Of a stretch of 64,000 bases of DNA, positions 1-64,000 are shown one piece after another. Below the pieces are notes generated by a model. The model made no database searches. It worked only from the letters and a program-made list of their open reading frames with translations, and was not told the DNA's origin. A program made the translations under genes and the position numbers. How positions within the stretch are numbered: the stretch's first letter is position 1; each line of letters begins with the position of its first letter. This stretch comes from Polaromonas jejuensis NBRC 106434. Its GTDB lineage: Bacteria; Pseudomonadota; Gammaproteobacteria; Burkholderiales; Burkholderiaceae_C. The DNA lies in contig NZ_BCYO01000011.1 of assembly GCF_001598235.1 (NCBI RefSeq), positions 1-64,000 on the forward strand, in the 5' to 3' direction.

Positions 1-393
1 ACCCTGGAGAAATCGCATGAGGACCAGCAGGACCGCGGCCCAGTAGCCGATGCTCTCGTACGACGGGATCAGTCCGATCAGAATGGTCGGCACGCCCATG
101 AGAAGCAGTGTGATGAGCAGCATCGATTTCCGGCCAACCTTGTCGCCAAAGTGTCCGAAGACAACACCGCCCAGCGGACGCGCGAAGAAACCAACCGAGT
201 AGGTCGCGAACGCGGCGAGGGTTCCGGTCAGTGGGTCGAACGACGGGAAAAAGATCTTGTTGAAGATCAGCGCCGCCGCCGTGCCGTAGAGAAAGAAGTC
301 ATACCACTCGATGGTGGTTCCCATCATGCTGGCCAGGCCAGCAGTGACGTACTGGCTGCGCGAGCGCGCAGCCTGAGCAACAGGTTTAGTCAT
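1..393 (-). CDS. MFS transporter, metabolite:H+ symporter type (N-terminal part)
   Basis: Reading frame open to the window edge, so only the first 131 residues are visible. They begin MTKPVAQAARSRSQYVTAGL and contain the WYDFFLYGTAAAL segment typical of the MHS (ShiA/ProP-like) branch of the major facilitator superfamily, followed by the conserved loop between helices 2 and 3 (FARPLGGVVFGHFGDKVGRK). The start at 393 is preceded by AAGGATG. It should act in the inner membrane as a proton symporter for an organic acid or similar metabolite. It lies downstream of the class II aldolase and the LysR gene on the same strand, so it is probably the uptake partner of that catabolic set. The substrate cannot be read from the sequence. 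Confidence 0.88.
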   Translation of the reverse strand, partial: MTKPVAQAARSRSQYVTAGLASMMGTTIEWYDFFLYGTAAALIFNKIFFPSFDPLTGTLAAFATYSVGFFARPLGGVVFGHFGDKVGRKSMLLITLLLMGVPTILIGLIPSYESIGYWAAVLLVLMRFLQG

Positions 394-429
394 GGTGACA
401 TCCTTTGAGTTGAACCGGGACATCAGCGG

Positions 430-1209
430 TCACTTGACCGCAAGCGACGGCACGCCGTGGGTCTGGCGAGCCCAATAGTCGAAGGTCGCTTTGACGATGG
501 AGGGCTTGAGCAGGTAGTCGTGTGCTTCGGCGGCGAGTTCGTCGTTGACGGGGGTCAAAGGACCAAATGCCTGGGCCCGAATCTGCATGCGTGCGGCCCG
601 CTCCAGGTACACCGAAAGATAGGTTGCTTCCTCGCAGCTGGCGCCGGCCGTCAGATACCCATGGTGCGCCAGGATGATCGAACGCTTGTTGCCTAGCGCT
701 TTGGAGATGATGACGCCCTCCTGGTCCGCAATGGGCACACCCGGCCATTCACCGAGGAAGGCGCAGTCGTTGTGCAACGGCGTCATGTCCATCTGGGAGA
801 TGACGAGCGGCTGGCGTGCTGCGGCCAGCGCGGACGCCCAAGGCGAATGGGTGTGGATGATCGAGTTGACGTCTGGGCGTGCGTCGTACACCCAGAGATG
901 AAAGCGCGTGGCAGGATTGGCCATGCCCTCGCCCGAGAGGGTGTTCAGATCACGGTCGACTTCAATGAAGTCCTCCGGCGTCGCCTCATCGAAGCCGAGG
1001 CCGAAGCGCAAGGTCCAGTAGGCACCTTCCCGCTTGGAGCGAAAACTGATCTGACCTGCAAGGCCTGCTTCTTGCTCCGTCATCGCAAGGATGCGGCAGG
1101 CGTAGGCCATCGTTTCCTGAATGCTGCGCTCTGCGCTTTGCAAGTGCTTGGCCATATCCTGCGTCGCGCGCTGGTCGAAGTAAGACTTGTCTCTGAGTGG
1201 GGCGTTCAT
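430..1209 (-). CDS. class II aldolase/adducin family protein
   Basis: 259 residues starting MNAPLRDKSYFDQ with GGAGAA upstream; the frame stays open to 1350 but that extension has no ribosome site and does not look like family sequence. Motifs visible are the zinc-binding IIHTHSPWASAL and ILAHHGYLTAG, as in L-fuculose-phosphate aldolase relatives. Members cleave or decarboxylate hydroxy-acid or sugar-phosphate substrates using a metal ion. It is clearly paralogous to the aldolase at 4115-4900 (roughly half the residues match by eye over most of the length). It lies between the LysR regulator and the MFS carrier. Substrate unknown. Confidence 0.88.
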   Translation of the reverse strand: MNAPLRDKSYFDQRATQDMAKHLQSAERSIQETMAYACRILAMTEQEAGLAGQISFRSKREGAYWTLRFGLGFDEATPEDFIEVDRDLNTLSGEGMANPATRFHLWVYDARPDVNSIIHTHSPWASALAAARQPLVISQMDMTPLHNDCAFLGEWPGVPIADQEGVIISKALGNKRSIILAHHGYLTAGASCEEATYLSVYLERAARMQIRAQAFGPLTPVNDELAAEAHDYLLKPSIVKATFDYWARQTHGVPSLAVK

Positions 1210-1312
1210 GGTGGTTCTCCGATATGGAACAAAATCTTCGGCGTGGGCACCGAAGTCAGAGTCATTCTCTTGATCCACGTCAAAGACGGCCATAGCCTTG
1301 GCCTCATAGCAG

Positions 1313-2212
1313 CTATTCCTGCCCGCCGCCCCCCATCCCCGCCGCGACATGCGTCGCGCACTGAATCAGATCGGCCGTCAACGCCGAGGGCGTCCGGTCG
1401 GCCCGCGTGATCAAGACGACTCTGCGACGCAGCATCGGGCGTGCCACTGGCACCTTGCGCAACCCATGCTCTTCCAGGAGCTTTTCAGGAATTCGGGAGG
1501 GCAGGATGCAATCGCCGATGCCGGAGGAAACCAAGCGGAGCATCACGTCGATGGTCTCGACCTCCGCCACGAACATTGGCTGAAGACCAGCACTATGGAT
1601 CATGCGCCGAAGTGCGTATTGCGGTGGAAATCCCACCAACCGCATCTCCAGCTTGGTGAGGTCTTGGGCCCCCACGATGGCGCTGTCACACCGCACGATG
1701 AGCGCCATCTCGCACTCAATCAGCGAACGAGAAGTCAAGGCGCCTGAGTCAACCGCGGAATCGTAGACAAAACCCAGGTCTGCCTTGCCGCTTTCAACGA
1801 GAGCCACCACCTCCGGCGAACTGCGGCCCATGAGTGAAAGGTTGACGTGCGGGTGCGTGCTTACGAAGCTTGCGATGACGTCACTCGTGAAGTAGTAGCT
1901 CAGCGTGTGGACTGTCGCCAGGCGGACCGTTCCGTGCGTGACGCCCTGTCTGCGGACGCTCTCCACGGCAGCGTCTATGTCCCGGTACGCGGGGCGCGTC
2001 GCTTCATAGAGCTTCACTCCGGATTCTGTGAGCTCCAGCCCTCGCCCGGTTCGGATGAAGAGCGCCTGTCCTAGCGTCGCCTCCAGGGTCGCAAGCTGCT
2101 TGCTGAGGCCCGACTGGGTCTGATCCAGAACATCAGCCGCCTTCGAGAGCGATCTCAATTCGGCGATCGACAGGAAGTAACGAAGCTGCCGGTCAAATAT
2201 CTCCATGTTCAA
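1313..2212 (-). CDS. LysR-family transcriptional regulator
   Basis: 299 residues. The N-terminal winged helix-turn-helix is visible at residues 5-65 (RYFLSIAELRSLSKAADVL, then SGLSKQLATLEATLGQALF, then RTGRGLELTESG), followed by a periplasmic-binding-like effector domain. It could also start two codons later at the second Met. It is divergent from the Bug/GST/aldolase/C-S lyase operon beginning at 2425 and lies just upstream of a co-directional aldolase and MFS gene. It is therefore the likely regulator of both arms, responding to a pathway metabolite as LysR proteins usually do. Confidence 0.93.
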   Translation of the reverse strand: MNMEIFDRQLRYFLSIAELRSLSKAADVLDQTQSGLSKQLATLEATLGQALFIRTGRGLELTESGVKLYEATRPAYRDIDAAVESVRRQGVTHGTVRLATVHTLSYYFTSDVIASFVSTHPHVNLSLMGRSSPEVVALVESGKADLGFVYDSAVDSGALTSRSLIECEMALIVRCDSAIVGAQDLTKLEMRLVGFPPQYALRRMIHSAGLQPMFVAEVETIDVMLRLVSSGIGDCILPSRIPEKLLEEHGLRKVPVARPMLRRRVVLITRADRTPSALTADLIQCATHVAAGMGGGGQE

Positions 2213-2424
2213 TTCCTTGAGGTGTTACTTCGAGCGGCATGCAAGTATCGCGCCTCCAGCTGTGTTTCTTGTGGAAATTTCATAAAGAGGCTTTCAGCGC
2301 ATCCTGTCAGCCAATGCCAAATCGCTTTCTGTCATGGCTGCTATGAAACTTCCGCTATAGCTCGCTTCACGGTACCGTCAAACAATCTGCCAAGTTCTCA
2401 GATTAACCAAGACAGGATGAAAAC
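2213..2424. promoter_or_regulatory. divergent promoter region between LysR and the Bug operon
   Basis: No gene fits here. An inverted repeat GCTAT-N12-ATAGC lies at 2340-2361, about 65 bp before the start of the Bug gene, and could be part of a LysR binding site, although it does not give a clean T-N11-A match. The region is AT-richer than its surroundings, consistent with two back-to-back promoters. AGGATG at about 2412-2417 serves as ribosome site for the gene at 2425. Confidence 0.4.
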
Positions 2425-3411
2425 ATGAGTCAATGGCATTCGACATTCAAATCAACAATGACCAGGTTGGCCGCGACGTTTGTCTTTGCTCTCGCGGGGG
2501 TCGCCGCAAACGCCCAAACAAGCAAACCGCTCACGATCGTGGTGGCCTATCCAGCGGGTGGCAGCACGGATGCGATGGCGCGCATCATGGCCGACAAGAT
2601 GAAGGTGCCACTCGCGCGCCCCGTCATTATCGACAACAAGCCAGGCGCCGGTGGGCGGCTCGGCGCGGGCTTGGTGAAGAACATGGCCGCGGACGGTTCG
2701 GCAGTCCTTTTCGGATTGAATGCCTTAATCGTCCAGTCGGTCATCTACGCAGGCAAGAACAACTTCGACCTGGTGCAGGATTTTGTCCCTGTTGCAAAGG
2801 CGACAAGCATTCCCATGGCGATCGCTGTTCCTTCGAATTCGCCAATCAAAACAATCGAAGACCTGAGAAATTTCACGAATACACACAAGAAAGAGAGCAG
2901 CTTTGGCAGCTCCGGGCCTGGTTCACTTGGCCACCTCACCGGTGTTCGGCTCGCCAATGCCATGGGCATCGAGTGGACGCACATTCCCTACAAGGGAGGC
3001 GCCCCGTTGGTCAGCGATCTGCTTGGCGGACACGTGCTGGCCGGCGTCGATGCGCTGGCAGAGTACGTCGAGAATCACCGAGCGGGCCGCATGCGTGTGA
3101 TCGCCGTGTTCAGCCCGCAGCGTTCGCCCCTCGTCCCGGAAGTGCCTACCATTGCGGAACTCGGCGTGAAGGGTGTCGATACCGAGGCGTGGTGGGGCTT
3201 CTGGGCTCCGGCAAAAACTCCGGCTCCGGTAGTGGCCCAGCTTCAGGAGTCCATCAATAGCGCGCTGCAGGACCCCGATGTTGTAGCTCGTTTGAGCAAG
3301 CTGACCGCCAAGGTGAGTTACTTGCCGTCCCAACAGTTTGGGAAGCTGGTGAAGAGTGAGTTTGACCTTTGGCCCCCGCTGGTGCGCGAGGCGAAGATCT
3401 CACCGGAGTGA
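2425..3411 (+). CDS. Bug/TctC-family tripartite tricarboxylate transporter solute-binding protein
   Basis: 328 residues with an N-terminal secretion signal (residues 1-30, ending GVAANAQ; a later Met at residue 12 would give a shorter signal) and the family hallmark PLTIVVAYPAGGSTDAMAR followed by RPVIIDNKPGAGGR. The protein would be periplasmic and bind a carboxylated or small organic ligand. No TctA or TctB membrane partners lie nearby, which is common for Bug genes in Burkholderiales. It is the first gene of the plus-strand operon. The second Bug protein at 6172 shares long stretches with it, including QS(V)IYAGKNNFDLV, so the two arose by duplication. Confidence 0.93.
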   Translation: MSQWHSTFKSTMTRLAATFVFALAGVAANAQTSKPLTIVVAYPAGGSTDAMARIMADKMKVPLARPVIIDNKPGAGGRLGAGLVKNMAADGSAVLFGLNALIVQSVIYAGKNNFDLVQDFVPVAKATSIPMAIAVPSNSPIKTIEDLRNFTNTHKKESSFGSSGPGSLGHLTGVRLANAMGIEWTHIPYKGGAPLVSDLLGGHVLAGVDALAEYVENHRAGRMRVIAVFSPQRSPLVPEVPTIAELGVKGVDTEAWWGFWAPAKTPAPVVAQLQESINSALQDPDVVARLSKLTAKVSYLPSQQFGKLVKSEFDLWPPLVREAKISPE

Positions 3412-3455
3412 GTTCCAGAAGGGGAGCTATACGCGGTCTCGGATTAAGGACTGAA

Positions 3456-4118
3456 ATGCGTCTCTACGACACACAGCGGTCCGGCAACGCCTGGAAGGTG
3501 AGGCTTCTCGCGAGCCTGTTGAACATCCGCCTTGAGCGCGTGACGCTCTCTATCGATGCCGGGGACCTTGGCAGCGCCGCGTTTCGCCGAGTGAATCCAC
3601 TGGCACAGGTCCCGACCCTGGAACTGAACGACGGGCGGACGATCTACGAGTCGCAGGCGATCTTGCACTACCTCGCGCACCGAACTTCCCTCTGGCCGGA
3701 GGACCGCTTCGGCCAGTCGCAGGTGCTGACATGGCTTTCATTCGAGCAATCGCAGCACATGCATCCGCTGGCGCAGTTGAGGCTTCGGCTCGCACTTCAC
3801 CGCAGCGCCGATGCGAGTGCGCCCGAGATGCTTGCGCTTCGCGCGCAAGCGCTGAAGGCGCTCACGCAACTGGACGCTCGCTTGAGCGCTCAGGCTGCTG
3901 CCAACGGGCCTGATGCCTGGGTCGCCGGTACTTCGATCTCGATCGCGGATGTGGCCTTGTATCCGTACACACGACTGGCGCCCATGGGGGGCATTGACCT
4001 CAGCGCTTTCCCGTCGATCTGTGCCTGGCTCGAAAGGATAGAGGCGCATCCGGGCTACGAACCGCTCATCCCAGGCCAGCCGGATCTGAACTACACAACC
4101 AAGGAAAATTCAAAATGA
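3456..4118 (+). CDS. glutathione S-transferase family protein
   Basis: 220 residues starting MRLYDTQRSGNAWKVRLLAS, with AAGGA five bases upstream. The thioredoxin-like N-terminal half carries NPLAQVPTLEL and the ESQAILHYLA glutathione-binding segment (the family Glu/Ser pair); the helical C-terminal half contains SIADVALYPYTR. It would join glutathione to an electrophile or remove it from a thioether. Its stop overlaps the start of the following aldolase (ATGA), so the two are translationally coupled. Its place between a Bug protein and a C-S lyase operon suggests a catabolic rather than a general stress role. Confidence 0.92.
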   Translation: MRLYDTQRSGNAWKVRLLASLLNIRLERVTLSIDAGDLGSAAFRRVNPLAQVPTLELNDGRTIYESQAILHYLAHRTSLWPEDRFGQSQVLTWLSFEQSQHMHPLAQLRLRLALHRSADASAPEMLALRAQALKALTQLDARLSAQAAANGPDAWVAGTSISIADVALYPYTRLAPMGGIDLSAFPSICAWLERIEAHPGYEPLIPGQPDLNYTTKENSK

Positions 4119-4900
4119 ACCAGCAAGTGGATACCTTCCATCTGGACAAGAGCGAGCTGATCGCCAGGTCGGAAGCCCAGATGCAGCAGCACCTTCACGG
4201 AGATGACTACACATTGGCCCAGAAGGTCGCGCTGACGTGTCGGATTCTCTTCGACAACGGCCACGACTCCGGTCTTGCCGGCCAGATCACCGCGCGTGAC
4301 AGCAAGGGCTTCTGGACGCAGCGACTCGGGCTGGGCTTCGACGAGATCTCCGCAGGCAATCTGCTGCTGGTCGACGAGGACATCAACGTGCTTGAAGGTG
4401 ACGGGATGCCGAACCCGGCCAATCGCTTTCACGCCTGGGTCTACCGTGCGCGGCCTGACGTGAACTGCATCATTCACACCCATGCGGTTCACACCGCAGC
4501 GCTGAGCATGCTGGAAGAGCCCCTGCAGGTCTCCCACATGGACAACTGCGTGCTGTACGACGACGTGGCGTTTGTGGCGAAGTGGCCCGGCGTCCCTGTG
4601 GGCAATGACGAAGGTGAACTGATCTCCCATGCGCTCGGCGACAAGCGGGCCCTTCTCTTGGCTCACCATGGCTTGCTCGTCGCATGCTCCAGTGTCGAAG
4701 AAGCTTGCGTGATTGCGCTGGCGTTCGAGCGCGCGGCAAAGATGCACCTCCTCGCTGCAGCGGCGGGAACGATCCAGCCAATCATGCCCGAACTCGGCCG
4801 GGAGGCGCATGACTGGATTCTCAAACCGAGCCGCAATGCTGCCGGATTCGCCTATTACGCGCGTCGCAGCTTGAAGCAGAACGCCGATTGCCTCGGTTGA
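4115..4900 (+). CDS. class II aldolase/adducin family protein
   Basis: 261 residues. Zinc ligands are visible in CIIHTHAVHTAAL and in LLLAHHGLLVA. It overlaps the GST by four bases and is followed four bases later by the MetC-like gene, so it is inside the same operon. It is a diverged paralogue of the aldolase at 430-1209, sharing the LGLGFDE, GMPNPANRFHAWVY and WPGVP segments. It probably acts on a hydroxy acid or keto acid released by the pathway. The actual substrate cannot be determined from sequence. Confidence 0.9.
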   Translation: MNQQVDTFHLDKSELIARSEAQMQQHLHGDDYTLAQKVALTCRILFDNGHDSGLAGQITARDSKGFWTQRLGLGFDEISAGNLLLVDEDINVLEGDGMPNPANRFHAWVYRARPDVNCIIHTHAVHTAALSMLEEPLQVSHMDNCVLYDDVAFVAKWPGVPVGNDEGELISHALGDKRALLLAHHGLLVACSSVEEACVIALAFERAAKMHLLAAAAGTIQPIMPELGREAHDWILKPSRNAAGFAYYARRSLKQNADCLG

Positions 4901-4904
4901 CCAA

Positions 4905-6089
4905 ATGACCCATATGAACGATCGCAGTCAACTATCAAAGTTCGGCATCAGCACCCAGCTCTCCATGCTGGGGCGGAACCCTGACGAGCAGTCCGGCTTC
5001 GTCAATCCACCCCTGTTCAAAGGGTCGACCGTGGTCTACAAGACGCTGGACGACCTCCAGAACAGGCGCAACCGCTTCCCGTACGGCACAGCCGGTTCGC
5101 CGACGATCGCCAACCTCGAAGCATCCTGGACTCACATGACAGGCGCGGCGGGCACGGTGCTCTCGCCCTCGGGCTTGGGCTCGGTCGCGCTTGCGCTTTT
5201 GGCTACGACGAAGAGCGGCGACCACATCCTTGTGACCGACAGTGCCTACGGCCCCACCAGAAGATTCTGCGATGGCTTGCTGGCACGGTACGGAATTCAA
5301 ACCACCTACTACGATCCCCTGCTGGGCTCCGACATCGAGTCCCTCATCAAGCACAACACCTCTGTCATCTTCCTCGAGTCGCCCGGCTCAAGGTCGATGG
5401 AGATCCAGGATGTGCCCGCCATCGTGGCCGTTGCCAAGAAGCACGGCGTGAAGGTGATCGCCGACAACACCTGGGCAACGCCCGTATTCTTCCAGGCCCA
5501 TGCGCACGGTGTCGACATCTCCGTCGAGGCGGGGACCAAGTACCTGGGGGGGCACTCCGACATCTTGCTTGGCCTCGCGTCGGCGAATGAAGAGCTGTGG
5601 CCGGCCCTCCGGGCCACGTATGACGCGATGGCCATGCTGCCTGGAGCGGACGACTGCATCCTCGCCCTGCGCGGCCTGCGGACCATGCACCTTCGACTCA
5701 AGGAGGCGGAGCGCAAAGCCCTCGACCTGGCAGCGTGGTTCAAGGCTCGCCCGGAAGTTCGCGCTGTCCTGCATCCGGCCTTCGAGTCCTGTCCCGGCCA
5801 TGCCATCTGGGCGCGAGACTTCAAGGGCTCGACAGGCCTCTTCTCGGTTGTACTGGATGAAAAGTTCAAGAAGGACGAGCTCAGCCGGATGCTCGACAAC
5901 ATGTCGATCTTCAGCATGGGCTTCTCATGGGGCGGCTATGAAAGCCTCATCGTTCCTTTCAACTGCAAGGATCTCCGAACCGCGACCACCTGGCCGTATG
6001 AAGGCTATGCGTTGAGGATCCAGGTCGGCCTCGAGGATCTGGACGACTTGAAGGAAGACCTGCGCCAGGGGCTTGAACGGCTCCATTGA
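4905..6089 (+). CDS. cystathionine beta-lyase-like PLP-dependent C-S lyase
   Basis: 394 residues, the normal length for the Cys/Met-metabolism PLP family. The PLP-binding lysine is Lys212 in EAGTKYLGGHSD, preceded by the conserved VIADNTWATP and by SPSGLGSVALALLA. Start at 4905 (MTHMNDR) or three codons later. MetC-type enzymes perform beta-elimination on cystathionine and other S-substituted cysteines, giving a thiol, pyruvate and ammonia. The gene sits in an operon with a GST, an aldolase and two Bug proteins and not with methionine genes, so the natural substrate may be a cysteine S-conjugate. That last point is inference. Confidence 0.88.
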   Translation: MTHMNDRSQLSKFGISTQLSMLGRNPDEQSGFVNPPLFKGSTVVYKTLDDLQNRRNRFPYGTAGSPTIANLEASWTHMTGAAGTVLSPSGLGSVALALLATTKSGDHILVTDSAYGPTRRFCDGLLARYGIQTTYYDPLLGSDIESLIKHNTSVIFLESPGSRSMEIQDVPAIVAVAKKHGVKVIADNTWATPVFFQAHAHGVDISVEAGTKYLGGHSDILLGLASANEELWPALRATYDAMAMLPGADDCILALRGLRTMHLRLKEAERKALDLAAWFKARPEVRAVLHPAFESCPGHAIWARDFKGSTGLFSVVLDEKFKKDELSRMLDNMSIFSMGFSWGGYESLIVPFNCKDLRTATTWPYEGYALRIQVGLEDLDDLKEDLRQGLERLH

Positions 6090-6171
6090 ATTCTGGGAAA
6101 GCACGGCTGGAACGATCAGCTCGAGCCTCCCCACTTCTCGCTTCAACCCACCCCAATAGAGGATTTTTACT

Positions 6172-7146
6172 ATGAAATCTCTGTGTTCCTGGTCGGCCGC
6201 AGTCGGCGCTCTGTTCTTGACCTGCTTCAGCATCTCGGCTGCGGCTCAGCCTGCGGGAAAGCCTTTGACCATCGTCGTGCCTTACCCGGCCGGTGGCAGC
6301 GCTGATCGTGTCGTCCGTGTTCTCGCCGAGAAGTTGCCTGCACAGCTATCCCGCCCCGTCATCATCGACAACAAACCGGGCGCCGGCGGGCGACTAGCTG
6401 CGGGATTGGTTAAGAGCATGCCGACGGATGGTTCTGTGGTGATGGTCGGCATCAATGCCCTGGTGCTGCAATCCATCATCTATGCAGGCAAGAATAATTT
6501 CGATCTGGTCCGCGACTACACGCCAGTAGCTGCTACCGTGCGCAGCACCATGGCGATTGCGGTGCCTCCGAGCCTTCCCATCAAGAACATCAAGGAGCTG
6601 GTGGAGTACTCCAAGGCGCACAAGAACAGTCTCTTCTACGGAAGTTCCGGAAGCGGATCGATGGGCCATCTCACTGGCGTTCGGCTGGCGAAGGCGTCTG
6701 GAGTGGAGTGGTCGCATGCGCCCTACAAGGGTGGGGCCCCCCTGGTGGCGGATCTCTTGGGGGGACATGTGCAAGTGGGCATCGATGGATTGGCAGAGTA
6801 CATCGAACATCATCAACAAGGCCGCCTTCGTGTCATCGCGGTCTTCAGCAAAGAGCGTTCGCCTCTCGCGCCGGAGGTTCCGACCATCGCTGAACAGGGA
6901 TTTGCGAGCGTGGCGGACGACAGCTGGCATGGCATCTTCGCCGCCGCAGCGGTACCCAAGGCCCAGGTTGCACAGATTCAGGATGCGATCGAGAAGGTGC
7001 TCAAGGATCCCGAGATCCAGAGCAAGTTGGCCAAGGCGTCAATGCCGGCCAACTTCATGCCGTCGGCCAAGTTTGGTGAGTTCGTGCGGCAGCAGTTCGC
7101 GACTTGGGAGCCGGTGATTCGGAGCGCCAATATCACGCCCGAATGA
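6172..7146 (+). CDS. Bug/TctC-family solute-binding protein (paralogue)
   Basis: 324 residues with a typical signal peptide (ACFSISAAAQ-like end near residue 26) and the family motif PLTIVVPYPAGGSADRVVR, then RPVIIDNKPGAGGR. Closely similar along its length to the Bug protein at 2425 (for example HLTGVRLAKASGVEWSHAPY against HLTGVRLANAMGIEWTHIPY). GAGGAT lies upstream of the start. It closes the plus-strand operon after an 82-bp gap. Having two related binding proteins suggests two related ligands, or replacement in progress; no membrane component accompanies either. Confidence 0.92.
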   Translation: MKSLCSWSAAVGALFLTCFSISAAAQPAGKPLTIVVPYPAGGSADRVVRVLAEKLPAQLSRPVIIDNKPGAGGRLAAGLVKSMPTDGSVVMVGINALVLQSIIYAGKNNFDLVRDYTPVAATVRSTMAIAVPPSLPIKNIKELVEYSKAHKNSLFYGSSGSGSMGHLTGVRLAKASGVEWSHAPYKGGAPLVADLLGGHVQVGIDGLAEYIEHHQQGRLRVIAVFSKERSPLAPEVPTIAEQGFASVADDSWHGIFAAAAVPKAQVAQIQDAIEKVLKDPEIQSKLAKASMPANFMPSAKFGEFVRQQFATWEPVIRSANITPE

Positions 7147-7213
7147 CGATCGGCTGTGGAAGCTCTCTGCGGCCTCATCCGAACCTTGTCAAGCATCAAT
7201 CACCGAGGCCTTC

Positions 7214-7331
7214 ATGCAACTTGCCAGATTTCCCCGCGTACGACTGGGGCATCTCCCCAGACACCTCTGGAGCCGATGCCGCGGCTCACCGCCTTGCTGG
7301 GCGGGCCCAAGTTGTATGTCATCCCCGCTGA
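7214..7331 (+). pseudogene. N-terminal fragment of a D-cysteine desulfhydrase/ACC deaminase-type PLP enzyme, frameshifted and truncated
   Basis: Starting at ATG 7214 the frame reads MQLARFPRVRLGHLP; a shift to another frame then gives TPLEPMPRLTALLGGPKLYV. Together these match the N-terminus of the D-cysteine desulfhydrase family (ARFPR...PTPLE...LS..LGGP.LY(I/V)KRDD). Homology stops at LYV, just before the IS66-type remnant at 7332. At least one frameshift and loss of the C-terminal nine tenths make it non-functional. The intact ancestor would have released sulfide from a cysteine derivative, which fits the neighbouring C-S lyase. Recognition rests on pattern memory of a short segment. Confidence 0.6.
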
Positions 7332-7482
7332 TCAATTGGCATTGATCCCGTGGGCCAGTGCCACACCGGCAACCGAGGCGCCGGCGACCCAGCATTCGGC
7401 TACGACTTGGGTCTTGAGTTCTGGGCTGTAGTCGCGCCGCTTGGGGGCGTTGGGCGCGCCTCGTTTGCCATCGTGTGCATGA
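7332..7482 (-). mobile_element. remnant of an IS66-type transposase orfA (TnpA-like)
   Basis: On the minus strand the frame ending at the TGA at 7334-7332 reads KRRDYSPELKTQVVAECW then VAGASVAGVALAHGINAN. This is the helix-turn-helix start of the small IS66-family accessory protein (usual form RRRYS.EFK.QVV..C..PGASVA.VALAHG.NAN). It breaks off where the family normally continues L(V/L)..W. No terminal repeats or further transposase genes are seen, so this is a small scar. It directly abuts the truncated D-cysteine desulfhydrase fragment and probably marks the event that destroyed it. The remaining bases to 7623 hold nothing recognisable. Confidence 0.65.
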
Positions 7483-7623
7483 TCTCCATCGCGCACACGA
7501 TGCCAGTTCAACGGGTCTATCTCAAGGTGGGTTTGCCGGACGCATACCTTGCGCCTACGTCTTGTGGATGGGCAGGCGCAGAATGCTCTTGACGACGTGA
7601 GTCATCGCAGCTGACAGAAGATG

Positions 7624-7962
7624 TCAGCGCTGGGCTACGTAGAACGCCAGGCCGCTGGAATGCGACGAATAGCTCACCTTGGTTCCAGCAGGAAATTGGA
7701 TCACGTCACCGGCCTTCAACTCGTAGACCTGTCCGTTCGCTTGATCCTTGACGGTGATCTCGCCCTCCAGCACCAGCTTGAACTCGTCGAAGTCGTAGCT
7801 GTAGGGCATGGACTGTCCCTTGCCGATCCGGAACAGTCCGGCCGTGATGGGAGCGCCCTCTTTGCTGGAAGCGCCGAGGTCGTCGCCGAATGCGACGGTA
7901 TCCGGGATCTTCAGATCGGTGAGTTGCTGGCGTGTAGCGCCCTGGAATACATGGATGCTCAT
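7624..7962 (-). CDS. cupin-domain protein (EutQ/DUF861-like)
   Basis: 112 residues forming a single beta-barrel cupin: YSYDFDEFKLVLEGEITVKD carries the first motif in a form with few metal-binding histidines, followed by YELKAGDVIQFPAGTKVSYS as the second. The leader AGGAGAAAACAAATGAGC is identical to the one in front of the gamma-glutamyltransferase, because both lie in copies of the same 115-bp repeat. It was probably once directly downstream of the DJ-1/PfpI gene. Function unknown; cupins of this type are often small-molecule binding or isomerase proteins. Confidence 0.8.
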   Translation of the reverse strand: MSIHVFQGATRQQLTDLKIPDTVAFGDDLGASSKEGAPITAGLFRIGKGQSMPYSYDFDEFKLVLEGEITVKDQANGQVYELKAGDVIQFPAGTKVSYSSHSSGLAFYVAQR

Positions 7963-8070
7963 TTGTTTTCTCCTAGTCTATCAATAATTGTTGACTCAAA
8001 CGGACGCTGGTTCTTTGTGCAGATACGGTGCGATATTTCGCATCGCACGCGAGACGCAGTCTTTTCTCTC
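7957..8070. repeat. direct repeat, copy 1 of 2 (downstream of gamma-glutamyltransferase)
   Basis: 114 bp matching 9813-9927 with two substitutions and one 1-bp indel by eye. It contains the start codon and ribosome site of the cupin gene, the spacer, and a duplicated piece of the 3' end of the DJ-1/PfpI gene (the codons for NIAPYLHKEPASV and its stop). The DJ-1 piece is orphaned here. Confidence 0.92.
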
Positions 8071-8084
8071 GCGTCTTCAATGCA

Positions 8085-9818
8085 TCATTGAATCACCCGC
8101 GTCACACCGCGGCCACGTGGATCAGCAGCCGCTTCCGGCGTTTTGCCATTGATCTTGATGACCTGGATATCGCCGCTGAATGCTTGCCCCTGCAGCACAT
8201 AGCCCTTGGCGTTGATCTGTTTCGCGAGTTCGCCTTCGATGGGCATGTACGGTTCCCAGAAAATCGTGTTCGGTGGCAGCAACTGATGATGGAAGCGCAT
8301 TGCGGCAACCGCCTCAGGCAACGGCATGTTGAAGTCGTAGACGTTGTTGATTACCTGGAAGATCGAGGTGAAAATACGCGAACCACCTGGCGTACCGATC
8401 ACGAGCGACACTTTGCCATCCTTGGTCAGGATCGTCGGCGTCATCGACGACAACGGGCGCTTCTTCGGAGCGATCGAATTCGCATCGCTACCGACCACGC
8501 CGAACATATTTGCCACGCCCGGCTTGGCCGAAAAGTCGTCCATCTCGTCGTTCAGCAAAATACCCGTGCCTTCCGCTACGACCCCAGAACCGAAAGGACC
8601 ATTGATCGTATAGGTGTTCGACACGGCGTTACCCCACTTGTCGATCACCGAAAAATGCGTCGTCTCAGCCTTCTCCGGCATCGACGTACCCAGTCCAGGC
8701 TGCACGCTCTTCGTGTCCGACGGCGTAGTGGGGTTGACCTCGGCGGAACGCCGCACAATGTACGCGTCGTCGGTCAGTTGCGCGACAGGAACCTTATAGA
8801 AATCAGGATCGCCTAGATATTGCCCACGATCGGCAAACACACGCTTTTCGATCTCCGCGATCAAGTGCACGTACTGCACAGAATTGTGGGTTACGTCCTT
8901 GAAATCAGGTGCAATGTTTGCCTTCATCTTCAGCAACTGCACGAGGCCAATCCCACCCGAACTCGGCGGTGGTGCCGTGATCACGCGATAGTCGTTCCAA
9001 CTAGCCTCAATTGGCTGACGCCACACCGCCTTGTATTCCTGCAGATCGCGCTTCGTTATCAGGCCACGTCCGCGCATCGACGCAGCAATCAGGTCTGCCG
9101 TCCTGCCGTTGTAGAAGTCTTTTGCACCCTGGCTGGAAATACGCGTCAGTACAGCGGCGAGATCGGGCTGCTTGAAGTTGGCGCCTTGTTTCAGATTGCC
9201 GAAATACGTATCGAAGTTGGTCTTGCCGGCGAAGTCTTTTGCAGCCTCGTCGCGCCGCTGCTGCAACTGCTCGCTGACTTCGAAGCCGTTGCGCGCGTAC
9301 TCGATCGCCGGGGCGAGCACCTGCTTCCATGTTAGCTTGCCGAAGCGGCGCTGTGCTTCCCACATGCCATCGACGGTGCCTGGTACACCCGCAGCACGAT
9401 AACCAAACAGGCTCATGCCATTGACGACTTTACCCTTGTCGTCAAGATACATGTTCTTCGTTGCAGCCAGCGGCGCGCGCTCGCGATAGTCCAGGAAATA
9501 AGGCTTGCCATTGACATAGAGTGTCATGAAACCGCCGCCGCCGATGTTGCCCGCTTCCGGATAAGTCACGGCAAGCGTGAAGGCAATCGCGACTGCGGCA
9601 TCGACGGCATTGCCACCTTCCTTGAGGATCTTCTCGGCGGCATCTGCACTGTACTTGTCCGCAACAGCTATCGCCGATGCAGCAAGAACAGTCGGTTGCG
9701 TTTTTTCAGGCGCTTTCGCATAGGCCGGTGCGGCTTCGAAAAAGCCCGTTGATACAGAAACAAGCGTAAATACTGCAAAGCTAGTTGCGGAAATTTTTGC
9801 TCTATCAAATAAGCTCAT
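8085..9818 (-). CDS. ggt: gamma-glutamyltransferase (periplasmic)
   Basis: 577 residues. A signal peptide covers residues 1-34 (ending APAYA). The proenzyme cleavage site and nucleophile are at Thr386 in ETTHFSVIDKWGNAVSNTYT; the GSGVVAEGTGILLNDEMDDF and PLSSMTPTI segments of the small subunit and YPEAGNIGGGGFMTLY of the large subunit are present, so it looks intact. It autoprocesses and removes the gamma-glutamyl group from glutathione or glutathione conjugates in the periplasm. GC content is visibly lower than in neighbouring genes, and the gene is bracketed by a 115-bp direct repeat, which suggests acquisition by recombination. It lies between the DJ-1/PfpI gene and the cupin. Confidence 0.95.
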   Translation of the reverse strand: MSLFDRAKISATSFAVFTLVSVSTGFFEAAPAYAKAPEKTQPTVLAASAIAVADKYSADAAEKILKEGGNAVDAAVAIAFTLAVTYPEAGNIGGGGFMTLYVNGKPYFLDYRERAPLAATKNMYLDDKGKVVNGMSLFGYRAAGVPGTVDGMWEAQRRFGKLTWKQVLAPAIEYARNGFEVSEQLQQRRDEAAKDFAGKTNFDTYFGNLKQGANFKQPDLAAVLTRISSQGAKDFYNGRTADLIAASMRGRGLITKRDLQEYKAVWRQPIEASWNDYRVITAPPPSSGGIGLVQLLKMKANIAPDFKDVTHNSVQYVHLIAEIEKRVFADRGQYLGDPDFYKVPVAQLTDDAYIVRRSAEVNPTTPSDTKSVQPGLGTSMPEKAETTHFSVIDKWGNAVSNTYTINGPFGSGVVAEGTGILLNDEMDDFSAKPGVANMFGVVGSDANSIAPKKRPLSSMTPTILTKDGKVSLVIGTPGGSRIFTSIFQVINNVYDFNMPLPEAVAAMRFHHQLLPPNTIFWEPYMPIEGELAKQINAKGYVLQGQAFSGDIQVIKINGKTPEAAADPRGRGVTRVIQ

Positions 9819-9927
9819 TTGTTTTCTCCTGGTCTATCAATAATTGTTGACTCAAACGGACGCTGGTTCTTTGTGCAGATACGGTGCGATATTTCGCATC
9901 GCACGCGAGACGTAGTCTTCTTTCTCT
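9813..9927. repeat. direct repeat, copy 2 of 2 (upstream of gamma-glutamyltransferase)
   Basis: 115 bp, near-identical to 7957-8070. This copy includes the authentic 3' end of the DJ-1/PfpI gene, the spacer, and the ribosome site and first codons of the gamma-glutamyltransferase. The offset between copies is 1856 bp, that is the gamma-glutamyltransferase plus one repeat. Confidence 0.92.
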
Positions 9928-10469
9928 CCCACCGGGGCGACGTAGTGCAGTGCGCTTTCCGCCGCTTCGACTCCCTCCAGCCGGGCAACGATCCAGGCCG
10001 CGAGATACTGCGATGCCAGGCATCCACCGACAGTGGCCACGTTGCCCTTGGCAAAGAAGGGCTGGTTCAGCACCTCGATGCCGGCTTCCTGGACCCAGGG
10101 TTTCGTCGTCAAGTCGGTGCATGCGGGGACACCGTCGAGCAAGCCGAGCTTGGCCAGCACCAGCGTGCCGGAGCACTGCGCGCCCAGCAATTGCCGGGAG
10201 GGATCGAGTTGCAGCCGCGACATCAGCGCCGCATCCGCAACCACATCGCGTGTCAGAAGGCCGCTGCCCACGATGACCGCATCGGCGGCACTGGCTTCTT
10301 CAAGGGTGGCTTGCGATTCAATGACCACCCCATTCATTGAGCGCACGCGTGCGCTGGGGCTGGCGATCGAGACGCGCCAGCCCGGCTTCTTGACGCGGTT
10401 GAGGATGCCAAGTGCGATAAGTGAGTCGAGTTCGTTGAAGCCTTCAAAGGTGAGGATGGCGATGTGCAT
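9852..10469 (-). CDS. DJ-1/PfpI family protein
   Basis: 205 residues starting MHIAILTFEGFNELDS, with AGGAGCAG upstream. The elbow with the family nucleophile is LLGAQCSGTLVLAKLGLLDG (Cys in AQCSG), and GFNELDS holds the conserved Glu that supports it. Members include glyoxalase III/deglycase-like enzymes, proteases and isonitrile hydratase; this one resembles the ThiJ/PfpI proteins that often sit beside GntR/MocR regulators. Its last codons lie in the 115-bp repeat. It is divergent from the MocR gene at 10563 and probably controlled by it. Confidence 0.82.
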   Translation of the reverse strand: MHIAILTFEGFNELDSLIALGILNRVKKPGWRVSIASPSARVRSMNGVVIESQATLEEASAADAVIVGSGLLTRDVVADAALMSRLQLDPSRQLLGAQCSGTLVLAKLGLLDGVPACTDLTTKPWVQEAGIEVLNQPFFAKGNVATVGGCLASQYLAAWIVARLEGVEAAESALHYVAPVGEKEDYVSRAMRNIAPYLHKEPASV

Positions 10470-10529
10470 GGTGTCGTCTGCTCCTGGCAAGGTGGGTGGC
10501 GATAGGGCATCGTAGGACCAACGCGCAAT

Positions 10530-10545
10530 ACAATCAAATTATTGT
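10530..10545. promoter_or_regulatory. inverted repeat in the DJ-1/MocR divergent promoter
   Basis: ACAAT-N6-ATTGT lies 17 bp before the MocR start and about 60 bp before the DJ-1 start in an AT-rich 93-bp intergenic stretch. MocR/GntR proteins commonly bind repeats in such divergent promoters. The assignment is positional inference. Confidence 0.35.
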
Positions 10546-10562
10546 CATGAATACATTGATGC

Positions 10563-11897
10563 ATGGCCCACGCCCGCTACAAGCAGTTGGTCGACGCGCT
10601 CGCCGCTGAAATTCGCGCAGGTCGCCTGCCGCCGGGTACGCGCTTGCCAACCCACCGGCAGCTCGCTGCCAAGGAGGGCCTTGCCCTGGTTACCGCGACC
10701 CGCGTCTATGCGGAACTCGAGGCCATGGGACTGGTCAGCGGTGAGACTGGCCGCGGTACCTTTGTCAGAGAGACCTTGCTTCCTCGCGGCCTGGGCATCG
10801 ACCAGCATGCCGCTGCAGCGGACATGGTGGATCTGAACTTCAACTATCCGTCGCTGCCAGGCCAGGCCGAGTTGCTGCGAGTGGCCTTGCGCCAGCTCGC
10901 CGCCTCTGGGGACTTGGAAGCCCTGTTGCGCTACCAACCCCATGGAGGGCGCCAGCACGAGCGGGCGACAGTGGCTCGCCATCTCGCATGCCGGGGTCTC
11001 ACGGTGACTGCGGGCCAGGTGATGATCGTGAACGGAGCCCAGCATGGGTTGGCAACAACAGTGATGGCGCTGCTGCAGCCAGGTGACGTGGTTGCGGCCG
11101 ACGCACTGACCTATCCGGGGTTCAAGCTGCTGGCCCAAGCGCATCGCCTGGAGCTGGCGCCTATCCCGGCGGCTGGACACGGCCCCGACCTGGACGCGCT
11201 GGAGCGGTTGTGCATGAGGCGTCGGGTGCGGGCCATCTATGCGATGCCGACGCTGAACAATCCGCTGGGGTGGGTGATGAGTGCAAGCCGGCGGCGGCAA
11301 CTGGTTGCCATCGCCCGTCGGCACGGGTTGCTCATCATCGAGGATGCGGCCTACGCCTTCCTCGCTGAGGATCCACCAGACCCATTGGCAGCGCTTGCCC
11401 CTGAGACGACGGTCTACGTCTCGGGGCTTTCCAAGAGCGTAGCAACAGGGCTGCGCGTCGGATTTGTCGCAGCACCGGCTGAATCGGTGCCCAAGCTCGA
11501 GCGAGCGATCAGGGCCACCACCTGGAATACGCCCGGCGTGATGACGGCGATCACATGCGGTTGGCTAGCCGACGGCACCGTCACCCGCCTCGAATCGGAG
11601 AAGCGCCGGGATGCAACGATCCGGCAAGCGATCGCCAACGACATCCTCGTCAGAATGCCTCGCGTTAGCCATCCCGCGTCCTATTTCGTCTGGCTCCCTC
11701 TGGCGGAAGAGGTCCGTGCCGACCAGGTGGCGATGGCGCTCATGCGCGAACGGATCTCGGTGTCAACAGCTGAACCGTTCGCAACGTCCGCCCAGGTGCC
11801 GCATGCCATCCGCTTGGCATTGGGATCCGTCGATCTGGACACGCTCCGAGCGGCGCTGAAGAAGGTCAGGCGCGTAATCGATGACCAAACCTATTGA
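10563..11897 (+). CDS. MocR-type GntR regulator with aminotransferase domain
   Basis: 444 residues. Residues 1-70 form a GntR winged helix (YKQLVDALAAEIRAGRLPPG then LPTHRQLAAKEGLALVTATR and YAELEAMGLVSGETGRGTFV). Residues from about 110 on form a type I PLP aminotransferase fold with NNPLGWVMS, IIEDAAYAFLAEDPP and the PLP lysine in YVSGLSKSVATGLRVG. MocR proteins sense PLP-linked or amino compounds and regulate a neighbouring gene. It is divergent from the DJ-1/gamma-glutamyltransferase/cupin set, its probable target. Confidence 0.93.
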   Translation: MAHARYKQLVDALAAEIRAGRLPPGTRLPTHRQLAAKEGLALVTATRVYAELEAMGLVSGETGRGTFVRETLLPRGLGIDQHAAAADMVDLNFNYPSLPGQAELLRVALRQLAASGDLEALLRYQPHGGRQHERATVARHLACRGLTVTAGQVMIVNGAQHGLATTVMALLQPGDVVAADALTYPGFKLLAQAHRLELAPIPAAGHGPDLDALERLCMRRRVRAIYAMPTLNNPLGWVMSASRRRQLVAIARRHGLLIIEDAAYAFLAEDPPDPLAALAPETTVYVSGLSKSVATGLRVGFVAAPAESVPKLERAIRATTWNTPGVMTAITCGWLADGTVTRLESEKRRDATIRQAIANDILVRMPRVSHPASYFVWLPLAEEVRADQVAMALMRERISVSTAEPFATSAQVPHAIRLALGSVDLDTLRAALKKVRRVIDDQTY

Positions 11898-11987
11898 GGC
11901 CCAGGCATCTGGGTGCGCGTGCCTCGCCCCACGACCAATTGCTGCATGAAGTGAGCTGTCGTGCCAGGGGCGACGGAGGTCGGCTTA

Positions 11988-12075
11988 TGTTAAGGCTTGT
12001 ACGACGCCCGCCCTCTGTGGCGTTCGAGTCAGCACGGGCCCGCTTGCGCGGGCGGGCATCCTGCAACCCTTAACA
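11988..12075. repeat. inverted repeat with internal hairpin after the MocR gene
   Basis: TGTTAAGG at 11988-11995 is repeated inverted as CCTTAACA at 12068-12075. Between them GCCCGC-TTGC-GCGGGC (12038-12053) can form a short hairpin. No T-run follows, so it is not a classical terminator. It lies in the 266-bp non-coding stretch between the accessory region and arfB and may be a small element or remnant at the boundary; nothing else is recognised there. Confidence 0.4.
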
Positions 12076-12163
12076 GTACACGACGCTTTCGCGGCTTGGC
12101 ATTCACTCGGCACCTCACATCTACAGGTGTGTTTACGACTTTAATTGCTCGGAATAGCGGGTC

Positions 12164-12574
12164 TTAGTCGCTCACCCTGCCGCGCGAGGCCTTGATCTCC
12201 GAGCGCTGGCTTTTCCCGGCCAGGCGCCGCTGCTTGGAGCCATAGGTCGGCTTGGTGGCGCGCCGCGCCTTCGGGGGATTTGAGACGCTGTCCACCACCT
12301 CTTGCAGCCGCGCCAGTGCGTCGGCACGGTTCATCTCCTGGGTGCGGTGCTGCTGCGCCTTCAGCACCAGCACGCCCTCCTGTGTGATGCGGCTGTCATT
12401 GAGCGCCAGCAAACGCTCCTTGATGGCATCCGGCAGCGAAGAAGCGGCAATGTCAAACCGCAGGTGCACCGCGCTGGACACCTTGTTGACGTTTTGCCCG
12501 CCCGCCCCCTGGGCGCGGATGGCGCTGAACTCGACCTCGCGCTCATCCACCGGAAACTTCAGGGGCGCAGGCAT
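12164..12574 (-). CDS. arfB: ribosome-rescue peptidyl-tRNA hydrolase ArfB (YaeJ)
   Basis: 136 residues. The GGQ motif lies in RAQGAGGQNVNKVSSAVHL near residue 25, as in class I release factors. The C-terminal tail is basic (GSKQRRLAGKSQRSEIKASR), which in ArfB inserts into the empty mRNA channel of stalled ribosomes. The enzyme hydrolyses peptidyl-tRNA on non-stop complexes without needing a stop codon. Length and motif spacing are standard. It lies 24 bp downstream of aroQ on the same strand. Confidence 0.93.
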   Translation of the reverse strand: MPAPLKFPVDEREVEFSAIRAQGAGGQNVNKVSSAVHLRFDIAASSLPDAIKERLLALNDSRITQEGVLVLKAQQHRTQEMNRADALARLQEVVDSVSNPPKARRATKPTYGSKQRRLAGKSQRSEIKASRGRVSD

Positions 12575-12597
12575 GTTTCAGCGCCGGATGGGAGGCA

Positions 12598-13053
12598 TCA
12601 AGCCGGCTGGGCCAGCTCAGCCAGGCCAGCGATGGCCAGCGCATAGCCCTTGACGCCAAAGCCGGCCATCACGGCCTTGGCCGCCGGTGAAATATAGGAG
12701 TGGTGACGGAAGGCCTCGCGCGCATGCACATTGCTGATGTGCAGCTCGATCAGCGTCACGCCCGCGCCCTTGATGGCGTCATGCAGGGCCACGCTGGTGT
12801 GCGTGTAGGCGCCGGCATTGAGCACCACGCCGGCCAGCGTGCCGGCGGCCTGGGCGCGCCCGGCTTCATGGATGGCGTCGATCAGCGCGCCTTCGTGGTT
12901 GCTTTGGCGAAAGTCGAGTTTGAAGCCGTGGCTGGCGCAGGCCTTGAGGCACAAGGCCTCGACGTCGGCCAGGGTTTGCGAGCCGTACACGGCGGGCTCA
13001 CGCGTGCCCAGCAAATTGAGGTTGGGGCCATTCAAGACCAGTACTGTTTTCAT
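12598..13053 (-). CDS. aroQ: type II 3-dehydroquinate dehydratase
   Basis: 151 residues, standard length. The N-terminal [17 protein letters not shown] and the catalytic loop tyrosine (PAVYGSQT) are present, as are [17 protein letters not shown] and [16 protein letters not shown] with the catalytic histidine later at [11 protein letters not shown]. It interconverts 3-dehydroquinate and 3-dehydroshikimate, serving aromatic biosynthesis or quinate breakdown. It is downstream of the Idh/MocA gene and pcaDCB in the same orientation, so here a catabolic role alongside 3-dehydroshikimate dehydratase is likely. Confidence 0.95.
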
Positions 13054-13091
13054 GAAAAATCTTTCTGTGGTATCTCTGTTTCAAGCAGGGT

Positions 13092-14165
13092 TCAGCGCAC
13101 GTCCTGAAGCGCCACGGTGTGCCCGGTGGCAATCGAGCGCCGCACGGCTTCCACCGTGCGCAGGCTTTGCAAGGCATCCGCAACGGTGATTATCGGTGCC
13201 GCCTTGCCCGCGATCAAATCGCAGAAATGATCGAGCTGCGCCGCCAGCGGATCCACGGCCTCCAGCGCCAGGGTGGATTCGACAAAAGGCGTCCACCAGC
13301 CCGGCTCCTTGCCGCCTTCCGCATAGGTCCAGGTGCGCAGGGTGGGCACCGCCAGGGAACCCCGCGTGCCGGCGATGAAATAGCAGTCTTCAGACGGATA
13401 GCGCGGGTAGGCCGTGTTCTCGCCCGAGGTCTGCTCCCAGCTGCGTGGCGACGCCACGGTATCCGACAGCGTGAAGGTTCCCAGTGCGCCGCTGCCGAAC
13501 TGCAGCGTCATCACCACCGTGTCTTCCACCGCAAACTGGCGAACCGCGTTGGAGGCCACCGCATGGACGGAAGTCACTTCACCGCACAGGTAACGCAGGT
13601 TGTCCATCTCATGGATCAGATTGATGAGGATGGGGCCGCCGCCCGCCTCCTTGCGCCAGGCACCCTGCTCAAAATAACTGTCGGGCTTGTAGAACTGCGC
13701 GCTGCCCATGACCGTGACCACACGGCCCAGCTGGCCGGACTGGATGGCGCGCCGGGCCAATTGCAGCGTGCTGCTGTGCCGGCGATGGTGCCCGACCAGC
13801 ATGGGCACAGGGCTCCGCCCCAGTGCATCGGCCAGTTGCTGGCCGGCTTCCAGCGAGTCGGCCACCGGCTTTTCGATGATGGCGGGCACGCCATGCCGGG
13901 CGCAGCTCAAGGCACCCGGCACATGCAGATGATTCGGCGTGGCCAGAATCACGCCATCCGGTTTCTGCACCGCAAAGAGCGCCTCCAGACTCTCAAAATG
14001 CGGCACGCCCAGGCTGGCGGCCAGGGCGACCGAGGCCGGCATGGGATCGACCACCGCACACAAGCGGGTGCGGGGATTGGCCTGAAGCAACTCGATGTGC
14101 CTGCGACCTATCAGCCCCGCACCGGCCACGGCCAGCTGAAAAATCCGGGTATCGCTGGAGGACAT
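13092..14165 (-). CDS. Gfo/Idh/MocA family NAD(P)-dependent oxidoreductase
   Basis: 357 residues. The Rossmann start QLAVAGAGLIGRRHIELL and the motif PAIIEKPVADSLEAGQQL (the EKP segment containing the family lysine) are clear; the C-terminal half has GGPILINLIHEMDNLRYLCG, with the conserved His of these enzymes. It likely oxidises a hydroxyl of a cyclitol, shikimate or quinate-like substrate. It is placed between aroQ and pcaD (2 bp before pcaD's stop), which supports a role in hydroaromatic catabolism. Exact substrate unknown. Confidence 0.88.
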   Translation of the reverse strand: MSSSDTRIFQLAVAGAGLIGRRHIELLQANPRTRLCAVVDPMPASVALAASLGVPHFESLEALFAVQKPDGVILATPNHLHVPGALSCARHGVPAIIEKPVADSLEAGQQLADALGRSPVPMLVGHHRRHSSTLQLARRAIQSGQLGRVVTVMGSAQFYKPDSYFEQGAWRKEAGGGPILINLIHEMDNLRYLCGEVTSVHAVASNAVRQFAVEDTVVMTLQFGSGALGTFTLSDTVASPRSWEQTSGENTAYPRYPSEDCYFIAGTRGSLAVPTLRTWTYAEGGKEPGWWTPFVESTLALEAVDPLAAQLDHFCDLIAGKAAPIITVADALQSLRTVEAVRRSIATGHTVALQDVR

Positions 14166-14167
14166 GC

Positions 14168-14950
14168 TTACTTCGCACCTTCAAAAAAATTGACCAGCAA
14201 TTGGGCAAAGGCCGCGGGCTGCTCCACCGCACTGAGGTGGGCGGCGTCCAGCGTGCGCAGCTGCGCACCGGCAATCGTGTCGCAAATGGCCTGCGACATC
14301 GCCACCGGCGTGGCTTCGTCACGCGTGCCGCCAATGACCAGCGCAGGGCACTGGATACGGCGGTTGCTGGTGCGAAAGTCAATGCCGCTCACGGCCTCGC
14401 AGCTGGCGGCGTAAGCCGCTGCATCGATGATTTCCAGCTGATGACGCAGCGCCGCCACACGTGCGGCACCGCCCCCTGCCGCATCGGCGCGGAACTCCGG
14501 CGTGAACCAGCGCTGCATGGCGCCCTCGGCAATCGCGGGCACGCCCTGCGCCAGCACCGTGTTCACGCGCGCCTGCCAGCCGACGCGCGCGGCCTCGTCA
14601 TACCAGTTGGCGGCGTTGGCAATCACCAGGCTTTTAACCAGTTGCGGATGCCTGACAGCCAGCGCTTGCGCGGTCATGCCGCCCATGCTCAGGCCGACAA
14701 AGTGCACCGGGCCAGCCGCTTGCGCGGCAATCAGGTCGGCGGCGTCATCGGCCAGCATGTCCAGGGTGTAAGGCCCGGGCACGGCTTCGGATTGGCCATG
14801 GCCCCGGTGGTCGTAGCGCAGCACCGTGTAGCGCTCTTTCAGCAAGGCAGCTACACCGTCCCACATGTGGAGCTCACAACCCAGGGCATGGCTTAGCACC
14901 ATCACGGGGCCCTGGCCTTCTTTGATCCAGTTCAAAACCGGCTTTTTCAC
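14168..14950 (-). CDS. pcaD: 3-oxoadipate enol-lactonase
   Basis: 260 residues, alpha/beta hydrolase with nucleophile elbow GLSMGGMTAQ (Ser), oxyanion region LSHALGCELHMW and YDHRGHGQSEAVPGPYTLD, and catalytic His in DAAHLSAVEQP. These match the beta-ketoadipate enol-lactone hydrolase group. It converts 3-oxoadipate enol-lactone to 3-oxoadipate. It overlaps pcaC by four bases (14947-14950), fitting a pcaB-pcaC-pcaD transcription unit. Confidence 0.92.
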   Translation of the reverse strand: MKKPVLNWIKEGQGPVMVLSHALGCELHMWDGVAALLKERYTVLRYDHRGHGQSEAVPGPYTLDMLADDAADLIAAQAAGPVHFVGLSMGGMTAQALAVRHPQLVKSLVIANAANWYDEAARVGWQARVNTVLAQGVPAIAEGAMQRWFTPEFRADAAGGGAARVAALRHQLEIIDAAAYAASCEAVSGIDFRTSNRRIQCPALVIGGTRDEATPVAMSQAICDTIAGAQLRTLDAAHLSAVEQPAAFAQLLVNFFEGAK

Positions 14951-15381
14951 GTTCCGCTTCCTCCATCCGCCTTGGCGGCCAGCAGGCCTTTTTCACGCAG
15001 GATGTCGCCCGCCACCGCAAAGGCGTGGTTAGCCGCCGGCACACCGCAATAGACTGCGGCCTGCAGGATGACTTCCTTGATCTCGTCCGGCGTGAGGCGC
15101 GACTCCGGCGGACCATCCAGTGCGGCCCGCACATGCATGGCAAATTCTTCGTAGGCCTTCAGGGCAATCATGGTGGACAGCACCATCAGGCGCCGCGTCT
15201 TGTCACCGAACGCAGGACGCCCCCAGACCTCATTCCAGGCATAGCGCGTGATCAGGTTCTGAAACTCGCCGTTGAATTCATTGCTGTTGGACAAGGACTT
15301 GTCCACCCAGGCGTCACCCAGCACCCGGCGCCGGTTGAGCATGCCTTTGTCATAGTCAGTCATGGAATCTTTCGTGCTCAT
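14947..15381 (-). CDS. pcaC: 4-carboxymuconolactone decarboxylase
   Basis: 144 residues of the AhpD/CMD fold: RRRVLGDAWVDKS, then FQNLITRYAWNEVWGRP, then VLSTMIALKAYEEFAMHVRAAL and ILQAAVYCGVPAANHAFAVA. This is the standalone form, not fused to PcaD as in some actinobacteria. It decarboxylates gamma-carboxymuconolactone. Both ends overlap neighbours by four bases (pcaB upstream, pcaD downstream), indicating tight coupling. Confidence 0.94.
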   Translation of the reverse strand: MSTKDSMTDYDKGMLNRRRVLGDAWVDKSLSNSNEFNGEFQNLITRYAWNEVWGRPAFGDKTRRLMVLSTMIALKAYEEFAMHVRAALDGPPESRLTPDEIKEVILQAAVYCGVPAANHAFAVAGDILREKGLLAAKADGGSGT

Positions 15382-16607
15382 GGCATGGCCTTGCGTTTGT
15401 TGGTTTCTGTCTGTTGAATCAGCTCATCCAGTGTCTTGACATGGGCGCGCGTCAGTTCCGCGGCGTGTTGGGCCAGGTCGGGGCTGAACCATTCGTCGGC
15501 CGCCGCTAGAGGCAACACCGCCCTGAGCGCATCCAGGTTGGCGCGCATGCGCTGCGTATCCACTTGCAGGCCGGGCAGGGCCTGGGCCATCGCGCGGGCA
15601 GAGCCGTGGGCCGACATCAGCAAGCCCGGCCACTCGGCCAGTTCGGCCTGCCAGTTGCCCAGCGCGCGCTCATGCTCTTGCGGCATGGCCGCCAGCAGTG
15701 CGGCCACACGTTGCGGTGCGCGTTGCGCGGCGGCCAGCGCCACCATGCAGGCCACTGGATTGCGCTTGTGCGGCATGGCCGACGAGCCGCCGCGCCCGGG
15801 CTCCGATGGCTCGGCCAGCTCACCCACTTCATACTGGCCCATGAGGGCAATGTCCTTGGCGATTTTTCCGAGGCTGCCGACCAGCAAGCCCAGCTCACAA
15901 CCCAGCGCCACCCACTCGTCGCGCTGGGTGTGCCAGGTCGATGCCGGTGCGCGCAGCTTCAGGTCGGCGGCCATGTGCGCAATGACGGCCGGCCCTTTGC
16001 CCTTCATCTGCGCCAGGGTGCCCACGGCGCCGCCCAATTGCACGCTCAAGGCATTTTCCTTGCTGAGCTGCAGGCGTTGCAGGCCACGCACCAGCGGCGC
16101 GGCCCAGTCGGCGCACTTCAGGCCAAAACTGATGACCGAAGCCGGCTGCATCAGCGTGCGCGCCAGCACCGGATCAGCCGCATGGCGCCGGGCCAGCGCC
16201 AGCAAGGCCGTCACGGCCTTGCCGACATCGGCTTCAATCAGGTCCAGCGCGTTACGCGTGACCAGGGCCAGCGCGGTATCGATCACATCCTGGGAGGTCG
16301 AGCCGAAATGCACGAAGCCCGCCGCCTCCTTGTTGAAGAGACCCACGGTTTCCTTGAGGCTCTTGACCAACGGGATGGCAATGCTCCCCGCCCGCCCGCT
16401 TTCGCGCACGATTTTGGCGACATCGAACAGCTCGACCTTGCAGGTGCCGATGATGGACTGCGCAGCGGCTTCCGGGATCAGGCCGACGCGAGCCTGCGCA
16501 CGCGCCAGCGAGGCCTCAAAGCGCAACATGGCTTCCAGGAAGTTGCGCTCATTGAACGCCTCCAGGACCTCGGATGTGGATAAAAAACCTTCAAAAATGC
16601 TGCTCAT
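15378..16607 (-). CDS. pcaB: 3-carboxy-cis,cis-muconate cycloisomerase
   Basis: 409 residues of the fumarase/aspartase superfamily. The signature GRGGSSAMPHKRNPVACMV (SSAMPxKxNP) and FGSTSQDVIDTAL (family TSQD) are present. PcaB makes gamma-carboxymuconolactone from beta-carboxymuconate, the product of protocatechuate 3,4-dioxygenase. It is the first of the three pca genes. No pcaHG, pcaIJ or pcaF lies in this window, so the remaining beta-ketoadipate genes must be elsewhere. Confidence 0.94.
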   Translation of the reverse strand: MSSIFEGFLSTSEVLEAFNERNFLEAMLRFEASLARAQARVGLIPEAAAQSIIGTCKVELFDVAKIVRESGRAGSIAIPLVKSLKETVGLFNKEAAGFVHFGSTSQDVIDTALALVTRNALDLIEADVGKAVTALLALARRHAADPVLARTLMQPASVISFGLKCADWAAPLVRGLQRLQLSKENALSVQLGGAVGTLAQMKGKGPAVIAHMAADLKLRAPASTWHTQRDEWVALGCELGLLVGSLGKIAKDIALMGQYEVGELAEPSEPGRGGSSAMPHKRNPVACMVALAAAQRAPQRVAALLAAMPQEHERALGNWQAELAEWPGLLMSAHGSARAMAQALPGLQVDTQRMRANLDALRAVLPLAAADEWFSPDLAQHAAELTRAHVKTLDELIQQTETNKRKAMP

Positions 16608-16644
16608 GCGATGTGACGATTCCGTAGATAAATGGGGAGGCCGC

Positions 16645-17538
16645 TCAACGCCTCAGGCGGATCTGGTTGGGCAAGGGGACGGAGCGCCGCAGCACATCCT
16701 CACCCAGCCACAGGGCCGAGCGCCAGGCACGCTGGGCCACGGTGGGCAAGGGCATCTGCTGGTAGTCGTCGTTGAACACCTCAAAGCTGTAGTCCCCCCG
16801 GTAACCCAGGCCATGGAGCTTGGTCACCAGCGCGGCCAGCGCTTCGCTGTGCACCCCTTCGCCCGGAAACACGCGGAAATGACGCGCGGTCGCAATGCGT
16901 TCCTCGACCGATTTGATCTCGGTCCACATGAAGTCGGCCAATTGCACCAGAAATATCTTGTCGGGGTCCAGGATATCCAGCTCGTCGAGCGGCGTGCTGG
17001 TCGCAAACATGTGAAACGAATCGAAGCCCAGGCCCAGATTGGGCATGTCGGCCCGGCAAACAATGTCCCAGGCCTGCGGGAATTCGTTCACCACGCGGCC
17101 CCAGGACAAAGCCTCGTAGGCGATTTTAATGTTCATCGGTATGGCCAGCATGGCCAGCTTGCGCAGATCTTTGACCAGCGCCTCGATGTCGTCCGTGGCA
17201 TGCACCGAAGTCGACGAGCAGATGAGCAACAAATGGCAGTCGAGCGCGCTGCACATCTCCAGCATGGACTTGGCGATGTCCATCTTGTAGTCATGCAGAT
17301 GGCCGGACAGCCCTTCGAAATCACGCAGCACCTGAAAGCCCGTGACGCGCAGGCCGCTGGCACGCACGGCGGCCACGGCGGCGTCCATGCCGTCGGGATG
17401 GCCGACCAGATCCCTGGCGGCCAGCATGATCTGCGTGAACCCCGCTTCGCGCACGGCCTTGAGCTTGGCTTCAAGAGGTCCGGCCAGCGAGATGGTGTCC
17501 ATCCCGAAATCGTCAATGTTTCCGCTGTAGTGGCTCAT
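16645..17538 (-). CDS. 3-dehydroshikimate dehydratase-like TIM-barrel protein (QuiC N-terminal half)
   Basis: 297 residues of the sugar-phosphate isomerase/epimerase TIM barrel (AP endonuclease 2-like fold), start MSHYSGNIDDFGMDTISLAG. Metal-site segments visible are IAYEALSWGRVVNEF (Glu), LGLGFDSFHMFA (Asp/His), FLVQLADFMW and YSFEVFNDDY (Glu). In QuiC1-type enzymes such a domain converts 3-dehydroshikimate to protocatechuate and is fused to an HPPD-like domain. Here the HPPD-like part is a separate gene 14 bp upstream. Between pcaB and aromatic transport genes this function is very plausible; another isomerase cannot be excluded. Confidence 0.78.
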   Translation of the reverse strand: MSHYSGNIDDFGMDTISLAGPLEAKLKAVREAGFTQIMLAARDLVGHPDGMDAAVAAVRASGLRVTGFQVLRDFEGLSGHLHDYKMDIAKSMLEMCSALDCHLLLICSSTSVHATDDIEALVKDLRKLAMLAIPMNIKIAYEALSWGRVVNEFPQAWDIVCRADMPNLGLGFDSFHMFATSTPLDELDILDPDKIFLVQLADFMWTEIKSVEERIATARHFRVFPGEGVHSEALAALVTKLHGLGYRGDYSFEVFNDDYQQMPLPTVAQRAWRSALWLGEDVLRRSVPLPNQIRLRR

Positions 17539-17552
17539 GATTTCGCGCTCGC

Positions 17553-18455
17553 TTAACGTTCGTTATGGACCAGCTCGAAACTCACGCTGCCCATCCAGGT
17601 TTTGGTCAGGGCGCCCCGGTCTTCGGTGTGCACGCCGCGCGACTCCACAAATTCCACGCCCCGCAGCGTCAGCTCGGAGGCCGCGGCCAGCACGTCGGCG
17701 CTGCCCAGGCCGATGCGCTGGAAGTGTTCATCGCCCTCCACGTCCAGCACGCTGGCTTCCGGCTCAATCAGTTGCAGATAAAAGCGCGCCGATGGCTGGC
17801 AGGGACTGCGCAGGATGCGCCCCTTGGGCAAGATGCCAAATCGCTCCTCATCGGGCAGCTCGGTAAAACCAAACAGCTCGCGGTAAAACTCGGCCCAGTC
17901 CTCGGTGCGGTCGTTGCCTATGTACTGCACAATGCCGAAGAAATGCAGTCCCGCCACCGCCGGCGGCTGCGGATCCACGGTCGGGATAGGCACAAAGTCC
18001 ACGTCGTAGATAGAAAACTTGTCGTAACGGTCGACAAAATAAATGCGGCTCTTGCCCACGCCGTGGATGGCCGGAATGTTCAGCTCCATGACCTCCACGC
18101 GGGACGGCACCGCCCAGGCGCCACGCTCCAGCGCCCGCCGGTAGGCGGCAGCCGCATCGCGCACACGCAGCGCCACGGCGGCAATCACCGGCTTGTCGGT
18201 CGGTGCGGCGCCGTCGGGCAGCGCCGGAATGTGGGCATTGACAATCACATTCATGCTGCCCTGCCGGTACAGCATCACCTCACGCGAGCGATGGCGGGCG
18301 ATCGGGCGAAAGCCCATCATCTCCAGCACCTGCCCCAGCGCCTGGGGCTTGGAGGTGGTGTATTCAATGAACTCGATGCCGTCCAGCCCGAGGGGGTTGG
18401 CGACCTCCAGGATGGACTCGCGGTCGCTGGCTGTCGCCTGGCTTTGGATGCTCAT
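17553..18455 (-). CDS. HPPD-like double VOC-domain protein (split QuiC1 C-terminal half)
   Basis: 300 residues starting MSIQSQATASDRES after a GAGAGCATC region; an upstream extension to 18635 reads as non-native sequence. NPLGLDGIEFIEY and FRPIARHRSREVMLYRQGSM closely resemble the start of 4-hydroxyphenylpyruvate dioxygenase. The first metal His position is kept (GLHFFGIV) and the C-terminal Glu (SFELVHN) too, but the second His position appears to be Arg (FQRIGLG). The usual HPPD length is about 350. It is probably not an active HPPD; its position beside the TIM-barrel gene suggests a partner for 3-dehydroshikimate dehydratase. Confidence 0.75.
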   Translation of the reverse strand: MSIQSQATASDRESILEVANPLGLDGIEFIEYTTSKPQALGQVLEMMGFRPIARHRSREVMLYRQGSMNVIVNAHIPALPDGAAPTDKPVIAAVALRVRDAAAAYRRALERGAWAVPSRVEVMELNIPAIHGVGKSRIYFVDRYDKFSIYDVDFVPIPTVDPQPPAVAGLHFFGIVQYIGNDRTEDWAEFYRELFGFTELPDEERFGILPKGRILRSPCQPSARFYLQLIEPEASVLDVEGDEHFQRIGLGSADVLAAASELTLRGVEFVESRGVHTEDRGALTKTWMGSVSFELVHNER

Positions 18456-18495
18456 GATGCTCTCCGGTTCAATACAGATGGTTCGATAAACAGGT

Positions 18496-19260
18496 TCAAA
18501 GCGGCACACCGGCCGCAGCGGGCACCACGGCGCCAGGCACATGACCGCCGCCCAGGAAAAGCCGCTCGATATTCGGGTCGGCCAGCAGCTCGGAGGCCTT
18601 CTTGTGCAGCACCAGCTGCCCCGACTCCAGCGCAATCGCGTCGTCGGCCATCTTGAGCGCGCTCTTGACGTTTTGCTCCACCATCAGCACCGTCGTGCCC
18701 TGGGCGGCCAGCTTCTGCAGCAGCTTGAACACGTCCTGCACCACCATGGGCGACAGGCCAATCGAGGGCTCGTCAATCAGCAGCACCTTGGGGCGCAGCA
18801 GCAAGGCGCGGCCGACCTCCAGCTGCTTTTGCTCGCCACCCGACAGGGCTGAAGCCTGCGAGTGCAGACGCTCCTTCACACGCGGAAAAAACTCCAGCAC
18901 CTCGGGAATGCGCTCATGCGTGGTCTTGGTACCCAGCGTGATGCCCCCCAGCTCCAGGTTCTGCCAGACGGTGAGCTGACCAAACAGGTTGCGCCCCTGC
19001 GGCACAAAGGCAATGCCCTTGGCCAGCAACTCTTTCTGGCTGGCACCGGAGATGTCCACACCATCGAGCAGGATGCGGCCCTGGCGCGGCTTGAGCAGGC
19101 CAAACAGCGTTTTCAGCACGGTGGACTTGCCCGCGCCATTGGGGCCCAGCAGCAAGGTGATGGAGCCGCGCCTGACCTTGAAAGACAGGTTGTTCAGGAT
19201 CATGAAGTCCTTGTAACCGGCCACCACATCGTCGAATTCAATACAAATATCGTTGGCCAT
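18496..19260 (-). CDS. livF: branched-chain-type ABC transporter ATP-binding protein LivF
   Basis: 254 residues. Walker A GPNGAGKST, signature LSGGEQKQLEVGRALLL and Walker B VLLIDEPSIGLSPM are all present, followed by the LivF-style LMVEQNVKSALKMAD. The C-terminus is a little longer than E. coli LivF (237). It powers uptake with LivG. It is the last gene of a five-gene HAAT importer, next to pca and qui genes, so it likely imports quinate, shikimate or an aromatic acid rather than leucine. Confidence 0.93.
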   Translation of the reverse strand: MANDICIEFDDVVAGYKDFMILNNLSFKVRRGSITLLLGPNGAGKSTVLKTLFGLLKPRQGRILLDGVDISGASQKELLAKGIAFVPQGRNLFGQLTVWQNLELGGITLGTKTTHERIPEVLEFFPRVKERLHSQASALSGGEQKQLEVGRALLLRPKVLLIDEPSIGLSPMVVQDVFKLLQKLAAQGTTVLMVEQNVKSALKMADDAIALESGQLVLHKKASELLADPNIERLFLGGGHVPGAVVPAAAGVPL

Positions 19261-19261
19261 G

Positions 19262-20020
19262 TCAATTTCCTAAATAGGCGTCAAGCACCTCTTTGTTGCC
19301 GCGGATTTCCGCCGGTGTGCCAATCGCCAGCACCCGCCCTTCCACCATCACCATGATGCGGTGGCACAAATCCATCACAAAGTCCATGTTGTGTTCAATC
19401 ACCACAAAGGAGCTCTTGCGGCCGAATTTCGGATTCTGGTTGAGCTCCTTGAGCAAGGAGGAAATGCCGCCCACCAGGCTGGGGTTGACACCCGCGCAAG
19501 GCTCGTCGAGCAGCACCAGATCGGGCTCGGCCATGAAGGCCATGGCAATGTCCACCAGCTTCTGCTGCCCATAGCTGAGCGTGCCGGCCAGCTTGTCGGC
19601 CACGTGCCGGATGCGGAACTGGTCGATCAGCGCATCGGCCTTGCCGCCCAGGCCCGAGTCGCCGGGTGCAAACATGCGGCTGAGCATGCTGCCCTTGTGC
19701 TCCTGCGCCGCCACGATCAGGTTGTCGCGCACCGTCATCTTGCCAAACACCTGCAGGGTCTGAAAGGTCCGGCCCACACCCTGACGGCTCAGCGCCAGCG
19801 GCGAAAGCCCGGTGATGTTCTTGCCATTGAGCTCGATAGACCCCGCGTCCGGGCTGATCTGGCCGAGCACGCTGTTGAACATGGTGGTTTTGCCGGAACC
19901 ATTGGGGCCGATGACGCCAAAGATTTCCCCCGGCATGACCTCAAATGAAACACCGCCCACCGCCTGAATGGCTCCATAGGCCTTTTTAAGGTCGCTCACT
20001 TTGAGCAAAGACTGTGTCAT
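19262..20020 (-). CDS. livG: branched-chain-type ABC transporter ATP-binding protein LivG
   Basis: 252 residues from MTQSLLKVSDLKKAYGAI. The start at 20020 overlaps the livM stop (ATGA), which is why it is preferred to in-frame sequence further up. Walker A GPNGSGKTT, signature LSYGQQKLVDIAMAFM, Walker B LVLLDEPCAGV and the His of the H-loop in FVVIEHNMDFVMDL are visible. It pairs with LivF to energise the importer; a one-base gap separates the two genes. Confidence 0.93.
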   Translation of the reverse strand: MTQSLLKVSDLKKAYGAIQAVGGVSFEVMPGEIFGVIGPNGSGKTTMFNSVLGQISPDAGSIELNGKNITGLSPLALSRQGVGRTFQTLQVFGKMTVRDNLIVAAQEHKGSMLSRMFAPGDSGLGGKADALIDQFRIRHVADKLAGTLSYGQQKLVDIAMAFMAEPDLVLLDEPCAGVNPSLVGGISSLLKELNQNPKFGRKSSFVVIEHNMDFVMDLCHRIMVMVEGRVLAIGTPAEIRGNKEVLDAYLGN

Positions 20021-21051
20021 GACGAAACTCCCATACGGCTGGCAGCCGCGGCCTTGGCCGCATTCGTGGCTGAAATCTTGCGCGCTGCCGAAGCTTCCCT
20101 GGCCGCACGCTTGGCACGGATGCGATCCGGGATGCTCAGCAAACCATCGGGCAGCCACACCATCAGCACCACCACCGCCGCACCGAACATCGGCAGGTAC
20201 CAGTTGGCAACGTAAGGCACGTCGCGCAGCCATTCGGGCAACACAACACCGATGGCGGCACCGACGACGGGGCCGAGGAAATAACCAGCGCCGCCCACCA
20301 CCACCATCAGATACATCATGATGGAGGCGCCCACCGCAAACGGCGCCGGTTCAATGAACTGCACCAGCGAGGCAAACAGCGCGCCCGCCATGCCGGCGTA
20401 CACCGCGCCGATGGCAAAGCTGAGTAGGGTGTAGTTGCGGATGTCCACGCCCAGGCTTTCGGCGCGTATCGGGTTGTCGCGCAGGGCCGTGAAGGCCTTG
20501 CCCCAGGGCGAGCGCAGCAAGCCCCACAGCAGCCCCGCCAGGATCAGCGCGACCGCCAGCACGAAGTAGTAGTAAGACAGGTTGCTTTCCAGCGAAAAGC
20601 CCAGCAGCGATGGCCGCGCAATGTTGTTGATGCCGAAGGTGCCGCCGGTGAGCCACTCTTCGTTGCGCATCACCAGCCAGATGGCGGTGTTGAAGCCCAG
20701 CGTGGCAAACGCCAGGTAAATGGTCTGCACCCGCAAGGCCGGAAAGCCGAGGATCAGCCCCACCACGAAACAGATCATTGCGGCGGCGGGCAAGCCGAGC
20801 CAGAAGCTGAAGCCGGCCTTCATGAGGATGGCCACGGTGTAGGCGCCAATGCCGAAGAAGGCGGCGTGCCCCAGGGACTTCTGGCCGGCATAGCCTATGG
20901 TCAGGTTCAGCCCCATGGTGGCGATGATGAATATCAGCCAGTAGGTCAGCAGGTAGATGCCGTAGTTTTTCAGAAAGGGAGGTGCCACCAGCACCAGCAG
21001 GGCGCCCAGAAGGGTCAGGAGCAGCGCCGTTTTGTTGTTAAAGAGCTTCAT
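20017..21051 (-). CDS. livM: branched-chain-type ABC transporter permease LivM
   Basis: 344 residues with about nine hydrophobic helices and the permease loop GKAFTALRDNPIRAESLGVD, the EAA-like segment that touches the ATPases. TIGYAGQKSLGHAAFFGIGAY is the conserved LivM N-terminal region. The C-terminal tail is Ala/Lys/Arg rich (RAKRAAREASAARK). It overlaps livH and livG by four bases each. It forms the transmembrane pore together with LivH. Confidence 0.93.
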   Translation of the reverse strand: MKLFNNKTALLLTLLGALLVLVAPPFLKNYGIYLLTYWLIFIIATMGLNLTIGYAGQKSLGHAAFFGIGAYTVAILMKAGFSFWLGLPAAAMICFVVGLILGFPALRVQTIYLAFATLGFNTAIWLVMRNEEWLTGGTFGINNIARPSLLGFSLESNLSYYYFVLAVALILAGLLWGLLRSPWGKAFTALRDNPIRAESLGVDIRNYTLLSFAIGAVYAGMAGALFASLVQFIEPAPFAVGASIMMYLMVVVGGAGYFLGPVVGAAIGVVLPEWLRDVPYVANWYLPMFGAAVVVLMVWLPDGLLSIPDRIRAKRAAREASAARKISATNAAKAAAASRMGVSS

Positions 21052-21923
21052 ACCTTGCGCTCCTCTTTTTTGCCCAGCAGGCCCTGGGGCTTGAACAGAA
21101 TCACGACCATGAAAATCAGCAGGGCCACCGCATCCTTGTAGGCCGGCGAAATATAGGCCGAGGCCAGGTTTTCACAGACGCCCACAATCAGCCCGCCCAC
21201 CAGGGCGCCGCGCGAATTGTTGAAGCCCCCGATGATGGCGGCAAAGAAAGCCTTGGTACCCAGGCCCTCGCCCATGTCGAACTTGGCGAGGTAGGTGGGC
21301 GTGACCAGCAGGGCCGCCGCCACCGCCAGCACCGCGTTGATGGCAAAGGTGTAGAAAATCATGCGCGGCACATTGATGCCGAGCACCGAAGCACTCTCGG
21401 TGTTTTGCGCCACCGCCTGCATGGCCCGGCCGGTGACGGTTTTCGCCAGGAAGGCCTGGGTCGCCATCACGATGACCATGGCCAGCGCAAAGGTGCCGAT
21501 GTCCTGCAGGGTCACGGTGACGCCCGCAATGTTGAACAGCTTGTCGGCAAACAAACCGGGGAAAGGATGCGCTTCAGCGCTGAATCCGGCCCGCACGCCG
21601 TTGCGCATGGCAATCGACAGGCCGATGGTGGCCACGACGATGGGCATCATGCCGTACTTGAACAAGGGGTCGACCACGCCGCGCTTGAACACCCAGCCCA
21701 GCAGCAGCACGGCCAGCAGCGCGGTGAGAACAAAGCTCACCAGCATGGGCGCGCCCAGTGACATGAAGCCCAGCATCATGAAGGCCGGCAGCATGACAAA
21801 TTCGCCCTGGGCGAAGTTGATGGTGCCCGAGGCCTGCCATAGCAGGGTGAAGCCCAGGGCCGCCAGCGCATAAATGCTGCCGGTGGCCAGGCCGGAGAAA
21901 AAGAGTTGAAGGAAGTCGGTCAT
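21048..21923 (-). CDS. livH: branched-chain-type ABC transporter permease LivH
   Basis: 291 residues, highly hydrophobic. SGLATGSIYALAALGFTLLW and TINFAQGEFVML are the conserved N-terminal LivH motifs; GRAMQAVAQNTESASVLGIN is the cytoplasmic coupling loop. It is separated from the binding-protein gene by a 138-bp spacer with strong hairpins and overlaps livM by four bases. Confidence 0.93.
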   Translation of the reverse strand: MTDFLQLFFSGLATGSIYALAALGFTLLWQASGTINFAQGEFVMLPAFMMLGFMSLGAPMLVSFVLTALLAVLLLGWVFKRGVVDPLFKYGMMPIVVATIGLSIAMRNGVRAGFSAEAHPFPGLFADKLFNIAGVTVTLQDIGTFALAMVIVMATQAFLAKTVTGRAMQAVAQNTESASVLGINVPRMIFYTFAINAVLAVAAALLVTPTYLAKFDMGEGLGTKAFFAAIIGGFNNSRGALVGGLIVGVCENLASAYISPAYKDAVALLIFMVVILFKPQGLLGKKEERKV

Positions 21924-22005
21924 GACGGTGTCTGCCTACGAATGCTGCAATCGGGTTTCAATCGCCGGCTCCACAGCCCAGGGCCACGGTACCGGCATCT
22001 GCGCA

Positions 22006-22056
22006 ACAAGCCTGCGGGGCTTGTGCGTTGGAGCGCTCGCCAGCGGCTGGCGAGCG
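22006..22056 (-). promoter_or_regulatory. two hairpins between livK and livH
   Basis: A perfect inverted repeat with 11-bp arms and one central base lies at 22034-22056 (CGCTCGCCAGC and its complement). A second, ACAAGCC-N5-GGCTTGT, lies at 22006-22024. Neither has a T-run. Hairpins at this spot in binding-protein operons typically protect the upstream mRNA and lower expression of the membrane genes, allowing excess binding protein; that role is inferred. Confidence 0.6.
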
Positions 22057-22061
22057 GTGCT

Positions 22062-23219
22062 TTACTTTTTGGCAGCGGCCCCCAGAGGCGGCAGCGTGGC
22101 GACCACTTCCTGCTTGCCGTTCTTCACTTCGATCATGAAGCTCTCACGGTCCAGGTCACCCTTGCTGTCAAACGTCACGTCCATCAGCACGCCAGGCTGG
22201 TCCGCCGCCTTGACCTTGAGGGTGTGCAGCGCGGCCGCCACGGCCTTGCGGTCCAGCTTGCCGGCCTTCTCAATGGCGGCCTTCAGCACATACACGCCGG
22301 AGTAGCCCTTCATGCCGTTGTGGTCCGACACATATTTGTATTCCTTCTCAAACTTGGCGCGGAAGGCGCGGATGGCGGGTAGTGGTGCATCGACCGTCAG
22401 CCCCACGTGGGCGATGGCACCGTTGGCCGCATCGCCAGCCAGATCAATCACCTTCTGGCCGGTCAGGGTGGTTTCACCGATCACGGGCTTGTTCCAGCCC
22501 TGCTTGCGCAACTCGCGCAACAGGCGGGCCGATTCCTCTTCATTGGTATAGGCAAACAGGCCTTCCGCATTGCTCTGCTTGGCACGCAGCACGGCGGCAG
22601 AGAAATCCACCTGACCCGATTCGGTGGAAATTTCCGACAGGATCTTGGTGGGCGAATTGGCCAGGGCCTTCTTGATCATGTCCAGGCCACCCTTGCCGAA
22701 GTCATTGTTCACATAAAGAACGGCAATGCTTTTGAGCTTGGCCTGCTCGCTGATGTAGCGCGCCACCTTGGGCATGGCAGCGGCCTGCGTGAAGCTGGTG
22801 CGAAACACATAGGGATTGCCCTGCTCGGTGATGCTGGCGGCCTCGCCGCCGGTGAAATTGGGCACCTCGGCGCGACGCGATTCGGCCATGCTGACCATGA
22901 TGGAGCCGGAGAACACGGGGCCGAAGATCGCGAAGACGTTGTCGTCAATGGCTTTTTGCGTCAGGCCCTTGGCCACGCCGGGGTTGCTCTGGGTGTCGGT
23001 GGTGACGGACTGGATTTTCTTGCCCAGAATGCCGCCGGTGGCGTTGATCTCCTTGACCGCCAGCTCCACGCCATTCTTGAAGTTGGTGCCCGCCGTGGCG
23101 CCGGCACCGGACAACTCGACAATATTGGCAATCTTGATCACATCCTGGGCAAATGTGACTGTAGCGCCCGCGGCAATTGCGCAAGCAGCTATCAATTTAA
23201 GAGCAAATCGTTTCTTCAT
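22062..23219 (-). CDS. livK: branched-chain-type ABC transporter periplasmic binding protein LivK
   Basis: 385 residues. The signal peptide MKKRFALKLIAACAIAAGAT is followed by VTFAQDVIKIANIVELSGAG, the start of the type I periplasmic-binding fold. GAVGTNFKNGVELAVKEIN-like and ILGKKIQSVTTDTQSNP segments match HAAT family proteins. It captures the substrate for LivHMGF. The signal-peptide codons from residue 6 onward coincide with a copy of the dispersed Comamonad repeat. Ligand not known; quinate, shikimate or an aromatic acid suits the gene neighbourhood. Confidence 0.92.
   Translation of the reverse strand: MKKRFALKLIAACAIAAGATVTFAQDVIKIANIVELSGAGATAGTNFKNGVELAVKEINATGGILGKKIQSVTTDTQSNPGVAKGLTQKAIDDNVFAIFGPVFSGSIMVSMAESRRAEVPNFTGGEAASITEQGNPYVFRTSFTQAAAMPKVARYISEQAKLKSIAVLYVNNDFGKGGLDMIKKALANSPTKILSEISTESGQVDFSAAVLRAKQSNAEGLFAYTNEEESARLLRELRKQGWNKPVIGETTLTGQKVIDLAGDAANGAIAHVGLTVDAPLPAIRAFRAKFEKEYKYVSDHNGMKGYSGVYVLKAAIEKAGKLDRKAVAAALHTLKVKAADQPGVLMDVTFDSKGDLDRESFMIEVKNGKQEVVATLPPLGAAAKK
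23148..23204 (-). repeat. dispersed repeat copy encoding part of the LivK signal peptide
   Basis: Core GCTCTTAAATTGATAGC (minus strand, 23204-23188), then a tail containing TGCTTGCGC and GGGCGCTACAG. It follows the same plan as the other copies: 17-bp core, TGC(T)TGCGC, a variable part, then GGGCTA(A/C)AGGC. It lies wholly in the livK coding region from codon 6. Confidence 0.7.
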
Positions 23220-23260
23220 GGTTGTCTCCTTTAAGGGTTAAAAAATCAATACGAAAAAAA

Positions 23261-24238
23261 TCAGGGGGATACGAGTCGTGCTTCCCCGACTCCCGGGACT
23301 GGAACGCTGGCAGATTGGGCGGTCTGGATGGGCTGGCCTGGGCGCCTGATCTCACCCCGCATGGCGGCCGGATACAGGAGTTCGCGAATAAAGGTGGCGT
23401 CCTTGCGAACGGCTTGCGCCGCCTCGGTGTAGCCGAAAAACGCCAGGTAGTCGGGCGCCTGCTGGACAAGCATTTCAAAGCCGGGCTGCGCCAGCAGATG
23501 GCGTGCCCGAGCCGCCTGCACCAGCGGTGTCGGCTGGTTCTTCATCTGGATGTCCATCACGGCAGCATGCGGGGCCAGCCGCGACACATCGCATGGCAGG
23601 GGATCGCCGGCCTTGAGCCCCAGCGGCGAGGCGTTCACCACCACCTCATAAGCCGACGGGTCGCTGCTGCTCGCGGCCACGATCTGTGTCGTGGGCATCT
23701 GCGTCGCTGCAGCAAGCTGGCTTGCCAGGGCCTGCGCCTTGCCGGGCGCCGGATCGTAGAGCGCAATTGCGGCAGGTGCGCGGCTACCCGCCATCGCCAG
23801 CGCGGCGGCAATGGCAGAAGCGGCGCCACCGGCACCCAGAATCAGCACGCGCCTGCCCGCGTAGGCCACGCCAAAGTAGTCCAGCGACAAGGCAAAGCCC
23901 TTGCCGTCAAACAGCGCGCCTTCAAATTCGCCGGTTGCGTTGCGGCGTATGCCATTGACAGCGCCCGCCACACGGCCAGCGTCGTTGCAGTGCGAGAGCA
24001 AACCCATCACCCGCGATTTGTGCGGAATGGTCAGCAGCATGCCCTTGACGTTTTTGGCCAGAAAGGCGTTGCGCACGAAAGCCTCGATGTCCTGGATGGC
24101 CACATGCACCGGCACCAGCACCGCATTGATGCCCAGCGTCCTGAAGATCAGGTTGAACACCTCGGGCGCCCGCACCTGGGCCACCGGATCGCCGGGGATC
24201 AGATAAACATCGGTCGTGCCCTGAATGGTGGAAAGCAT
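23261..24238 (-). CDS. shikimate/quinate dehydrogenase family protein (AroE-like)
   Basis: 325 residues. The substrate half has TTDVYLIPGDPVAQVRAPEVFN, the catalytic lysine in LLTIPHKSRVMGL (normally TVPHK) and DAGRVAGAVNGIRR. The catalytic Asp is in LFDGKGFALSL, where biosynthetic AroE usually has NTDGxGF. The nucleotide half has RRVLILGAGGAASAIAAALA. It is about 50 residues longer than E. coli AroE with an unusual Pro-rich C-terminus. Located at the head of the catabolic cluster and divergent from an IclR regulator, it is more likely a catabolic quinate or shikimate dehydrogenase than the biosynthetic AroE. Confidence 0.88.
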   Translation of the reverse strand: MLSTIQGTTDVYLIPGDPVAQVRAPEVFNLIFRTLGINAVLVPVHVAIQDIEAFVRNAFLAKNVKGMLLTIPHKSRVMGLLSHCNDAGRVAGAVNGIRRNATGEFEGALFDGKGFALSLDYFGVAYAGRRVLILGAGGAASAIAAALAMAGSRAPAAIALYDPAPGKAQALASQLAAATQMPTTQIVAASSSDPSAYEVVVNASPLGLKAGDPLPCDVSRLAPHAAVMDIQMKNQPTPLVQAARARHLLAQPGFEMLVQQAPDYLAFFGYTEAAQAVRKDATFIRELLYPAAMRGEIRRPGQPIQTAQSASVPVPGVGEARLVSP

Positions 24239-24259
24239 GGGGATGGCGGCCTTGGATGA

Positions 24260-24270
24260 TCGATAATCGA
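24260..24270. promoter_or_regulatory. PcaR/PobR-type operator-like site, copy 1
   Basis: TCGATAATCGA, embedded in ATGATCGATAATCGATTAA, lies 22 bp upstream of the aroE-like start. As I recall it, the binding site of PcaR-type IclR regulators has the core TCGATAATCG. The match plus the adjacent PcaR-like gene supports the call. Confidence 0.6.
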
Positions 24271-24363
24271 TTAATTCAGGTAAATTTCGCCTGAACTTTA
24301 GTGGTTTCTCGTTTGACTTAAAAGCATAAATAAACAGTTTGCGCGATTAACGAACAAAAAAGA

Positions 24364-24373
24364 TCGATGATCG
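24364..24373. promoter_or_regulatory. PcaR/PobR-type operator-like site, copy 2
   Basis: TCGATGATCG, 59 bp upstream of the IclR gene start, within AGATCGATGATCGTACGA. It resembles copy 1 at 24260 with one base changed and would suit autoregulation. The stretch between the copies is AT-rich and contains no gene. Confidence 0.5.
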
Positions 24374-24431
24374 TACGAAACAAGGGTTAGCCCCGGGTTT
24401 TTCCGGCCCGCATCCCCCCAATACTCAAGCC

Positions 24432-25223
24432 ATGACCGCCGCCATCCCGCCCACGCCTGCCCCGCCCGCGCTCGACAAGCGTGACTGGATTGCCGGCCTC
24501 GAAAAGGGCCTGTCCATCATTGAGTGTTTTGACGATGCCAATCCACGCCTGACCGCCAGCCAGGCCGGCGCGCATTGCGGCATGACACGCACGGCGGCGC
24601 GCCGCTACCTGCTGACGCTGGAACATCTGGGCTATGTGGCCAGCGACGGCAAGCTGTTCTGGCTGACGCCGCGCGTGCTCCGGCTGGGCCAGTCTTACCT
24701 GGAATCCGCCCGCCTGCCCCGCATCGTGCAGCCCTTTTTGCAGCGCGTCACGGCCGGCACGCAAGAAAGCGCCTATGTGAGCGTGATGGATGGAGACGAT
24801 GTCGTCTACATCGCGCGCAATGGCTCCACCCGCGCCCTGAACACCGGCTACGTGCTCGGTTCGCGCGTGCAGGCGCAAGTCACGGCCGCCGGTTTGCTGC
24901 TGCTCTCCATGCGGGACCCGGAATCGCTTGAGGAATGGCTGGCCAAGCATCAACTGAAGGCCTACACCTCCTACACCATTGCCAGCAAGGAACGCCTGCG
25001 CATCGAGCTGAAGCGCGTGCGTGCGCAAGGCTGGGCCATGTCCGAGCAGCAGCTGGAACTCAATTACCGCGGCATTGCCGTGCCGCTGCGCGACCGGCAC
25101 GGCGCAATACTGGGGGCCTTGAGTGTGACCATGCCCATGGGCCACGAGTCGAGCGAAGAGGCGGTGGCGCGCGTGCTGTCGGTGCTCAGCGAAACCGCGC
25201 AGGCGATGCGCCACCTGATCTGA
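24432..25223 (+). CDS. IclR-family regulator of the PcaR/PcaU/PobR group
   Basis: 263 residues. The N-terminal helix-turn-helix is at about 20-85: WIAGLEKGLSIIECFDDANP, LTASQAGAHCGMTRTAARRY, LLTLEHLGYVASDGKLFWLT. The effector domain includes VSVMDGDDVVYIARNGSTRA and GIAVPLRDRHGAILGALSVT. The DWIAGLEKGLSIIE start is typical of beta-ketoadipate pathway regulators. It is divergent from the aroE-liv-qui-pca gene set and probably activates it with protocatechuate, quinate or a related effector. The specific effector is inference. Confidence 0.9.
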   Translation: MTAAIPPTPAPPALDKRDWIAGLEKGLSIIECFDDANPRLTASQAGAHCGMTRTAARRYLLTLEHLGYVASDGKLFWLTPRVLRLGQSYLESARLPRIVQPFLQRVTAGTQESAYVSVMDGDDVVYIARNGSTRALNTGYVLGSRVQAQVTAAGLLLLSMRDPESLEEWLAKHQLKAYTSYTIASKERLRIELKRVRAQGWAMSEQQLELNYRGIAVPLRDRHGAILGALSVTMPMGHESSEEAVARVLSVLSETAQAMRHLI

Positions 25224-25281
25224 ACGCTGCGCGCCAAGGCCCCCGCGCCTGACCGTCGCCGGCGTTGCCGCGCCCGTAGTC

Positions 25282-25340
25282 GCTACTGATTCGATAGCTA
25301 CATTCACCCGAATCCATTGGGCCGTAAGGCATTTTCATCA
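25282..25340 (+). repeat. dispersed Comamonad-type repeat, intergenic copy
   Basis: Core GCTACTGATTCGATAGC at 25282-25298; tail continues to GGGCCGTAAGGC then ATTTTCATC. It lies 58 bp after the IclR stop. Same layout as the copies at 59302 and 61022. Confidence 0.75.
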
Positions 25341-25503
25341 ACAACACCCCCCAGGCCGTCACCCGCCCAGTGAGGTCAGCGCGCCGGCCAACGCACTGAT
25401 GAGGGCATGGATGGATGGCTGGCCGGCCTTGCGCCGCCTGCACCTTTGGCGCCAATCCCGCACAATCGCCGCAGCCGACCACAGACCCCATGCAGACCCG
25501 ACG

Positions 25504-25722
25504 CTGGTGCAGCTCGGCCCGGTGAGCGTCACGCCGAAGGCGGTGCTGGCCGCCCTGGCCTGCGTGGCGGCGGCAGCCTGCTATCGCTTTGGCGCGATTT
25601 TCATGCGGCGCGCCACGCTGGCGCACGAGGCCTTGCCGGCCTCCGCCGCGGTGCATGCGAGCGGCACACTCATGCTGGCGATTCCGGCCGGCCTCGCAGC
25701 GTACGGTGAGGACCGCAGATGC
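25504..25722 (+). pseudogene. internal fragment of an EamA/DMT-family transporter
   Basis: The frame reads LVQLGPVSVTPKAVLAALAC then VAAAACYRFGAIFMRRATLA and ASGTLMLAIPAGLAAYGEDR. This resembles the middle of EamA permeases around the sixth to seventh helices (LGP...LS...LGALAC...CYG.AGIY.RR). Neither N-terminal half nor C-terminal helices are present on either side, and the sequence runs into the aroC 3' end. A dead remnant; the call rests on a short similarity remembered by eye. It is the only recognisable content, besides the repeat, of the 525-bp gap between the IclR gene and aroC. Confidence 0.5.
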
Positions 25723-25748
25723 GAGATCGGGGCGCGCCGCAGATTCGT

Positions 25749-26846
25749 TCACATCTTCTGGCGCATGATGTCCGGCGTGCTGACCCGCACATCGGCGTTT
25801 TGCGCGCGCTGCCGCAAGGCATGCTCCATCACCACCAAGGCCAGCATGGCCTCGGCGATCGGCGTGGCGCGAATGCCGACGCAGGGGTCGTGCCGGCCCT
25901 TGGTCACCACCTCGGCGGGCTGGCCGCTGGTGTCAATGGACTGGCGCGGCGTGATGATGGAACTCGTTGGCTTGATGGCGATCGCCACTTCCAGGTCCTG
26001 CCCGGTGCTGATGCCGCCCAGCACACCGCCGGCATTGTTGGACAAAAAGCCTTCCGGCGAGAGCGCATCGCCATGCGTGGTGCCGCGCTGGGTGACGCTG
26101 GCAAAGCCGGCGCCAATCTCGACGCCCTTGACCGCGTTGATGCCCATCATGGCAAAGGCGATGTCGGCGTCCAGCTTGTCAAACAGCGGATCGCCCAGGC
26201 CCACCGGCACGCCCGTGGCCGTGACGCGTATGCGCGCACCGCAGGAGTCGCCGGCCTTGCGCAGCGCGTCCATGTAGGCCTCCAGGTTGGCAACGTCGGC
26301 CACAGGCGCAAAAAGCGGGTTGTGGGCCACATGCTCCCAGGACTCGAAGGGAATCGCGATATCGCCGATCTGCGTCATGCAGCCGCGAAAGCTGGTGCCG
26401 TATTTCTCAAACAGCCACTTCTTGGCCACGGCCCCGGCGGCGACCATGGGCGCCGTCAGGCGGGCCGAGGAACGGCCGCCGCCGCGCGGGTCGCGCAGGC
26501 CGTATTTGTGCAGGTAGGTGTAGTCGGCATGACCGGGCCGGAAGGTCTCCAGGATGTTGCCGTAGTCCTTGCTGCGCTGGTCGGTGTTTTTGATCAAAAG
26601 GCAGATCGGCGTGCCGGTGGTCTTGCCCTGGTACACGCCGGAGAGGATTTCCACCGCGTCGGGTTCGTTGCGCTGGGTCACGTGGCGGCTGGTGCCGGGG
26701 CGGCGGCGGTCCAGATCGCCCTGGATATCGGCCTCGCTGAGCGACATGCCGGGCGGGCAGCCGTCAATCACGCAGCCAATGGCCGGGCCGTGGGATTCAC
26801 CAAAGTTGGTGACTGCGAAAAGGGTTCCAAAGGTATTGCCGCTCAT
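25749..26846 (-). CDS. aroC: chorismate synthase
   Basis: 365 residues. N-terminal [20 protein letters not shown] is the FMN/substrate signature; [20 protein letters not shown] and [20 protein letters not shown] follow; the C-terminal region has [19 protein letters not shown]. It makes chorismate from EPSP with reduced flavin, last step of the shikimate pathway. Standalone between a transporter remnant and a divergent cupin. Confidence 0.96.
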
Positions 26847-26964
26847 AGGCCATGATTATCCCCGACAGCGCCCGGAACCCGTGCAAGGGACTGGCGCCGC
26901 ATCTGGAATGGTTTGTGCTTGCTGCAGCGCACCATTCCTGATGTCCCGATTGAAGGAGCATGCC

Positions 26965-27387
26965 ATGCCGGATCGCACCACCACCGAGTTTTCGCACGTC
27001 AAGCCGGGTAACACGGCGTTTGTCTCCGGTGGCCTGCGCGATTTCTTCCTGTACCGCGACCTCGGCATCGCCGAAGCGACGCACGGAAAAGTCATAGCGC
27101 ACCTGGTCAAGGCAAATTCCGCACCAGAAACGGGCACAGGCTGGCACCGTCATGAGGCAGATTTCCAGATCGTGGTCATGCTCAAGGGCTGGGCCCGCTT
27201 CATGTACGAGGACAAGGAAACCCTGGTCGAGGCCGGCGACGTGGTACATCAGCGCCCCGGCATACGCCACTTCCTGTTTGACTACTCCCCCGACATGGAA
27301 TACCTGGAAATCGTGTCGCCAGCCGACTTCAAGTCTATTGACGTCGAGCCGGTCTGCAATACTCCGCCCCCCACACCATGGAAGTGA
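26965..27387 (+). CDS. cupin-domain protein
   Basis: 140 residues starting MPDRTTTEFSHVK with AAGGAG upstream. The first cupin motif is GTGWHRHEADFQIVVMLKGW (two His and a Glu as metal ligands) and the second LVEAGDVVHQRPGIRHFLFD with the further His. It should bind a metal ion; whether it is a dioxygenase, isomerase or sensor is not determinable. It lies between aroC and a convergent GST gene. Confidence 0.82.
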   Translation: MPDRTTTEFSHVKPGNTAFVSGGLRDFFLYRDLGIAEATHGKVIAHLVKANSAPETGTGWHRHEADFQIVVMLKGWARFMYEDKETLVEAGDVVHQRPGIRHFLFDYSPDMEYLEIVSPADFKSIDVEPVCNTPPPTPWK

Positions 27388-27427
27388 GGCTGGCCCCGAC
27401 GCATGCCGCACTCAAGCCAAGGCCGAT

Positions 27428-28084
27428 TCAGAACTCCGCATCGAGTTCGTCAATATCGTCGGGCTCCTTCCTGGCCGCGGCCACCCATTCCTTCATGGCC
27501 GGCAGGTCCATGATGCGCTTGCCGTAGGCAGCGCAAGCCTTGTCGAGCGGCACGTCATAGGTCAGGAAACGCGTCACCACCGGTGCATACATGGCATCGG
27601 CCACGCAGGGCTGCTGGCCAAACAGGTAGGGGCCGCCGTAGGTGGTCAGGCACTCCGTCCAGATTTCCAGCACGCGGTCGATATCGGCCTGGGCCCGTGA
27701 CCAGACCTTGAAGCCGGGGAAATGCGCCTTGATGTTCATAGGCAAGGATGAGCGCATCGAGGCAAAGCCCGAATGCATCTCGCCGCAAATCGAGCGGCAA
27801 TGCGCCCGCGCCTTGACGTCCGCAGGCAGCAGTTGCGCCTTGGGCTTGATCTCGTTGAGGTATTCGGCGATGGCCAGCGTATCCCACACCTTCACACTGC
27901 CGTGCTGCAGCGACGGCACCCGCATGCTGGAGGAAAGCAGCAGCATTTCGGCCTTCATGGCCGGGTCGTCGGGCGGAATCACCTTTTCCGTGAACTCCAG
28001 GCCCGCGAACCTTGCCAGCAGCCAGCCGCGCAGGGCCCAGGCGCCGTAGTTCTTGCTGCTGATCGTCAGGACGGCTTTGGCCAT
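27428..28084 (-). CDS. glutathione S-transferase family protein
   Basis: 218 residues from MAKAVLTISSKNYGAWALRG; the upstream in-frame extension to 28273 lacks family sequence. SSKNYGAWALRGWLLARFAG and WDTLAIAEYLNEIKPKAQLL (thioredoxin-like half) with VADAMYAPVVTRFLTYDVPL (C-terminal half) mark it as the YfcF/maleylacetoacetate isomerase-like group. A Ser at the N-terminal catalytic position fits. Role unknown; it is unrelated by position to the GST at 3456. Confidence 0.9.
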   Translation of the reverse strand: MAKAVLTISSKNYGAWALRGWLLARFAGLEFTEKVIPPDDPAMKAEMLLLSSSMRVPSLQHGSVKVWDTLAIAEYLNEIKPKAQLLPADVKARAHCRSICGEMHSGFASMRSSLPMNIKAHFPGFKVWSRAQADIDRVLEIWTECLTTYGGPYLFGQQPCVADAMYAPVVTRFLTYDVPLDKACAAYGKRIMDLPAMKEWVAAARKEPDDIDELDAEF

Positions 28085-28252
28085 GAGCGTGCTCCTCAAA
28101 CCGGGAAAGTTGGCCCCCACTATCCATGGGTGCCGGCTCACCTTCGCAAGGGTTGTGCCAACCGGCCACCCCTGCAGCGCAGCACTGGCCCATAACTTGC
28201 CTGCAGCGAGCCCATCCGGGCCACAAGCCCCGCCTTCTATGTCAGGACACCC

Positions 28253-29473
28253 ATGCTTTACCAGGCTTATCAAACCCAGTCCGACCTGATGTCCCCGTTT
28301 CGCCTGCTGGCGCAGTGTGGCAGTGCCGCATTCTGGCTCGGTAAAACGGAAGGCAGCCTTCTGCGCAAACTGTCGGCGGCCATGGAGGTTTTCTCACGCC
28401 TGCGGCTCACCCATTCCCGGCCGGCCTACGGCATCTCCACGGTGAAAGTGGACGAACACGAACTCGCGGTGACAGAGGAAATCATTCTGTCCCTGCCCTT
28501 TGGCACCCTGCTGCGCTTCAAAAAGGAAGAGGCCCCAGGCCGGCCTTACCAGCCTGCGGTGCTGCTGGTGGCGCCGCTGTCGGGCCACTTTGCCACGCTG
28601 CTGCGCGAAACCGTGCGCACCCTGCTGCAGGACCACGACGTCTACATCACCGACTGGCACAACGCGCGCGACGTGCCGCTACACCATGGGGCGTTTGGCC
28701 TTGATGACTACATCGGGCACATGATCCGCTTCATCCAGGCCGTCGGCCCGGACACCCACGTCATAGCGGTGTGCCAGCCCTGCGTGGCCGTGCTGGCCGC
28801 CACCGCCATCATGGCGGAAGACGACGACCCGGCCCAGCCACGCAGCCTGACGCTGATGGCCGGCCCCGTGGACTGCCGGGTGAACCCCACTGCGGTCAAC
28901 CAGCTGGCCACCAGCAAACCGATCGACTGGTTCGAGACAAACCTGATCAGCCATGTGCCCCTGCCGCACGCCGGCCACATGCGCCGCGTCTATCCCGGCT
29001 TTGTCCAGGTCAGCGCCTTTCTCTGCATGAACCTGGAACGCCACAAGAAGTCGTTCCAGGACATGTACCGCTACCTGGTGGACGGCGAGGTGGACAAGGC
29101 CGACGTGATCCGCATGTTTTATGACGAGTACCTTGCGGTGAACGATTTACCGGCCGAGTTCTACCTGGAAACGGTGGAAAAGGTGTTCCAGACCTACGAC
29201 CTGGCCCGGGGCAAACTCGGCTTCCGCGGACGCATCGTGAACCCCGCGGCGATACGCCGCACGGCGCTGATGACGGTAGAGGGTGAGCGCGACGACATCT
29301 GCGCCGTCGGCCAGACCGTGGCCGCTCAAGACCTTTGCAGCAGCATCCGCCCGTACATGAAGACCCACCATATCCAGACAGGTGTGGGGCATTACGGGGT
29401 GTTCAGCGGGCGCAAATGGAACCAGCAGATCTACCCGCGGGTGCGGGAGATGATTCACGCCAGCGCAGGATAA
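28253..29473 (+). CDS. phaZ: intracellular polyhydroxyalkanoate (PHB) depolymerase
   Basis: 406 residues, the usual size of the PhaZa1 family. MLYQAYQTQSDLMSPFRLLA is the characteristic start. The lipase-box-like segment HVIAVCQPCVAVLAATAIMA supplies the nucleophilic Cys, and the C-terminal half carries VGHYGVFSGRKWNQQIYPRV with the probable catalytic His. It releases 3-hydroxybutyrate from native granules in the cytoplasm. Monocistronic here, divergent from the GST. Confidence 0.94.
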   Translation: MLYQAYQTQSDLMSPFRLLAQCGSAAFWLGKTEGSLLRKLSAAMEVFSRLRLTHSRPAYGISTVKVDEHELAVTEEIILSLPFGTLLRFKKEEAPGRPYQPAVLLVAPLSGHFATLLRETVRTLLQDHDVYITDWHNARDVPLHHGAFGLDDYIGHMIRFIQAVGPDTHVIAVCQPCVAVLAATAIMAEDDDPAQPRSLTLMAGPVDCRVNPTAVNQLATSKPIDWFETNLISHVPLPHAGHMRRVYPGFVQVSAFLCMNLERHKKSFQDMYRYLVDGEVDKADVIRMFYDEYLAVNDLPAEFYLETVEKVFQTYDLARGKLGFRGRIVNPAAIRRTALMTVEGERDDICAVGQTVAAQDLCSSIRPYMKTHHIQTGVGHYGVFSGRKWNQQIYPRVREMIHASAG

Positions 29474-29523
29474 GGCGGGAGGGTCAGGATGCCCGGCCCC
29501 CATCGCCTCAACAGGGATTTGAC

Positions 29524-29979
29524 TCAGCCATCCTTGGCCTCGTCCTCGGCCGGCCAGTCGCGGATATAGGCCTTGAGCATCTTGTTTTCGAAGTTCTGGC
29601 TGTCGACCACGGCCTTGGCGACGTCGTAAAAGCTGATCACACCCATCAGCATTCTCTGGTTCATCACCGGCATATAGCGCGCATGGCGGTCCAGCATCAT
29701 GCGGCGCACTTCGTCGAGTTCGGTCTCGGAGGTGCAGGTCAGCGGATGGTCGTCCATGGCGGTTCGCACCAGCGTGCTGCCGATCTCGCCGCCGTTTTTG
29801 ACGAGGCAGCCAATCACCTCGCGAAAGGTCAGCATGCCGACCAGGTCGCCATGCTCCATGACGACCAGCGAGCCGATGTCCTTGTCCGCCATGATCTCGG
29901 TCGCCTTGGCCAGGGGTTCATCAGGCTGAACGGTGTACAGCGTGTTGCCTTTCACGCGCAGAATGTCTAGGACCTTCAT
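29524..29979 (-). CDS. CBS-domain protein
   Basis: 151 residues starting MKVLDILRVKGNTLYTV with GAGGAGAAAG upstream. Two tandem CBS motifs: residues 8-65 (VQPDEPLAKATEIMADKDIG, VVMEHGDLVGMLTFREVI) and 75-130 (MDDHPLTCTSETELDEVRRM, ARYMPVMNQRMLMGVISFYD). Such pairs bind adenosyl nucleotides and act as sensors. No catalytic domain. Transcribed toward phaZ. Confidence 0.9.
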   Translation of the reverse strand: MKVLDILRVKGNTLYTVQPDEPLAKATEIMADKDIGSLVVMEHGDLVGMLTFREVIGCLVKNGGEIGSTLVRTAMDDHPLTCTSETELDEVRRMMLDRHARYMPVMNQRMLMGVISFYDVAKAVVDSQNFENKMLKAYIRDWPAEDEAKDG

Positions 29980-30160
29980 CACTTTCTCCTCGGTTGTTCG
30001 CGGATTGTCCCAGCGCCACGCAGCGCTGGAAAACTCAGTCTTAATATAGCCCACAATAAACGGCTGGCCGCAAGGATTTCCACTCCTGTCCCTGCTTGGC
30101 ATGGACAGGCCGGCCGGATTTCACCGCCCGCTTCCGCTTATAACGATTGGAGACCCCTTC

Positions 30161-31462
30161 ATGCCTGGTTATTCAGACCCCGGTTTCGACACCCTGGCGC
30201 TGCACGCAGGCGCCGCACCGGACCCGGCCACGGGCGCGCGGGCCGTGCCCATCCACCTCACCACGTCCTTTGTTTTCGAGTCCAGCGACCATGCCGCCAG
30301 CCTGTTCAACCTGGAGCGCGCGGGCCATGTGTATTCACGCATCAGCAACCCCACCAATGCGGTGCTGGAGCAACGCGTGTCGGCACTGGAAGGCGGCATA
30401 GGCGCGATAGCGACTGCCAGCGGGCAGGCGGCCCTGCACCTCTGCATTGCCACGCTGATGGGCGCCGGCTCGCACATCGTGGCCAGCACCGCACTCTATG
30501 GCGGCAGCCAGAACCTGCTGCACTACACTCTGCGCCGCTTCGGCATTGACACCACTTTCGTCAAACCCGGTGACATTGACGGCTGGCGCGCTGCCGTGCG
30601 TCCCAACACCAAGCTGTTTTTCGGCGAAACCGTAGGCAATCCCGGCCTCGACGTGCTGGACATCCCCACGGTCGCAGGCATCGCCCATGAGACCGGCGTG
30701 CCGCTGCTGGTGGACTCGACGCTGACCTCGCCCTGGCTGATCAAGCCCTTCGAGCACGGCGCCGACCTGGTCTACCACTCCGCCACCAAATTCCTGAGCG
30801 GCCATGGCACGGTGATAGGCGGCATCGTCGTCGACGGCGGCTCTTTTGACTGGGAAAAATCCGGAAAATTCGCCGAGCTGAGCCAAGCCTATGACGGTTT
30901 CCACAACATGGTGTTCACCGAGGAAAGCACGGTGGGCGCATTTTTGCTGCGCGCCCGCCGCGAAGGCCTGCGCGACTTCGGCGCCTGCATGAGCCCGCAC
31001 ACCGCCTGGCTGATTTTGCAGGGCATCGAAACCCTGCCGCTGCGCATGGCGCGACATATGGGCAACACCGAAAAAGTGGTGGAATTCCTGGCCAGCCACC
31101 CCCTGGTGTCGCGTGTCGGCCACCCCCTGCTGGAATCGCACCCCGGCCACGCGCTGGCAAAAAAACTGCTGCCGCGCGGCGCCGGTTCGGTGTTCAGCTT
31201 CGACATCAAGGGCAAGCGCGAACAGGGCAAGGCCTTCATCGAGACGCTCAAGGTCTTCAGCCACCTGGCCAACGTCGGCGACTGCCGCAGCCTGGTGATC
31301 CACCCGGCCAGCACCACCCACTTCCGCATGACGGACGAAGCGCTGCAAGGCGCCGGCATCACCCAAGGCACGATTCGCCTGTCGATCGGTCTGGAAGACC
31401 CGGACGACCTGATTGACGACCTCAAACGCGCCCTCAAGGCCGCCGAAAAAGCAGGAGCCTGA
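30161..31462 (+). CDS. O-acetylhomoserine/O-succinylhomoserine sulfhydrylase family PLP enzyme
   Basis: 433 residues from MPGYSDPGFDTLALHAGAAP; a longer frame reaching back to 30101 is non-coding in character. PLP lysine is Lys210 in VYHSATKFLSGHGTVIGG; SRISNPTNAVLEQRVSALEG and LLVDSTLTSPWLIKPFEHGA are typical. Length suits MetY-type O-acetylhomoserine aminocarboxypropyltransferase, which makes homocysteine from sulfide and acylhomoserine. MetY and MetZ cannot be separated with certainty by eye. The next gene, a hydrolase, starts 2 bp downstream. Confidence 0.88.
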   Translation: MPGYSDPGFDTLALHAGAAPDPATGARAVPIHLTTSFVFESSDHAASLFNLERAGHVYSRISNPTNAVLEQRVSALEGGIGAIATASGQAALHLCIATLMGAGSHIVASTALYGGSQNLLHYTLRRFGIDTTFVKPGDIDGWRAAVRPNTKLFFGETVGNPGLDVLDIPTVAGIAHETGVPLLVDSTLTSPWLIKPFEHGADLVYHSATKFLSGHGTVIGGIVVDGGSFDWEKSGKFAELSQAYDGFHNMVFTEESTVGAFLLRARREGLRDFGACMSPHTAWLILQGIETLPLRMARHMGNTEKVVEFLASHPLVSRVGHPLLESHPGHALAKKLLPRGAGSVFSFDIKGKREQGKAFIETLKVFSHLANVGDCRSLVIHPASTTHFRMTDEALQGAGITQGTIRLSIGLEDPDDLIDDLKRALKAAEKAGA

Positions 31463-31464
31463 AC

Positions 31465-32283
31465 ATGGAACTGCTCGTCAACGGTCACAAAACCTATTGC
31501 TACACCGGCGGCAAGCCTTTCGAGGCGGCCAAGCCCACCGTGGTCTTTATTCACGGCGTGCTCAATGACCACAGCGTCTGGATATTGCAAAGCCGCTACC
31601 TCGCGCACCACGGCTGGAACGTGCTCGCCGTGGACCTGCCCGGCCATTGCCGCAGCCAGGGCGAGGCGCCGTCCAGCGTGGAGGAAGCGGCCGACTTCAT
31701 CGCCGCACTGCTGGATGCCGCGGGCGTCTCCCGCGCCGCGTTGGTCGGCCATAGCTGGGGCTCACTGATTGCGCTGGAAGCCGCCTCAAGGCTGAAAGAC
31801 CGTGTCAGCCACCTCGTGCTGGTGGGTACCGCCTTCCCCATGAAAGTCTCGCCGGCGCTGCTGGAGACCGCGCTGAACGAGCCGATGAAGGCCCTGACCA
31901 TGATCAATGTGTTCTCGCGCAGCACGCTGGCCGCGCCGCCCTCCGTGCTGGGCCCGGGCACCTGGGTGTACGGCGTTGGCATGGCGCTGGGCCGCCGCGT
32001 GCTGGCCAGCAACCAAAAAGTCAATGTGTTCCACCGCGGCTTCAAGGCCTGCGACAGCTACGCGAATGGCGAGGCGGCGATTCAAGCCATCACCTGCCCG
32101 GTGCTCTTCGTGCTGGGTGCGCAGGACCAGATGACACCACCCAAAGCCGCACAAGGGATCATCACTGCGGCGCGCAAGGCAGGCAAGGCCGTGCAGATAG
32201 CCAGCCTGGCGGTAGGGCATCACCAGATGAGCGAGGCGCCGGAGGAGGCCTTGTTTGCGATTCGGGACTTTCTGAAGAACTGA
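31465..32283 (+). CDS. alpha/beta hydrolase
   Basis: 272 residues. PTVVFIHGVLNDHSVWILQS (oxyanion HG), nucleophile elbow VGHSWGSLIALEA with Ser, acid near LGAQDQMTPPKAA and His in VGHHQMSEAPEEA. Two bases after the MetY-like gene, so cotranscribed. Related to esterase/acyltransferase-type hydrolases that sometimes follow homoserine sulfhydrylase genes; no acyl-homoserine activity can be claimed. Confidence 0.87.
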   Translation: MELLVNGHKTYCYTGGKPFEAAKPTVVFIHGVLNDHSVWILQSRYLAHHGWNVLAVDLPGHCRSQGEAPSSVEEAADFIAALLDAAGVSRAALVGHSWGSLIALEAASRLKDRVSHLVLVGTAFPMKVSPALLETALNEPMKALTMINVFSRSTLAAPPSVLGPGTWVYGVGMALGRRVLASNQKVNVFHRGFKACDSYANGEAAIQAITCPVLFVLGAQDQMTPPKAAQGIITAARKAGKAVQIASLAVGHHQMSEAPEEALFAIRDFLKN

Positions 32284-32382
32284 GCAAGCCGCGCGGGGCT
32301 TTCCAGGCCTGTTGGCGGGCGTGGAGCATTGCCGTCACGAACTGGCGTTCCGGACAGATCCCATGTTGTTCACTGCGTCGCG

Positions 32383-32758
32383 CTACAGGTGTATCACGGC
32401 AAGAACTGCGGCACCCTGGCCGAGCACACGGCTGCGATGCCCCTGGCCAACAATGTCTCGAGCAGCAACGCGCTTGCGGGAACGATTCGCTGCCGCTCAC
32501 CGCCACCCGCCTCGAATTCCATCTCACCGCTCAGCACGATGATCCACATGCGCAGGGGCGAGGGATGAAGCTCACCGATCCAGCCGCTCGGGGGGGAGCA
32601 AGAACCCGTAGCGTGACGCCGGAGCCAAGGCCGAAACGCTGAAAGGCGGGGGCAGTAGGCGCGAACTCGCAAAGAGATACCTCAATGCTGAGGGGCGCGA
32701 AATGCGAGACGCCTGTGTTGTCAGCGTAGAGGCGCTGGTAGGTAAGCGTGTTGGACAT
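32383..32758 (-). pseudogene. frameshifted cupin-domain gene
   Basis: The first frame reads MSNTLTYQRLYADNTGVSHF through VTLRVLAPP. After a run of seven C residues (G on the plus strand near 32590) the family sequence continues one frame over as SGWIGELHPSPLRMWIIVLS then GEMEFEAGGGERQRIVPASA. After LLLE it continues in a third frame as DIVGQGHRSRVLGQGAAVLA to a stop at 32383. Two single-base changes, one in a homopolymer, disrupt it; one or both could be sequencing errors. An intact version would be a small cupin. Confidence 0.7.
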
Positions 32759-32807
32759 CTCGTGCCTCCTTCTGCCTCCCAGGCGTTTGAGCCAGGCCTG
32801 AGCCGGC

Positions 32808-33293
32808 TCACTTCACGGGCGCCGGATTTGGGGGTGGAAGCGGAATCGGCAAGATGCTCGTTACGCGCCAACCGGAAGCAGTCTTTACCAAGGTTTGATT
32901 CATCAAGAATGGGGCATCTGGCGCCGGTTGGCCGGGTGCTCCGACGTTGAACATGACGGGAACAAAGAGCTGCGCAGCGGTGTCGCTCAAGACGATTACC
33001 TTCAGCCCCCCATTGTCTGGAGTGAGTTTCCAGGTTCCTTGGTATAAAGCTTCAAAGCGTTTTAGCGCCGCTTCCCGGCCCCAGATTGGCGAACCGCGCG
33101 TGATCCAAAGAAAGCTTGGCGAATCAAGCAGAAGATCGCGTACAGCGGGGACGTCGTGTGCATTTTGCGCGGTGATAAAGCGGTCAAATACGGCTCTGAC
33201 ATCGTCCTCGTTGGCGCCGAACGCCGATCCAGAAACGAGCAGTGCACCCGCAAACAACAGTCCGAACCGACGGCGAGTGAGATGAGCGCTCAT
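32808..33293 (-). CDS. secreted SnoaL/NTF2-like (DUF4440-type) protein
   Basis: 161 residues starting MSAHLTRRRFGLLFAGALLV with GAGAGGAGAAG upstream; the RRRF segment plus hydrophobic stretch ending GSAFGAN is a signal peptide, possibly Tat. The mature part (VRAVFDRFITAQNAHDVPAV, FLWITRGSPIWGREAALKRF, LVKTASGWRVTSILPIPLPP) is the cone-shaped NTF2-like fold. Function unknown. It lies just after an integron attC site in the same orientation, so it may be a gene cassette or the gene following one. Confidence 0.75.
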   Translation of the reverse strand: MSAHLTRRRFGLLFAGALLVSGSAFGANEDDVRAVFDRFITAQNAHDVPAVRDLLLDSPSFLWITRGSPIWGREAALKRFEALYQGTWKLTPDNGGLKVIVLSDTAAQLFVPVMFNVGAPGQPAPDAPFLMNQTLVKTASGWRVTSILPIPLPPPNPAPVK

Positions 33294-33342
33294 GATTCTT
33301 CTCCTCTCTCGTATCGCGGCAAAAAAATGGCCATGCCGCACG

Positions 33343-33407
33343 GCCCAACGCTCCGCTTGAGGAGCGCGACGCTTTTTGCCGCGTCCCTCTCGAAGCGGTT
33401 GTTAGGC
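33343..33407 (-). repeat. integron attC recombination site
   Basis: 65 bp. Read on the minus strand it begins GCCTAAC (R'') and ends GTTGGGC (R'), matching RYYYAAC and GTTRRRY. The inner arms CCGCTT-C-GAG and CTC-AAGCGG pair with one extra base, the extrahelical asymmetry typical of attC, followed by a second pairing GGACGC...GCGTCGC around a short loop. It starts 23 bp after the stop of the 101-residue gene, the position expected for that gene's cassette attC. Confidence 0.75.
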
Positions 33408-33429
33408 GGCACGTCGAATTATTGACGCA

Positions 33430-33735
33430 TCAACTCCATTTCTTGCCGAGTTCGTCAAGTGCGGCTCGCTTCAGATCGTCCGGGCTCATGACAACCCGAA
33501 ACTCGACATCGGCCTGAAACGTCAGAAACCACGGCTCTGCCAACGCTGGAGTCTTCGATGGATCCGGCAAATCGACGATGAGAATGGCTCCTCGCTGCCC
33601 ATTTTGCTCTGTGAAATAGACCGCTTCTGGCTTGGTGGCCTCCAGAATCCGACTCAACTTTGAAGCGGCCGTGCCATCTTTCACCGCCGCGTTGAATGGT
33701 TGGTGTGGGATTTTGACGTTAAGTAGCATTCGCAT
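33430..33735 (-). CDS. hypothetical protein, cassette-borne
   Basis: 101 residues, MRMLLNVKIPHQPFNAAVKD then TAASKLSRILEATKPEAVYF and RGAILIVDLPDPSKTPALAE. Alternating strands and helices with a GxxAxxxVDLxD element suggest a small alpha-beta barrel (ferredoxin-like) protein of the kind found with DUF3303-like or GYD proteins. I do not recognise a named family with certainty. Flanked by two attC-type sites, so probably a mobile gene cassette. Confidence 0.65.
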   Translation of the reverse strand: MRMLLNVKIPHQPFNAAVKDGTAASKLSRILEATKPEAVYFTEQNGQRGAILIVDLPDPSKTPALAEPWFLTFQADVEFRVVMSPDDLKRAALDELGKKWS

Positions 33736-33779
33736 GGCTATTCCTCTGCTTGATGTTTGCGTTGCTTGTGCGCTGCGGC

Positions 33780-33856
33780 GCCCAAGGTCTCGGTGAACGG
33801 CGGGCCGGACACCATGTGGGCCGATTACGGCCCATCCGCTCGACCTTCAGTTGGGC
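33780..33856 (-). repeat. degenerate attC-like site
   Basis: About 77 bp. On the minus strand GCCCAAC starts it, 11 bp after the GYD gene stop, and CTTGGGC ends it 45 bp before the next gene; GGTC and GACC pair inside. The terminal base of R' deviates from GTTRRRY. Location between two small co-directional genes is right for an attC, but the inner arms pair less well than at 33343-33407. Confidence 0.4.
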
Positions 33857-33866
33857 TTCCGGGCTG

Positions 33867-34160
33867 CTAGGCCAACTTGCCCAGAATGTCGTTCATTTCG
33901 TCCTTGTTAAAGGCGCGCAGGGTCTGCGTGCGAATATTGCCGGCGGCACCTATGGCCAGGGCAAAAGCGGTTGCCGACTCGTCGTTCTTTGCTTCAATAA
34001 TCGAAACCACGTCATAGGGCCCAAGTGTCCAGTAGATCTGGGTCATGCTGGCGCCGTACTTCTTGGCTGCGTCCTGGACGGCCGCCGCGCGTTTTGTGGT
34101 GTCCTTCACGCTGCGGATTCCCTGATCCGTAAAGTTGGAAAGTGCGATGTAAGTCCCCAT
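33867..34160 (-). CDS. GYD-domain protein
   Basis: 97 residues starting MGTYIALSNFTDQGIRSVKD with AGGAGG upstream. IYWTLGPYDVVSIIEAKNDE contains the Gly-Pro-Tyr-Asp variant of the GYD motif; the whole length matches the family (dimeric alpha-beta barrel). Function unknown. First gene of the small cassette-like array. Confidence 0.85.
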   Translation of the reverse strand: MGTYIALSNFTDQGIRSVKDTTKRAAAVQDAAKKYGASMTQIYWTLGPYDVVSIIEAKNDESATAFALAIGAAGNIRTQTLRAFNKDEMNDILGKLA

Positions 34161-34625
34161 GATGGGCCTCCTGTTGAGAAGCGGAACCTCAAACATTGAA
34201 CAGGCCAGCGGCGGTCCCGAAACGCTGGCCAGGTTCATGCACAGAACAAACAAAAGGTGTCACGGCGTGGTGCATCCGCGCCGCAAGGCCACGGCCATGT
34301 TGCTGCCCTTGATCAGGCACAGTCCCGGGGTTTGATACGTGGGCTTGGCGCCGGCACCTCATCCCTGACACGGTGCAGGAGATGGCCGACACATCGACGG
34401 CAACGCCCCAAACAGCAGAGACACACGCCAAGGCAGTTTCCAGTTCACCCGAACCGCCAAGTCTGATGCCTGTGAAATTCGCCTTCTGATTTGTAGCACC
34501 GGCATGCGCCGCCAACAAGAAGGACCGGCTATCCGGACATGGGCCTTACCAAGATTTACACCCATCCGGCTGGCCGCGGGCTTGGGGACATCACAAGGCG
34601 CGGTGGCCCATCCCCCCTGAAAAAC
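34161..34625. other. 465-bp stretch with no recognised gene
   Basis: Between the GYD gene and the thioredoxin gene. Minus-strand open frames exist but show no family resemblance, no good ribosome site and poor protein composition. No IS end, attC site or terminator was recognised. Confidence 0.5.
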
Positions 34626-35015
34626 TCAGGCCGTGCCCCAGTACTCAGGCGCCGCGTGCAGGGCTTGCAGAAGTAGTTGCACCGCAGGCCCATGCGGGGT
34701 GGCCTGCAGGCCGGCACGCTCCAGCGAGTCCAGCAGGCGCGACAGGGTTTGCGCCTGAGGCGTCAGGGGCCCGAAGAAGCGCGTGCCCTCGCCATCGGCA
34801 ATCAAGACCGTGGGAAAGGTTTCCACCTCCACATCGCCCACCAGATCCGCCTGGTCTTCAATGTCCAGCCAGACAAAGCAGAGCCGGGGGTAGCGCGCCG
34901 CCATCTGCACAAACACCTCCTCGTAGTCACGGCACAGGCCACACCAGTCGGCGCACAGGCAAATGACCCAGTGACTGGGAGGGGTTGTAAGAGGGGTGGC
35001 AGACGCAGGGGACAT
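34626..35015 (-). CDS. thioredoxin-fold protein
   Basis: 129 residues if started at MSPASATPLTTPPSHWVICL; the frame is open to 35084, so up to 152 residues are possible. The CXXC site is ADWCGLCRDYEEVF, a Gly-Leu variant of WCGPC, and VEVETFPTVLIADGEGTRFF contains the cis-Pro (FPT). It is likely a cytoplasmic thiol-disulfide protein, since no clear signal peptide is visible. Role unknown. Confidence 0.85.
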   Translation of the reverse strand: MSPASATPLTTPPSHWVICLCADWCGLCRDYEEVFVQMAARYPRLCFVWLDIEDQADLVGDVEVETFPTVLIADGEGTRFFGPLTPQAQTLSRLLDSLERAGLQATPHGPAVQLLLQALHAAPEYWGTA

Positions 35016-35139
35016 GGGAGCAGATTCACGGTGACCGGCGCCGGGACGGTAGCGGCCATCAGAGGCTCCCATTATGGCCAACATGGCCCAGGCAAGCTCG
35101 GCCGCAGGGTATCAGCGGCGGCTGACATCAGCCAGAATA

Positions 35140-35190
35140 GCTATATTTTTTATAGCGCATCCCGCAGACGTATATTGGGCCAGCGTGCTT
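35140..35190 (+). repeat. dispersed repeat copy overlapping the 3' end of the YihY gene
   Basis: Core GCTATATTTTTTATAGC at 35140-35156, then GCATCCCGCAGACG and TTGGGCCAGCG. The minus-strand YihY gene ends inside the core: its TAA stop is part of the repeat. Confidence 0.65.
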
Positions 35191-36364
35191 TTTTCCATAA
35201 ATTTTCCACTGAAGCGGCCTTGTCCAGCAACAACTGCTGCATCAGCGGCTCCAGCGGGGTCGCGTCCGGATCGGCCAGCAGCAGGTAACGGGACTCCGCC
35301 CCCCCCTGCGCCTCGTTGAGCTGGCCCACCCAGTCCAGCGCCACCAGCGTCTCCAGCACCGGCTCCAGCTGCAGCACATCCACCTGCAGCAGCACGGCCA
35401 GCTGGGAGGCGCTCACGCCCTTGCGTGAAGTGGCGAGCGCCTTGTCCAGCTGCTGCAGCACTTCAACCGCCAGCTGAAAATACCAGCCGTGGGCGCTGCC
35501 GCGGCGCGCCACGCCCGCCAGCAGACTGGGCAGGTAGGCGGCAATCACCGCGCCCATCAGTACGATGACCCAGGAGACGTAAATCCACACCAGCAGGATA
35601 GGCAAGGTGGCGAAAGCGCCATAGACCAGCGAATAGGTCGGCACCGCGCCCAGGTAAATGCTGATGACTTTCTTGCCAATCTCCAGCCCCGCGGCGACAA
35701 ACAGGCCGCCGGCCCAGGCGTGCGCCCACTTGACATAGGTGTTGGGCACGTAGCGGTACAGCGCCGCCATGCCGCCGGCCACCAGGAAAAACTGGAAGAT
35801 GTCGAGCAGAAAGCGCAGGCTGACCGGCATCACCCCGACCAGGCCGCTGGACGCCGACAGCACATAGGACGTCACCGCCAGGCTGGCCGCCAGCACCAGC
35901 GGCCCGAGCGTGATGGCCGCCCAGTAAATCAGCACGCGCTGCGCCAGCGGCCTTGGCGTCCTGACCCGCCAGATGCCGTTGAGGGTGCGGTCTATGGTCA
36001 GGATCAGGGCAATCGCCGTGACCAGCAGCACCGCCAGGCCGGCAACGCCCAGCTTGTTGGCCTGCCGGCTGAACTGGGTCAAATAGCCCAGCACCTGCCG
36101 CGCAATGTTGTCGGGGATCAGGCTTTGCACCAGCCAGGCCTGCAGCGCACCCTGCAGTTTCGAAAACATCGGAAAGGCCGTGAAGATGGCCAGCGCCACC
36201 GTAAAGAAAGGCACCAGGGCAATCGAGGTGGTGAAGGTCAGACTGCTGGCCGTCAGGCCCATGTGGTCTTCACGAAAGCGGTCGCGCAGGGTCAGCGCGG
36301 TGTGGCGCCAGGGAAAATGGGACAACTCGCTCAATAAGGCTTGCAGGGACTGCTGAAATTTCAT
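35150..36364 (-). CDS. YihY/BrkB-family inner membrane protein
   Basis: 404 residues from MKFQQSLQALLSELSHFPWR; the frame runs upstream to 36892 but this is antisense to other genes. About six hydrophobic helices and family motifs SSLTFTTSIALVPFFTVALA, TIDRTLNGIWRVR, and KWAHAWAGGLFVAAGLEIGK then TYSLVYGAFATLPILLVWIY. Once annotated as RNase BN, an assignment that did not hold up. C-terminal 120 residues are a soluble winged-helix-like tail. It is divergent from the DUF2069 gene; its last codon and stop come from a dispersed repeat. Confidence 0.9.
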   Translation of the reverse strand: MKFQQSLQALLSELSHFPWRHTALTLRDRFREDHMGLTASSLTFTTSIALVPFFTVALAIFTAFPMFSKLQGALQAWLVQSLIPDNIARQVLGYLTQFSRQANKLGVAGLAVLLVTAIALILTIDRTLNGIWRVRTPRPLAQRVLIYWAAITLGPLVLAASLAVTSYVLSASSGLVGVMPVSLRFLLDIFQFFLVAGGMAALYRYVPNTYVKWAHAWAGGLFVAAGLEIGKKVISIYLGAVPTYSLVYGAFATLPILLVWIYVSWVIVLMGAVIAAYLPSLLAGVARRGSAHGWYFQLAVEVLQQLDKALATSRKGVSASQLAVLLQVDVLQLEPVLETLVALDWVGQLNEAQGGAESRYLLLADPDATPLEPLMQQLLLDKAASVENLWKKARWPNIRLRDAL

Positions 36365-36388
36365 CCCCGGTATCATGCCATCGAGCAA

Positions 36389-36781
36389 ATGATGAACATG
36401 AACAAAGCAAACCAGATTGAAATGACGCGCTGGCTGGCGCTGGGCAGCCTCGCCGGGCTGATTGTGCTGGGCCTGGCCTGGGAAATGTGGCTGGCGCCCA
36501 TCCGGCCGGGCGGCTCCTTGCTGGCCCTCAAGGTGCTGCCCCTGTGTGTTCCGCTGGCCGGCATCCTGAAAAACCGCATGTACACCTACCGCTGGGTCAG
36601 CCTGATGGTGTGGCTGTATTTCACCGAAGGCGCAACCCGGGCCTGGAGTGAGCGCGCGCCGGGCAACTACCTCGCCATGGTGGAGGTGCTGCTGTGCCTG
36701 CTGCTCTTCACCGCCTGCGCGCTGCATGTGCGCGTGCGGCTGAAAAATACGCCCATCGCCGCCACCGGAGACGCCGCATGA
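36389..36781 (+). CDS. DUF2069 membrane protein
   Basis: 130 residues with start at MMNMNKANQIEMTRWLALGS (one of three nearby Met codons). Four hydrophobic helices: LIVLGLAWEMWLAP, LPLCVPLAGIL, WVSLMVWLYFTEGA and MVEVLLCLLLFTACAL, with the conserved YTYRW and YFTEG elements of the family. Function unknown. Its stop overlaps the start of the FAD-linked oxidase (ATGA), so the two are cotranslated. Confidence 0.85.
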   Translation: MMNMNKANQIEMTRWLALGSLAGLIVLGLAWEMWLAPIRPGGSLLALKVLPLCVPLAGILKNRMYTYRWVSLMVWLYFTEGATRAWSERAPGNYLAMVEVLLCLLLFTACALHVRVRLKNTPIAATGDAA

Positions 36782-38208
36782 GCACGACCGACAACGAATT
36801 GATCGAAGCCCTGCGGCGCATCGCGGGCCCATCCCATGTGCTTTGCGACGGCGACCTGGCGGCCTGGGAGCAGGACTGGCGCAAACGCGCACGCGGCAAG
36901 GCGCTGGCGGTCGCGAGGCCAGCCAGCACCGCGGAGGTGGCGGCCATCGTCAAGGCCTGCGCGGCCGCCGGTGTCAGCATCGTCACCCAGGGCGGCAACA
37001 CCGGGCTGGTGGGCGGCTCCACACCCGATGCCTCGGGCCGGCAGCTGGTGCTCAGCCTGCAGCGCATGACGGCCGTGCGCCAGCTGGATCCCGAAAACCT
37101 CACCGTCACCGTCGAGGCCGGCTGTGTTTTGCAGAACCTGCAGGACACCGCCGAAAAGGCGGGCTTGCTGTTCCCGCTGAGCCTGGCCGCGGAAGGCAGC
37201 TGCACCATTGGCGGCAACCTGGCAACCAACGCCGGCGGCACTCAGGTGGTGCGCTACGGCAATGCGCGCGACTTGTGCCTGGGTCTGGAAGTGGTCACCG
37301 CGCAGGGCGAGGTCTGGAATGGCCTGTCTGGCCTGCGCAAGGACAACACCGGCTACGACCTGCGCAACCTCTTCATCGGCAGCGAAGGCACGCTGGGCGT
37401 CATCACCGCTGCCACGCTCAAGCTTTATCCCCGGCCGGCGGCGCAGCTGACTGCCTGGGCTGCCGTGCCCTCGCTGGAGCAAGCCGTGGCCCTGCTCGGC
37501 CTTGCGCACCGGCATCTGGGCGCCGGGCTCACGGGCTTTGAGGTCATGGGCCAGTTTGCCCTGAGCCTGGTGGCCAGGCACTTCCCGCAGATGCGCGTGC
37601 CTTTCTTGGATGCCGACAGCACGCCTTACTGCGTGCTGCTGGAAAATTCCGACAGCGAATCCGAGGACCATGCGCGCGCGCGCTTCGAAGCCTTGCTGGA
37701 AACCGCGTTCGAGAACGGCTGCGTGAGCGATGCCGTGGTTGCCGAGAACCTCACGCAGGCGCACCAGCTCTGGCACATCCGCGAAAGCATTCCGCTGGCC
37801 CAGGCCGAAGAGGGCCTGAACATCAAGCATGACATCTCCATCCCGGTATCGCGCATTCCCGAGTTCGTGCGCAGCACCGATGCCCTGCTGAAACAGGCGA
37901 TTCCCGGCGTGCGCCTGGTCAATTTCGGCCACCTGGGCGACGGCAACCTGCACTACAACGTGCAAGCACCGGCCGATGGCGATGCCAAGGCCTTTCTGCG
38001 CGATCAGGAAGAGCGTGTCAACAGCCTGGTCTACGACGCGGTGCAGCGGTTTGACGGCTCGATCTCGGCCGAGCACGGTGTCGGCAGCCTCAAGCTGGAG
38101 AAGCTGGAAAAGCACAAATCCCCGGTGGCGCTGGACCTGATGCGGTCCATCAAGCAGGCGCTGGACCCGCAGAATCTGATGAATCCGGGTCGAGTGCTGC
38201 GGGCGTAG
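36778..38208 (+). CDS. FAD-linked oxidase of the GlcD/D-2-hydroxyglutarate dehydrogenase family
   Basis: 476 residues from MSTTDNELIEALRRIAGPSH. The VAO-type FAD domain has RPASTAEVAAIVKACAAAGV, VTQGGNTGLVGGSTPDASGR, and CTIGGNLATNAGGTQVVRYG; the C-terminal substrate domain has VNFGHLGDGNLHYNVQAP (metal ligands His) and SAEHGVGSLKLEKLEKHKSP. It oxidises a D-2-hydroxy acid such as D-lactate, glycolate or D-2-hydroxyglutarate. No GlcE/GlcF partners follow. Its last 59 bp overlap the convergent CapA-like gene. Confidence 0.92.
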   Translation: MSTTDNELIEALRRIAGPSHVLCDGDLAAWEQDWRKRARGKALAVARPASTAEVAAIVKACAAAGVSIVTQGGNTGLVGGSTPDASGRQLVLSLQRMTAVRQLDPENLTVTVEAGCVLQNLQDTAEKAGLLFPLSLAAEGSCTIGGNLATNAGGTQVVRYGNARDLCLGLEVVTAQGEVWNGLSGLRKDNTGYDLRNLFIGSEGTLGVITAATLKLYPRPAAQLTAWAAVPSLEQAVALLGLAHRHLGAGLTGFEVMGQFALSLVARHFPQMRVPFLDADSTPYCVLLENSDSESEDHARARFEALLETAFENGCVSDAVVAENLTQAHQLWHIRESIPLAQAEEGLNIKHDISIPVSRIPEFVRSTDALLKQAIPGVRLVNFGHLGDGNLHYNVQAPADGDAKAFLRDQEERVNSLVYDAVQRFDGSISAEHGVGSLKLEKLEKHKSPVALDLMRSIKQALDPQNLMNPGRVLRA

Positions 38209-39205
38209 GTTTGCCGTCCCTGCCTGGCTCCCACACCAGGCGCTCGCCGCTCTCCCTGAAGTGCGTCCCGAACTCTTCGGACAGGTCCCGCATGCGGCGG
38301 CACAGCTGGGCACGCACGGGCTCCTGGGCCAGGTGGACTTCGGCAAGCGTCAATAGCACGGGCAAGAGCTCGAGCCGAAGCAGCCGGCCGGCTTCGAGCG
38401 TGACCAGGAACAGGAAGGACCAGTCATTGTGCAGCCAGGGGTCAACGGCATAGTCGTCGATGAAGTCGCCCGTGTCATAAAGAATCGGCTTGCCCTTATA
38501 GATCTCGACCCCGTGAAACAGGTGGGCGCTATGCCCGAAATACACGTCCGCGCCCAGCTCAATCGCCGCGTGTGCAAAGTCGCGGAAATGGCGCGGTGGA
38601 TACAGGGTCATGTTCGGCCCCCAATGGTTCGAGAGCACGACGATGTCGGCGCCGGCGGAGCGCGCCGCCTGGATGCCGGCACCGATCTGCGCCAGGGTGT
38701 CGGCGTCGGTCGAGACCGGCAGATAGTAGGTGCCCGGATGCGTGGCGGTGGCCGCAAACGCCGCTTCGTTGTCCGTCAGCGCGATGAGCGCGATGCGGGT
38801 TCCGTCCGCGTGAATGAAGGCCGGGCGCCTGGCCTCGTCCAGGTCGTGCCCGGCGCCGGCATGCGCAATACCGGCGCGGTCCAGGTAATACAGGGTATCG
38901 AGCAGGCCCGCCTCGTTAAAGTCGAGCACGTGGTTATTGGCGAGCGATACGGCGTCGATCCGCGCGGCACGCAATACCTTGACGACCGCCGGGCCGGCGC
39001 GAAAGTGGAACACTTTTTTTGTGCGCGTCCACGGTGTGGCGTGGGTCGTGATGGCGCATTCCAGGTTGATGATGCGGGCGTCGGCCGCCGCCATGACGGG
39101 CAGCACATCGCCCCAGGGTTTTGCCGCCGGCTTTCGCCGCACGGCGTGGTTGACGAGCCGTCCCAGCATCACGTCGCCCGCCAAGGCCAAAGTGGTCACG
39201 TTCAC
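38150..39205 (-). CDS. CapA/PgsA-family metallophosphatase-like protein
   Basis: 351 residues. LALAGDVMLGRLVNHAVRRK is the GDxMLG start of the family, INLECAITTHATPW carries the NLE motif, then VSLANNHVLDFNEAGLLDTL (NNH), VVLSNHWGPNMTLYPP (HW) and DVYFGHSAHLFHGVEIYKGK (GHSAH) complete the metal-site set. No signal peptide is obvious. CapA proteins are linked to poly-gamma-glutamate export; stand-alone homologues are mostly of unknown function. Confidence 0.9.
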   Translation of the reverse strand: MNVTTLALAGDVMLGRLVNHAVRRKPAAKPWGDVLPVMAAADARIINLECAITTHATPWTRTKKVFHFRAGPAVVKVLRAARIDAVSLANNHVLDFNEAGLLDTLYYLDRAGIAHAGAGHDLDEARRPAFIHADGTRIALIALTDNEAAFAATATHPGTYYLPVSTDADTLAQIGAGIQAARSAGADIVVLSNHWGPNMTLYPPRHFRDFAHAAIELGADVYFGHSAHLFHGVEIYKGKPILYDTGDFIDDYAVDPWLHNDWSFLFLVTLEAGRLLRLELLPVLLTLAEVHLAQEPVRAQLCRRMRDLSEEFGTHFRESGERLVWEPGRDGKPTPAALDPDSSDSAGPAPA

Positions 39206-39273
39206 CTCCTGGCTGATCCAGCACCTGCGGCAGGCAAGGGCCAGCGCAGCTGCTTACTCTTACTTTAAGGCGT

Positions 39274-39576
39274 TTAAGGCACTCCGCCCTTGCTTCGAAA
39301 GAAGTCCGCCACGGTGCCGTGGTCGTCGGGCAGCGCCTGATCAACGAAGAACAGCACCAGATCCCGGCCAAGGTTCAAATCGCGCTTGTGCGGAACGGCA
39401 ATGCAGCGATCGGATGTTTAGAGGTCCTCCGGGACGGCCTCGTCAAGTTCAAGGGTGTCCGACCCGCAGTCAATCACGCCCGTATCGGGACGAATGAAGG
39501 CACGGCTGTCGACCGGGGTACCGAAGCTGACGAAATCAAAGGCATCACGCAGATCAGCGCATTTGATGGCGACCAC
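39274..39576 (-). pseudogene. UPF0158-family gene with internal stop
   Basis: Read from a GTG at 39576 with GGGAG before it: VVAIKCADLRDAFDFVSFGT then AFIRPDTGVIDCGSD, ending in EDL and an in-frame TAA (39420-39418). The same frame then continues TSDRCIAVPHKRDLNLGRDL and LVLFFVDQALPDDHGTVADF to a stop at 39274. This matches UPF0158 order (acid-rich EELPEDL, YVAVPHK.DL.LG..L, FV...LPDD). One nonsense codon and a missing C-terminal third make it a pseudogene. It fills most of the 404-bp gap between the CapA and hydrolase genes. Confidence 0.65.
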
Positions 39577-39609
39577 GGCTCCCGAATAAAAATGCTGGAT
39601 CCGAACTTT

Positions 39610-40458
39610 TTACCGTGGAACAGAATTCATGGCGCCCGCCGGGAGGTGCTGCGCCAGGAAGCACCCCAACGCCTCGCGCCATGCCTCACGCGTGAACAGA
39701 AAGCCGTCGTTATGGCCGCCGGCCAGCTCCAGAAACACTTTCGGCTCCCTGGCGGCGGCAAACAGCCGCTCGCCGTGGCGAAACGGCACGATGTCGTCCT
39801 GGCGGCTGTGGGCGATGAGCACCGGGCTCGAAACGCGCCCGAGGGCCTCCAGCGCGTCGTAGCGGTAGCGCGCCAGCCACCGCGCCGGCAGCCAGGGGTA
39901 GAGCTCCGCCGCCAGCTCGGGCACCGAGACGAAGCTCGAGGCGAGCACCAGCGCCCCGGGGCGCTCGGCCGCAGCGAGCCGGGCGACGACGGCGCCGCCC
40001 AGGGACTCGCCCACCAGCACGATGCGCTCGGGCGGGACTCCCCGCTGCGCCACGAGGTAGCGCCAGGCGGCGCGGGCATCGGCGTAGGTGCCCTCCTCGC
40101 TCGGCTTGCCTTCGCTGCGGCCGTAGCCGCGGTATTCGAACAGCAGCAGCGAGTATCCGAGGTGGTGGAACATGATGGCGTAGTCCAGCCGGTGGGAGAT
40201 GTTGCCGGCGTTGCCGTGGGCGAGCAGCACCACGCCGCGCGCCGCCGGCGCGGGGACATACCAGGCCTCGATCCGGACCGCGTCTTCCGTCGTCAGCCAC
40301 ACCGCCTCATAGGCTAGCCCGGCGTCCTGGGGCGTATGCAGAATCTCCCGACCCGCGTCGGGGAAATAGATGAGGTGCCCCTGCAGCACGAACACGATGG
40401 CCAACAGCGCGGCATACGCCGCGCCGCCCACGGTCAACACTTTTAGCAGGACATCCAT
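39610..40458 (-). CDS. membrane-anchored alpha/beta hydrolase (BEM46-like)
   Basis: 282 residues. An N-terminal helix (KVLTVGGAAYAALLAIVFVL) anchors it in the membrane. GVVLLAHGNAGNISHRLDYA and YRGYGRSEGKPSEEGTYADA precede the nucleophile GESLGGAVVARLA; acid in HSRQDDIVPFRHGERLFAAA and His in LAGGHNDGF. Typical of the YfhR/BEM46 peptidase-S9-like family of unknown substrate. Separated by 7 bp from the small membrane protein gene upstream. Confidence 0.87.
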   Translation of the reverse strand: MDVLLKVLTVGGAAYAALLAIVFVLQGHLIYFPDAGREILHTPQDAGLAYEAVWLTTEDAVRIEAWYVPAPAARGVVLLAHGNAGNISHRLDYAIMFHHLGYSLLLFEYRGYGRSEGKPSEEGTYADARAAWRYLVAQRGVPPERIVLVGESLGGAVVARLAAAERPGALVLASSFVSVPELAAELYPWLPARWLARYRYDALEALGRVSSPVLIAHSRQDDIVPFRHGERLFAAAREPKVFLELAGGHNDGFLFTREAWREALGCFLAQHLPAGAMNSVPR

Positions 40459-40465
40459 CCCTGCC

Positions 40466-40813
40466 TCAAGGGTGCCGGCGGCGCAAGTGCGAGACGGTCA
40501 GACCGATGGCCACGCCTGCCAGCAGGCCCAAACCGCCGCTCAGCAGCGCTTCGCTCATGAACGGTTGAGACGTAGACGGTGATTCGGGCAAGGCAGATGG
40601 CAACAGCGCTCTCCACTCGGTAGCCGTGATCTGTGTCATTTTCGATGCATCGCTCAAGCCGAAGACGCAGATCTCACCGCCTGGCAGTTTGCAGAAGCGC
40701 TCGGTAGGACAGCTGGTAAGCATGTCCTGGGGAGCACCCTCAGCGCACTTCGCGCCCGCGCTGCGCAGGACCTCCAAAGTAGCCTCGGGATGCTTGGTGA
40801 GTTGCTCGGGCAT
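40466..40813 (-). CDS. small hypothetical membrane protein
   Basis: 115 residues from MPEQLTKHPEATLEVLRSAG; five codons longer if a GTG at 40828 is used. Contains four cysteines (CAEGAPQDMLTSCPTERFCK, GEICVFG) and a C-terminal hydrophobic helix with basic end (LGLLAGVAIGLTVSHLRRRH). No family recognised. Seven bases before the hydrolase gene, so possibly cotranscribed. Confidence 0.6.
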   Translation of the reverse strand: MPEQLTKHPEATLEVLRSAGAKCAEGAPQDMLTSCPTERFCKLPGGEICVFGLSDASKMTQITATEWRALLPSALPESPSTSQPFMSEALLSGGLGLLAGVAIGLTVSHLRRRHP

Positions 40814-40897
40814 GGCGGGCTCCAGCACAACATGTGCGCGACGCCGTAGGGTAGTGGTCAGTTTCTTGCCGTTGAGGGAAAGTCAGTATACGGAGTG

Positions 40898-41180
40898 TTA
40901 GGCCGCTGCGCCTCTCGACTCATAGTAGTCGTTGATTGCATGCGCCTCCAGCTCAATCTTCACCAAGGCCCCGCGCGCAATATCTTCCTCAACCATGGGC
41001 CGCGGCATGAGGCCCCAGCCCAGTCCCGCACACAAAAACGCGTGCTTGGCGCCGAGGTCAGCCAGGTCAAAGGCGCATGGTCCGGTCCGGCGCGATCGCA
41101 TTGGGTGCCATATGGCAACGCCCCGGTGGCCGATTTGCCGGCGCGCAGTATGGTCGGTGGGTTGCACTTCATCGCCCACC
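40898..41180 (-). pseudogene. 3' fragment of a LysR-family regulator gene
   Basis: The frame ends LADLGAKHAFLCAGLGWGLM then PRPMVEEDIARGALVKIELE, which is the end of a LysR effector domain (LGRKHAFLLAGLGWG.MP..MVE.DLA.GRLV.I). Before it the sequence is only partly recognisable and no winged helix is present upstream; the patatin gene starts at 41239 on the other strand. A dead remnant in the 425-bp gap. Its stop overlaps a GCCTAAC heptamer. Confidence 0.6.
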
Positions 41181-41238
41181 TTACGCTCCCCTACGGCCGT
41201 GTGCTTCATGACCACCTTGTGTGCTAAAAAGATCAACC

Positions 41239-42429
41239 ATGACCAAATCAAAACCCAGGCAATCGGTCCCGGTGCCTCGCGCCAGGGATTCCGTCAGCGC
41301 CACTGCTGCGCTACCGGACGATTGCCAGGTTGTGCTGGTGTTGCAAGGCGGGGGTGCGCTGGGGGCTTACCAGGCCGGTGTTTACGAAGGATTGCACGAG
41401 GCCGGTATCGAACCCGATTGGGTGATCGGCACCTCGATTGGCGCCATCAACGCATCATTGATCGTCGGCAATCGGCCCGGGCAACGCGTGGAGCGCCTGC
41501 GCACCTTTTGGCAAACGGTGGCGCTCAAGGGATTGGCTTCGCTGTGGCCAGCACTGCCAGGCCAGCCCACGGCATGGTCGAATTTCCAGACGATGAGCCA
41601 AGGGCTGCCGGGATTTTTCGCCCCCAACCACCAGGCCTGGATTCATCCGCAGTTACCGCTGGATGAAGACGCCACCGGCTACTACCAGACAACGGCTCTG
41701 CGCGAGACGCTGGCGTCACTGGTGGAACCCGACCGACTCAACGCCGGGGCACCACGCATGACCCTGGGCGCGGTTAACGTGCGTACCGGCGCAATGCGGT
41801 ACTTCGACAGCCGCGATGAAACCCTTGAGCTGGCCCACATACTTGCGTCTGGCGCCTTGCCACCGGCTTTTCCGCCCGTGCGGGTGGGCGATGAGTGGTA
41901 CTGGGACGGTGGCATCTACTCCAACACCCCGGTCGAGGCCGTGTTTGACGACCATCCGCGCCGCAACTCGCTTGTTTTCGCGGTGCAGTTGTGGCACCCG
42001 GACGGCGATTCGCCGCGCACGATGTCGCAGGTGACGACTCGACAAAAAGACATTCAGTATGCGAGCCGGGTGGACAGCCATGTGCAGCGGCAGGCACAAA
42101 TCCATCGGCTGCGGCACATCGTGCGCGAGCTGGGCAAGGAACTGCCTGCGGCGGCCCGAGCCCGGCCAGAAATCCAGGAGATGGTGCGCTATGGCTGCGG
42201 CACCGTCATGCACTTGGTGAATCTGGTCGTGCCACGCCTGCCTGGTGAGGACTATTCCAAAGACATGGACTTCAGCAGAACAAGCATAGAGTCACGCTGG
42301 AATGCCGGTATCCAAGATGTCAGGTCGGCGTTCGCTAAACGTGCCTGGCTGCAACCGGTCGATGCGATGCAAGGTCTCGTGGTGCACGAGCCGGATCCGG
42401 GCCGTCCGATTGAAAAGTCGATGGATTGA
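41239..42429 (+). CDS. patatin-like phospholipase with DUF3734 domain
   Basis: 396 residues from MTKSKPRQSVPVPRARDSVS. VVLVLQGGGALGAYQAGVYE is the oxyanion loop, IGTSIGAINASL the GXSXG nucleophile (Ser), and YWDGGIYSNTPVEAVFDDHP holds the DG(G) catalytic Asp. The C-terminal 100 residues with QYASRVDSHVQRQAQIHRLR match the DUF3734 extension. Members cluster with PHB metabolism in many proteobacteria. Located alone here. Confidence 0.9.
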   Translation: MTKSKPRQSVPVPRARDSVSATAALPDDCQVVLVLQGGGALGAYQAGVYEGLHEAGIEPDWVIGTSIGAINASLIVGNRPGQRVERLRTFWQTVALKGLASLWPALPGQPTAWSNFQTMSQGLPGFFAPNHQAWIHPQLPLDEDATGYYQTTALRETLASLVEPDRLNAGAPRMTLGAVNVRTGAMRYFDSRDETLELAHILASGALPPAFPPVRVGDEWYWDGGIYSNTPVEAVFDDHPRRNSLVFAVQLWHPDGDSPRTMSQVTTRQKDIQYASRVDSHVQRQAQIHRLRHIVRELGKELPAAARARPEIQEMVRYGCGTVMHLVNLVVPRLPGEDYSKDMDFSRTSIESRWNAGIQDVRSAFAKRAWLQPVDAMQGLVVHEPDPGRPIEKSMD

Positions 42430-42503
42430 CCGCGGACGAAGCTCAAGACGGCAGCAGGTGCGGCCAACCCGCTGGATGCTCTGGCGGTATGAGGCCCTGG
42501 ATC

Positions 42504-42562
42504 GCTATGTTTTTAATAGCAGCTTGCGGCCAATGCATAAGGGCTTGACCCGGATTTCTTCA
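42504..42562 (+). repeat. dispersed repeat copy, intergenic
   Basis: Core GCTATGTTTTTAATAGC at 42504-42520; tail AGCTTGCGGCCAATGCATAA then GGGCTTGACCCGGATTTCTTC. Lies in the 344-bp gap between the patatin gene and thyA, which otherwise shows nothing recognisable. Confidence 0.75.
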
Positions 42563-42773
42563 TGAACCAGGAAGTCATTGCACACAACCGGGAGCCAATA
42601 CCAGTGCATCCCGCAGGAAGGTGAAGCGCGGTCTGGCAAAGCCGCCCACGAAGCGTCCAGGGCAGGAGACCAGCAGCCAAACCCAGTCCGCATAAAATCT
42701 GCCTTCCTCGGCCTGGAAAAGTTGCTGCTGCAGCGGGACAAGGCACCCAAAATCATCAAGCTGTTAGCCATCC

Positions 42774-43628
42774 ATGAACACCTCTCCCGAAACACGCCCT
42801 AACCGCCCGCTTCGCTCCCAGTACGAAGACTTCATGCGCCACGTGGACACGCATGGTGTCTTCAAGGCCGACCGCACCGGCACAGGGACCAAAAGCGTGT
42901 TTGGCCACCAGATGCGCTTCGACCTGAACGAAGGTTTTCCGCTGGTGACCACCAAGAAGGTCCACCTCAAATCCATCGTGCTCGAGCTGCTGTGGTTTCT
43001 GCAGGGCTCCAGCGACAACAACTGGCTGAAGGAGCGTGGCGTCACGATTTGGGACGAATGGGCGCGCGAAGACGGCGACCTGGGCCCGGTCTATGGCGTG
43101 CAGTGGCGCAGCTGGCCGACACCGGACGGCGGCCACATCGACCAGATTGCCGAAGTCATCAAGACCCTGAAAACCAACCCCGATTCGCGCCGCATCATCG
43201 TGAGCGCCTGGAACGTGGCCGAGCTGTCCAGGATGGCGCTGATGCCCTGCCACGCCTTTTTCCAGTTTTACGTGGCGCCTGCCACTGAGGCTGGCGGTAA
43301 AGGCAAGCTCAGTTGCCAGCTCTACCAGCGCAGTGCCGACATCTTCCTCGGCGTGCCCTTCAACATCGCCAGCTACGCCCTGCTCACCCACATGGTGGCG
43401 CAGCAGTGCGACCTGGACGTGGGCGACTTCATCTGGACCGGCGGCGACTGCCACATCTACAGCAACCACCAGGAACAGGTGGCGCTGCAGCTGAGCCGCA
43501 CCCCCTACCCCTACCCCACGCTGAAGATCAAGCGCAAGCCTGATTCCATCTTCGACTACCAGTTTGAAGACTTCGAGTTCCTGGACTACCAGCACCACCC
43601 GGCCATCAAGGCGCCGGTGGCGGTGTAA
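42774..43628 (+). CDS. thyA: thymidylate synthase
   Basis: 284 residues. The catalytic Cys is Cys159 in [32 protein letters not shown] (folate/phosphate region), [20 protein letters not shown] and [12 protein letters not shown]-like segments ([20 protein letters not shown]) are standard. Residues 187-200 ([19 protein letters not shown] region) include a small insertion relative to E. coli. Followed directly by folA, the usual folate-cycle pair. Confidence 0.97.
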
Positions 43629-43646
43629 ATGGATTTAGGGCAGCCC

Positions 43647-44150
43647 ATGAACATCAACATGATTTTTGCCCGCGCCGCCAATGGCGTGATCGGCAACAAC
43701 AATCGCCTGCCCTGGCATTTGCCGGAGGACATGGCGCACTTCAAACGCCTGACCCAGGGCTGGCCCGTCATCATGGGGCGCAAGACCTGGGACTCGCTGC
43801 CCGCCAAATTCCGCCCCCTGCCCGGCCGCGCCAACGTGGTCATCACGCGGCAGCCGGACTGGCAGGAAGCGGGTGCGCAGCCCGCCGCCAGCCTGGCCGA
43901 GGCGCTGAAACTGTGCGCATCCTCGGAACAGGTCTGGGTCATTGGCGGCGCGCAAATCTACGCCCAGGCCGAGCCCCTGGCCGACCGCATTGAAGTCACC
44001 GAAATTGCCCAGAACTTTGAAGGCGATGCTTTTGCACCCCGGCTGGGGCCGGAATGGACAGAAGCCGCGCGCGAAGACCATGTGTCGAGCAACGGGCTGA
44101 AGTTCAGTTTTATTACCTACGGCAAACACAACACCAACCAAGGGAATTGA
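43647..44150 (+). CDS. folA: dihydrofolate reductase
   Basis: 167 residues from MNINMIFARAANGVIGNNNR, chosen because TTTAGGG lies just upstream; six codons more if started at 43629. NRLPWHLPEDMAHFKRLTQG with the catalytic acid (Glu of PED), VIMGRKTWDSLP for NADPH, and VWVIGGAQIYAQAEPLADRI are conserved. It regenerates tetrahydrofolate after thymidylate synthase and sits directly downstream of thyA. Confidence 0.96.
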   Translation: MNINMIFARAANGVIGNNNRLPWHLPEDMAHFKRLTQGWPVIMGRKTWDSLPAKFRPLPGRANVVITRQPDWQEAGAQPAASLAEALKLCASSEQVWVIGGAQIYAQAEPLADRIEVTEIAQNFEGDAFAPRLGPEWTEAAREDHVSSNGLKFSFITYGKHNTNQGN

Positions 44151-44151
44151 C

Positions 44152-44748
44152 ATGTCAGAAGGCGGATTTCACGTACACGGGCCACACGACCATGAGCTGG
44201 AGCATGCGGCCCAGGGCGGGCATGGCGCTCACGAGAATGGTGGCGGCGGCATGATCGCGCAGATCGCCGTCATCACGGCCATCATCGCCACCGTAGGCGC
44301 GATCTTTTCGTATATGGGCGGCGCCACGCAAGCCAATGCCGGCCTGTACAAAAACAACGCATCCATCAAAAAGACCGAAGCGGCCAACCAGTGGGCCTTC
44401 TACCAGGCCAAGAGCACCAAGCAGTCGCTGGCCGAATTTGCCCGCGACTTGGCGCCCGAAGATAAAAAGGCCGGCTACCAGGGCAGGGTTGATCGCTACG
44501 ACAAGGAAAAGAGCGAGATCAAGGTGGTTGCCGAAAAGCTGGAAAGCGAGGCCACAGCCTGGGACAAGTCCTCCGACGAGCAGATGCACCAGCACCACCG
44601 CTGGGCGCAAGCCACCACGGTGCTGCAGGTTTCCATTGCCCTGGCGGCAATTGCACTGCTGACACGCAAGAAGTGGCTGGAGTACGGGATGTTCGCGCTG
44701 GCCGGTGTGGGCCTGGCGCTGGGCGCCCTGGCTTGGCTACATATTTGA
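44152..44748 (+). CDS. DUF4337 membrane protein
   Basis: 198 residues. A His-rich start (GFHVHGPHDHELEHAAQGGH) precedes a helix (AQIAVITAIIATVGAIFSYM), a charged coiled-coil-like middle (KKTEAANQWAFYQAKSTKQS, KEKSEIKVVAEKLESEATAW) and two C-terminal helices. This is the DUF4337 arrangement; function unknown. One base after folA, so cotranscribed. Its stop codon TGA is inside the core of a dispersed repeat. Confidence 0.87.
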   Translation: MSEGGFHVHGPHDHELEHAAQGGHGAHENGGGGMIAQIAVITAIIATVGAIFSYMGGATQANAGLYKNNASIKKTEAANQWAFYQAKSTKQSLAEFARDLAPEDKKAGYQGRVDRYDKEKSEIKVVAEKLESEATAWDKSSDEQMHQHHRWAQATTVLQVSIALAAIALLTRKKWLEYGMFALAGVGLALGALAWLHI

Positions 44749-44791
44749 TAGCAACTTATGCCCGTTCTTACTGGGCTGGAGCCCCGAAACC
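44736..44791 (+). repeat. dispersed repeat copy at the DUF4337/xth junction
   Basis: Core GCTACATATTTGATAGC at 44736-44752, tail AACTTATGCCCGTTCTTACT then GGGCTGGAGCCCCGAAACC, ending one base before the xth ATG. It supplies the DUF4337 stop and the 5' leader of xth, including the only candidate ribosome site (GGGCTGGAG). Confidence 0.75.
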
Positions 44792-45568
44792 ATGAAAATT
44801 GCCACCTGGAACGTTAATTCACTGGCGGTGCGGCTGCCGCAGGTACTGGACTGGCTCGCCGCCAATCCGGTCGATGCGCTGTGCCTGCAGGAGCTCAAGC
44901 TCAGCGACGAGAAGTTCCCCCTCAAAGAGCTGGAAGCGGCGGGTTACCAGAGCGCGGTATTTGGCCAGAAAACCTACAACGGCGTGGCCATTTTGAGCCG
45001 CACGCCGGCACGCGACGTGGTGAAGAACATCACCGGCTTCGCCGACGAGCAGTCGCGCGTGATTTCCGCCACGCTGGACACGCCCCAGGGCGAACTGCGC
45101 GTGATCAATGGCTACTTCGTCAATGGACAGGAGCCGGGCAGCGAGAAGTTCGCCTACAAGATGCGCTGGCTGGACGCGCTGCGCGAGCAGGTGCGCGCGG
45201 AGCTCGCGGCGCATCCGAGGCTGGTGCTGCTGGGCGACTTCAACGTCGCACCTGAAGACCGCGATTCCTACGATCCCGAGGGCCTGCGCGAAACCATTCA
45301 TCACACGACGCAGGAGCGCGACCACTTCAAGGCGCTGCTGGGGCTGGGCCTGATTGACGCCTTCCGGCTGTTCGAGCAGCCCGCGAAGAGCTACTCGTGG
45401 TGGGACTACCGCATGCTCGGCTTCCAGAAGAACCGCGGCCTGCGCATCGACCATATACTCGTGAGCGACGCCCTCAAGCCGCTCGTCAAGGCCTGCGTCA
45501 TTGACCGCGTTCCGCGCAAGAACAAGCAACCTAGCGATCACGCACCGGTGATCGCCGAGTTCACCTAG
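44792..45568 (+). CDS. xth: exodeoxyribonuclease III
   Basis: 258 residues from MKIATWNVNSLAVRLPQVLD. LCLQELKLSDEKFP holds the metal Glu, GVAILSRTP, VLLGDFNVAPEDRDSYDPEG the Asp/Asn pair, LRIDHILVSDALKP and SDHAPVIAEF the catalytic Asp/His. Complete set for an AP endonuclease/3'-5' exonuclease in DNA repair. Its TAG stop uses the first base of the next dispersed repeat. Confidence 0.95.
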   Translation: MKIATWNVNSLAVRLPQVLDWLAANPVDALCLQELKLSDEKFPLKELEAAGYQSAVFGQKTYNGVAILSRTPARDVVKNITGFADEQSRVISATLDTPQGELRVINGYFVNGQEPGSEKFAYKMRWLDALREQVRAELAAHPRLVLLGDFNVAPEDRDSYDPEGLRETIHHTTQERDHFKALLGLGLIDAFRLFEQPAKSYSWWDYRMLGFQKNRGLRIDHILVSDALKPLVKACVIDRVPRKNKQPSDHAPVIAEFT

Positions 45569-45620
45569 CTATAAAAACAATAGCTTCTTTCGACCGTAGT
45601 ACAAGAGCTACAGCCCAGAT
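45568..45620 (+). repeat. dispersed repeat copy between xth and ntrC
   Basis: Core GCTATAAAAACAATAGC at 45568-45584, tail TTCTTTCGACCGTAGTACAA then GAGCTACAGCCCAGATTCA. It fills exactly the space between the convergent stops of xth and ntrC, providing the last base of the xth stop. Confidence 0.75.
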
Positions 45621-47141
45621 TCACTCAAGATTCAATTCCTGAATCTTGCGCGTGATGGTGTTGCGGCCAATCCCGAGTTTTTGCGCCGCCTCAATCCGGC
45701 GCCCGCGCGTGTTGGTCAGCGCGGTCTGGATCAGCCTGGACTCAAAGCGGCGTGTCAGCACGTCCCAGATATCGTGGCGCCCAGCGGCCAGCAAGGCCAG
45801 CGCCTCGGCTTCCAGCCCGCTCTCCCAGCCGGACGCAGCGCCCACTGGAAGCGCTGCCACCGGGGCAAACGCTTCGGGCAGCGGCGCAGCCGGCACCGGC
45901 TCAAGCGCCCCGCCCGCCTCGGGCTTGGCGGCCTCCATTTTTTCAAGCGGCGCCACGGCCTTGAACATCTCCGACACGCTATCCAATACTTCAGGCGGCA
46001 GGTCTTTGGGCTCAATCACCTGCGCGGGCGCCATCACGGTGAGCCAGTGGCAGATGTTCTCGAGCTGGCGCACATTGCCGGGAAAACTGAAATTGCTCAG
46101 CAGCTGCAGGGCCGTGTCTGAAATGCGCTTGGGCTCCACGCCCAGCTGCTTGGCGCTTTGCTGCAGGAAATGCCGGGCCAGCATGAACACATCCTCGCGC
46201 CGCTCGCGCAGGGCGGGCAGGCGCAGGCGAATCACGTTGAGGCGGTGAAACAGGTCTTCGCGGAAACCGCCTTCCTTGACGCGTTGCTCCAGGTCCTGGT
46301 GGGTGGCAGCAATCACGCGCACATTGGCCTTGACGGCGTTGTGGCCGCCGACGCGGTAAAAATGCCCGTCGCTGAGCACACGCAGCAGGCGGGTCTGCAG
46401 GTCAAACGGCATGTCGCCGATTTCATCGAGAAACAGCGTGCCGCCCTCGGCCTGCTCAAAGCGCCCACGCCGCATGCTCTGCGCGCCGGTGAAGGCGCCG
46501 CGCTCGTGGCCGAACAGCTCGCTCTCCAGCAGGTCCTTGGGGATGGCCGCCGTGTTGATGGCCACAAAGGGCCCGTTGGCGCGTGGCGAATGCTTGTGCA
46601 GCGCGCGCGCCACCAGTTCCTTGCCGGAGCCCGATTCACCGGTGATCATCACCGTCACCATGCTCTGGCTCAGCCGGCCAATCGCGCGGAAGACGTCCTG
46701 CATGGCGGGCGCCTGGCCCAGCATTTCCGGGGCCGCCGCCATGCGCTCTTCGGCCACTTCCTCGCGCTGGCTTTCTTCGACCGCGCGGCGGATCAGCTCC
46801 ACCGCCTTAGGCAGGTCAAACGGTTTGGGCAGGTATTCAAAGGCACCGCCCTGAAAGGCGGCCACGGCACTGTCCAGGTCCGAGAACGCCGTCATGATGA
46901 TGACCGGCAGGCCGGGCAGTTTCTCCTTGACCTTCTCCAGCAGGTCCAGGCCCGAGCCGCCTGGCATGCGGATGTCGCTCACGAGGATTTGCGGCCCGTC
47001 TTCTTCAGTGGCGGTTTCAAGCGCCGCGAGCACTTCGCGGGGGTTGGTGAAGCTGCGCGTCGGAAGATCCTCGCGCAGCAGGGCCTTTTCCAGTACAAAC
47101 CGGATGGATTGGTCATCGTCAACGATCCAGATCGGTTTCAT
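45621..47141 (-). CDS. ntrC: nitrogen regulation response regulator NtrC
   Basis: 506 residues from MKPIWIVDDDQSIRFVLEKA. Receiver domain with Asp in ILVSDIRMPGGSGLDLL; sigma54 AAA+ domain with GESGSGKELVARALH (Walker A), GAFTGAQSMRRGRFEQAEGG (GAFTGA loop) and FLDEIGDMP (Walker B); C-terminal Fis-type helix-turn-helix GRRIEAAQKLGIGRNTITRK. An Ala/Pro-rich linker of about 60 residues before it makes it longer than the E. coli protein (469). It activates glnA and other nitrogen genes when phosphorylated by NtrB. Confidence 0.96.
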   Translation of the reverse strand: MKPIWIVDDDQSIRFVLEKALLREDLPTRSFTNPREVLAALETATEEDGPQILVSDIRMPGGSGLDLLEKVKEKLPGLPVIIMTAFSDLDSAVAAFQGGAFEYLPKPFDLPKAVELIRRAVEESQREEVAEERMAAAPEMLGQAPAMQDVFRAIGRLSQSMVTVMITGESGSGKELVARALHKHSPRANGPFVAINTAAIPKDLLESELFGHERGAFTGAQSMRRGRFEQAEGGTLFLDEIGDMPFDLQTRLLRVLSDGHFYRVGGHNAVKANVRVIAATHQDLEQRVKEGGFREDLFHRLNVIRLRLPALRERREDVFMLARHFLQQSAKQLGVEPKRISDTALQLLSNFSFPGNVRQLENICHWLTVMAPAQVIEPKDLPPEVLDSVSEMFKAVAPLEKMEAAKPEAGGALEPVPAAPLPEAFAPVAALPVGAASGWESGLEAEALALLAAGRHDIWDVLTRRFESRLIQTALTNTRGRRIEAAQKLGIGRNTITRKIQELNLE

Positions 47142-47218
47142 GTTGTGCGGTCCCTTTCTTGCGTTCAGTGCCGTTCGCACTGATGGCGTTATTGATCAAT
47201 TCATGAAGAGAACACACT

Positions 47219-48325
47219 TCAAGGCAGCGGTATCAGCAGCTTGAAATCTGTACGGCCCGGCACGCTGTCGCACTCAATCAAACCGTGGTGTTGCTGGACA
47301 AAAGTTTGCGCCAATGTCAGCCCCAGCCCCGAACCACCGTCACGCCCCGAGATCAGCGGAGAGAAGATGCGGTCTTTGATGGAGTCCGGCACACCCGGTC
47401 CATTGTCAATAACATGCAATTCCAGTGCCAGGCGATAGCGCTGCTTGCCAAAAGTAACCTGTCGGGCAATTCGCGTGCGGAAAGTGATCTGCGCATCGCC
47501 GGCCGCCACGCGCTCGGCCAGCGCCTGTGCCGCGTTGTGGGCGATGTTCAGCACCGCCTGGATCAGCTGCTCACGATCGCCGCGGAAATCGGGAATCGAG
47601 ATGTCGTAGTCGCGTCTCACGCGCAAGCCTTTGGGAAACTCGGCGAGTATCAGCGAGCGTACGCGCTCGCAGACTTCGTGGATATTCACATCGCCCACCA
47701 GGTGCGGCCGGCGGTGCGGCGCCAGCAGGCGGTCCACCAGGGTCTGCAGGCGGTCGGCCTCGTGGATGATGACCTGCGTGTACTCGGTGAGGTCCTTGTC
47801 GATTTCCATCTGCAGCAGCTGCGCCGCGCCGCGAATGCCGCCCAGCGGGTTCTTGATTTCGTGCGCCAGATTGCGGATCAACTCCTTGTTGGCCTGGGCC
47901 TGGTCGATCAGGCGCTCTTCGCGCTCCTGCTTGGCCTGCTGCTCCAGCGGCAGCATTTCCACAATCACCTCGCCCGGCGTATCGGTTTGGGCCACCACCA
48001 CATGCACCGGCAGGGGTTCGTGGTTGATGCGCTTGAGCCAGGCGTCATAGCGCAGGGCGGCAAATTCGTTGCTGTTCGCGCCCTCGAGCGCATTTTGCAG
48101 AATCAGCGGCTCGGTAAAAAACTCCGGAAACTGCGAGCCTTCGATGGTGCGCCTGGAGGTGCCCAGCGCATCTTCCAGCGCCGCATTGGCGAACACCACG
48201 CAGCCATCGGTGCTGACCACCGCCACCAGCGTGGCCAGAAGGTCAAACGATTGAAAGCGGGGCGAGCCCGAAACCGTGGAAGCGGCTGAAACGAGGGGGG
48301 GTTTTGGCTTGTTCAAGCCATCCAT
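47219..48325 (-). CDS. ntrB: nitrogen regulation sensor kinase NtrB
   Basis: 368 residues. N-terminal PAS domain (FQSFDLLATLVAVVSTDGCV), H-box NLAHEIKNPLGGIRGAAQLL with the phosphorylated His, N-box LNIAHNAAQALAERVAAGDA and G boxes VIDNGPGVP and GGSGLGLTLAQTFVQQHHGL. It phosphorylates or dephosphorylates NtrC under PII control. 77 bp upstream of ntrC on the same strand. Confidence 0.95.
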   Translation of the reverse strand: MDGLNKPKPPLVSAASTVSGSPRFQSFDLLATLVAVVSTDGCVVFANAALEDALGTSRRTIEGSQFPEFFTEPLILQNALEGANSNEFAALRYDAWLKRINHEPLPVHVVVAQTDTPGEVIVEMLPLEQQAKQEREERLIDQAQANKELIRNLAHEIKNPLGGIRGAAQLLQMEIDKDLTEYTQVIIHEADRLQTLVDRLLAPHRRPHLVGDVNIHEVCERVRSLILAEFPKGLRVRRDYDISIPDFRGDREQLIQAVLNIAHNAAQALAERVAAGDAQITFRTRIARQVTFGKQRYRLALELHVIDNGPGVPDSIKDRIFSPLISGRDGGSGLGLTLAQTFVQQHHGLIECDSVPGRTDFKLLIPLP

Positions 48326-48364
48326 TTTGGCTCAGAAGCAGTGACGCTTATGCCTGGCTTATGC

Positions 48365-48871
48365 CTAGTTTTGGGCCGGCAGGCGGGAAATCTCGCGTTT
48401 GAGGCCGGCAATATCGCTCTGGCTGCGCGCAATGCTGTCCTTGAGTTCCGCCACGCGGTCCAGGTAGCGCTGGTAGTTGCGCCCTTCGATGCCCTGCTTT
48501 TCGGGCTCGCCGTTGTTGTACTCTTTTTGCTGCTCGGCCAGCCTGGCTTCTGCCTTCTTCAGCTCGGCCTCCAGAATGGCGCGCGAGTCGCTGTCGCGGG
48601 CGCGCTGTTCGGGGCCATCAGCGCGCGCGCCACCGGAAGGCGGGGTTGCCGTGCGAGCAGGTGCCTTGGGCACGACCGTGCCCTGCATCACGGTGACATT
48701 GCCGCCCGACAGCAGCTTGCAGTTGCGATTCTGGGCATCCTTGGCGTTGTTGATGTACTCGGGCGCACCGCCGTTGGCCGAGACGCAGCGGTAAACCTGC
48801 TGCGCCCCGGCCGACCCCGCGGCACCGGCCAGCAGCAGGGACACAAGGGGCAGCAATAAGGTGTTTTTCAT
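48365..48871 (-). CDS. secreted DUF4124-domain protein
   Basis: 168 residues from MKNTLLLPLVSLLLAGAAGS, a signal peptide cleaved near AGAQ. The short DUF4124 domain follows (QQVYRCVSANGGAPEYINNA) and then a charged coiled-coil (ILEAELKKAEARLAEQQKEY, LDRVAELKDSIARSQSDIAG). Function unknown; a periplasmic structural or binding role is possible. Its location between glnA and ntrB is conserved in Burkholderiales as far as I recall. Confidence 0.83.
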   Translation of the reverse strand: MKNTLLLPLVSLLLAGAAGSAGAQQVYRCVSANGGAPEYINNAKDAQNRNCKLLSGGNVTVMQGTVVPKAPARTATPPSGGARADGPEQRARDSDSRAILEAELKKAEARLAEQQKEYNNGEPEKQGIEGRNYQRYLDRVAELKDSIARSQSDIAGLKREISRLPAQN

Positions 48872-48980
48872 AGGGAATCTGGGGAAACTGCAAGAGCGAA
48901 GTGATCTATCAAAGTGGTCTATCAGTATGCGGCAAAGCCTCAAATATACAAAGCCAAAACCCATCAGCCGCATGCCCATA

Positions 48981-49009
48981 AAAAAAGACGGCAAATGCCG
49001 TCCTTTTTT
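48981..49009. terminator. bidirectional Rho-independent terminator after glnA
   Basis: GACGGCA-AA-TGCCGTC stem (48987-49002) with six A on the left and a T-run on the right. On the minus strand it lies about 65 bp after the glnA stop; the A/T-runs on both sides let it work in both directions. Confidence 0.9.
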
Positions 49010-49069
49010 GACCACTAACTGTAAACAACAGTAAGCAGCCGCGGGTTACACCCTGGAACTACGCGCTGG

Positions 49070-50485
49070 TTACAGGGAGTAGTACATGTCGAACTCGATG
49101 GGGTGCGTGGCCTGGCGCAAGCGCGTCACTTCGCCCATCTTCAGCTCAATGTAAGCGTCCAGCATGCTGTCGGAGAACACGCCACCCTTGGTCAGGAAGC
49201 CGCGGCCCACGTCGAGGGCTTCCAGGGCCTGGTCCAGGCTGTGGCAGACGGTTGGCACTTTGGCATCTTCCTCGGGTGGCAGATGGTACAGGTCCTTGGT
49301 GGCGGCTTCGCCCGGATGGATCTTGTTTTCCACGCCGTCCAGACCGGCCATCATCAGGGCCGCGAAGCCGAGGTAAGGGTTCATCAGGGGATCGGGGAAA
49401 CGCGCTTCAATGCGGCGGCCCTTGGGGTTGGCTACATAAGGAATGCGGATGGAAGCCGAGCGGTTTTTGGCCGAGTAAGCCAGCTTGACCGGTGCTTCGT
49501 AGCCAGGAACCAGGCGCTTGTAGCTGTTGGTGCCGGGGTTGGTGATGGCGTTCAGGGCACGCGCATGCTTGATGATGCCGCCGACATAGTAGAGGGCGAA
49601 ATCGGACAGGCCGGCATAGCCGTCACCGGCGAACAGGTTCTTGCCGTCTTTCCAGATGGACTGGTGCACGTGCATGCCGGAGCCGTTGTCGCCCACGACG
49701 GGCTTGGGCATGAAGGTGGCGGTCTTGCCGTAGGCATGGGCCACGTTCTGCACCACGTACTTCAGGACCTGCGTCCAGTCGGCGCGTTCCACCAGCGTGC
49801 TGAACTTGGTGCCGATCTCGTTCTGGCCCGCACCGGCCACCTCGTGGTGGAACACTTCAACGGGAATGCCCAGTGATTCGAGGATCAGGGCCATTTCGGC
49901 GCGCATGTCCTGCATGCTGTCAACCGGAGGCACGGGGAAGTAGCCGCCCTTGACGGTGGGACGGTGGCCGCGGTTGCCGCCATCGAGCTTGGCGCCCGAA
50001 TTCCAGGGGGCTTCGTACTCTTCGATCTTGAAAAAGGTGCCCGACATGTCGGTGTTCCAGCGCACGTCGTCAAAGATGAAGAATTCAGGCTCGGGGCCGA
50101 AGTAGGCGGTGTCGCCCAGACCGGAAGCCTTGAGGTAGGCTTCAGCGCGCTTGGCGACGGAGCGTGGATCGCGGTCATAGGCTTTGCCATCGCTGGGCTC
50201 CACCACGTCGCAGCTCAGGAACAGCGTCGTTTCTTCATAGAAAGGATCGATGTTGGCGGTGTTGGGATCAGGCATCAGCTGCATGTCGGAAGCTTCAATG
50301 CCCTTCCAGCCCGCAATCGATGAGCCGTCAAACGCGTGGCCCGAAGTGAACTTGTCTTCGTCAAAGTGGGACACAGGCACGGTCACGTGCTGCTCCTTGC
50401 CCCGGGTGTCGGTAAAACGGAAGTCAACAAACTTGACTTCGTTTTCCTTGACCATTTTCATGACGTCTGCGACGGTCTTAGCCAT
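49070..50485 (-). CDS. glnA: type I glutamine synthetase
   Basis: 471 residues from [20 protein letters not shown], with CAGGAG upstream. [71 protein letters not shown]-type ([14 protein letters not shown]) and the adenylylation region NLYHLPPEE-like ([15 protein letters not shown]) are present. It makes glutamine from glutamate and ammonia as a dodecamer. Preceded by a sigma54 promoter and NtrC-type site and followed by a terminator. Confidence 0.97.
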
Positions 50486-50544
50486 CAGAATCTCCTGTTG
50501 CTGGATGGTTGGTTGAATGAGAAATTGTTTGCAGGTCTGCTGAA

Positions 50545-50561
50545 TGCACTTTTTGTGCCAA
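50545..50561 (-). promoter_or_regulatory. sigma54 (RpoN) promoter of glnA
   Basis: Minus strand reads TTGGCACAAAAAGTGCA, that is TGGCAC-N5-GTGC, with the invariant GG and GC exactly ten bases apart (one mismatch to TTGC). It lies about 60 bp before the glnA start. Confidence 0.82.
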
Positions 50562-50700
50562 AGCCCAAGGCCCGTCAGTTTGCGACCCAACCCTCGATTG
50601 TGCCGCTATTGTGTCGCGATCCGGACGCCATTTCGTGCTTTCATGCAAACATTGAAAAGAGCCGGCCGCAGAACGCCCCATGATAGTGCAAATCCATATA

Positions 50701-50717
50701 TGCACCATTCAGGTGCA
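50701..50717. promoter_or_regulatory. NtrC binding site upstream of glnA
   Basis: TGCACC-ATTCA-GGTGCA is a perfect 6-bp-arm palindrome matching the NtrC consensus TGCAC(C/T)-N5-(G/A)GTGCA. It is about 150 bp upstream of the -24 element, a usual enhancer distance. A half site AGTGCA lies just before it at 50685-50690. Confidence 0.75.
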
Positions 50718-50722
50718 ATGAG

Positions 50723-51547
50723 TTATCGCACCAATTCAGGGCCAAATTTGAGATCGAATCGGCGCAGCCCCGCCAGCAAGGCCGGATAGGCCTGGTTGAC
50801 GGCTTCTGGTGCGCCTTTCACGCCCAGCTCGATGTGACGGCCAAATTCAGGGTGGTCCACGCTCGGCAGGCTGAACACCTTGACACCCGAATGGGCCGCC
50901 TCAATTTCGAGCATCAGCGGTGTCAGCATGGCCTCCATGGAACCAAAAATGATCACCGACTTTTCGGCGTAGGCCAGCTTTTGGTGCAAATGGGCGTAGT
51001 GCTTGTCGAGTACCCACGCCATCATGGGCCAGGCCATGACCGGAAAACCCGGCACGAAATGCACCGCGCCAGCCCCGGCGTAGCAGCTAAAGCCGGGAAT
51101 CTTGTTGTAGGGGTTGGGAATGATGGCGGCGCCCAGCGGAAACACGCCCATGTTCAGGCGATGGATGTTGTCATGGCGGTCGGGCTCGTAAGGCATGCCC
51201 TGCTCCTTGGCCACATCCTGCATGCGCTCATGGATCAGCGCCTCGGCCTCGGGGTGCAGCACCAGTTCAAGCCCCAGCGCCTGGGCCGCGCACTGGCGCG
51301 TATGGTCATCCGGCGTGGCGCCTATGCCGCCGCAGGAAAACACCACATCGCCCGATTCACGCGCCGCCGCAAAGGCCCGCGCCAAGGTGGCGGTGATGCG
51401 GGCCGGATCGTCGCCCACATAGTCGGCATAGGCCAGCGACAGGCCGCGCGCGCCCAGCAGTTCAATGGCCTTTGGCAGGTGCTTGTCGGCACGTTTGCCC
51501 GAGAGGATTTCGTCGCCGATGATGATGAGGCCAAAATGTGTGCTCAT
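50723..51547 (-). CDS. molybdopterin-binding CinA N-terminal domain-like protein
   Basis: 274 residues. FGLIIIGDEILSGKRADKHL and GDVVFSCGGIGATPDDHTRQ match the MoCF-biosynthesis (MogA/CinA N-terminal) fold, and KIPGFSCYAGAGAVHFVPGF is the second conserved region of CinA-type proteins. The nicotinamide mononucleotide deamidase C-terminal domain of full CinA is absent. Stand-alone forms are of uncertain role. Confidence 0.85.
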   Translation of the reverse strand: MSTHFGLIIIGDEILSGKRADKHLPKAIELLGARGLSLAYADYVGDDPARITATLARAFAAARESGDVVFSCGGIGATPDDHTRQCAAQALGLELVLHPEAEALIHERMQDVAKEQGMPYEPDRHDNIHRLNMGVFPLGAAIIPNPYNKIPGFSCYAGAGAVHFVPGFPVMAWPMMAWVLDKHYAHLHQKLAYAEKSVIIFGSMEAMLTPLMLEIEAAHSGVKVFSLPSVDHPEFGRHIELGVKGAPEAVNQAYPALLAGLRRFDLKFGPELVR

Positions 51548-51573
51548 AAGGTCAGTCCTGATAGCTTGGTGGA

Positions 51574-52476
51574 CTAGGGCCGCGGATCGGGCTTGCCGTC
51601 CAGCGAACCGAAACGCGGCGCCGGCTCATTCGCTATTGAATTTATAGCATCCTGCGCAAGCGGATCGGACACAAGGCCGCCATTTTCCTTGCGCAGCTGC
51701 TCCAGCGCGGCCAGCGTGTAATGGGTAAACCAAAGCGAGGAAAAGGCAAACACCAGGGTGTAGATCCAGATCGCCACCGGCACAAGAATCGGCGCCATGG
51801 CCACAAACATGGCGCCCGACGCCCAGATCAGGCTGGGGGCCGCACCCAGGTAACCGCTGAGCACGCCAATGATCAGCAGCGGCACGCGGTTCTCCTTGAA
51901 AATCCGGCGCCGCTCCTCAGCGCTCGCATGTTCCACCAGCGCGTCATAGGACATGACACGGTAGGTGAGCCAGCCCCAGATCAGGGGCGGCAGGACCAGA
52001 ATCAGCGGCGGCACCAGCCACAGCGGAATCGACACCAGCAGCGCAACAATGGCCAGCGCGGTCGAGCCGAGCGACCAGAACAGGCTGGTCAGCAGCGAGC
52101 CGCCTTTTTTGCGCTCCAGCCCCGCAAAGCGCCGCTCGGCCACCAGGGCCACCATGGCCGGCGTCATGAACACTGCGACAAACAGCAGCGAGGCAATCAC
52201 GATCACCGGAATCGCCAGAAACAGCAGCAGCGCAGGCGCCAGCACCAGGCGCAGGCTGCTCAGCCCCAGCCCTTCCAGCCAGTGCACCATGGCGCCCACC
52301 AGTTCGTAGCTTTCCAGATTGCTGCGCACCATGGCCAGCGCGTCTTCCCAGAAAAAATAACCCAGGCCCAGCGAAAGCGCCGCCATGATGATGAGGGGCA
52401 GGACGGACAGGGCGATGACGCGGGGATGCAGGCAGTACATCGCCGCCCGCCAGAAGGAGTCGAGGAGCAGATTCAT
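51574..52476 (-). CDS. EI24-domain membrane protein (CysZ-like)
   Basis: 300 residues. Starts MNLLLDSFWRAAMYCLHPRV and has about four to five hydrophobic segments (IALSVLPLIIMAALSLGLGY, LVLAPALLLFLAIPVIVIAS, VALLVSIPLWLVPPLILVLP, APILVPVAIWIYTLVFAFSS). The EI24 family includes the sulfate permease CysZ, but this group in Burkholderiales is uncharacterised. The last 28 residues (from AQDAINSIANEP) are encoded within and after a dispersed repeat. Confidence 0.82.
   Translation of the reverse strand: MNLLLDSFWRAAMYCLHPRVIALSVLPLIIMAALSLGLGYFFWEDALAMVRSNLESYELVGAMVHWLEGLGLSSLRLVLAPALLLFLAIPVIVIASLLFVAVFMTPAMVALVAERRFAGLERKKGGSLLTSLFWSLGSTALAIVALLVSIPLWLVPPLILVLPPLIWGWLTYRVMSYDALVEHASAEERRRIFKENRVPLLIIGVLSGYLGAAPSLIWASGAMFVAMAPILVPVAIWIYTLVFAFSSLWFTHYTLAALEQLRKENGGLVSDPLAQDAINSIANEPAPRFGSLDGKPDPRP
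51632..51685 (+). repeat. dispersed repeat copy inside the EI24 gene C-terminus
   Basis: Core GCTATTGAATTTATAGC at 51632-51648, tail ATCCTGCGCAAGCGGATCGG then CACAAGGCCGCC. Read antisense it encodes LAQDAINSIANE of the EI24 protein, so the repeat is maintained as coding sequence. Confidence 0.7.
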
Positions 52477-52722
52477 GCGACAAGCATAACCCGATCACCC
52501 GGCTGTCAAGCGGCTTGTACTCACGCTTGAAACGGCCACTGAGCTCACGATGGTTTTGTCAAATTGACGTGCAGACCCAGCGGTGTCTTTTTTAGGGGGC
52601 TTCCCTTGAAAAAAGTAGGGCTGGCATTCCGGCCGCATGGAGTAATGTGAGCCAGCGGGGCAAACAAATCGCAGCCGCCATCGGTTTATGGCGCGCGCCC
52701 AATGACACCCAGGAGCATAGCC

Positions 52723-54600
52723 ATGGCCACAAACAAACAAGTCGAAGCCGCGACCCGTTTGCGGCGCGCAATTCTCGAGGCAAAGCTCACCAGGCACGAA
52801 CTGTTGCAGCTGGGGTTGTTGACCGCCGGCGGCATGCTGATCGCCGCGAAGGGACTCAGTGCGCGCGCCGATGGCGGCGGCCAGCTTGCCAGTCCATTCA
52901 CTCAGCCCTTCGTCGAGGAAATGCCCATCCCCAGGGTCAAGGAGCCGATCGATCGTGCGCAACTCACGCCGACGGACAGGCCGCCCACGATCGAACCGAA
53001 CAACGAACTGGGAGGCCACCCGCAGCGTTTTCCGAATGAACCGGTCGAAGGCCGCACTCGCACGCACCAGCGCTTCAATGAGTTCCCCCCTCAACGCTTT
53101 TACGAGCTGCACGAGCGCGAGGCGGACTGGAGCTTCCATCGGGACTTGCCATTGAACAAGATCTGGGGCTTCGATGGCGTCTTCCCGGGGCCGTTGTTCC
53201 TGGCGCGCTATGGCAAGCCGATTTTGGTACGCATTCACAATGACCTGCCGCAGGACCACAGGGGTTTCGGCATGCCTTCAACGAGCACCCATCTGCACAA
53301 TGGGCACACACCGTCCGAGAGCGACGGCTTCCCGGGCGATTTTTTCCCCATCTTCAGCACGCTGCCCGACGGCTGCGGGCCGTCCAAGGCCACGCCCAAC
53401 GCTTTGTGGTACGACCACCACTACCCCAATATCTATGCCGGTTACGACCAGTTTCCGGAAACCGGAGGCGATCCGCGCCAAGCCCTGGGCACGCTGTGGT
53501 ACCACGACCACCGTATGGACTTCACCGCGCAGAACACCTACAAGGGGCTGGCCGGCATGTACCTGTTGTTCGATGCGCTCGATTCGGGCGACGAAAACGA
53601 CACGGGTCCCGGCTTGCGTCTGCCCGACGGCAGGCAGCTCGCGCCGCTGCGCCTGCCTGCCGGAGACTACCGCAACCCGCGGCAGCTGTATGACGTGCCG
53701 GTGGTTCTTGCCGACAAGGCGTTCGACCAGGATGGCCAACTGTTCTTCGACATGTTCAACTTCGGCGGCATTCTCGGAGACAAGTTCACGGTCAATGGCA
53801 AGATCCAGCCCTTCTTCCGGGTGGCGCGCCGCAAGTACCGCTTGCGCGTGCTGAACACGGGACCGTCGCGCTTCTACCAGCTGTTCCTTACCGACAGCAA
53901 CGGGAAGGAACTGCCGTTCACCGTCATCGCCAACGACGGCAACCTGCTGCCGGCGCCCGTCACCGTCACGAGTGTCAAGCTCGCCGTCGCCGAGCGCATG
54001 GACATCATCGTGGATTTCGATGAAGTGCTGAAGCGATCCGGGGGCAAGATGGGTGATGCGTTCTATCTGGTGAACCGGCTCCAACAGCTTGACGGGCGTG
54101 GCCCGACCGACAAACTGCTCAATCCCGGGGACAGGATCCTCAAGCTCATCGTGGACCGTGCGGCCAGCGATCCAAGCCAGGTTCCCGAGACCTTGCGGCC
54201 GCTGCCGCCTCTGCCCAGGTTTCCCGACCGGCTGCCGCAACGTACGGTGGTACTGAATCGCGACAGGGGCATGTGGACCATCAACGGCCAGATCTTCAAT
54301 GTCTGTCAGCCGGCGTTCACGGTGCAGCAAGGTGTGCCAGAGGTCTGGACCATGAAGAACGGGGGCGGCGGCTGGTCACACCCGAATCACATCCACTTCG
54401 AGGAGGGCCGCATCCTCTCGTACAACGGCCGGCCGCCGATCCCGATCGAGAGCGGCCGCAAGGACATGGTCCGCCTCGACCCGAACGCCGAAGTCAGGTT
54501 TTTCATCCAGTTTCGCGACTTCACGGGCCGCTATGTGGCGCACTGCCACAACGTCCTGCACGAGGACCACGCGATGATGACCCGCTTCGACATCGACTAA
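52723..54600 (+). CDS. multicopper oxidase (CotA-like)
   Basis: 625 residues from MATNKQVEAATRLRRAILEA with CAGGAGC upstream. All four copper clusters are visible: HLHNGHTPSESDGFPG, LWYHDHRMDF, HPNHIHFEEGRILS and HCHNVLHEDHAMM (T1 Cys with axial Met). A Tat-like leader (LTRHELLQLGLLTAGGML) has RH instead of RR. Closest in design to CotA/bilirubin-oxidase-type enzymes, which oxidise phenols, bilirubin or Mn(II). Followed 41 bp later by an SCO-like gene, suggesting copper delivery. Confidence 0.92.
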   Translation: MATNKQVEAATRLRRAILEAKLTRHELLQLGLLTAGGMLIAAKGLSARADGGGQLASPFTQPFVEEMPIPRVKEPIDRAQLTPTDRPPTIEPNNELGGHPQRFPNEPVEGRTRTHQRFNEFPPQRFYELHEREADWSFHRDLPLNKIWGFDGVFPGPLFLARYGKPILVRIHNDLPQDHRGFGMPSTSTHLHNGHTPSESDGFPGDFFPIFSTLPDGCGPSKATPNALWYDHHYPNIYAGYDQFPETGGDPRQALGTLWYHDHRMDFTAQNTYKGLAGMYLLFDALDSGDENDTGPGLRLPDGRQLAPLRLPAGDYRNPRQLYDVPVVLADKAFDQDGQLFFDMFNFGGILGDKFTVNGKIQPFFRVARRKYRLRVLNTGPSRFYQLFLTDSNGKELPFTVIANDGNLLPAPVTVTSVKLAVAERMDIIVDFDEVLKRSGGKMGDAFYLVNRLQQLDGRGPTDKLLNPGDRILKLIVDRAASDPSQVPETLRPLPPLPRFPDRLPQRTVVLNRDRGMWTINGQIFNVCQPAFTVQQGVPEVWTMKNGGGGWSHPNHIHFEEGRILSYNGRPPIPIESGRKDMVRLDPNAEVRFFIQFRDFTGRYVAHCHNVLHEDHAMMTRFDID

Positions 54601-54641
54601 ACCGGCGCGTCGCATTGGCGCACGGCGATGAAAGGAGTTGA

Positions 54642-55256
54642 ATGATGGACAGGCGAACAGCGCTGACCTGGAGTCTGGTTTCGGGCGCAGTGGGCGGGCT
54701 CAGCGCGGCCACACCGAAACCGTTCGCCGCTGCTGCCGCCCGCGGGCCGCGCGCCGACTTCTTTCCCAATGTGACGCTGCGCACCCACGACAACCAGCCG
54801 GTGCGCTTCTATGACGATCTCATCCACGGCAAAATCGTCGTGCTGAGCTTCATGGTGGCGCTCTGCACCGACGGACTGTGTCCACTGCAGACCCACAACC
54901 TGGTGCAGGTCCAGAAACTCCTGGGCGAAAGCGTGGGCCGCGAGATCTTCATCTACTCGATCACGCTGCAGCCCGAACTGGACACCCCGAAAATGCTTCA
55001 GCGTTACGCGCAGGCGTTCGGCATCAAGCCGGGATTCTGGCTGCTCACCGGCAAGCCCGCAGACATCGAACTGCTGCGCCGCAAGCTGGGCTACGTCGAC
55101 CTGGACCCGGTGGTGGACGCCGACAAGACCCAGCACACCGGCATGCTGCGCTATGGAAACGAGGCACTCGACCGCTGGGGCGCCTGCCCGGCGCTGATGA
55201 ACCCGCAGCAGATCGCCCAATACATCCTGTGGATGGAGCCGCCGGGCAAGGCATGA
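54642..55256 (+). CDS. SCO1/SenC-like copper chaperone-type protein
   Basis: 204 residues beginning MMDRRTALTWSLVSGAVGGL, a twin-Arg-like signal. Thioredoxin-fold core: VVLSFMVALCTDGLCPLQT holds the cysteine pair, but with four residues between (CTDGLC) where SCO proteins have three (CxxxCP). The distal His of the copper site is kept in DADKTQHTGMLRYGN. Its gene follows the multicopper oxidase, so it may load copper into that enzyme rather than cytochrome oxidase. Confidence 0.82.
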   Translation: MMDRRTALTWSLVSGAVGGLSAATPKPFAAAAARGPRADFFPNVTLRTHDNQPVRFYDDLIHGKIVVLSFMVALCTDGLCPLQTHNLVQVQKLLGESVGREIFIYSITLQPELDTPKMLQRYAQAFGIKPGFWLLTGKPADIELLRRKLGYVDLDPVVDADKTQHTGMLRYGNEALDRWGACPALMNPQQIAQYILWMEPPGKA

Positions 55257-55319
55257 GGCGACGGGACTGTTCCTTGTCTGCTGTCGGTGCGCCGGGGCGG
55301 TGTCCACGCCACCGGACGG

Positions 55320-56291
55320 TCAGCGCCTGCCCGCCAGCCGCTTCACGCCCAGCCACTGCTGCATCCAGAATCCGTCTCCGTAGTTGCGCACCCGCCCGTC
55401 GGCATCCGGCTCGACCTGGTCACGCACGCCGGTGGGGTCATAGCGCTGTTCAAAATTGGCCGTCCCGAACAGCATGTCCCACCAGGGCAGCAAAATCCCA
55501 AAGTTATGCCCACCCAGGGTTTTGGGGCCGTGGCTCTCGTGCCCAATCCCGATGCTGTGATGCAGCCGGTGAAAGCGCGGGCTGACCCACAGGCGCTCCC
55601 CGATGGAGCCAAACCACAGCCGCACGTTGGCGTGCTGAAAGCTTTCGCTGAGCTGGGTGAAGGCCACGATGGCAACGAACTGGCCGGGCGCCACGCCGAT
55701 GAACTGCGCCACCAGCACGACGATGGAGTCCAGCAGGATGTCATCGAGCAGGTGGTTGCGGTTGTCGCTCCACATCGTCATTTGCCGCTGGGCGTGGTGC
55801 AGCGAATGCAGGCGCCACCACCACTGCAGCTGGTGCTGGCCGCGGTGCGTCCAGTAGGCCACGAAGTCAAAAACCACCAGGTAGATCGCAAAGCTGACCA
55901 GCGCGTTGTCGGTCACGCCGGGCCAGATCTGGTCGAGGTGAAAAGTGCCGTAGCCGGCGGTGCGCAGCGCGCCAAAGGCCTCGTCAAACCAGGGGTCCAG
56001 CGTGAAAAACAGCGCGATGCGGAACAGGCCCAGCCGGTGAATCAGGGTGTAAAGCACATCGGTGCGGATGGTGGCGCGGTCCTTCACCGCTTCCACCGGG
56101 CGCCAGCGCTGCAGCGGGCCGATGACGGCCAGCAGGATGATGATCTGGATCACGCCCGCCATGAACCAGGCCGTGGCCTCGTAAGCGTCTTCCAGCAGGC
56201 TGCCCATGCCGAGCGCAAACATCGCCGGCTGCACGGCGGTTTCAAACAACCACTGCTGCACCATCGCGTAAATATGAGTGAATCCGTCCAT
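55320..56291 (-). CDS. sterol desaturase/fatty acid hydroxylase family protein
   Basis: 323 residues with several membrane helices. The eight-His di-iron motifs are visible: AYWTHRGQHQLQWWWRLHSL then HSLHHAQRQM, and FHRLHHSIGIGHESHGPKTL with GGHNFG. It hydroxylates or desaturates a lipid or sterol-like substrate in the membrane. Its start lies 5 bp after the polysaccharide deacetylase stop, so the two are probably cotranscribed. Confidence 0.9.
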   Translation of the reverse strand: MDGFTHIYAMVQQWLFETAVQPAMFALGMGSLLEDAYEATAWFMAGVIQIIILLAVIGPLQRWRPVEAVKDRATIRTDVLYTLIHRLGLFRIALFFTLDPWFDEAFGALRTAGYGTFHLDQIWPGVTDNALVSFAIYLVVFDFVAYWTHRGQHQLQWWWRLHSLHHAQRQMTMWSDNRNHLLDDILLDSIVVLVAQFIGVAPGQFVAIVAFTQLSESFQHANVRLWFGSIGERLWVSPRFHRLHHSIGIGHESHGPKTLGGHNFGILLPWWDMLFGTANFEQRYDPTGVRDQVEPDADGRVRNYGDGFWMQQWLGVKRLAGRR

Positions 56292-56296
56292 AAGTC

Positions 56297-57181
56297 CTAT
56301 TTTGCAGGCTGTGCCGGCACACGGCTGGTGTGCGCTTCAATCCAGGCCTGGTACTGGGGGTGTTCGCGCAGGGTCTGGAAGCAAAAGCCGCGCGACTGCA
56401 GGCCGCTGATCAGCGGCTCCAGCACGGCCGGCGCCCAGGCGTCCTTGCGCGACCAGATGCCCAGGTGCGCCAGCAAGATGTCGCCGGGCTGGATGTCACG
56501 CAAGGCCTTTTTCAGCAGCATGTCGTTGGGGTATTTGTCACTGGGCAATTCGTCGCCCAAAAAGCCGGCCGGTGACCAGCCCACATGCTCGTAACCACAG
56601 GACCTGGCGGCCGCCAGCAACTGCGGCGAGGTTTTGCCGCCCGGCGCGCGAAACAGCGGCAGTGGCTTTTTGCCGGTGATTTCTTCCAGCCGGGCGCTGG
56701 ATTTGCCGATCTCTTCACAGTACTGCCTGGCTGTCCAGGTGAATTCCTTGCCTTCCGAGGGCCCGGCCGAAGGGCGAATACGGAACTGCGGCGGCGCGCC
56801 GGGAACGTCGGCGCGCCAGTAGCTGTGGTCCCAGGTGTGCGAGGCAAACTCGTGGCCTTCGGCGGCGCGCGCCTTCCACCACCCGGCCCAGTACGTGCCC
56901 AGGCTGCCGTCGCCGGTCTGGGTGCGCTCGTTGGCGGCAAAAAAGGTCACCCTGACCTGGTGTTTTTTCAGCACCTCCGCGATCAGCGGGGCCACCGCCA
57001 TGTGGCCGGTGTCCAGGGTCAGGTAGACCGGCTTGCAGGCGGCTGCAACGGGCTGCACCGCGCTTTGTGCGGAATTTTGCGTCGCTTTTTTCGCATCATT
57101 CTGGCCTGTAGCCCATGCAGGATGCGCATAAGCAGCTACTAAAACAATAGCAAGGAGCGGCCGTAGCGAACCTACAGTCAA
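56297..57181 (-). CDS. secreted polysaccharide deacetylase
   Basis: 294 residues if translated from a TTG at 57181, giving LTVGSLRPLLAIVLVAAYAH then PAWATGQ as signal peptide; the frame upstream crosses a palindromic repeat and is not family-like, so the start is uncertain. The NodB fold has VYLTLDTGHMAVAPLIAEVL (first Asp), EFASHTWDHSYWRADVPG (HxxxH zinc ligands) and LPLFRAPGGKTSPQLLAAAR. It removes acetyl groups from an N-acetylated glycan in the periplasm. The signal-peptide codons are a dispersed-repeat copy. Confidence 0.83.
   Translation of the reverse strand: MTVGSLRPLLAIVLVAAYAHPAWATGQNDAKKATQNSAQSAVQPVAAACKPVYLTLDTGHMAVAPLIAEVLKKHQVRVTFFAANERTQTGDGSLGTYWAGWWKARAAEGHEFASHTWDHSYWRADVPGAPPQFRIRPSAGPSEGKEFTWTARQYCEEIGKSSARLEEITGKKPLPLFRAPGGKTSPQLLAAARSCGYEHVGWSPAGFLGDELPSDKYPNDMLLKKALRDIQPGDILLAHLGIWSRKDAWAPAVLEPLISGLQSRGFCFQTLREHPQYQAWIEAHTSRVPAQPAK
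57095..57151 (-). repeat. dispersed repeat copy encoding the deacetylase signal peptide
   Basis: Core on the minus strand GCTATTGTTTTAGTAGC (57151-57135) followed by TGCTTATGCGCATCCTGCAT and GGGCTACAGGCC. Same orientation and same codon phase relative to the gene as the livK copy. Confidence 0.75.
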
Positions 57182-57250
57182 GCAGGGGCCGCGGAACCGG
57201 CTCAGCCGGGCCGCAGGCGCAGCGGCCCCCTCGGGGGGCAGCTGGTTATT

Positions 57251-57335
57251 GGGGTCAGACACCAATTTCGCAGCGGTGCGAAGCACCGCACCCTTCGGGC
57301 AAGCCAGAGGCTTGGCGAATTTGGGCTCTGACCCC
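57251..57335. repeat. 85-bp palindromic MITE-like element
   Basis: Ends are inverted: GGGGTCAGACACCAATTTCG on the left against GGGGTCAGAGCCCAAATTCG read from the right (3 mismatches in 20). A short inner hairpin GCGGTGCG-AAG-CACCGC lies within. GGGGTCAGA-ended palindromes of this kind are associated with REP/IS200-like (RAYT) transposases. It is in the 175-bp gap upstream of the deacetylase. Confidence 0.7.
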
Positions 57336-57356
57336 AAAAACCGGCGTGGGGGCCAA

Positions 57357-58385
57357 CTACCTCGGCGCGTGATCCAGCGTCCAGACCCCATGGGGACTCC
57401 TGCCAACGTTGACCTGGTGCGCGATCTTGCGGCTGGCGACGTCGATCACGGTGAGCTTTTTGGCCCAGCGCGAGGTCACCAGAATCTGCTTGCCGTCGCG
57501 GCTCACATCGATGCAATCCGGCCCGCCGGGCGCCGGGTAGTTGTCCACCACCTCCAGCGTCTGCAGGTCAATCTTGCTGATGCTGTTGGCCACGCGGTTG
57601 CTGACCAGCACATGCCGCTTGTCGCCCCAGGAACGGAAGGCATGGGCGCCGGCCGCCGTCTTGATGACCTTGGTGCGCTGCGGCGCCTTGCCGCTCACGT
57701 CATAGACCTCGACCGCATCGCCACCGGTCAGGCCGACCAGAATGAACTTGTCATCCGGCGTGCCGAACACATCGGCAGGAACCGATCCGGTGGGGGTGCG
57801 CCACTTGATGGTCTGGCTGGCCAGATCCACCGCAATCAGCTCGTCGCTGTCCTGCATGGTGGAGTAAATCGTGGTGCTTTTGCTGTCAATCCACAGGTGG
57901 CTGGGGGTTTTGCCCGTGGCCACGCGCTTGACCAGCGTGATGTCCTTGCCGTCCCAGCGGTAGATGTCGATGTGGTTGAGACGGTTGGCGGCCGTCACAA
58001 ACCACTTCATGTCGGGCGAAAAGCGCAGCTGGTAGGGGTCCATGATGCCGCGCACGGTGCGCTGCACCTCGGCGGTTTTGGGATCGATGAAGGTCAGCGA
58101 ATCGGACAGGGCATTGGCCACAATCAGCGATTTTTCATCCGGAGTGAGGTACAGGTGGTGCGGCTGCTTGCCGGTGTCGATGCGCTTGATCTCGGTCCAG
58201 TTGACGGGATTGATCACGCTGACGCTGTCGCCCAGCGAATTGAGCACAAACACGGGGTAGGCCGCGGCAGAAGGCGCGGGCCCTGCCGCAGCCGTCTGCG
58301 CCATCACCGGGAAACACAGCACGCCGGGCAATACGCCGGCGAAAACACTCAGCCAGGCGGCTAAAAAACGGGCAGTAACATTCAC
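57357..58385 (-). CDS. secreted YVTN-family beta-propeller protein
   Basis: 342 residues starting MNVTARFLAAWLSVFAGVLP, a signal peptide ending PVMAQ. Repeated blades of the YncE type, e.g. YPVFVLNSLGDSVSVINPVN, IKRIDTGKQPHHLYLTPDEK, LIVANALSDSLTFIDPKTAE, FTPDMKW-like (FSPDMKWFVTAANRLNHIDI). It probably binds a small molecule or polymer in the periplasm. No catalytic motif. Nearby genes also encode exported proteins. Confidence 0.87.
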   Translation of the reverse strand: MNVTARFLAAWLSVFAGVLPGVLCFPVMAQTAAAGPAPSAAAYPVFVLNSLGDSVSVINPVNWTEIKRIDTGKQPHHLYLTPDEKSLIVANALSDSLTFIDPKTAEVQRTVRGIMDPYQLRFSPDMKWFVTAANRLNHIDIYRWDGKDITLVKRVATGKTPSHLWIDSKSTTIYSTMQDSDELIAVDLASQTIKWRTPTGSVPADVFGTPDDKFILVGLTGGDAVEVYDVSGKAPQRTKVIKTAAGAHAFRSWGDKRHVLVSNRVANSISKIDLQTLEVVDNYPAPGGPDCIDVSRDGKQILVTSRWAKKLTVIDVASRKIAHQVNVGRSPHGVWTLDHAPR

Positions 58386-58492
58386 AAAAAATCTTTCGGG
58401 ATCAGACCGCTAGTGTACTGGCCGGCAAGGGCCGGAACGTCGCCAAACAAGGCCAAACGGCCGGATTCGTTTACATCCCTTACGATATTGCA

Positions 58493-59299
58493 ATGAGTTT
58501 GATCGACATCGAAGGCTGCGCACTCGAGGTTCGCCAGTTGGCCGGGTCCGCCCACCTGGCGCCCCTTGTTTTTCTGCATGAAGGCCTGGGATCGGTCAGC
58601 CTGTGGACGCAGCGCGGCCTGGACTGGCCGCAAGCCGTCTGCACGGCCACCGGCCGCGCCGGCGTGGTGTATTCAAGGCAGGGCTACGGGCAGTCCGATC
58701 CCGTGCCTAACGTGCGCGGCGAACCTGTAGAGCACGATGGCCGGCGCAGCGGCCGCCTGCGGCCCGACTACATGCACCGCGAAGCCTGGGAGGTGCTGCC
58801 GGCCCTGCTGCAGGCACTACAGATTGAAAGGCCGGTGCTGCTGGGCCATTCCGACGGCGCCACGATCGCCCTGCTCCATGCCAGCCGCTTTCCCGTGGCG
58901 GCCTGCATCGCCATGGCGCCCCATGTGCTGGTGGAAGACATCTCGGTCCAGTCGATTGCCCAGGCGAAGCTGGCGTTTGAGTCCGGCGATCTGCGGGATC
59001 GCCTGGCCAGGTACCACGCCGATGTGGATGGCGCTTTCTGGCAATGGAACGAGGTCTGGCTGTCGCCGGCGTTTCGCGGCTTTGACATCCGGCCCGACTG
59101 CGCGCGCATTCTGGCGCCGCTGCTGCTGATCCAGGGCCTGGACGACGAGTACGGCAGCCTGCTGCAGCTCGACGAGATCGCCCTGGCGGCGCCGCACGCG
59201 CAGCAGCTCCGGCTGGCCGCTTGCGGGCACTCGCCGCAGCGCGACCAGCCCGAAAAAACCGTTGAAGCGATCACCGGTTTTCTGCACACCGCCGCCTGA
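58493..59299 (+). CDS. alpha/beta hydrolase
   Basis: 268 residues. LVFLHEGLGSVSLWTQRGLD (oxyanion), VYSRQGYGQSDPVPNVRGEP, nucleophile LLGHSDGATIALLHASRFPV and His in LAACGHSPQRDQPEKTVEAI; acid in IQGLDDEYGSLLQLDEI. Lid-domain residues WQWNEVWLSPAFRGFDIRPD. Esterase-like; substrate unknown. A dispersed repeat starts three bases after its stop. Confidence 0.87.
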   Translation: MSLIDIEGCALEVRQLAGSAHLAPLVFLHEGLGSVSLWTQRGLDWPQAVCTATGRAGVVYSRQGYGQSDPVPNVRGEPVEHDGRRSGRLRPDYMHREAWEVLPALLQALQIERPVLLGHSDGATIALLHASRFPVAACIAMAPHVLVEDISVQSIAQAKLAFESGDLRDRLARYHADVDGAFWQWNEVWLSPAFRGFDIRPDCARILAPLLLIQGLDDEYGSLLQLDEIALAAPHAQQLRLAACGHSPQRDQPEKTVEAITGFLHTAA

Positions 59300-59301
59300 T
59301 C

Positions 59302-59359
59302 GCTACTGATTTTGTAGCTGCACCCGACCGTCCTGTTTGGGCTAAAGGCCGATTTCTCC
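59302..59359 (+). repeat. dispersed repeat copy downstream of the hydrolase
   Basis: Core GCTACTGATTTTGTAGC at 59302-59318, tail TGCACCCGACCGTCCTGTTT then GGGCTAAAGGCCGATTTCTC. The best preserved tail in the window. Confidence 0.8.
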
Positions 59360-59393
59360 TGAATTTCCGGCTGCCAGCCCGGGACCCGGCGGC

Positions 59394-59987
59394 TTAGCCC
59401 TCTTTCACTTCGATGTGGTAGGTCGCCCAGGGGCAGCTTTCAAAGCGGGCCGGCAAGGGCTTGGCCGCCATGTCGGGGAAGCGGTCGGCCTCGTAAACCG
59501 CCCAGAGCGGGCCCAGCCCGCCCAAGGCCATGGGCTGGCCATCGAGGTGGGTGGCCACGATGAAACGGTATTTGTGGGCATCAGCGACAGACACCTGTGC
59601 CGCGTAACCATCCACGGCGCGCAGGAACAGCGTCGTCTTGTCGGTGGCCTTCACGCCGCAGGCCTTGATCACATCCACCAGCAAGGGCCCTTTGAGGGTG
59701 TGCGGCTTGCCGTCGTACTCCAGCGTCGGCCGGATTGTGACGGCCGGCAGCGCCGTGATGGCGGCAAAATCGAAGGCCTGCGCCTTGTCGAACTTGATTT
59801 TCTGCTTGGCCATCATCTGGTCCAGCACCGGATCGAGCGGCCCGCGGTTGCCGGCGCCGATGCGCCCGCTGACCGTGAGCAGGGTGGGGCTGCGGGACGC
59901 CTTGGGCGCAGTCTGGGCCAGCACCAGCGATGGCATAGCCAGCGTACCCAGCGCGGTGGCGCCCAGAAATTGGCGGCGTTTGTTCAT
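59394..59987 (-). CDS. secreted molybdopterin-oxidoreductase-like protein
   Basis: 197 residues from MNKRRQFLGATALGTLAMPS, a Tat-like leader (RRQFLG) with AAGGAGGATG upstream. LLTVSGRIGAGNRGPLDPVL then FDFAAITALPAVTIRPTLEY and KGPLLVDVIKACGVKATDKT resemble small SUOX-fold molybdopterin-binding domain proteins annotated as oxidoreductases. No clear Mo-ligand Cys context is evident beyond IKACGV, so it may not carry the cofactor. Function unknown. Confidence 0.7.
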   Translation of the reverse strand: MNKRRQFLGATALGTLAMPSLVLAQTAPKASRSPTLLTVSGRIGAGNRGPLDPVLDQMMAKQKIKFDKAQAFDFAAITALPAVTIRPTLEYDGKPHTLKGPLLVDVIKACGVKATDKTTLFLRAVDGYAAQVSVADAHKYRFIVATHLDGQPMALGGLGPLWAVYEADRFPDMAAKPLPARFESCPWATYHIEVKEG

Positions 59988-60086
59988 GACATCCTCCTTG
60001 TTTTTGGCGTGTTTCAAAAATAAAGCAGCGTAACCCGTCCACGCGCCGGCCGGCTCAGGTCTTTCCCGGCTGGGTTCACGCTGACG

Positions 60087-60827
60087 TCACGGCAGGGCTG
60101 AAATGCTGGCCAGATCCTGCGCCGTCAACCAGCGCCACTCGCCCGGTTTCAAGTCAGCCGGCAGCGCCAGCGAACCGATGCACGAGCGGTGCAGCCCCTC
60201 GACCCGGTTGCCCACGGCGGCAATCATGCGTTTGACCTGGTGGTACTTGCCCTCGGTCAGGGTCAGGCTCAGCTGCAGCTCGCCGGTTTGTGCGCAGGCG
60301 GCGGCCCGCACCGGCTTGGGATCATCGTCCAGCACCACGCCGGCCAGCAGCTTCTGGATCTGCCTGTCATCCATCGGGTGCTTGGCCGTCACCTCGTACA
60401 CCTTGGGCACATGGTGTTTGGGCGAACTCATGCGGTGAATGAACTTGCCGTCGTCCGACAGCAGCAGCAAGCCTGTCGTGTCCTGGTCCAGCCGTCCCAC
60501 CGCCTGCACGCCCGCGGCGGCGCCACCGCCGCGCTGGCGAATCGGCGCTGGCAACAAGGTGTAAATGCTGGGGTAGGTACTGGGTTTTTGCGAGCACTCA
60601 TAGCCGGCGGGCTTGTGCAGCATCAGATAGGCTTTTTCGTGGTACTCCCAGGCCACGCCCTGGACGGTGAAGTGCAGGCCATCCGCTACAAATTCCGTAG
60701 CTGGTTCCGCACAGGGGACGCCGGCTACCGTCACAAAACCCTGTTGAACCAGGCCGGCACAGACGCGCCGCGTGCCAAAGCCCTGGGAAAAAAGTATTTC
60801 CTGCAATTGCATATGTGTTTTTGCCAT
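60087..60827 (-). CDS. rsuA: 16S rRNA pseudouridine(516) synthase, RsuA family
   Basis: 246 residues from MAKTHMQLQEILFSQGFGTR; in-frame sequence above 60827 is not family-like. N-terminal S4 domain (QLQEILFSQGFGTRRVCAGL, QQGFVTVAGVPC), catalytic Asp in AVGRLDQDTTGLLLLSDDGK and TLTEGKYHQVKRMIAAVGNR, LHRSCIGSLAL. It isomerises a uridine in 16S rRNA; substrate assignment within the family is by similarity. Confidence 0.88.
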   Translation of the reverse strand: MAKTHMQLQEILFSQGFGTRRVCAGLVQQGFVTVAGVPCAEPATEFVADGLHFTVQGVAWEYHEKAYLMLHKPAGYECSQKPSTYPSIYTLLPAPIRQRGGGAAAGVQAVGRLDQDTTGLLLLSDDGKFIHRMSSPKHHVPKVYEVTAKHPMDDRQIQKLLAGVVLDDDPKPVRAAACAQTGELQLSLTLTEGKYHQVKRMIAAVGNRVEGLHRSCIGSLALPADLKPGEWRWLTAQDLASISALP

Positions 60828-61021
60828 GCGCTTATTGTCGCCCGGCAAGCCCGGCCGCCGGATGCCCGCCTGAGAGCGCCTCGCCCGTCCAGTGAACCGC
60901 GCGGTCTGGCCGCGTCGGCCCCGGGGAGCGAAAAAGCCGATGTGGCGGCCGGCCGTGCGGCTGGATTCCCCGTGGTGAGGAGGCGGCCGTGTTCCAGGCC
61001 TCTCACATACCCTCGTCATTC

Positions 61022-61080
61022 GCTATGAATTCAATAGCTGACTCCGCTTGATGCACGAGGGCTACAGCCTCAAAACCCTG
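61022..61080 (+). repeat. dispersed repeat copy, intergenic
   Basis: Core GCTATGAATTCAATAGC at 61022-61038, tail TGACTCCGCTTGATGCACGA then GGGCTACAGCCTCAAAACC. Lies upstream of rsuA in the divergent gap to 61249. Confidence 0.78.
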
Positions 61081-61248
61081 CCAAACAGGCCAAACTGGCA
61101 CTTGGCAGGCGACAGCGGCCGTGAAGACGCCGAATTTGGTACTTTGGTATTCAAAAGTCGCTAAAAGTCGTGTTTTTGTGAATTAAGTCCCTAGGAATTT
61201 TGGTTCGCACTAGTTACATTGGGTAACGGCAACCAAGGGGGGGCAGTC

Positions 61249-61989
61249 ATGAATCAGACGCCAGAGTGGACATTGACAGTGCTGGCAGCCATTGCCGGCC
61301 TGCTTGCAGGCATTCTCGTGAGCCTGTGGTGGTCGCGCCGCATCGCCAGGGCGCGCAAGCGCCTTCCCAAGCATTGGCCGATCGACCCACGCATGATGGC
61401 CAACACCGAGGAATGCAAGGTCTGGCGCTGGCTGAACCGGGTGTTCTTCGACCATCACATCATGATCAAGGTCCCGGTGACACGCTTTACCCTGCCGCGC
61501 ACCAAGGAAAACGGCGCACACTGGTACCGCTTGCTGAGCGGCGTGTATTGCACCTTCACGGTATGTGCGCCCGACGGCCATGTGGTCGGCTGCGTGGATG
61601 TGCCCGGACGCAACGGCATTACCAGGAGCAACCGGAAACTCAAGCTGAACCTGCTGTCACAGTGCGGCATTGCTTACTGGGTCATCAAATCCAACAACCT
61701 GCCGACGCTGGCTGAAATCCGTACCGAGTTTCTGGGGGAGGTGGCGCCCATGCCAAATAGCAACGACAAGGACGAAGCCATCATTACCGCGGCGCGCCAG
61801 AAGCTGCGCGCCGTCATTGACCGCCAGCGCCACAACCGCCACAGCGATTTCGGCTCGTCCGTCAACGGCCCCAGTTCACACTCCGGTCCGGAAAGCCTGC
61901 TGCCCGACAGCGATTTTTGCTCGGGCGGTTGGCAGCAGCACAACTCCTTTATTGCGCCGCTGGACAGCCGGCGCGGCGAACTGCGCTGA
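61249..61989 (+). CDS. membrane-anchored DUF2726-domain protein
   Basis: 246 residues from MNQTPEWTLTVLAAIAGLLA with a G-rich site (AAGGGGGGG) upstream. One N-terminal helix (VLAAIAGLLAGILVSLWW) with basic stretch RRIARARKR, then a DUF2726-like nuclease-fold domain (ECKVWRWLNRVFFDHHIMIK, LSGVYCTFTVCAPDGHVVGC, LLSQCGIAYWVIKSNNLPTL). The usual catalytic PD-(D/E)XK residues are not clear. Ser/Asn-rich C-terminal tail. Function unknown. Confidence 0.75.
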   Translation: MNQTPEWTLTVLAAIAGLLAGILVSLWWSRRIARARKRLPKHWPIDPRMMANTEECKVWRWLNRVFFDHHIMIKVPVTRFTLPRTKENGAHWYRLLSGVYCTFTVCAPDGHVVGCVDVPGRNGITRSNRKLKLNLLSQCGIAYWVIKSNNLPTLAEIRTEFLGEVAPMPNSNDKDEAIITAARQKLRAVIDRQRHNRHSDFGSSVNGPSSHSGPESLLPDSDFCSGGWQQHNSFIAPLDSRRGELR

Positions 61990-62205
61990 GCGCACGCGGT
62001 TCAATCCCTTCCGCCGAACCTCCGCAAGGGGTCAAGCCCCGTTGCGGCTACTTGCGCGCCAGCAGATGCCGCGCGCCATCGACCGCGCAAGTTCACCCGG
62101 GGCGTCAAGCGTGCAGCGGCATCAGCCGGCGATGATTCATGGCGACCCGCACACCAGAGATCACGGGCCGTGACCAAGCAACACGGCGCCGCAATGTCCA
62201 GATAT

Positions 62206-62928
62206 TCAGGGCTCACGAAGCAGCCGGTAGCCCACCGCCGTTTCGGTCAGAAAATGCCTGGGCTGGGTCGGGTCTGCTTCCAGTTTTTGGCGCAGGTGGC
62301 CCATGTAAATCCGCAGGTAATGGCTCTGGTCCGCGTACGATGGGCCCCAGACCTCGCGCAGCAGCTGACGGTGCGTGAGCACCCGGCCCACGTTGGCAAT
62401 CAGCACCGTCAACAGTCGGTATTCGATCGGGGTCAGGTGAACTTCGGCGCCGCTGCGGCGCACGATGCGGGCCTGGCGGTCCACTTCGATGTCGCCAAAG
62501 TGAAAGACGGGATGGGCCTCGGCCGAAGTCTCTGGCGTTCCGTCGCCCGGTGTGTTGCGCGGCCGGCGCAGGTTGGCGCGCACCCTGGCCAGCAATTCCC
62601 CCACGCCAAACGGCTTGGTGAGGTAGTCGTCGGCGCCGGCGTCGAGCGCGGCGATCTTGTCGGTTTCATCCGCACGCGCCGACAGCACGATGATGGGCAC
62701 GCCAGACCAGCCGCGCAGATCGCGGATCACATCGAGCCCGTCGCCATCGGGCAGGCCCAGATCAAGCACCAGCAGGTCGGGCTTTCGGGTGCCCGCTTCG
62801 ATCAGGCCTTTTTTTGCCGTATCGGCCTCATGCACCTGCCAGCCCTCGCCTTCGAGCGCGGTGCGCACGAAACGGCGGATCTGCGGCTCGTCTTCAATCA
62901 CAACAACAACGGGCATGGGGTGGGACAT
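62206..62928 (-). CDS. kdpE: response regulator KdpE (OmpR family)
   Basis: 240 residues. Receiver domain with Asp in LLVLDLGLPDGDGLDVI and the switch Thr/Ser (VLSAR) and Lys (YLTKPF). C-terminal winged helix with LTPIEYRLLTVLIANVGRVL and HRQLLREVWGPSYADQSHYL typical of KdpE. It regulates the K+-transporting P-type ATPase operon kdpFABC. It sits 29 bp after kdpD. The kdpFABC genes would lie beyond the window edge. Confidence 0.93.
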   Translation of the reverse strand: MSHPMPVVVVIEDEPQIRRFVRTALEGEGWQVHEADTAKKGLIEAGTRKPDLLVLDLGLPDGDGLDVIRDLRGWSGVPIIVLSARADETDKIAALDAGADDYLTKPFGVGELLARVRANLRRPRNTPGDGTPETSAEAHPVFHFGDIEVDRQARIVRRSGAEVHLTPIEYRLLTVLIANVGRVLTHRQLLREVWGPSYADQSHYLRIYMGHLRQKLEADPTQPRHFLTETAVGYRLLREP

Positions 62929-62957
62929 GGGTTCAGGGGTTCCGGATTCGGACGATT

Positions 62958-64000
62958 TCAGGCGGCTTCAGGCAGATCCTGCGGTGGCGGGCGACGCGGC
63001 AGGCTCACGGTGAATTCTGCACCACCGCCCGCGGCCCCACCAGTGACATTCGTGGCGGTGATCTGCCCGTGGTGCGCATCCACCACCGCCTTGCAAATGG
63101 CCAGGCCCAGCCCAACGCCCGGTGTGGCCGACTCGGTTTCGCCCCGCGTGAACTTGTCGAACAGCGCGTGTTCGCGGCCCCGCAGCGCGGCGGGCAGGCC
63201 CGGCCCATGGTCGCGCACGGTCAACACCAGCTCCCCATCCGTCACGTGCGCACTGACCTCAATGGGCGCATCGCACTCTCCACCCTCTTTCTCTTTGCCG
63301 CCGTACTTGGCCGCGTTCTCCAGCAGGTTGACCAGCACCCGCTCCATCAGCACCGCGTCAAATTCCACCAGCGGCAGATCAGCCGGCAGCGAGGTCTTGA
63401 CGGGCTTGCCGGCCAGCGCAGGCCGGGCCTGGCGAATCGCCGAGCCGACAATTTCCTCCACCGACTGCCAGTCGCTTTTGAGGTTGACGGCACCGCTTTG
63501 CAGCCGCGCCATGTCCAGCAGGTTGTTCACCAGCGCACTCAGGTGGCGCGCTTCGTCGCCGATGGCGCGGGCGGCCTGGGCCTGTTCGCCGCTCAGTGGC
63601 GGCGCGCCTCGCTGAAGCGCATCGGCCAGGCCGATCAGCGCCGTCAGCGGCGTGCGCACATCGTGCGAAATGGCCGCCAGCAGCACATTGCGCAGCTTTT
63701 CGGACTCCATCTCCACCAGCGCCTGCTGCGCCACCTCGACGTAATGCACGCGCTCCAGCGCAATCGCGACTTGCCGGGCCAGCGTGTCCAGCTGCTGCAA
63801 CTGTTCCGGGATCAGCAGCCAGCGCGGCTGGGCCGGCTTGAGCGCCAGCACGCCGCGCACCCGCATCGGCGCCTTGAGCGGCACGTAATGCCAGGTCTGC
63901 GCCGACAGGGTGGCGGTGGCCAGGCCCGCCGCCTGCTCGTTGCGAAACGCCCAGTCGGCCACGCTGGCATCGAAGTCAGGCGGCACATCCGCGGCAGGCA
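62958..64000 (-). CDS. kdpD: sensor kinase KdpD, C-terminal part
   Basis: Frame open to the window edge; the visible 346 residues cover the GAF-like region (VLALKPAQPRWLLIPEQLQQ), the H box LLAAISHDVRTPLTALIGLA and ATP-binding domain (LLENAAKYGGKE, VRDHGPGLPAAL, GVGLGLAICKAVVDAHHGQI). The N-terminal KdpD/Usp part and membrane helices are outside the window. It senses K+ and phosphorylates KdpE. Confidence 0.92.
   Translation of the reverse strand, partial: PAADVPPDFDASVADWAFRNEQAAGLATATLSAQTWHYVPLKAPMRVRGVLALKPAQPRWLLIPEQLQQLDTLARQVAIALERVHYVEVAQQALVEMESEKLRNVLLAAISHDVRTPLTALIGLADALQRGAPPLSGEQAQAARAIGDEARHLSALVNNLLDMARLQSGAVNLKSDWQSVEEIVGSAIRQARPALAGKPVKTSLPADLPLVEFDAVLMERVLVNLLENAAKYGGKEKEGGECDAPIEVSAHVTDGELVLTVRDHGPGLPAALRGREHALFDKFTRGETESATPGVGLGLAICKAVVDAHHGQITATNVTGGAAGGGAEFTVSLPRRPPPQDLPEAA

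Follow-up and report, generated by a model that had tools for sequence, protein, structure and literature searches.

How does one and the same repeated DNA come to encode the signal peptides of two genes, and was it inserted there? In the window, the whole stretch of 64,000 nucleotides analyzed here, a livK-type periplasmic binding protein (22062..23219, minus strand, Peripla_BP_6) and a polysaccharide deacetylase (56297..57181, minus strand, Polysacc_deac_1) each harbor, within the signal peptide and in sense frame 0, a 52-nt copy of the motif, at 23153..23204 and 57100..57151 of the minus strand, respectively. The livK copy, GCTCTTAAATTGATAGCTGCTTGCGCAATTGCCGCGGGCGCTACAGTCACAT when read from 23204 to 23153 of the minus strand and ALKLIAACAIAAGATVT when translated, begins 15 nt past the first base of the ATG start codon (23219). 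The deacetylase copy runs as GCTATTGTTTTAGTAGCTGC...GGGCTACAGGCCAGA from 57151 to 57100 and is translated as AIVLVAAYAHPAWATGQ. No ATG lies close to the signal peptide in the deacetylase frame, and the start is likely the TTG at 57181, which would give MTVGSLRPLL-AIVLVAAYAHPAWA; our in-house gene caller set it downstream, at 57058, and many homologues have a signal-peptide-like stretch at the same place.

Two models were used to score these copies. The covariance model R1, built from 28 copies including that of the deacetylase and excluding that of livK, assigned 40.9 bits to the livK copy (E 2.2e-8 in the window) and 52.8 bits to the deacetylase copy, which belonged to its training set. A matrix trained on 53 intergenic copies only, with neither of the two among them, gave 33.8 and 50.0 bits. 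The analysis confirms what a preliminary description of this DNA had reported, namely that the two copies lie at these positions on the minus strand, in the same frame and inside signal peptides. AT-rich codons at gene starts might resemble the repeat by coincidence, and hydrophobic, alanine-rich peptides, if written in AT-rich DNA, would indeed need GCT/ATA/TTG-like codons. However, among 1000 synonymous recodings of each N-terminus none matched the observed score, the maxima being 18.1 bits for livK and 34.4 bits for the deacetylase, and the result was likewise 0 of 1000 in each of the eight signal-peptide genes described below. Scores of at least 15 bits were reached by 5 of 749 real called N-termini and by 0 of 14,980 recoded ones, and the motif-free genome G060, an imperfect control with 70% GC against 62% in the present genome, gave no matches. 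Coincidence is therefore extremely improbable.

Form and distribution of the motif

The motif is degenerate and about 52 nt long, with a core GCTAT-N7-ATAGCTGC followed by TGCGC and a genus-specific stem. Its information, about 51 bits, is distributed across the 52 positions; the core is kept and the 3' stem varies from genus to genus. Besides the two signal-peptide copies, the window carries on the plus strand four intergenic copies (25282..25333, 42504..42555, 59302..59353, the latter between convergent genes, and 61022..61073), one overlapping a gene end (44736..44787), a weak one at a gene end (45568..45619, 29.5 bits) and a partial one lying antisense within a gene (51632..51657, 21.1 bits). 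Rfam gave nothing at the gathering threshold in the window.

A scan of 864 kb of this genome (G000; 17% of the genome) at a threshold of >15 bits returned 127 copies, and scans of 400 kb each returned 111 in G015 and 41 in G071, the dialects of other genera being under-detected by a matrix trained on G000 copies. No copy was found in 400 kb of G060, and the reversed-sequence nulls of all four samples were empty. One scoring step took in 150 of 4203 candidates. Called genes contain 41, 23 and 16 of the copies in G000, G015 and G071, against 1-6, 0-1 and 1-2 in five within-gene synonymous permutations; the caller is a crude in-house script, many of whose calls in G071 appear spurious. In this Polaromonas-like bacterium the motif occurs across the genome, for the most part in intergenic DNA but with copies inside genes too.

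The 75 intergenic copies of G000 comprise 39 tandem, 28 convergent and 8 divergent cases. The convergent share (28/75) compares with 71 of the 448 gaps of at least 52 nt, and 24 of the 39 tandem copies sit closer to the 3' end that lies upstream. Such placement, together with the genus-specific 3' stems, would fit selection at gene ends for an RNA or terminator-like hairpin whose overlap with the signal peptide of the next gene would be a by-product. We regard this as highly unlikely, because covariation in the 5' palindrome did not exceed that of shuffles, only pairs 28-38 and 29-37 of the 3' stem stand out in G000, and weakly, and copies also lie deep within genes in both orientations. Compensatory changes in the 5' palindrome had looked plausible by eye and were dropped on the same shuffle result.

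Motif copies encoding export signals

In the G000 sample, 45 to 51 of the 127 copies lie in open frames, and eight in-frame copies, in genes chosen by eye from the scan output plus the deacetylase, encode an export signal or a membrane anchor. The encoding of export signals by motif DNA thus extends beyond the two genes first noticed. All eight peptides have a charged start and a hydrophobic core according to a crude in-house rule; a small-residue cleavage region was assessed only visually; the membrane-fusion protein resembles an anchor. The signal-peptide share is 8/45 in-frame copies, against an expected 1.4-3%, or 8/51 when the six upstream-extended frames omitted from that count (84150, 206759, 44736, 70601, 41920, 173989) are added. 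The samples of the other two motif-rich genomes contain no clear signal-peptide case (0/23 in G015 and 0/16 in G071, with 8 and 5 upstream-extended rows likewise omitted). An excess of repeats at signal peptides, whose absence the preliminary description had named as counting against its reading, is present in G000 but not clearly seen in these two samples.

The same description had attached weight to the reading frame that the livK and deacetylase copies share. This frame 0 is indeed common to both, but it is largely forced, because stop codons close other frames: sense frame 0 stays open in 38 of the 53 intergenic copies and sense frame 2 in 20, but sense frame 1 in none. All 57 motif-bearing N-termini found among 177 orthologue rows are in sense frame 0, in a search confined to the open frame, where stop-bearing frames could not appear. 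These rows include the near-duplicates L126/L170, L111/L156 and L115/L159, one of each being removed for the deacetylase tree only. The motif uses stop-poor frames, and its DNA form occurs mainly in motif-rich genomes, as the following comparisons illustrate.

Orthologues with and without the motif

Four of the eight signal-peptide genes were compared with their orthologues, BamB, TctC, DUF1775-PCuAC and the PBP-like gene being left out; the loci used were 17/30 for livK, 29/30 for GspD, 28/30 for the membrane-fusion gene and, among enzyme genes, 29/30 for LigA and 30/30 for CCA transferase. Genomes were divided into motif-rich and motif-poor at 10 copies, a cut chosen by the analyst, from counts transcribed by hand and in some cases from incomplete genomes, and the resulting contrasts are phylogenetically non-independent, with the same genomes recurring across genes. 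For livK, the deacetylase, GspD and the membrane-fusion gene, the motif is present in 33 of 55 rows from rich genomes and in 2 of 49 from poor ones (own included), among rows whose genomes had a copy count. Exceptions occur on both sides: the motif is present in L278 and L122 although they belong to motif-poor genomes, whereas the membrane-fusion gene lacks it in 11 of its 17 rows from rich genomes, and the livK of G064, a genome with 154 copies, scores only 0 bits.

The livK gene aligns without gaps to L081, L083, L084, L086 and L087, each below 10 bits and the first three from motif-poor genomes, and the membrane-fusion gene is also gap-free against orthologues lacking the motif; the deacetylase may have acquired its copy either by insertion or by change in place. 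The proposal that repeat insertion creates or replaces a signal peptide is consequently not supported in the form in which it was made. Orthologues encoding the same residues without repeat-like DNA, which would speak against it as well, were found in part: livK signal residues are similar in three of nine motif-poor genomes (L083, MQKRFALKLIAT; L084; L081), but unrelated in the other six. Scores are bimodal for GspD and the membrane-fusion gene; bimodality was dropped as proof of insertion since the deacetylase has intermediates (L114, -7; L115, 2; L116, 13). Trees require at least three changes of motif presence for GspD and at least three for the membrane-fusion gene, and that of the deacetylase has 14, four of them forced by starred branches.

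Copies within enzyme genes

Six in-gene copies chosen by the analyst were set against solved structures. Those of PurK, PurD and LigA are gap-free, DapE is longer by about 18-21 residues at the motif, and a conserved core is followed by about 5-12 extra residues in CCA transferase and AroA. For LigA, 28 of 29 rows are gap-free (own included) and the remaining one has a one-residue gap, with the motif (at least 10 bits) in 15/17 motif-rich and 0/12 motif-poor genomes; for CCA transferase the numbers are 13/14 and 1/16. For 21 interior copies a different sample offered an orthologue, which is short at that place by at least 5 residues in eight cases, by 1-4 in six and by none in seven, three of the last being gap-free on both sides. 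Some in-gene copies are in place, with the length unchanged relative to orthologues, and others look inserted: insertion as the sole mode conflicts with the gap-free alignments of LigA, PurK, PurD, livK and the membrane-fusion gene, and in-place change as the sole mode with DapE and the other longer cases.

Insertions that date back to a common ancestor, were passed on vertically and now decay into remnants that some lineages kept longer would account for the intermediate deacetylase scores and for a LIAACA-like peptide that livK orthologues have in common whether or not they carry motif DNA, and that was not seen in more distant ones. They would leave unexplained why copies lie without gaps in conserved parts of LigA and PurK, as well as why motif DNA is retained mainly in motif-rich genomes, and we consider this history unlikely.

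Comparison with known repeat families

GTAG/CGTC REP elements associated with RAYT are described in PMC3733652, as far as the consulted parts of that source go, as short repeats that contain palindromes and lie close to the 3' ends of genes, with some inside genes or at N-termini. The present copies resemble them in lying mostly between tandem or convergent genes and differ in that a portion of those inside genes is in place, not inserted. A linkage to RAYT was rejected, as the genome has one PF01797 match (Y1/RAYT-type) and R1 detected none of the copies in the 3.3-kb locus of that match. The main text of PMC3733652 does not mention Acidovorax, Comamonas, Polaromonas, Delftia or Variovorax. 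Rickettsia palindromic elements and in-frame MITEs are, in the portions consulted of PMC3733652 and PMC10969869, short repeats that occur within the open frames of proteins unrelated to one another, the former being presented as insertions of about 150 bp (PMC10969869). The present motif likewise occupies open frames of unrelated proteins but, unlike those elements as so described, combines gap-free cases (LigA, PurK, PurD) with insertion-like ones (DapE, 8/21 interior copies). The same review, in its consulted portion, counts Polaromonas among MITE-bearing bacteria, citing the JS666 genome paper; the MITE of Polaromonas sp. JS666 comes from the same genus and may or may not be the present family, so an earlier description is possible.

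A mobile REP/MITE-like element, whose frame-0 landings near gene starts would create or replace signal peptides, is suggested by these MITEs, by the many, mostly intergenic copies, by the insertion-like DapE and eight interior copies, and by the scattered presence in the GspD, membrane-fusion and deacetylase trees. We nevertheless judge it rather unlikely, in view of the five gap-free genes and of the sole RAYT-type transposase lacking a nearby copy.

Uptake sequences offer another comparison. According to the consulted part of PMC2346458, the USS of Pasteurellaceae and the DUS of Neisseriaceae, of about 9-12 bp, occur in hundreds to thousands of intergenic and coding copies, with one orientation commoner in reading frames, and that of PMC3630211 describes dialects between lineages. 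The present motif shares with them, to the extent that these parts tell, a large overrepresentation (127, 111 and 41 copies against none in reversed nulls), a location in both intergenic and coding DNA, and dialects. It differs in being about 52 nt long and highly degenerate, with no short 9-12 bp core, and is known from sequence alone. As expected of USS-type substitution, coding copies in PurK, PurD, LigA, livK and the membrane-fusion gene entail no length change, whereas DapE and 8/21 interior copies are lengthened.

Our literature search found no work linking a DNA uptake sequence with Comamonadaceae, and no report of a palindromic intergenic repeat in that family or of a bacterial palindromic repetitive element exapted as a signal peptide; "signal peptide" combined with "repetitive extragenic palindromic" gave nothing on this topic by title among the matches listed.

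A proposed reading: a motif settling in permissive coding DNA

The reading that we favor, with about an even chance of being correct, is that the motif is specific to its lineage, resembles an uptake sequence and often settles in place, with signal peptides as a permissive site. We know of no uptake sequences in the bacterial group studied here. A genome-wide process, be it of the uptake-sequence kind, another sequence-biased drive or selection, would favor the motif, and tolerant stretches of coding DNA would be drawn toward it. One of the stop-poor frames reads A-I-x-L-I-A-A-x-A, so that hydrophobic, alanine-rich signal peptides and anchors would be among the most permissive sites, and their codons, and partly their residues, would come to be written in motif DNA. 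Where a genome loses the motif, the signal peptide would remain while its codons drift off. In the closely comparable cases, the motif often seems to take hold within sequence already there, and so to reshape export signals rather than clearly create them; counting against settlement in place, insertion-like cases are common.

A bolder version, which we advance tentatively and would sooner doubt than accept, is that Comamonadaceae-type bacteria carry an undescribed long self-favoring motif, uptake-like or propagated by another drive, with genus dialects, which rewrites coding DNA in place, conserved enzymes included, and is now the text of many export signals. Should this hold, the export signal would be a predictable site at which protein sequence is molded by a non-coding process. 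Repeat DNA within a signal peptide need not have been inserted there, and its presence or absence across close species makes the colonization of coding DNA by the motif directly testable. By simple scaling, the eight export signals written in motif DNA in 17% of the genome would correspond to perhaps some 45 in all.

Detection and placement of the motif

The copies reported in the preliminary description are present in livK (23153-23204, minus strand) and in the polysaccharide deacetylase gene (57100-57151, minus strand). A covariance model trained on 28 copies, with that of the deacetylase included and that of livK left out, matched the full 52 nt of both (52.8 bits for the deacetylase copy, 40.9 for the livK copy), together with seven more window copies at E < 0.01 and one overlapping partial match on the opposite strand. 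In G000, the genome matching the window (5.13 Mb, 79 contigs), a whole-genome pattern search found the 20-nt core with up to 3 mismatches at 92 places and its reversed pattern at none; the covariance model gave at least 150 matches, 150 of 4203 candidates having been scored. When 864 kb of G000 were scanned with a matrix built from 53 intergenic copies, excluding those of both genes, 127 copies scored above 15 bits; the reversed sequence gave none, and neither did 400 kb of G060, a genome from this bacterial family that is free of the motif. Among the copies of G000 and of two other motif-rich genomes, G015 and G071, the core is kept and the 3' stem sequence is genus-specific, like dialects.

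Of these 127 copies, 76 lie outside the open frames of called genes and 51 within one, 10 of them only after upstream start extension. Intergenic copies occupy tandem (39), convergent (28) and divergent (8) gaps. In-gene matches number 41 in G000 versus 1-6 in five synonymous permutations within genes.

Export signals written in motif DNA

Motif DNA inside the signal peptides of unrelated genes, as first proposed for two genes, was confirmed and extended to eight in the 864-kb sample, all with Pfam-backed families and each with an export signal or anchor that contains motif DNA. Five carry it in sense frame 0 (livK, the deacetylase, GspD, a HlyD/CusB-type membrane-fusion protein and a DUF1775-PCuAC protein) and three on the other strand (BamB, TctC and a PBP-like binding protein). 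Synonymous recoding reached the observed motif score in 0 of 1000 trials for each gene. These 8 of 45 in-frame copies exceed the share of coding sequence expected at export signals, crudely 1.4% and generously 3% (p 2e-7 to 5e-5). Pooling G000, G015 and G071 gives 8/84 (p 3e-5 to 0.004). G015 and G071 by themselves have 0/23 and 0/16 and differ from G000 (p 0.006), so the envisaged excess at signal-peptide positions is demonstrated for G000 only. There, the data support the view that the genome-wide motif favours signal peptides among its coding sites.

Frame 0 is indeed shared by livK and the deacetylase; nevertheless, among the 53 intergenic copies the sense frames 0, 2 and 1 are open in 38, 20 and 0, so that two sense-strand genes sharing frame 0 is no strong coincidence. 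In this frame the consensus reads AINLIAACARPSWAGGL, which suits signal peptides and anchors. On the opposite strand, 2, 19 and 31 copies are open in the respective frames, and the frame most often open reads RPPAHEGRAQAAIKLI, found in soluble enzymes among others.

Orthologues and mode of arrival

Four of the eight genes were compared across 177 orthologue rows, and in 57 of these the motif scores at least 10 bits (GspD 11/29, membrane-fusion gene 6/28, livK 6/17, deacetylase 34/103), all 57 in sense frame 0 in a search limited to the open frame. Among rows from counted genomes, own row included, it occurs in 33/55 from motif-rich genomes, defined by at least 10 core copies, versus 2/49 from motif-poor ones. 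Trees, on which gain and loss are not told apart, require three state changes each for GspD and the membrane-fusion gene, four for livK (weakly resolved, one forced by starred branches) and 14 for the deacetylase (four forced). Polaromonas-named deacetylases carry the motif in 16 of 19 cases, the exceptions being JS666, CF318 and one MAG; judged by named deacetylase relatives, G000 itself is Polaromonas-like, the best match being that of Polaromonas sp. OV174 (85%). A second repeat-like stretch, GC-rich (CCCCCCGAGGGGGCCGCTGCGCCTGCGGCCC...CCGCGGCCCCTGCTTGA, 57160-57330), lies directly upstream and appears to supply the TTG start of the deacetylase, and comparable stretches stand ahead of this gene in several Polaromonas loci.

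The preliminary description suggested that repeat insertion can create or replace a signal peptide. As a general account this is unsupported: livK aligns gap-free with five orthologues below 10 bits (L081, L083, L084, L086 and L087), three of them from motif-poor genomes, and the membrane-fusion gene also shows no gap (L303/L304 versus L305/L307; L308 versus L317). In six other motif-poor genomes the livK signal peptides are unrelated. Six hand-chosen motif-bearing enzymes were also aligned to solved structures. LigA, PurK and PurD show no gap through the motif; in AroA and CCA transferase a conserved core holds its position and is followed by additional residues; DapE (L069:1894-3126, G000 C5:202894) is longer by about 18-21 residues, precisely where an antisense copy lies. 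LigA rows are gap-free in 28/29, the remaining one having a one-residue gap, and motif DNA is present in 15/17 motif-rich versus 0/12 motif-poor genomes. In CCA transferase (L363-L392) the motif core coincides in part with the conserved stretch RRDLTIN-(S/A)-(I/M)-A, and residues are added after it in most motif-rich members of the genus; motif-poor L370 has the extra residues and lacks motif DNA. For 21 interior copies compared with an orthologue from another sample, where identities of 39-76% make gap placement uncertain, the orthologue lacks five or more residues in 8, one to four in 6 and none in 7, three of the latter being gap-free on both sides. Because gap-free cases such as LigA, PurK and PurD stand alongside copies with five or more residues missing in the orthologue, the mode of arrival in genes is mixed. 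Insertion into genes other than signal-peptide ones does occur, and settling in place is the better fit for livK, the membrane-fusion gene and LigA.

Possible mechanism and known repeat families

Several genes hold motif DNA in place, the motif uses stop-poor frames, it is retained mainly in motif-rich genomes, and its 3' stem is specific to the genus; from these observations we infer a process that favours it throughout the genome. The best-known such process is uptake-biased transformation. Known uptake sequences are unlike the 52-nt motif in length, and therefore we do not claim membership among them. PMC2346458 describes a preferred orientation of uptake sequences in reading frames and, in Pasteurellaceae, a bias to gene ends.

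A single Y1/RAYT-type transposase match was identified in G000 (L139, C6:194670-194996), with no motif copy within its 3.3-kb locus; membership among REPs fails on this absent RAYT linkage. REPs within genes and at N-termini are described in PMC3733652, and MITEs in Polaromonas are cited in a review (PMC10969869). The window also harbors two direct copies of a 114-nt repeat, 96% identical and 1.86 kb apart (7957-8070 and 9813-9926).
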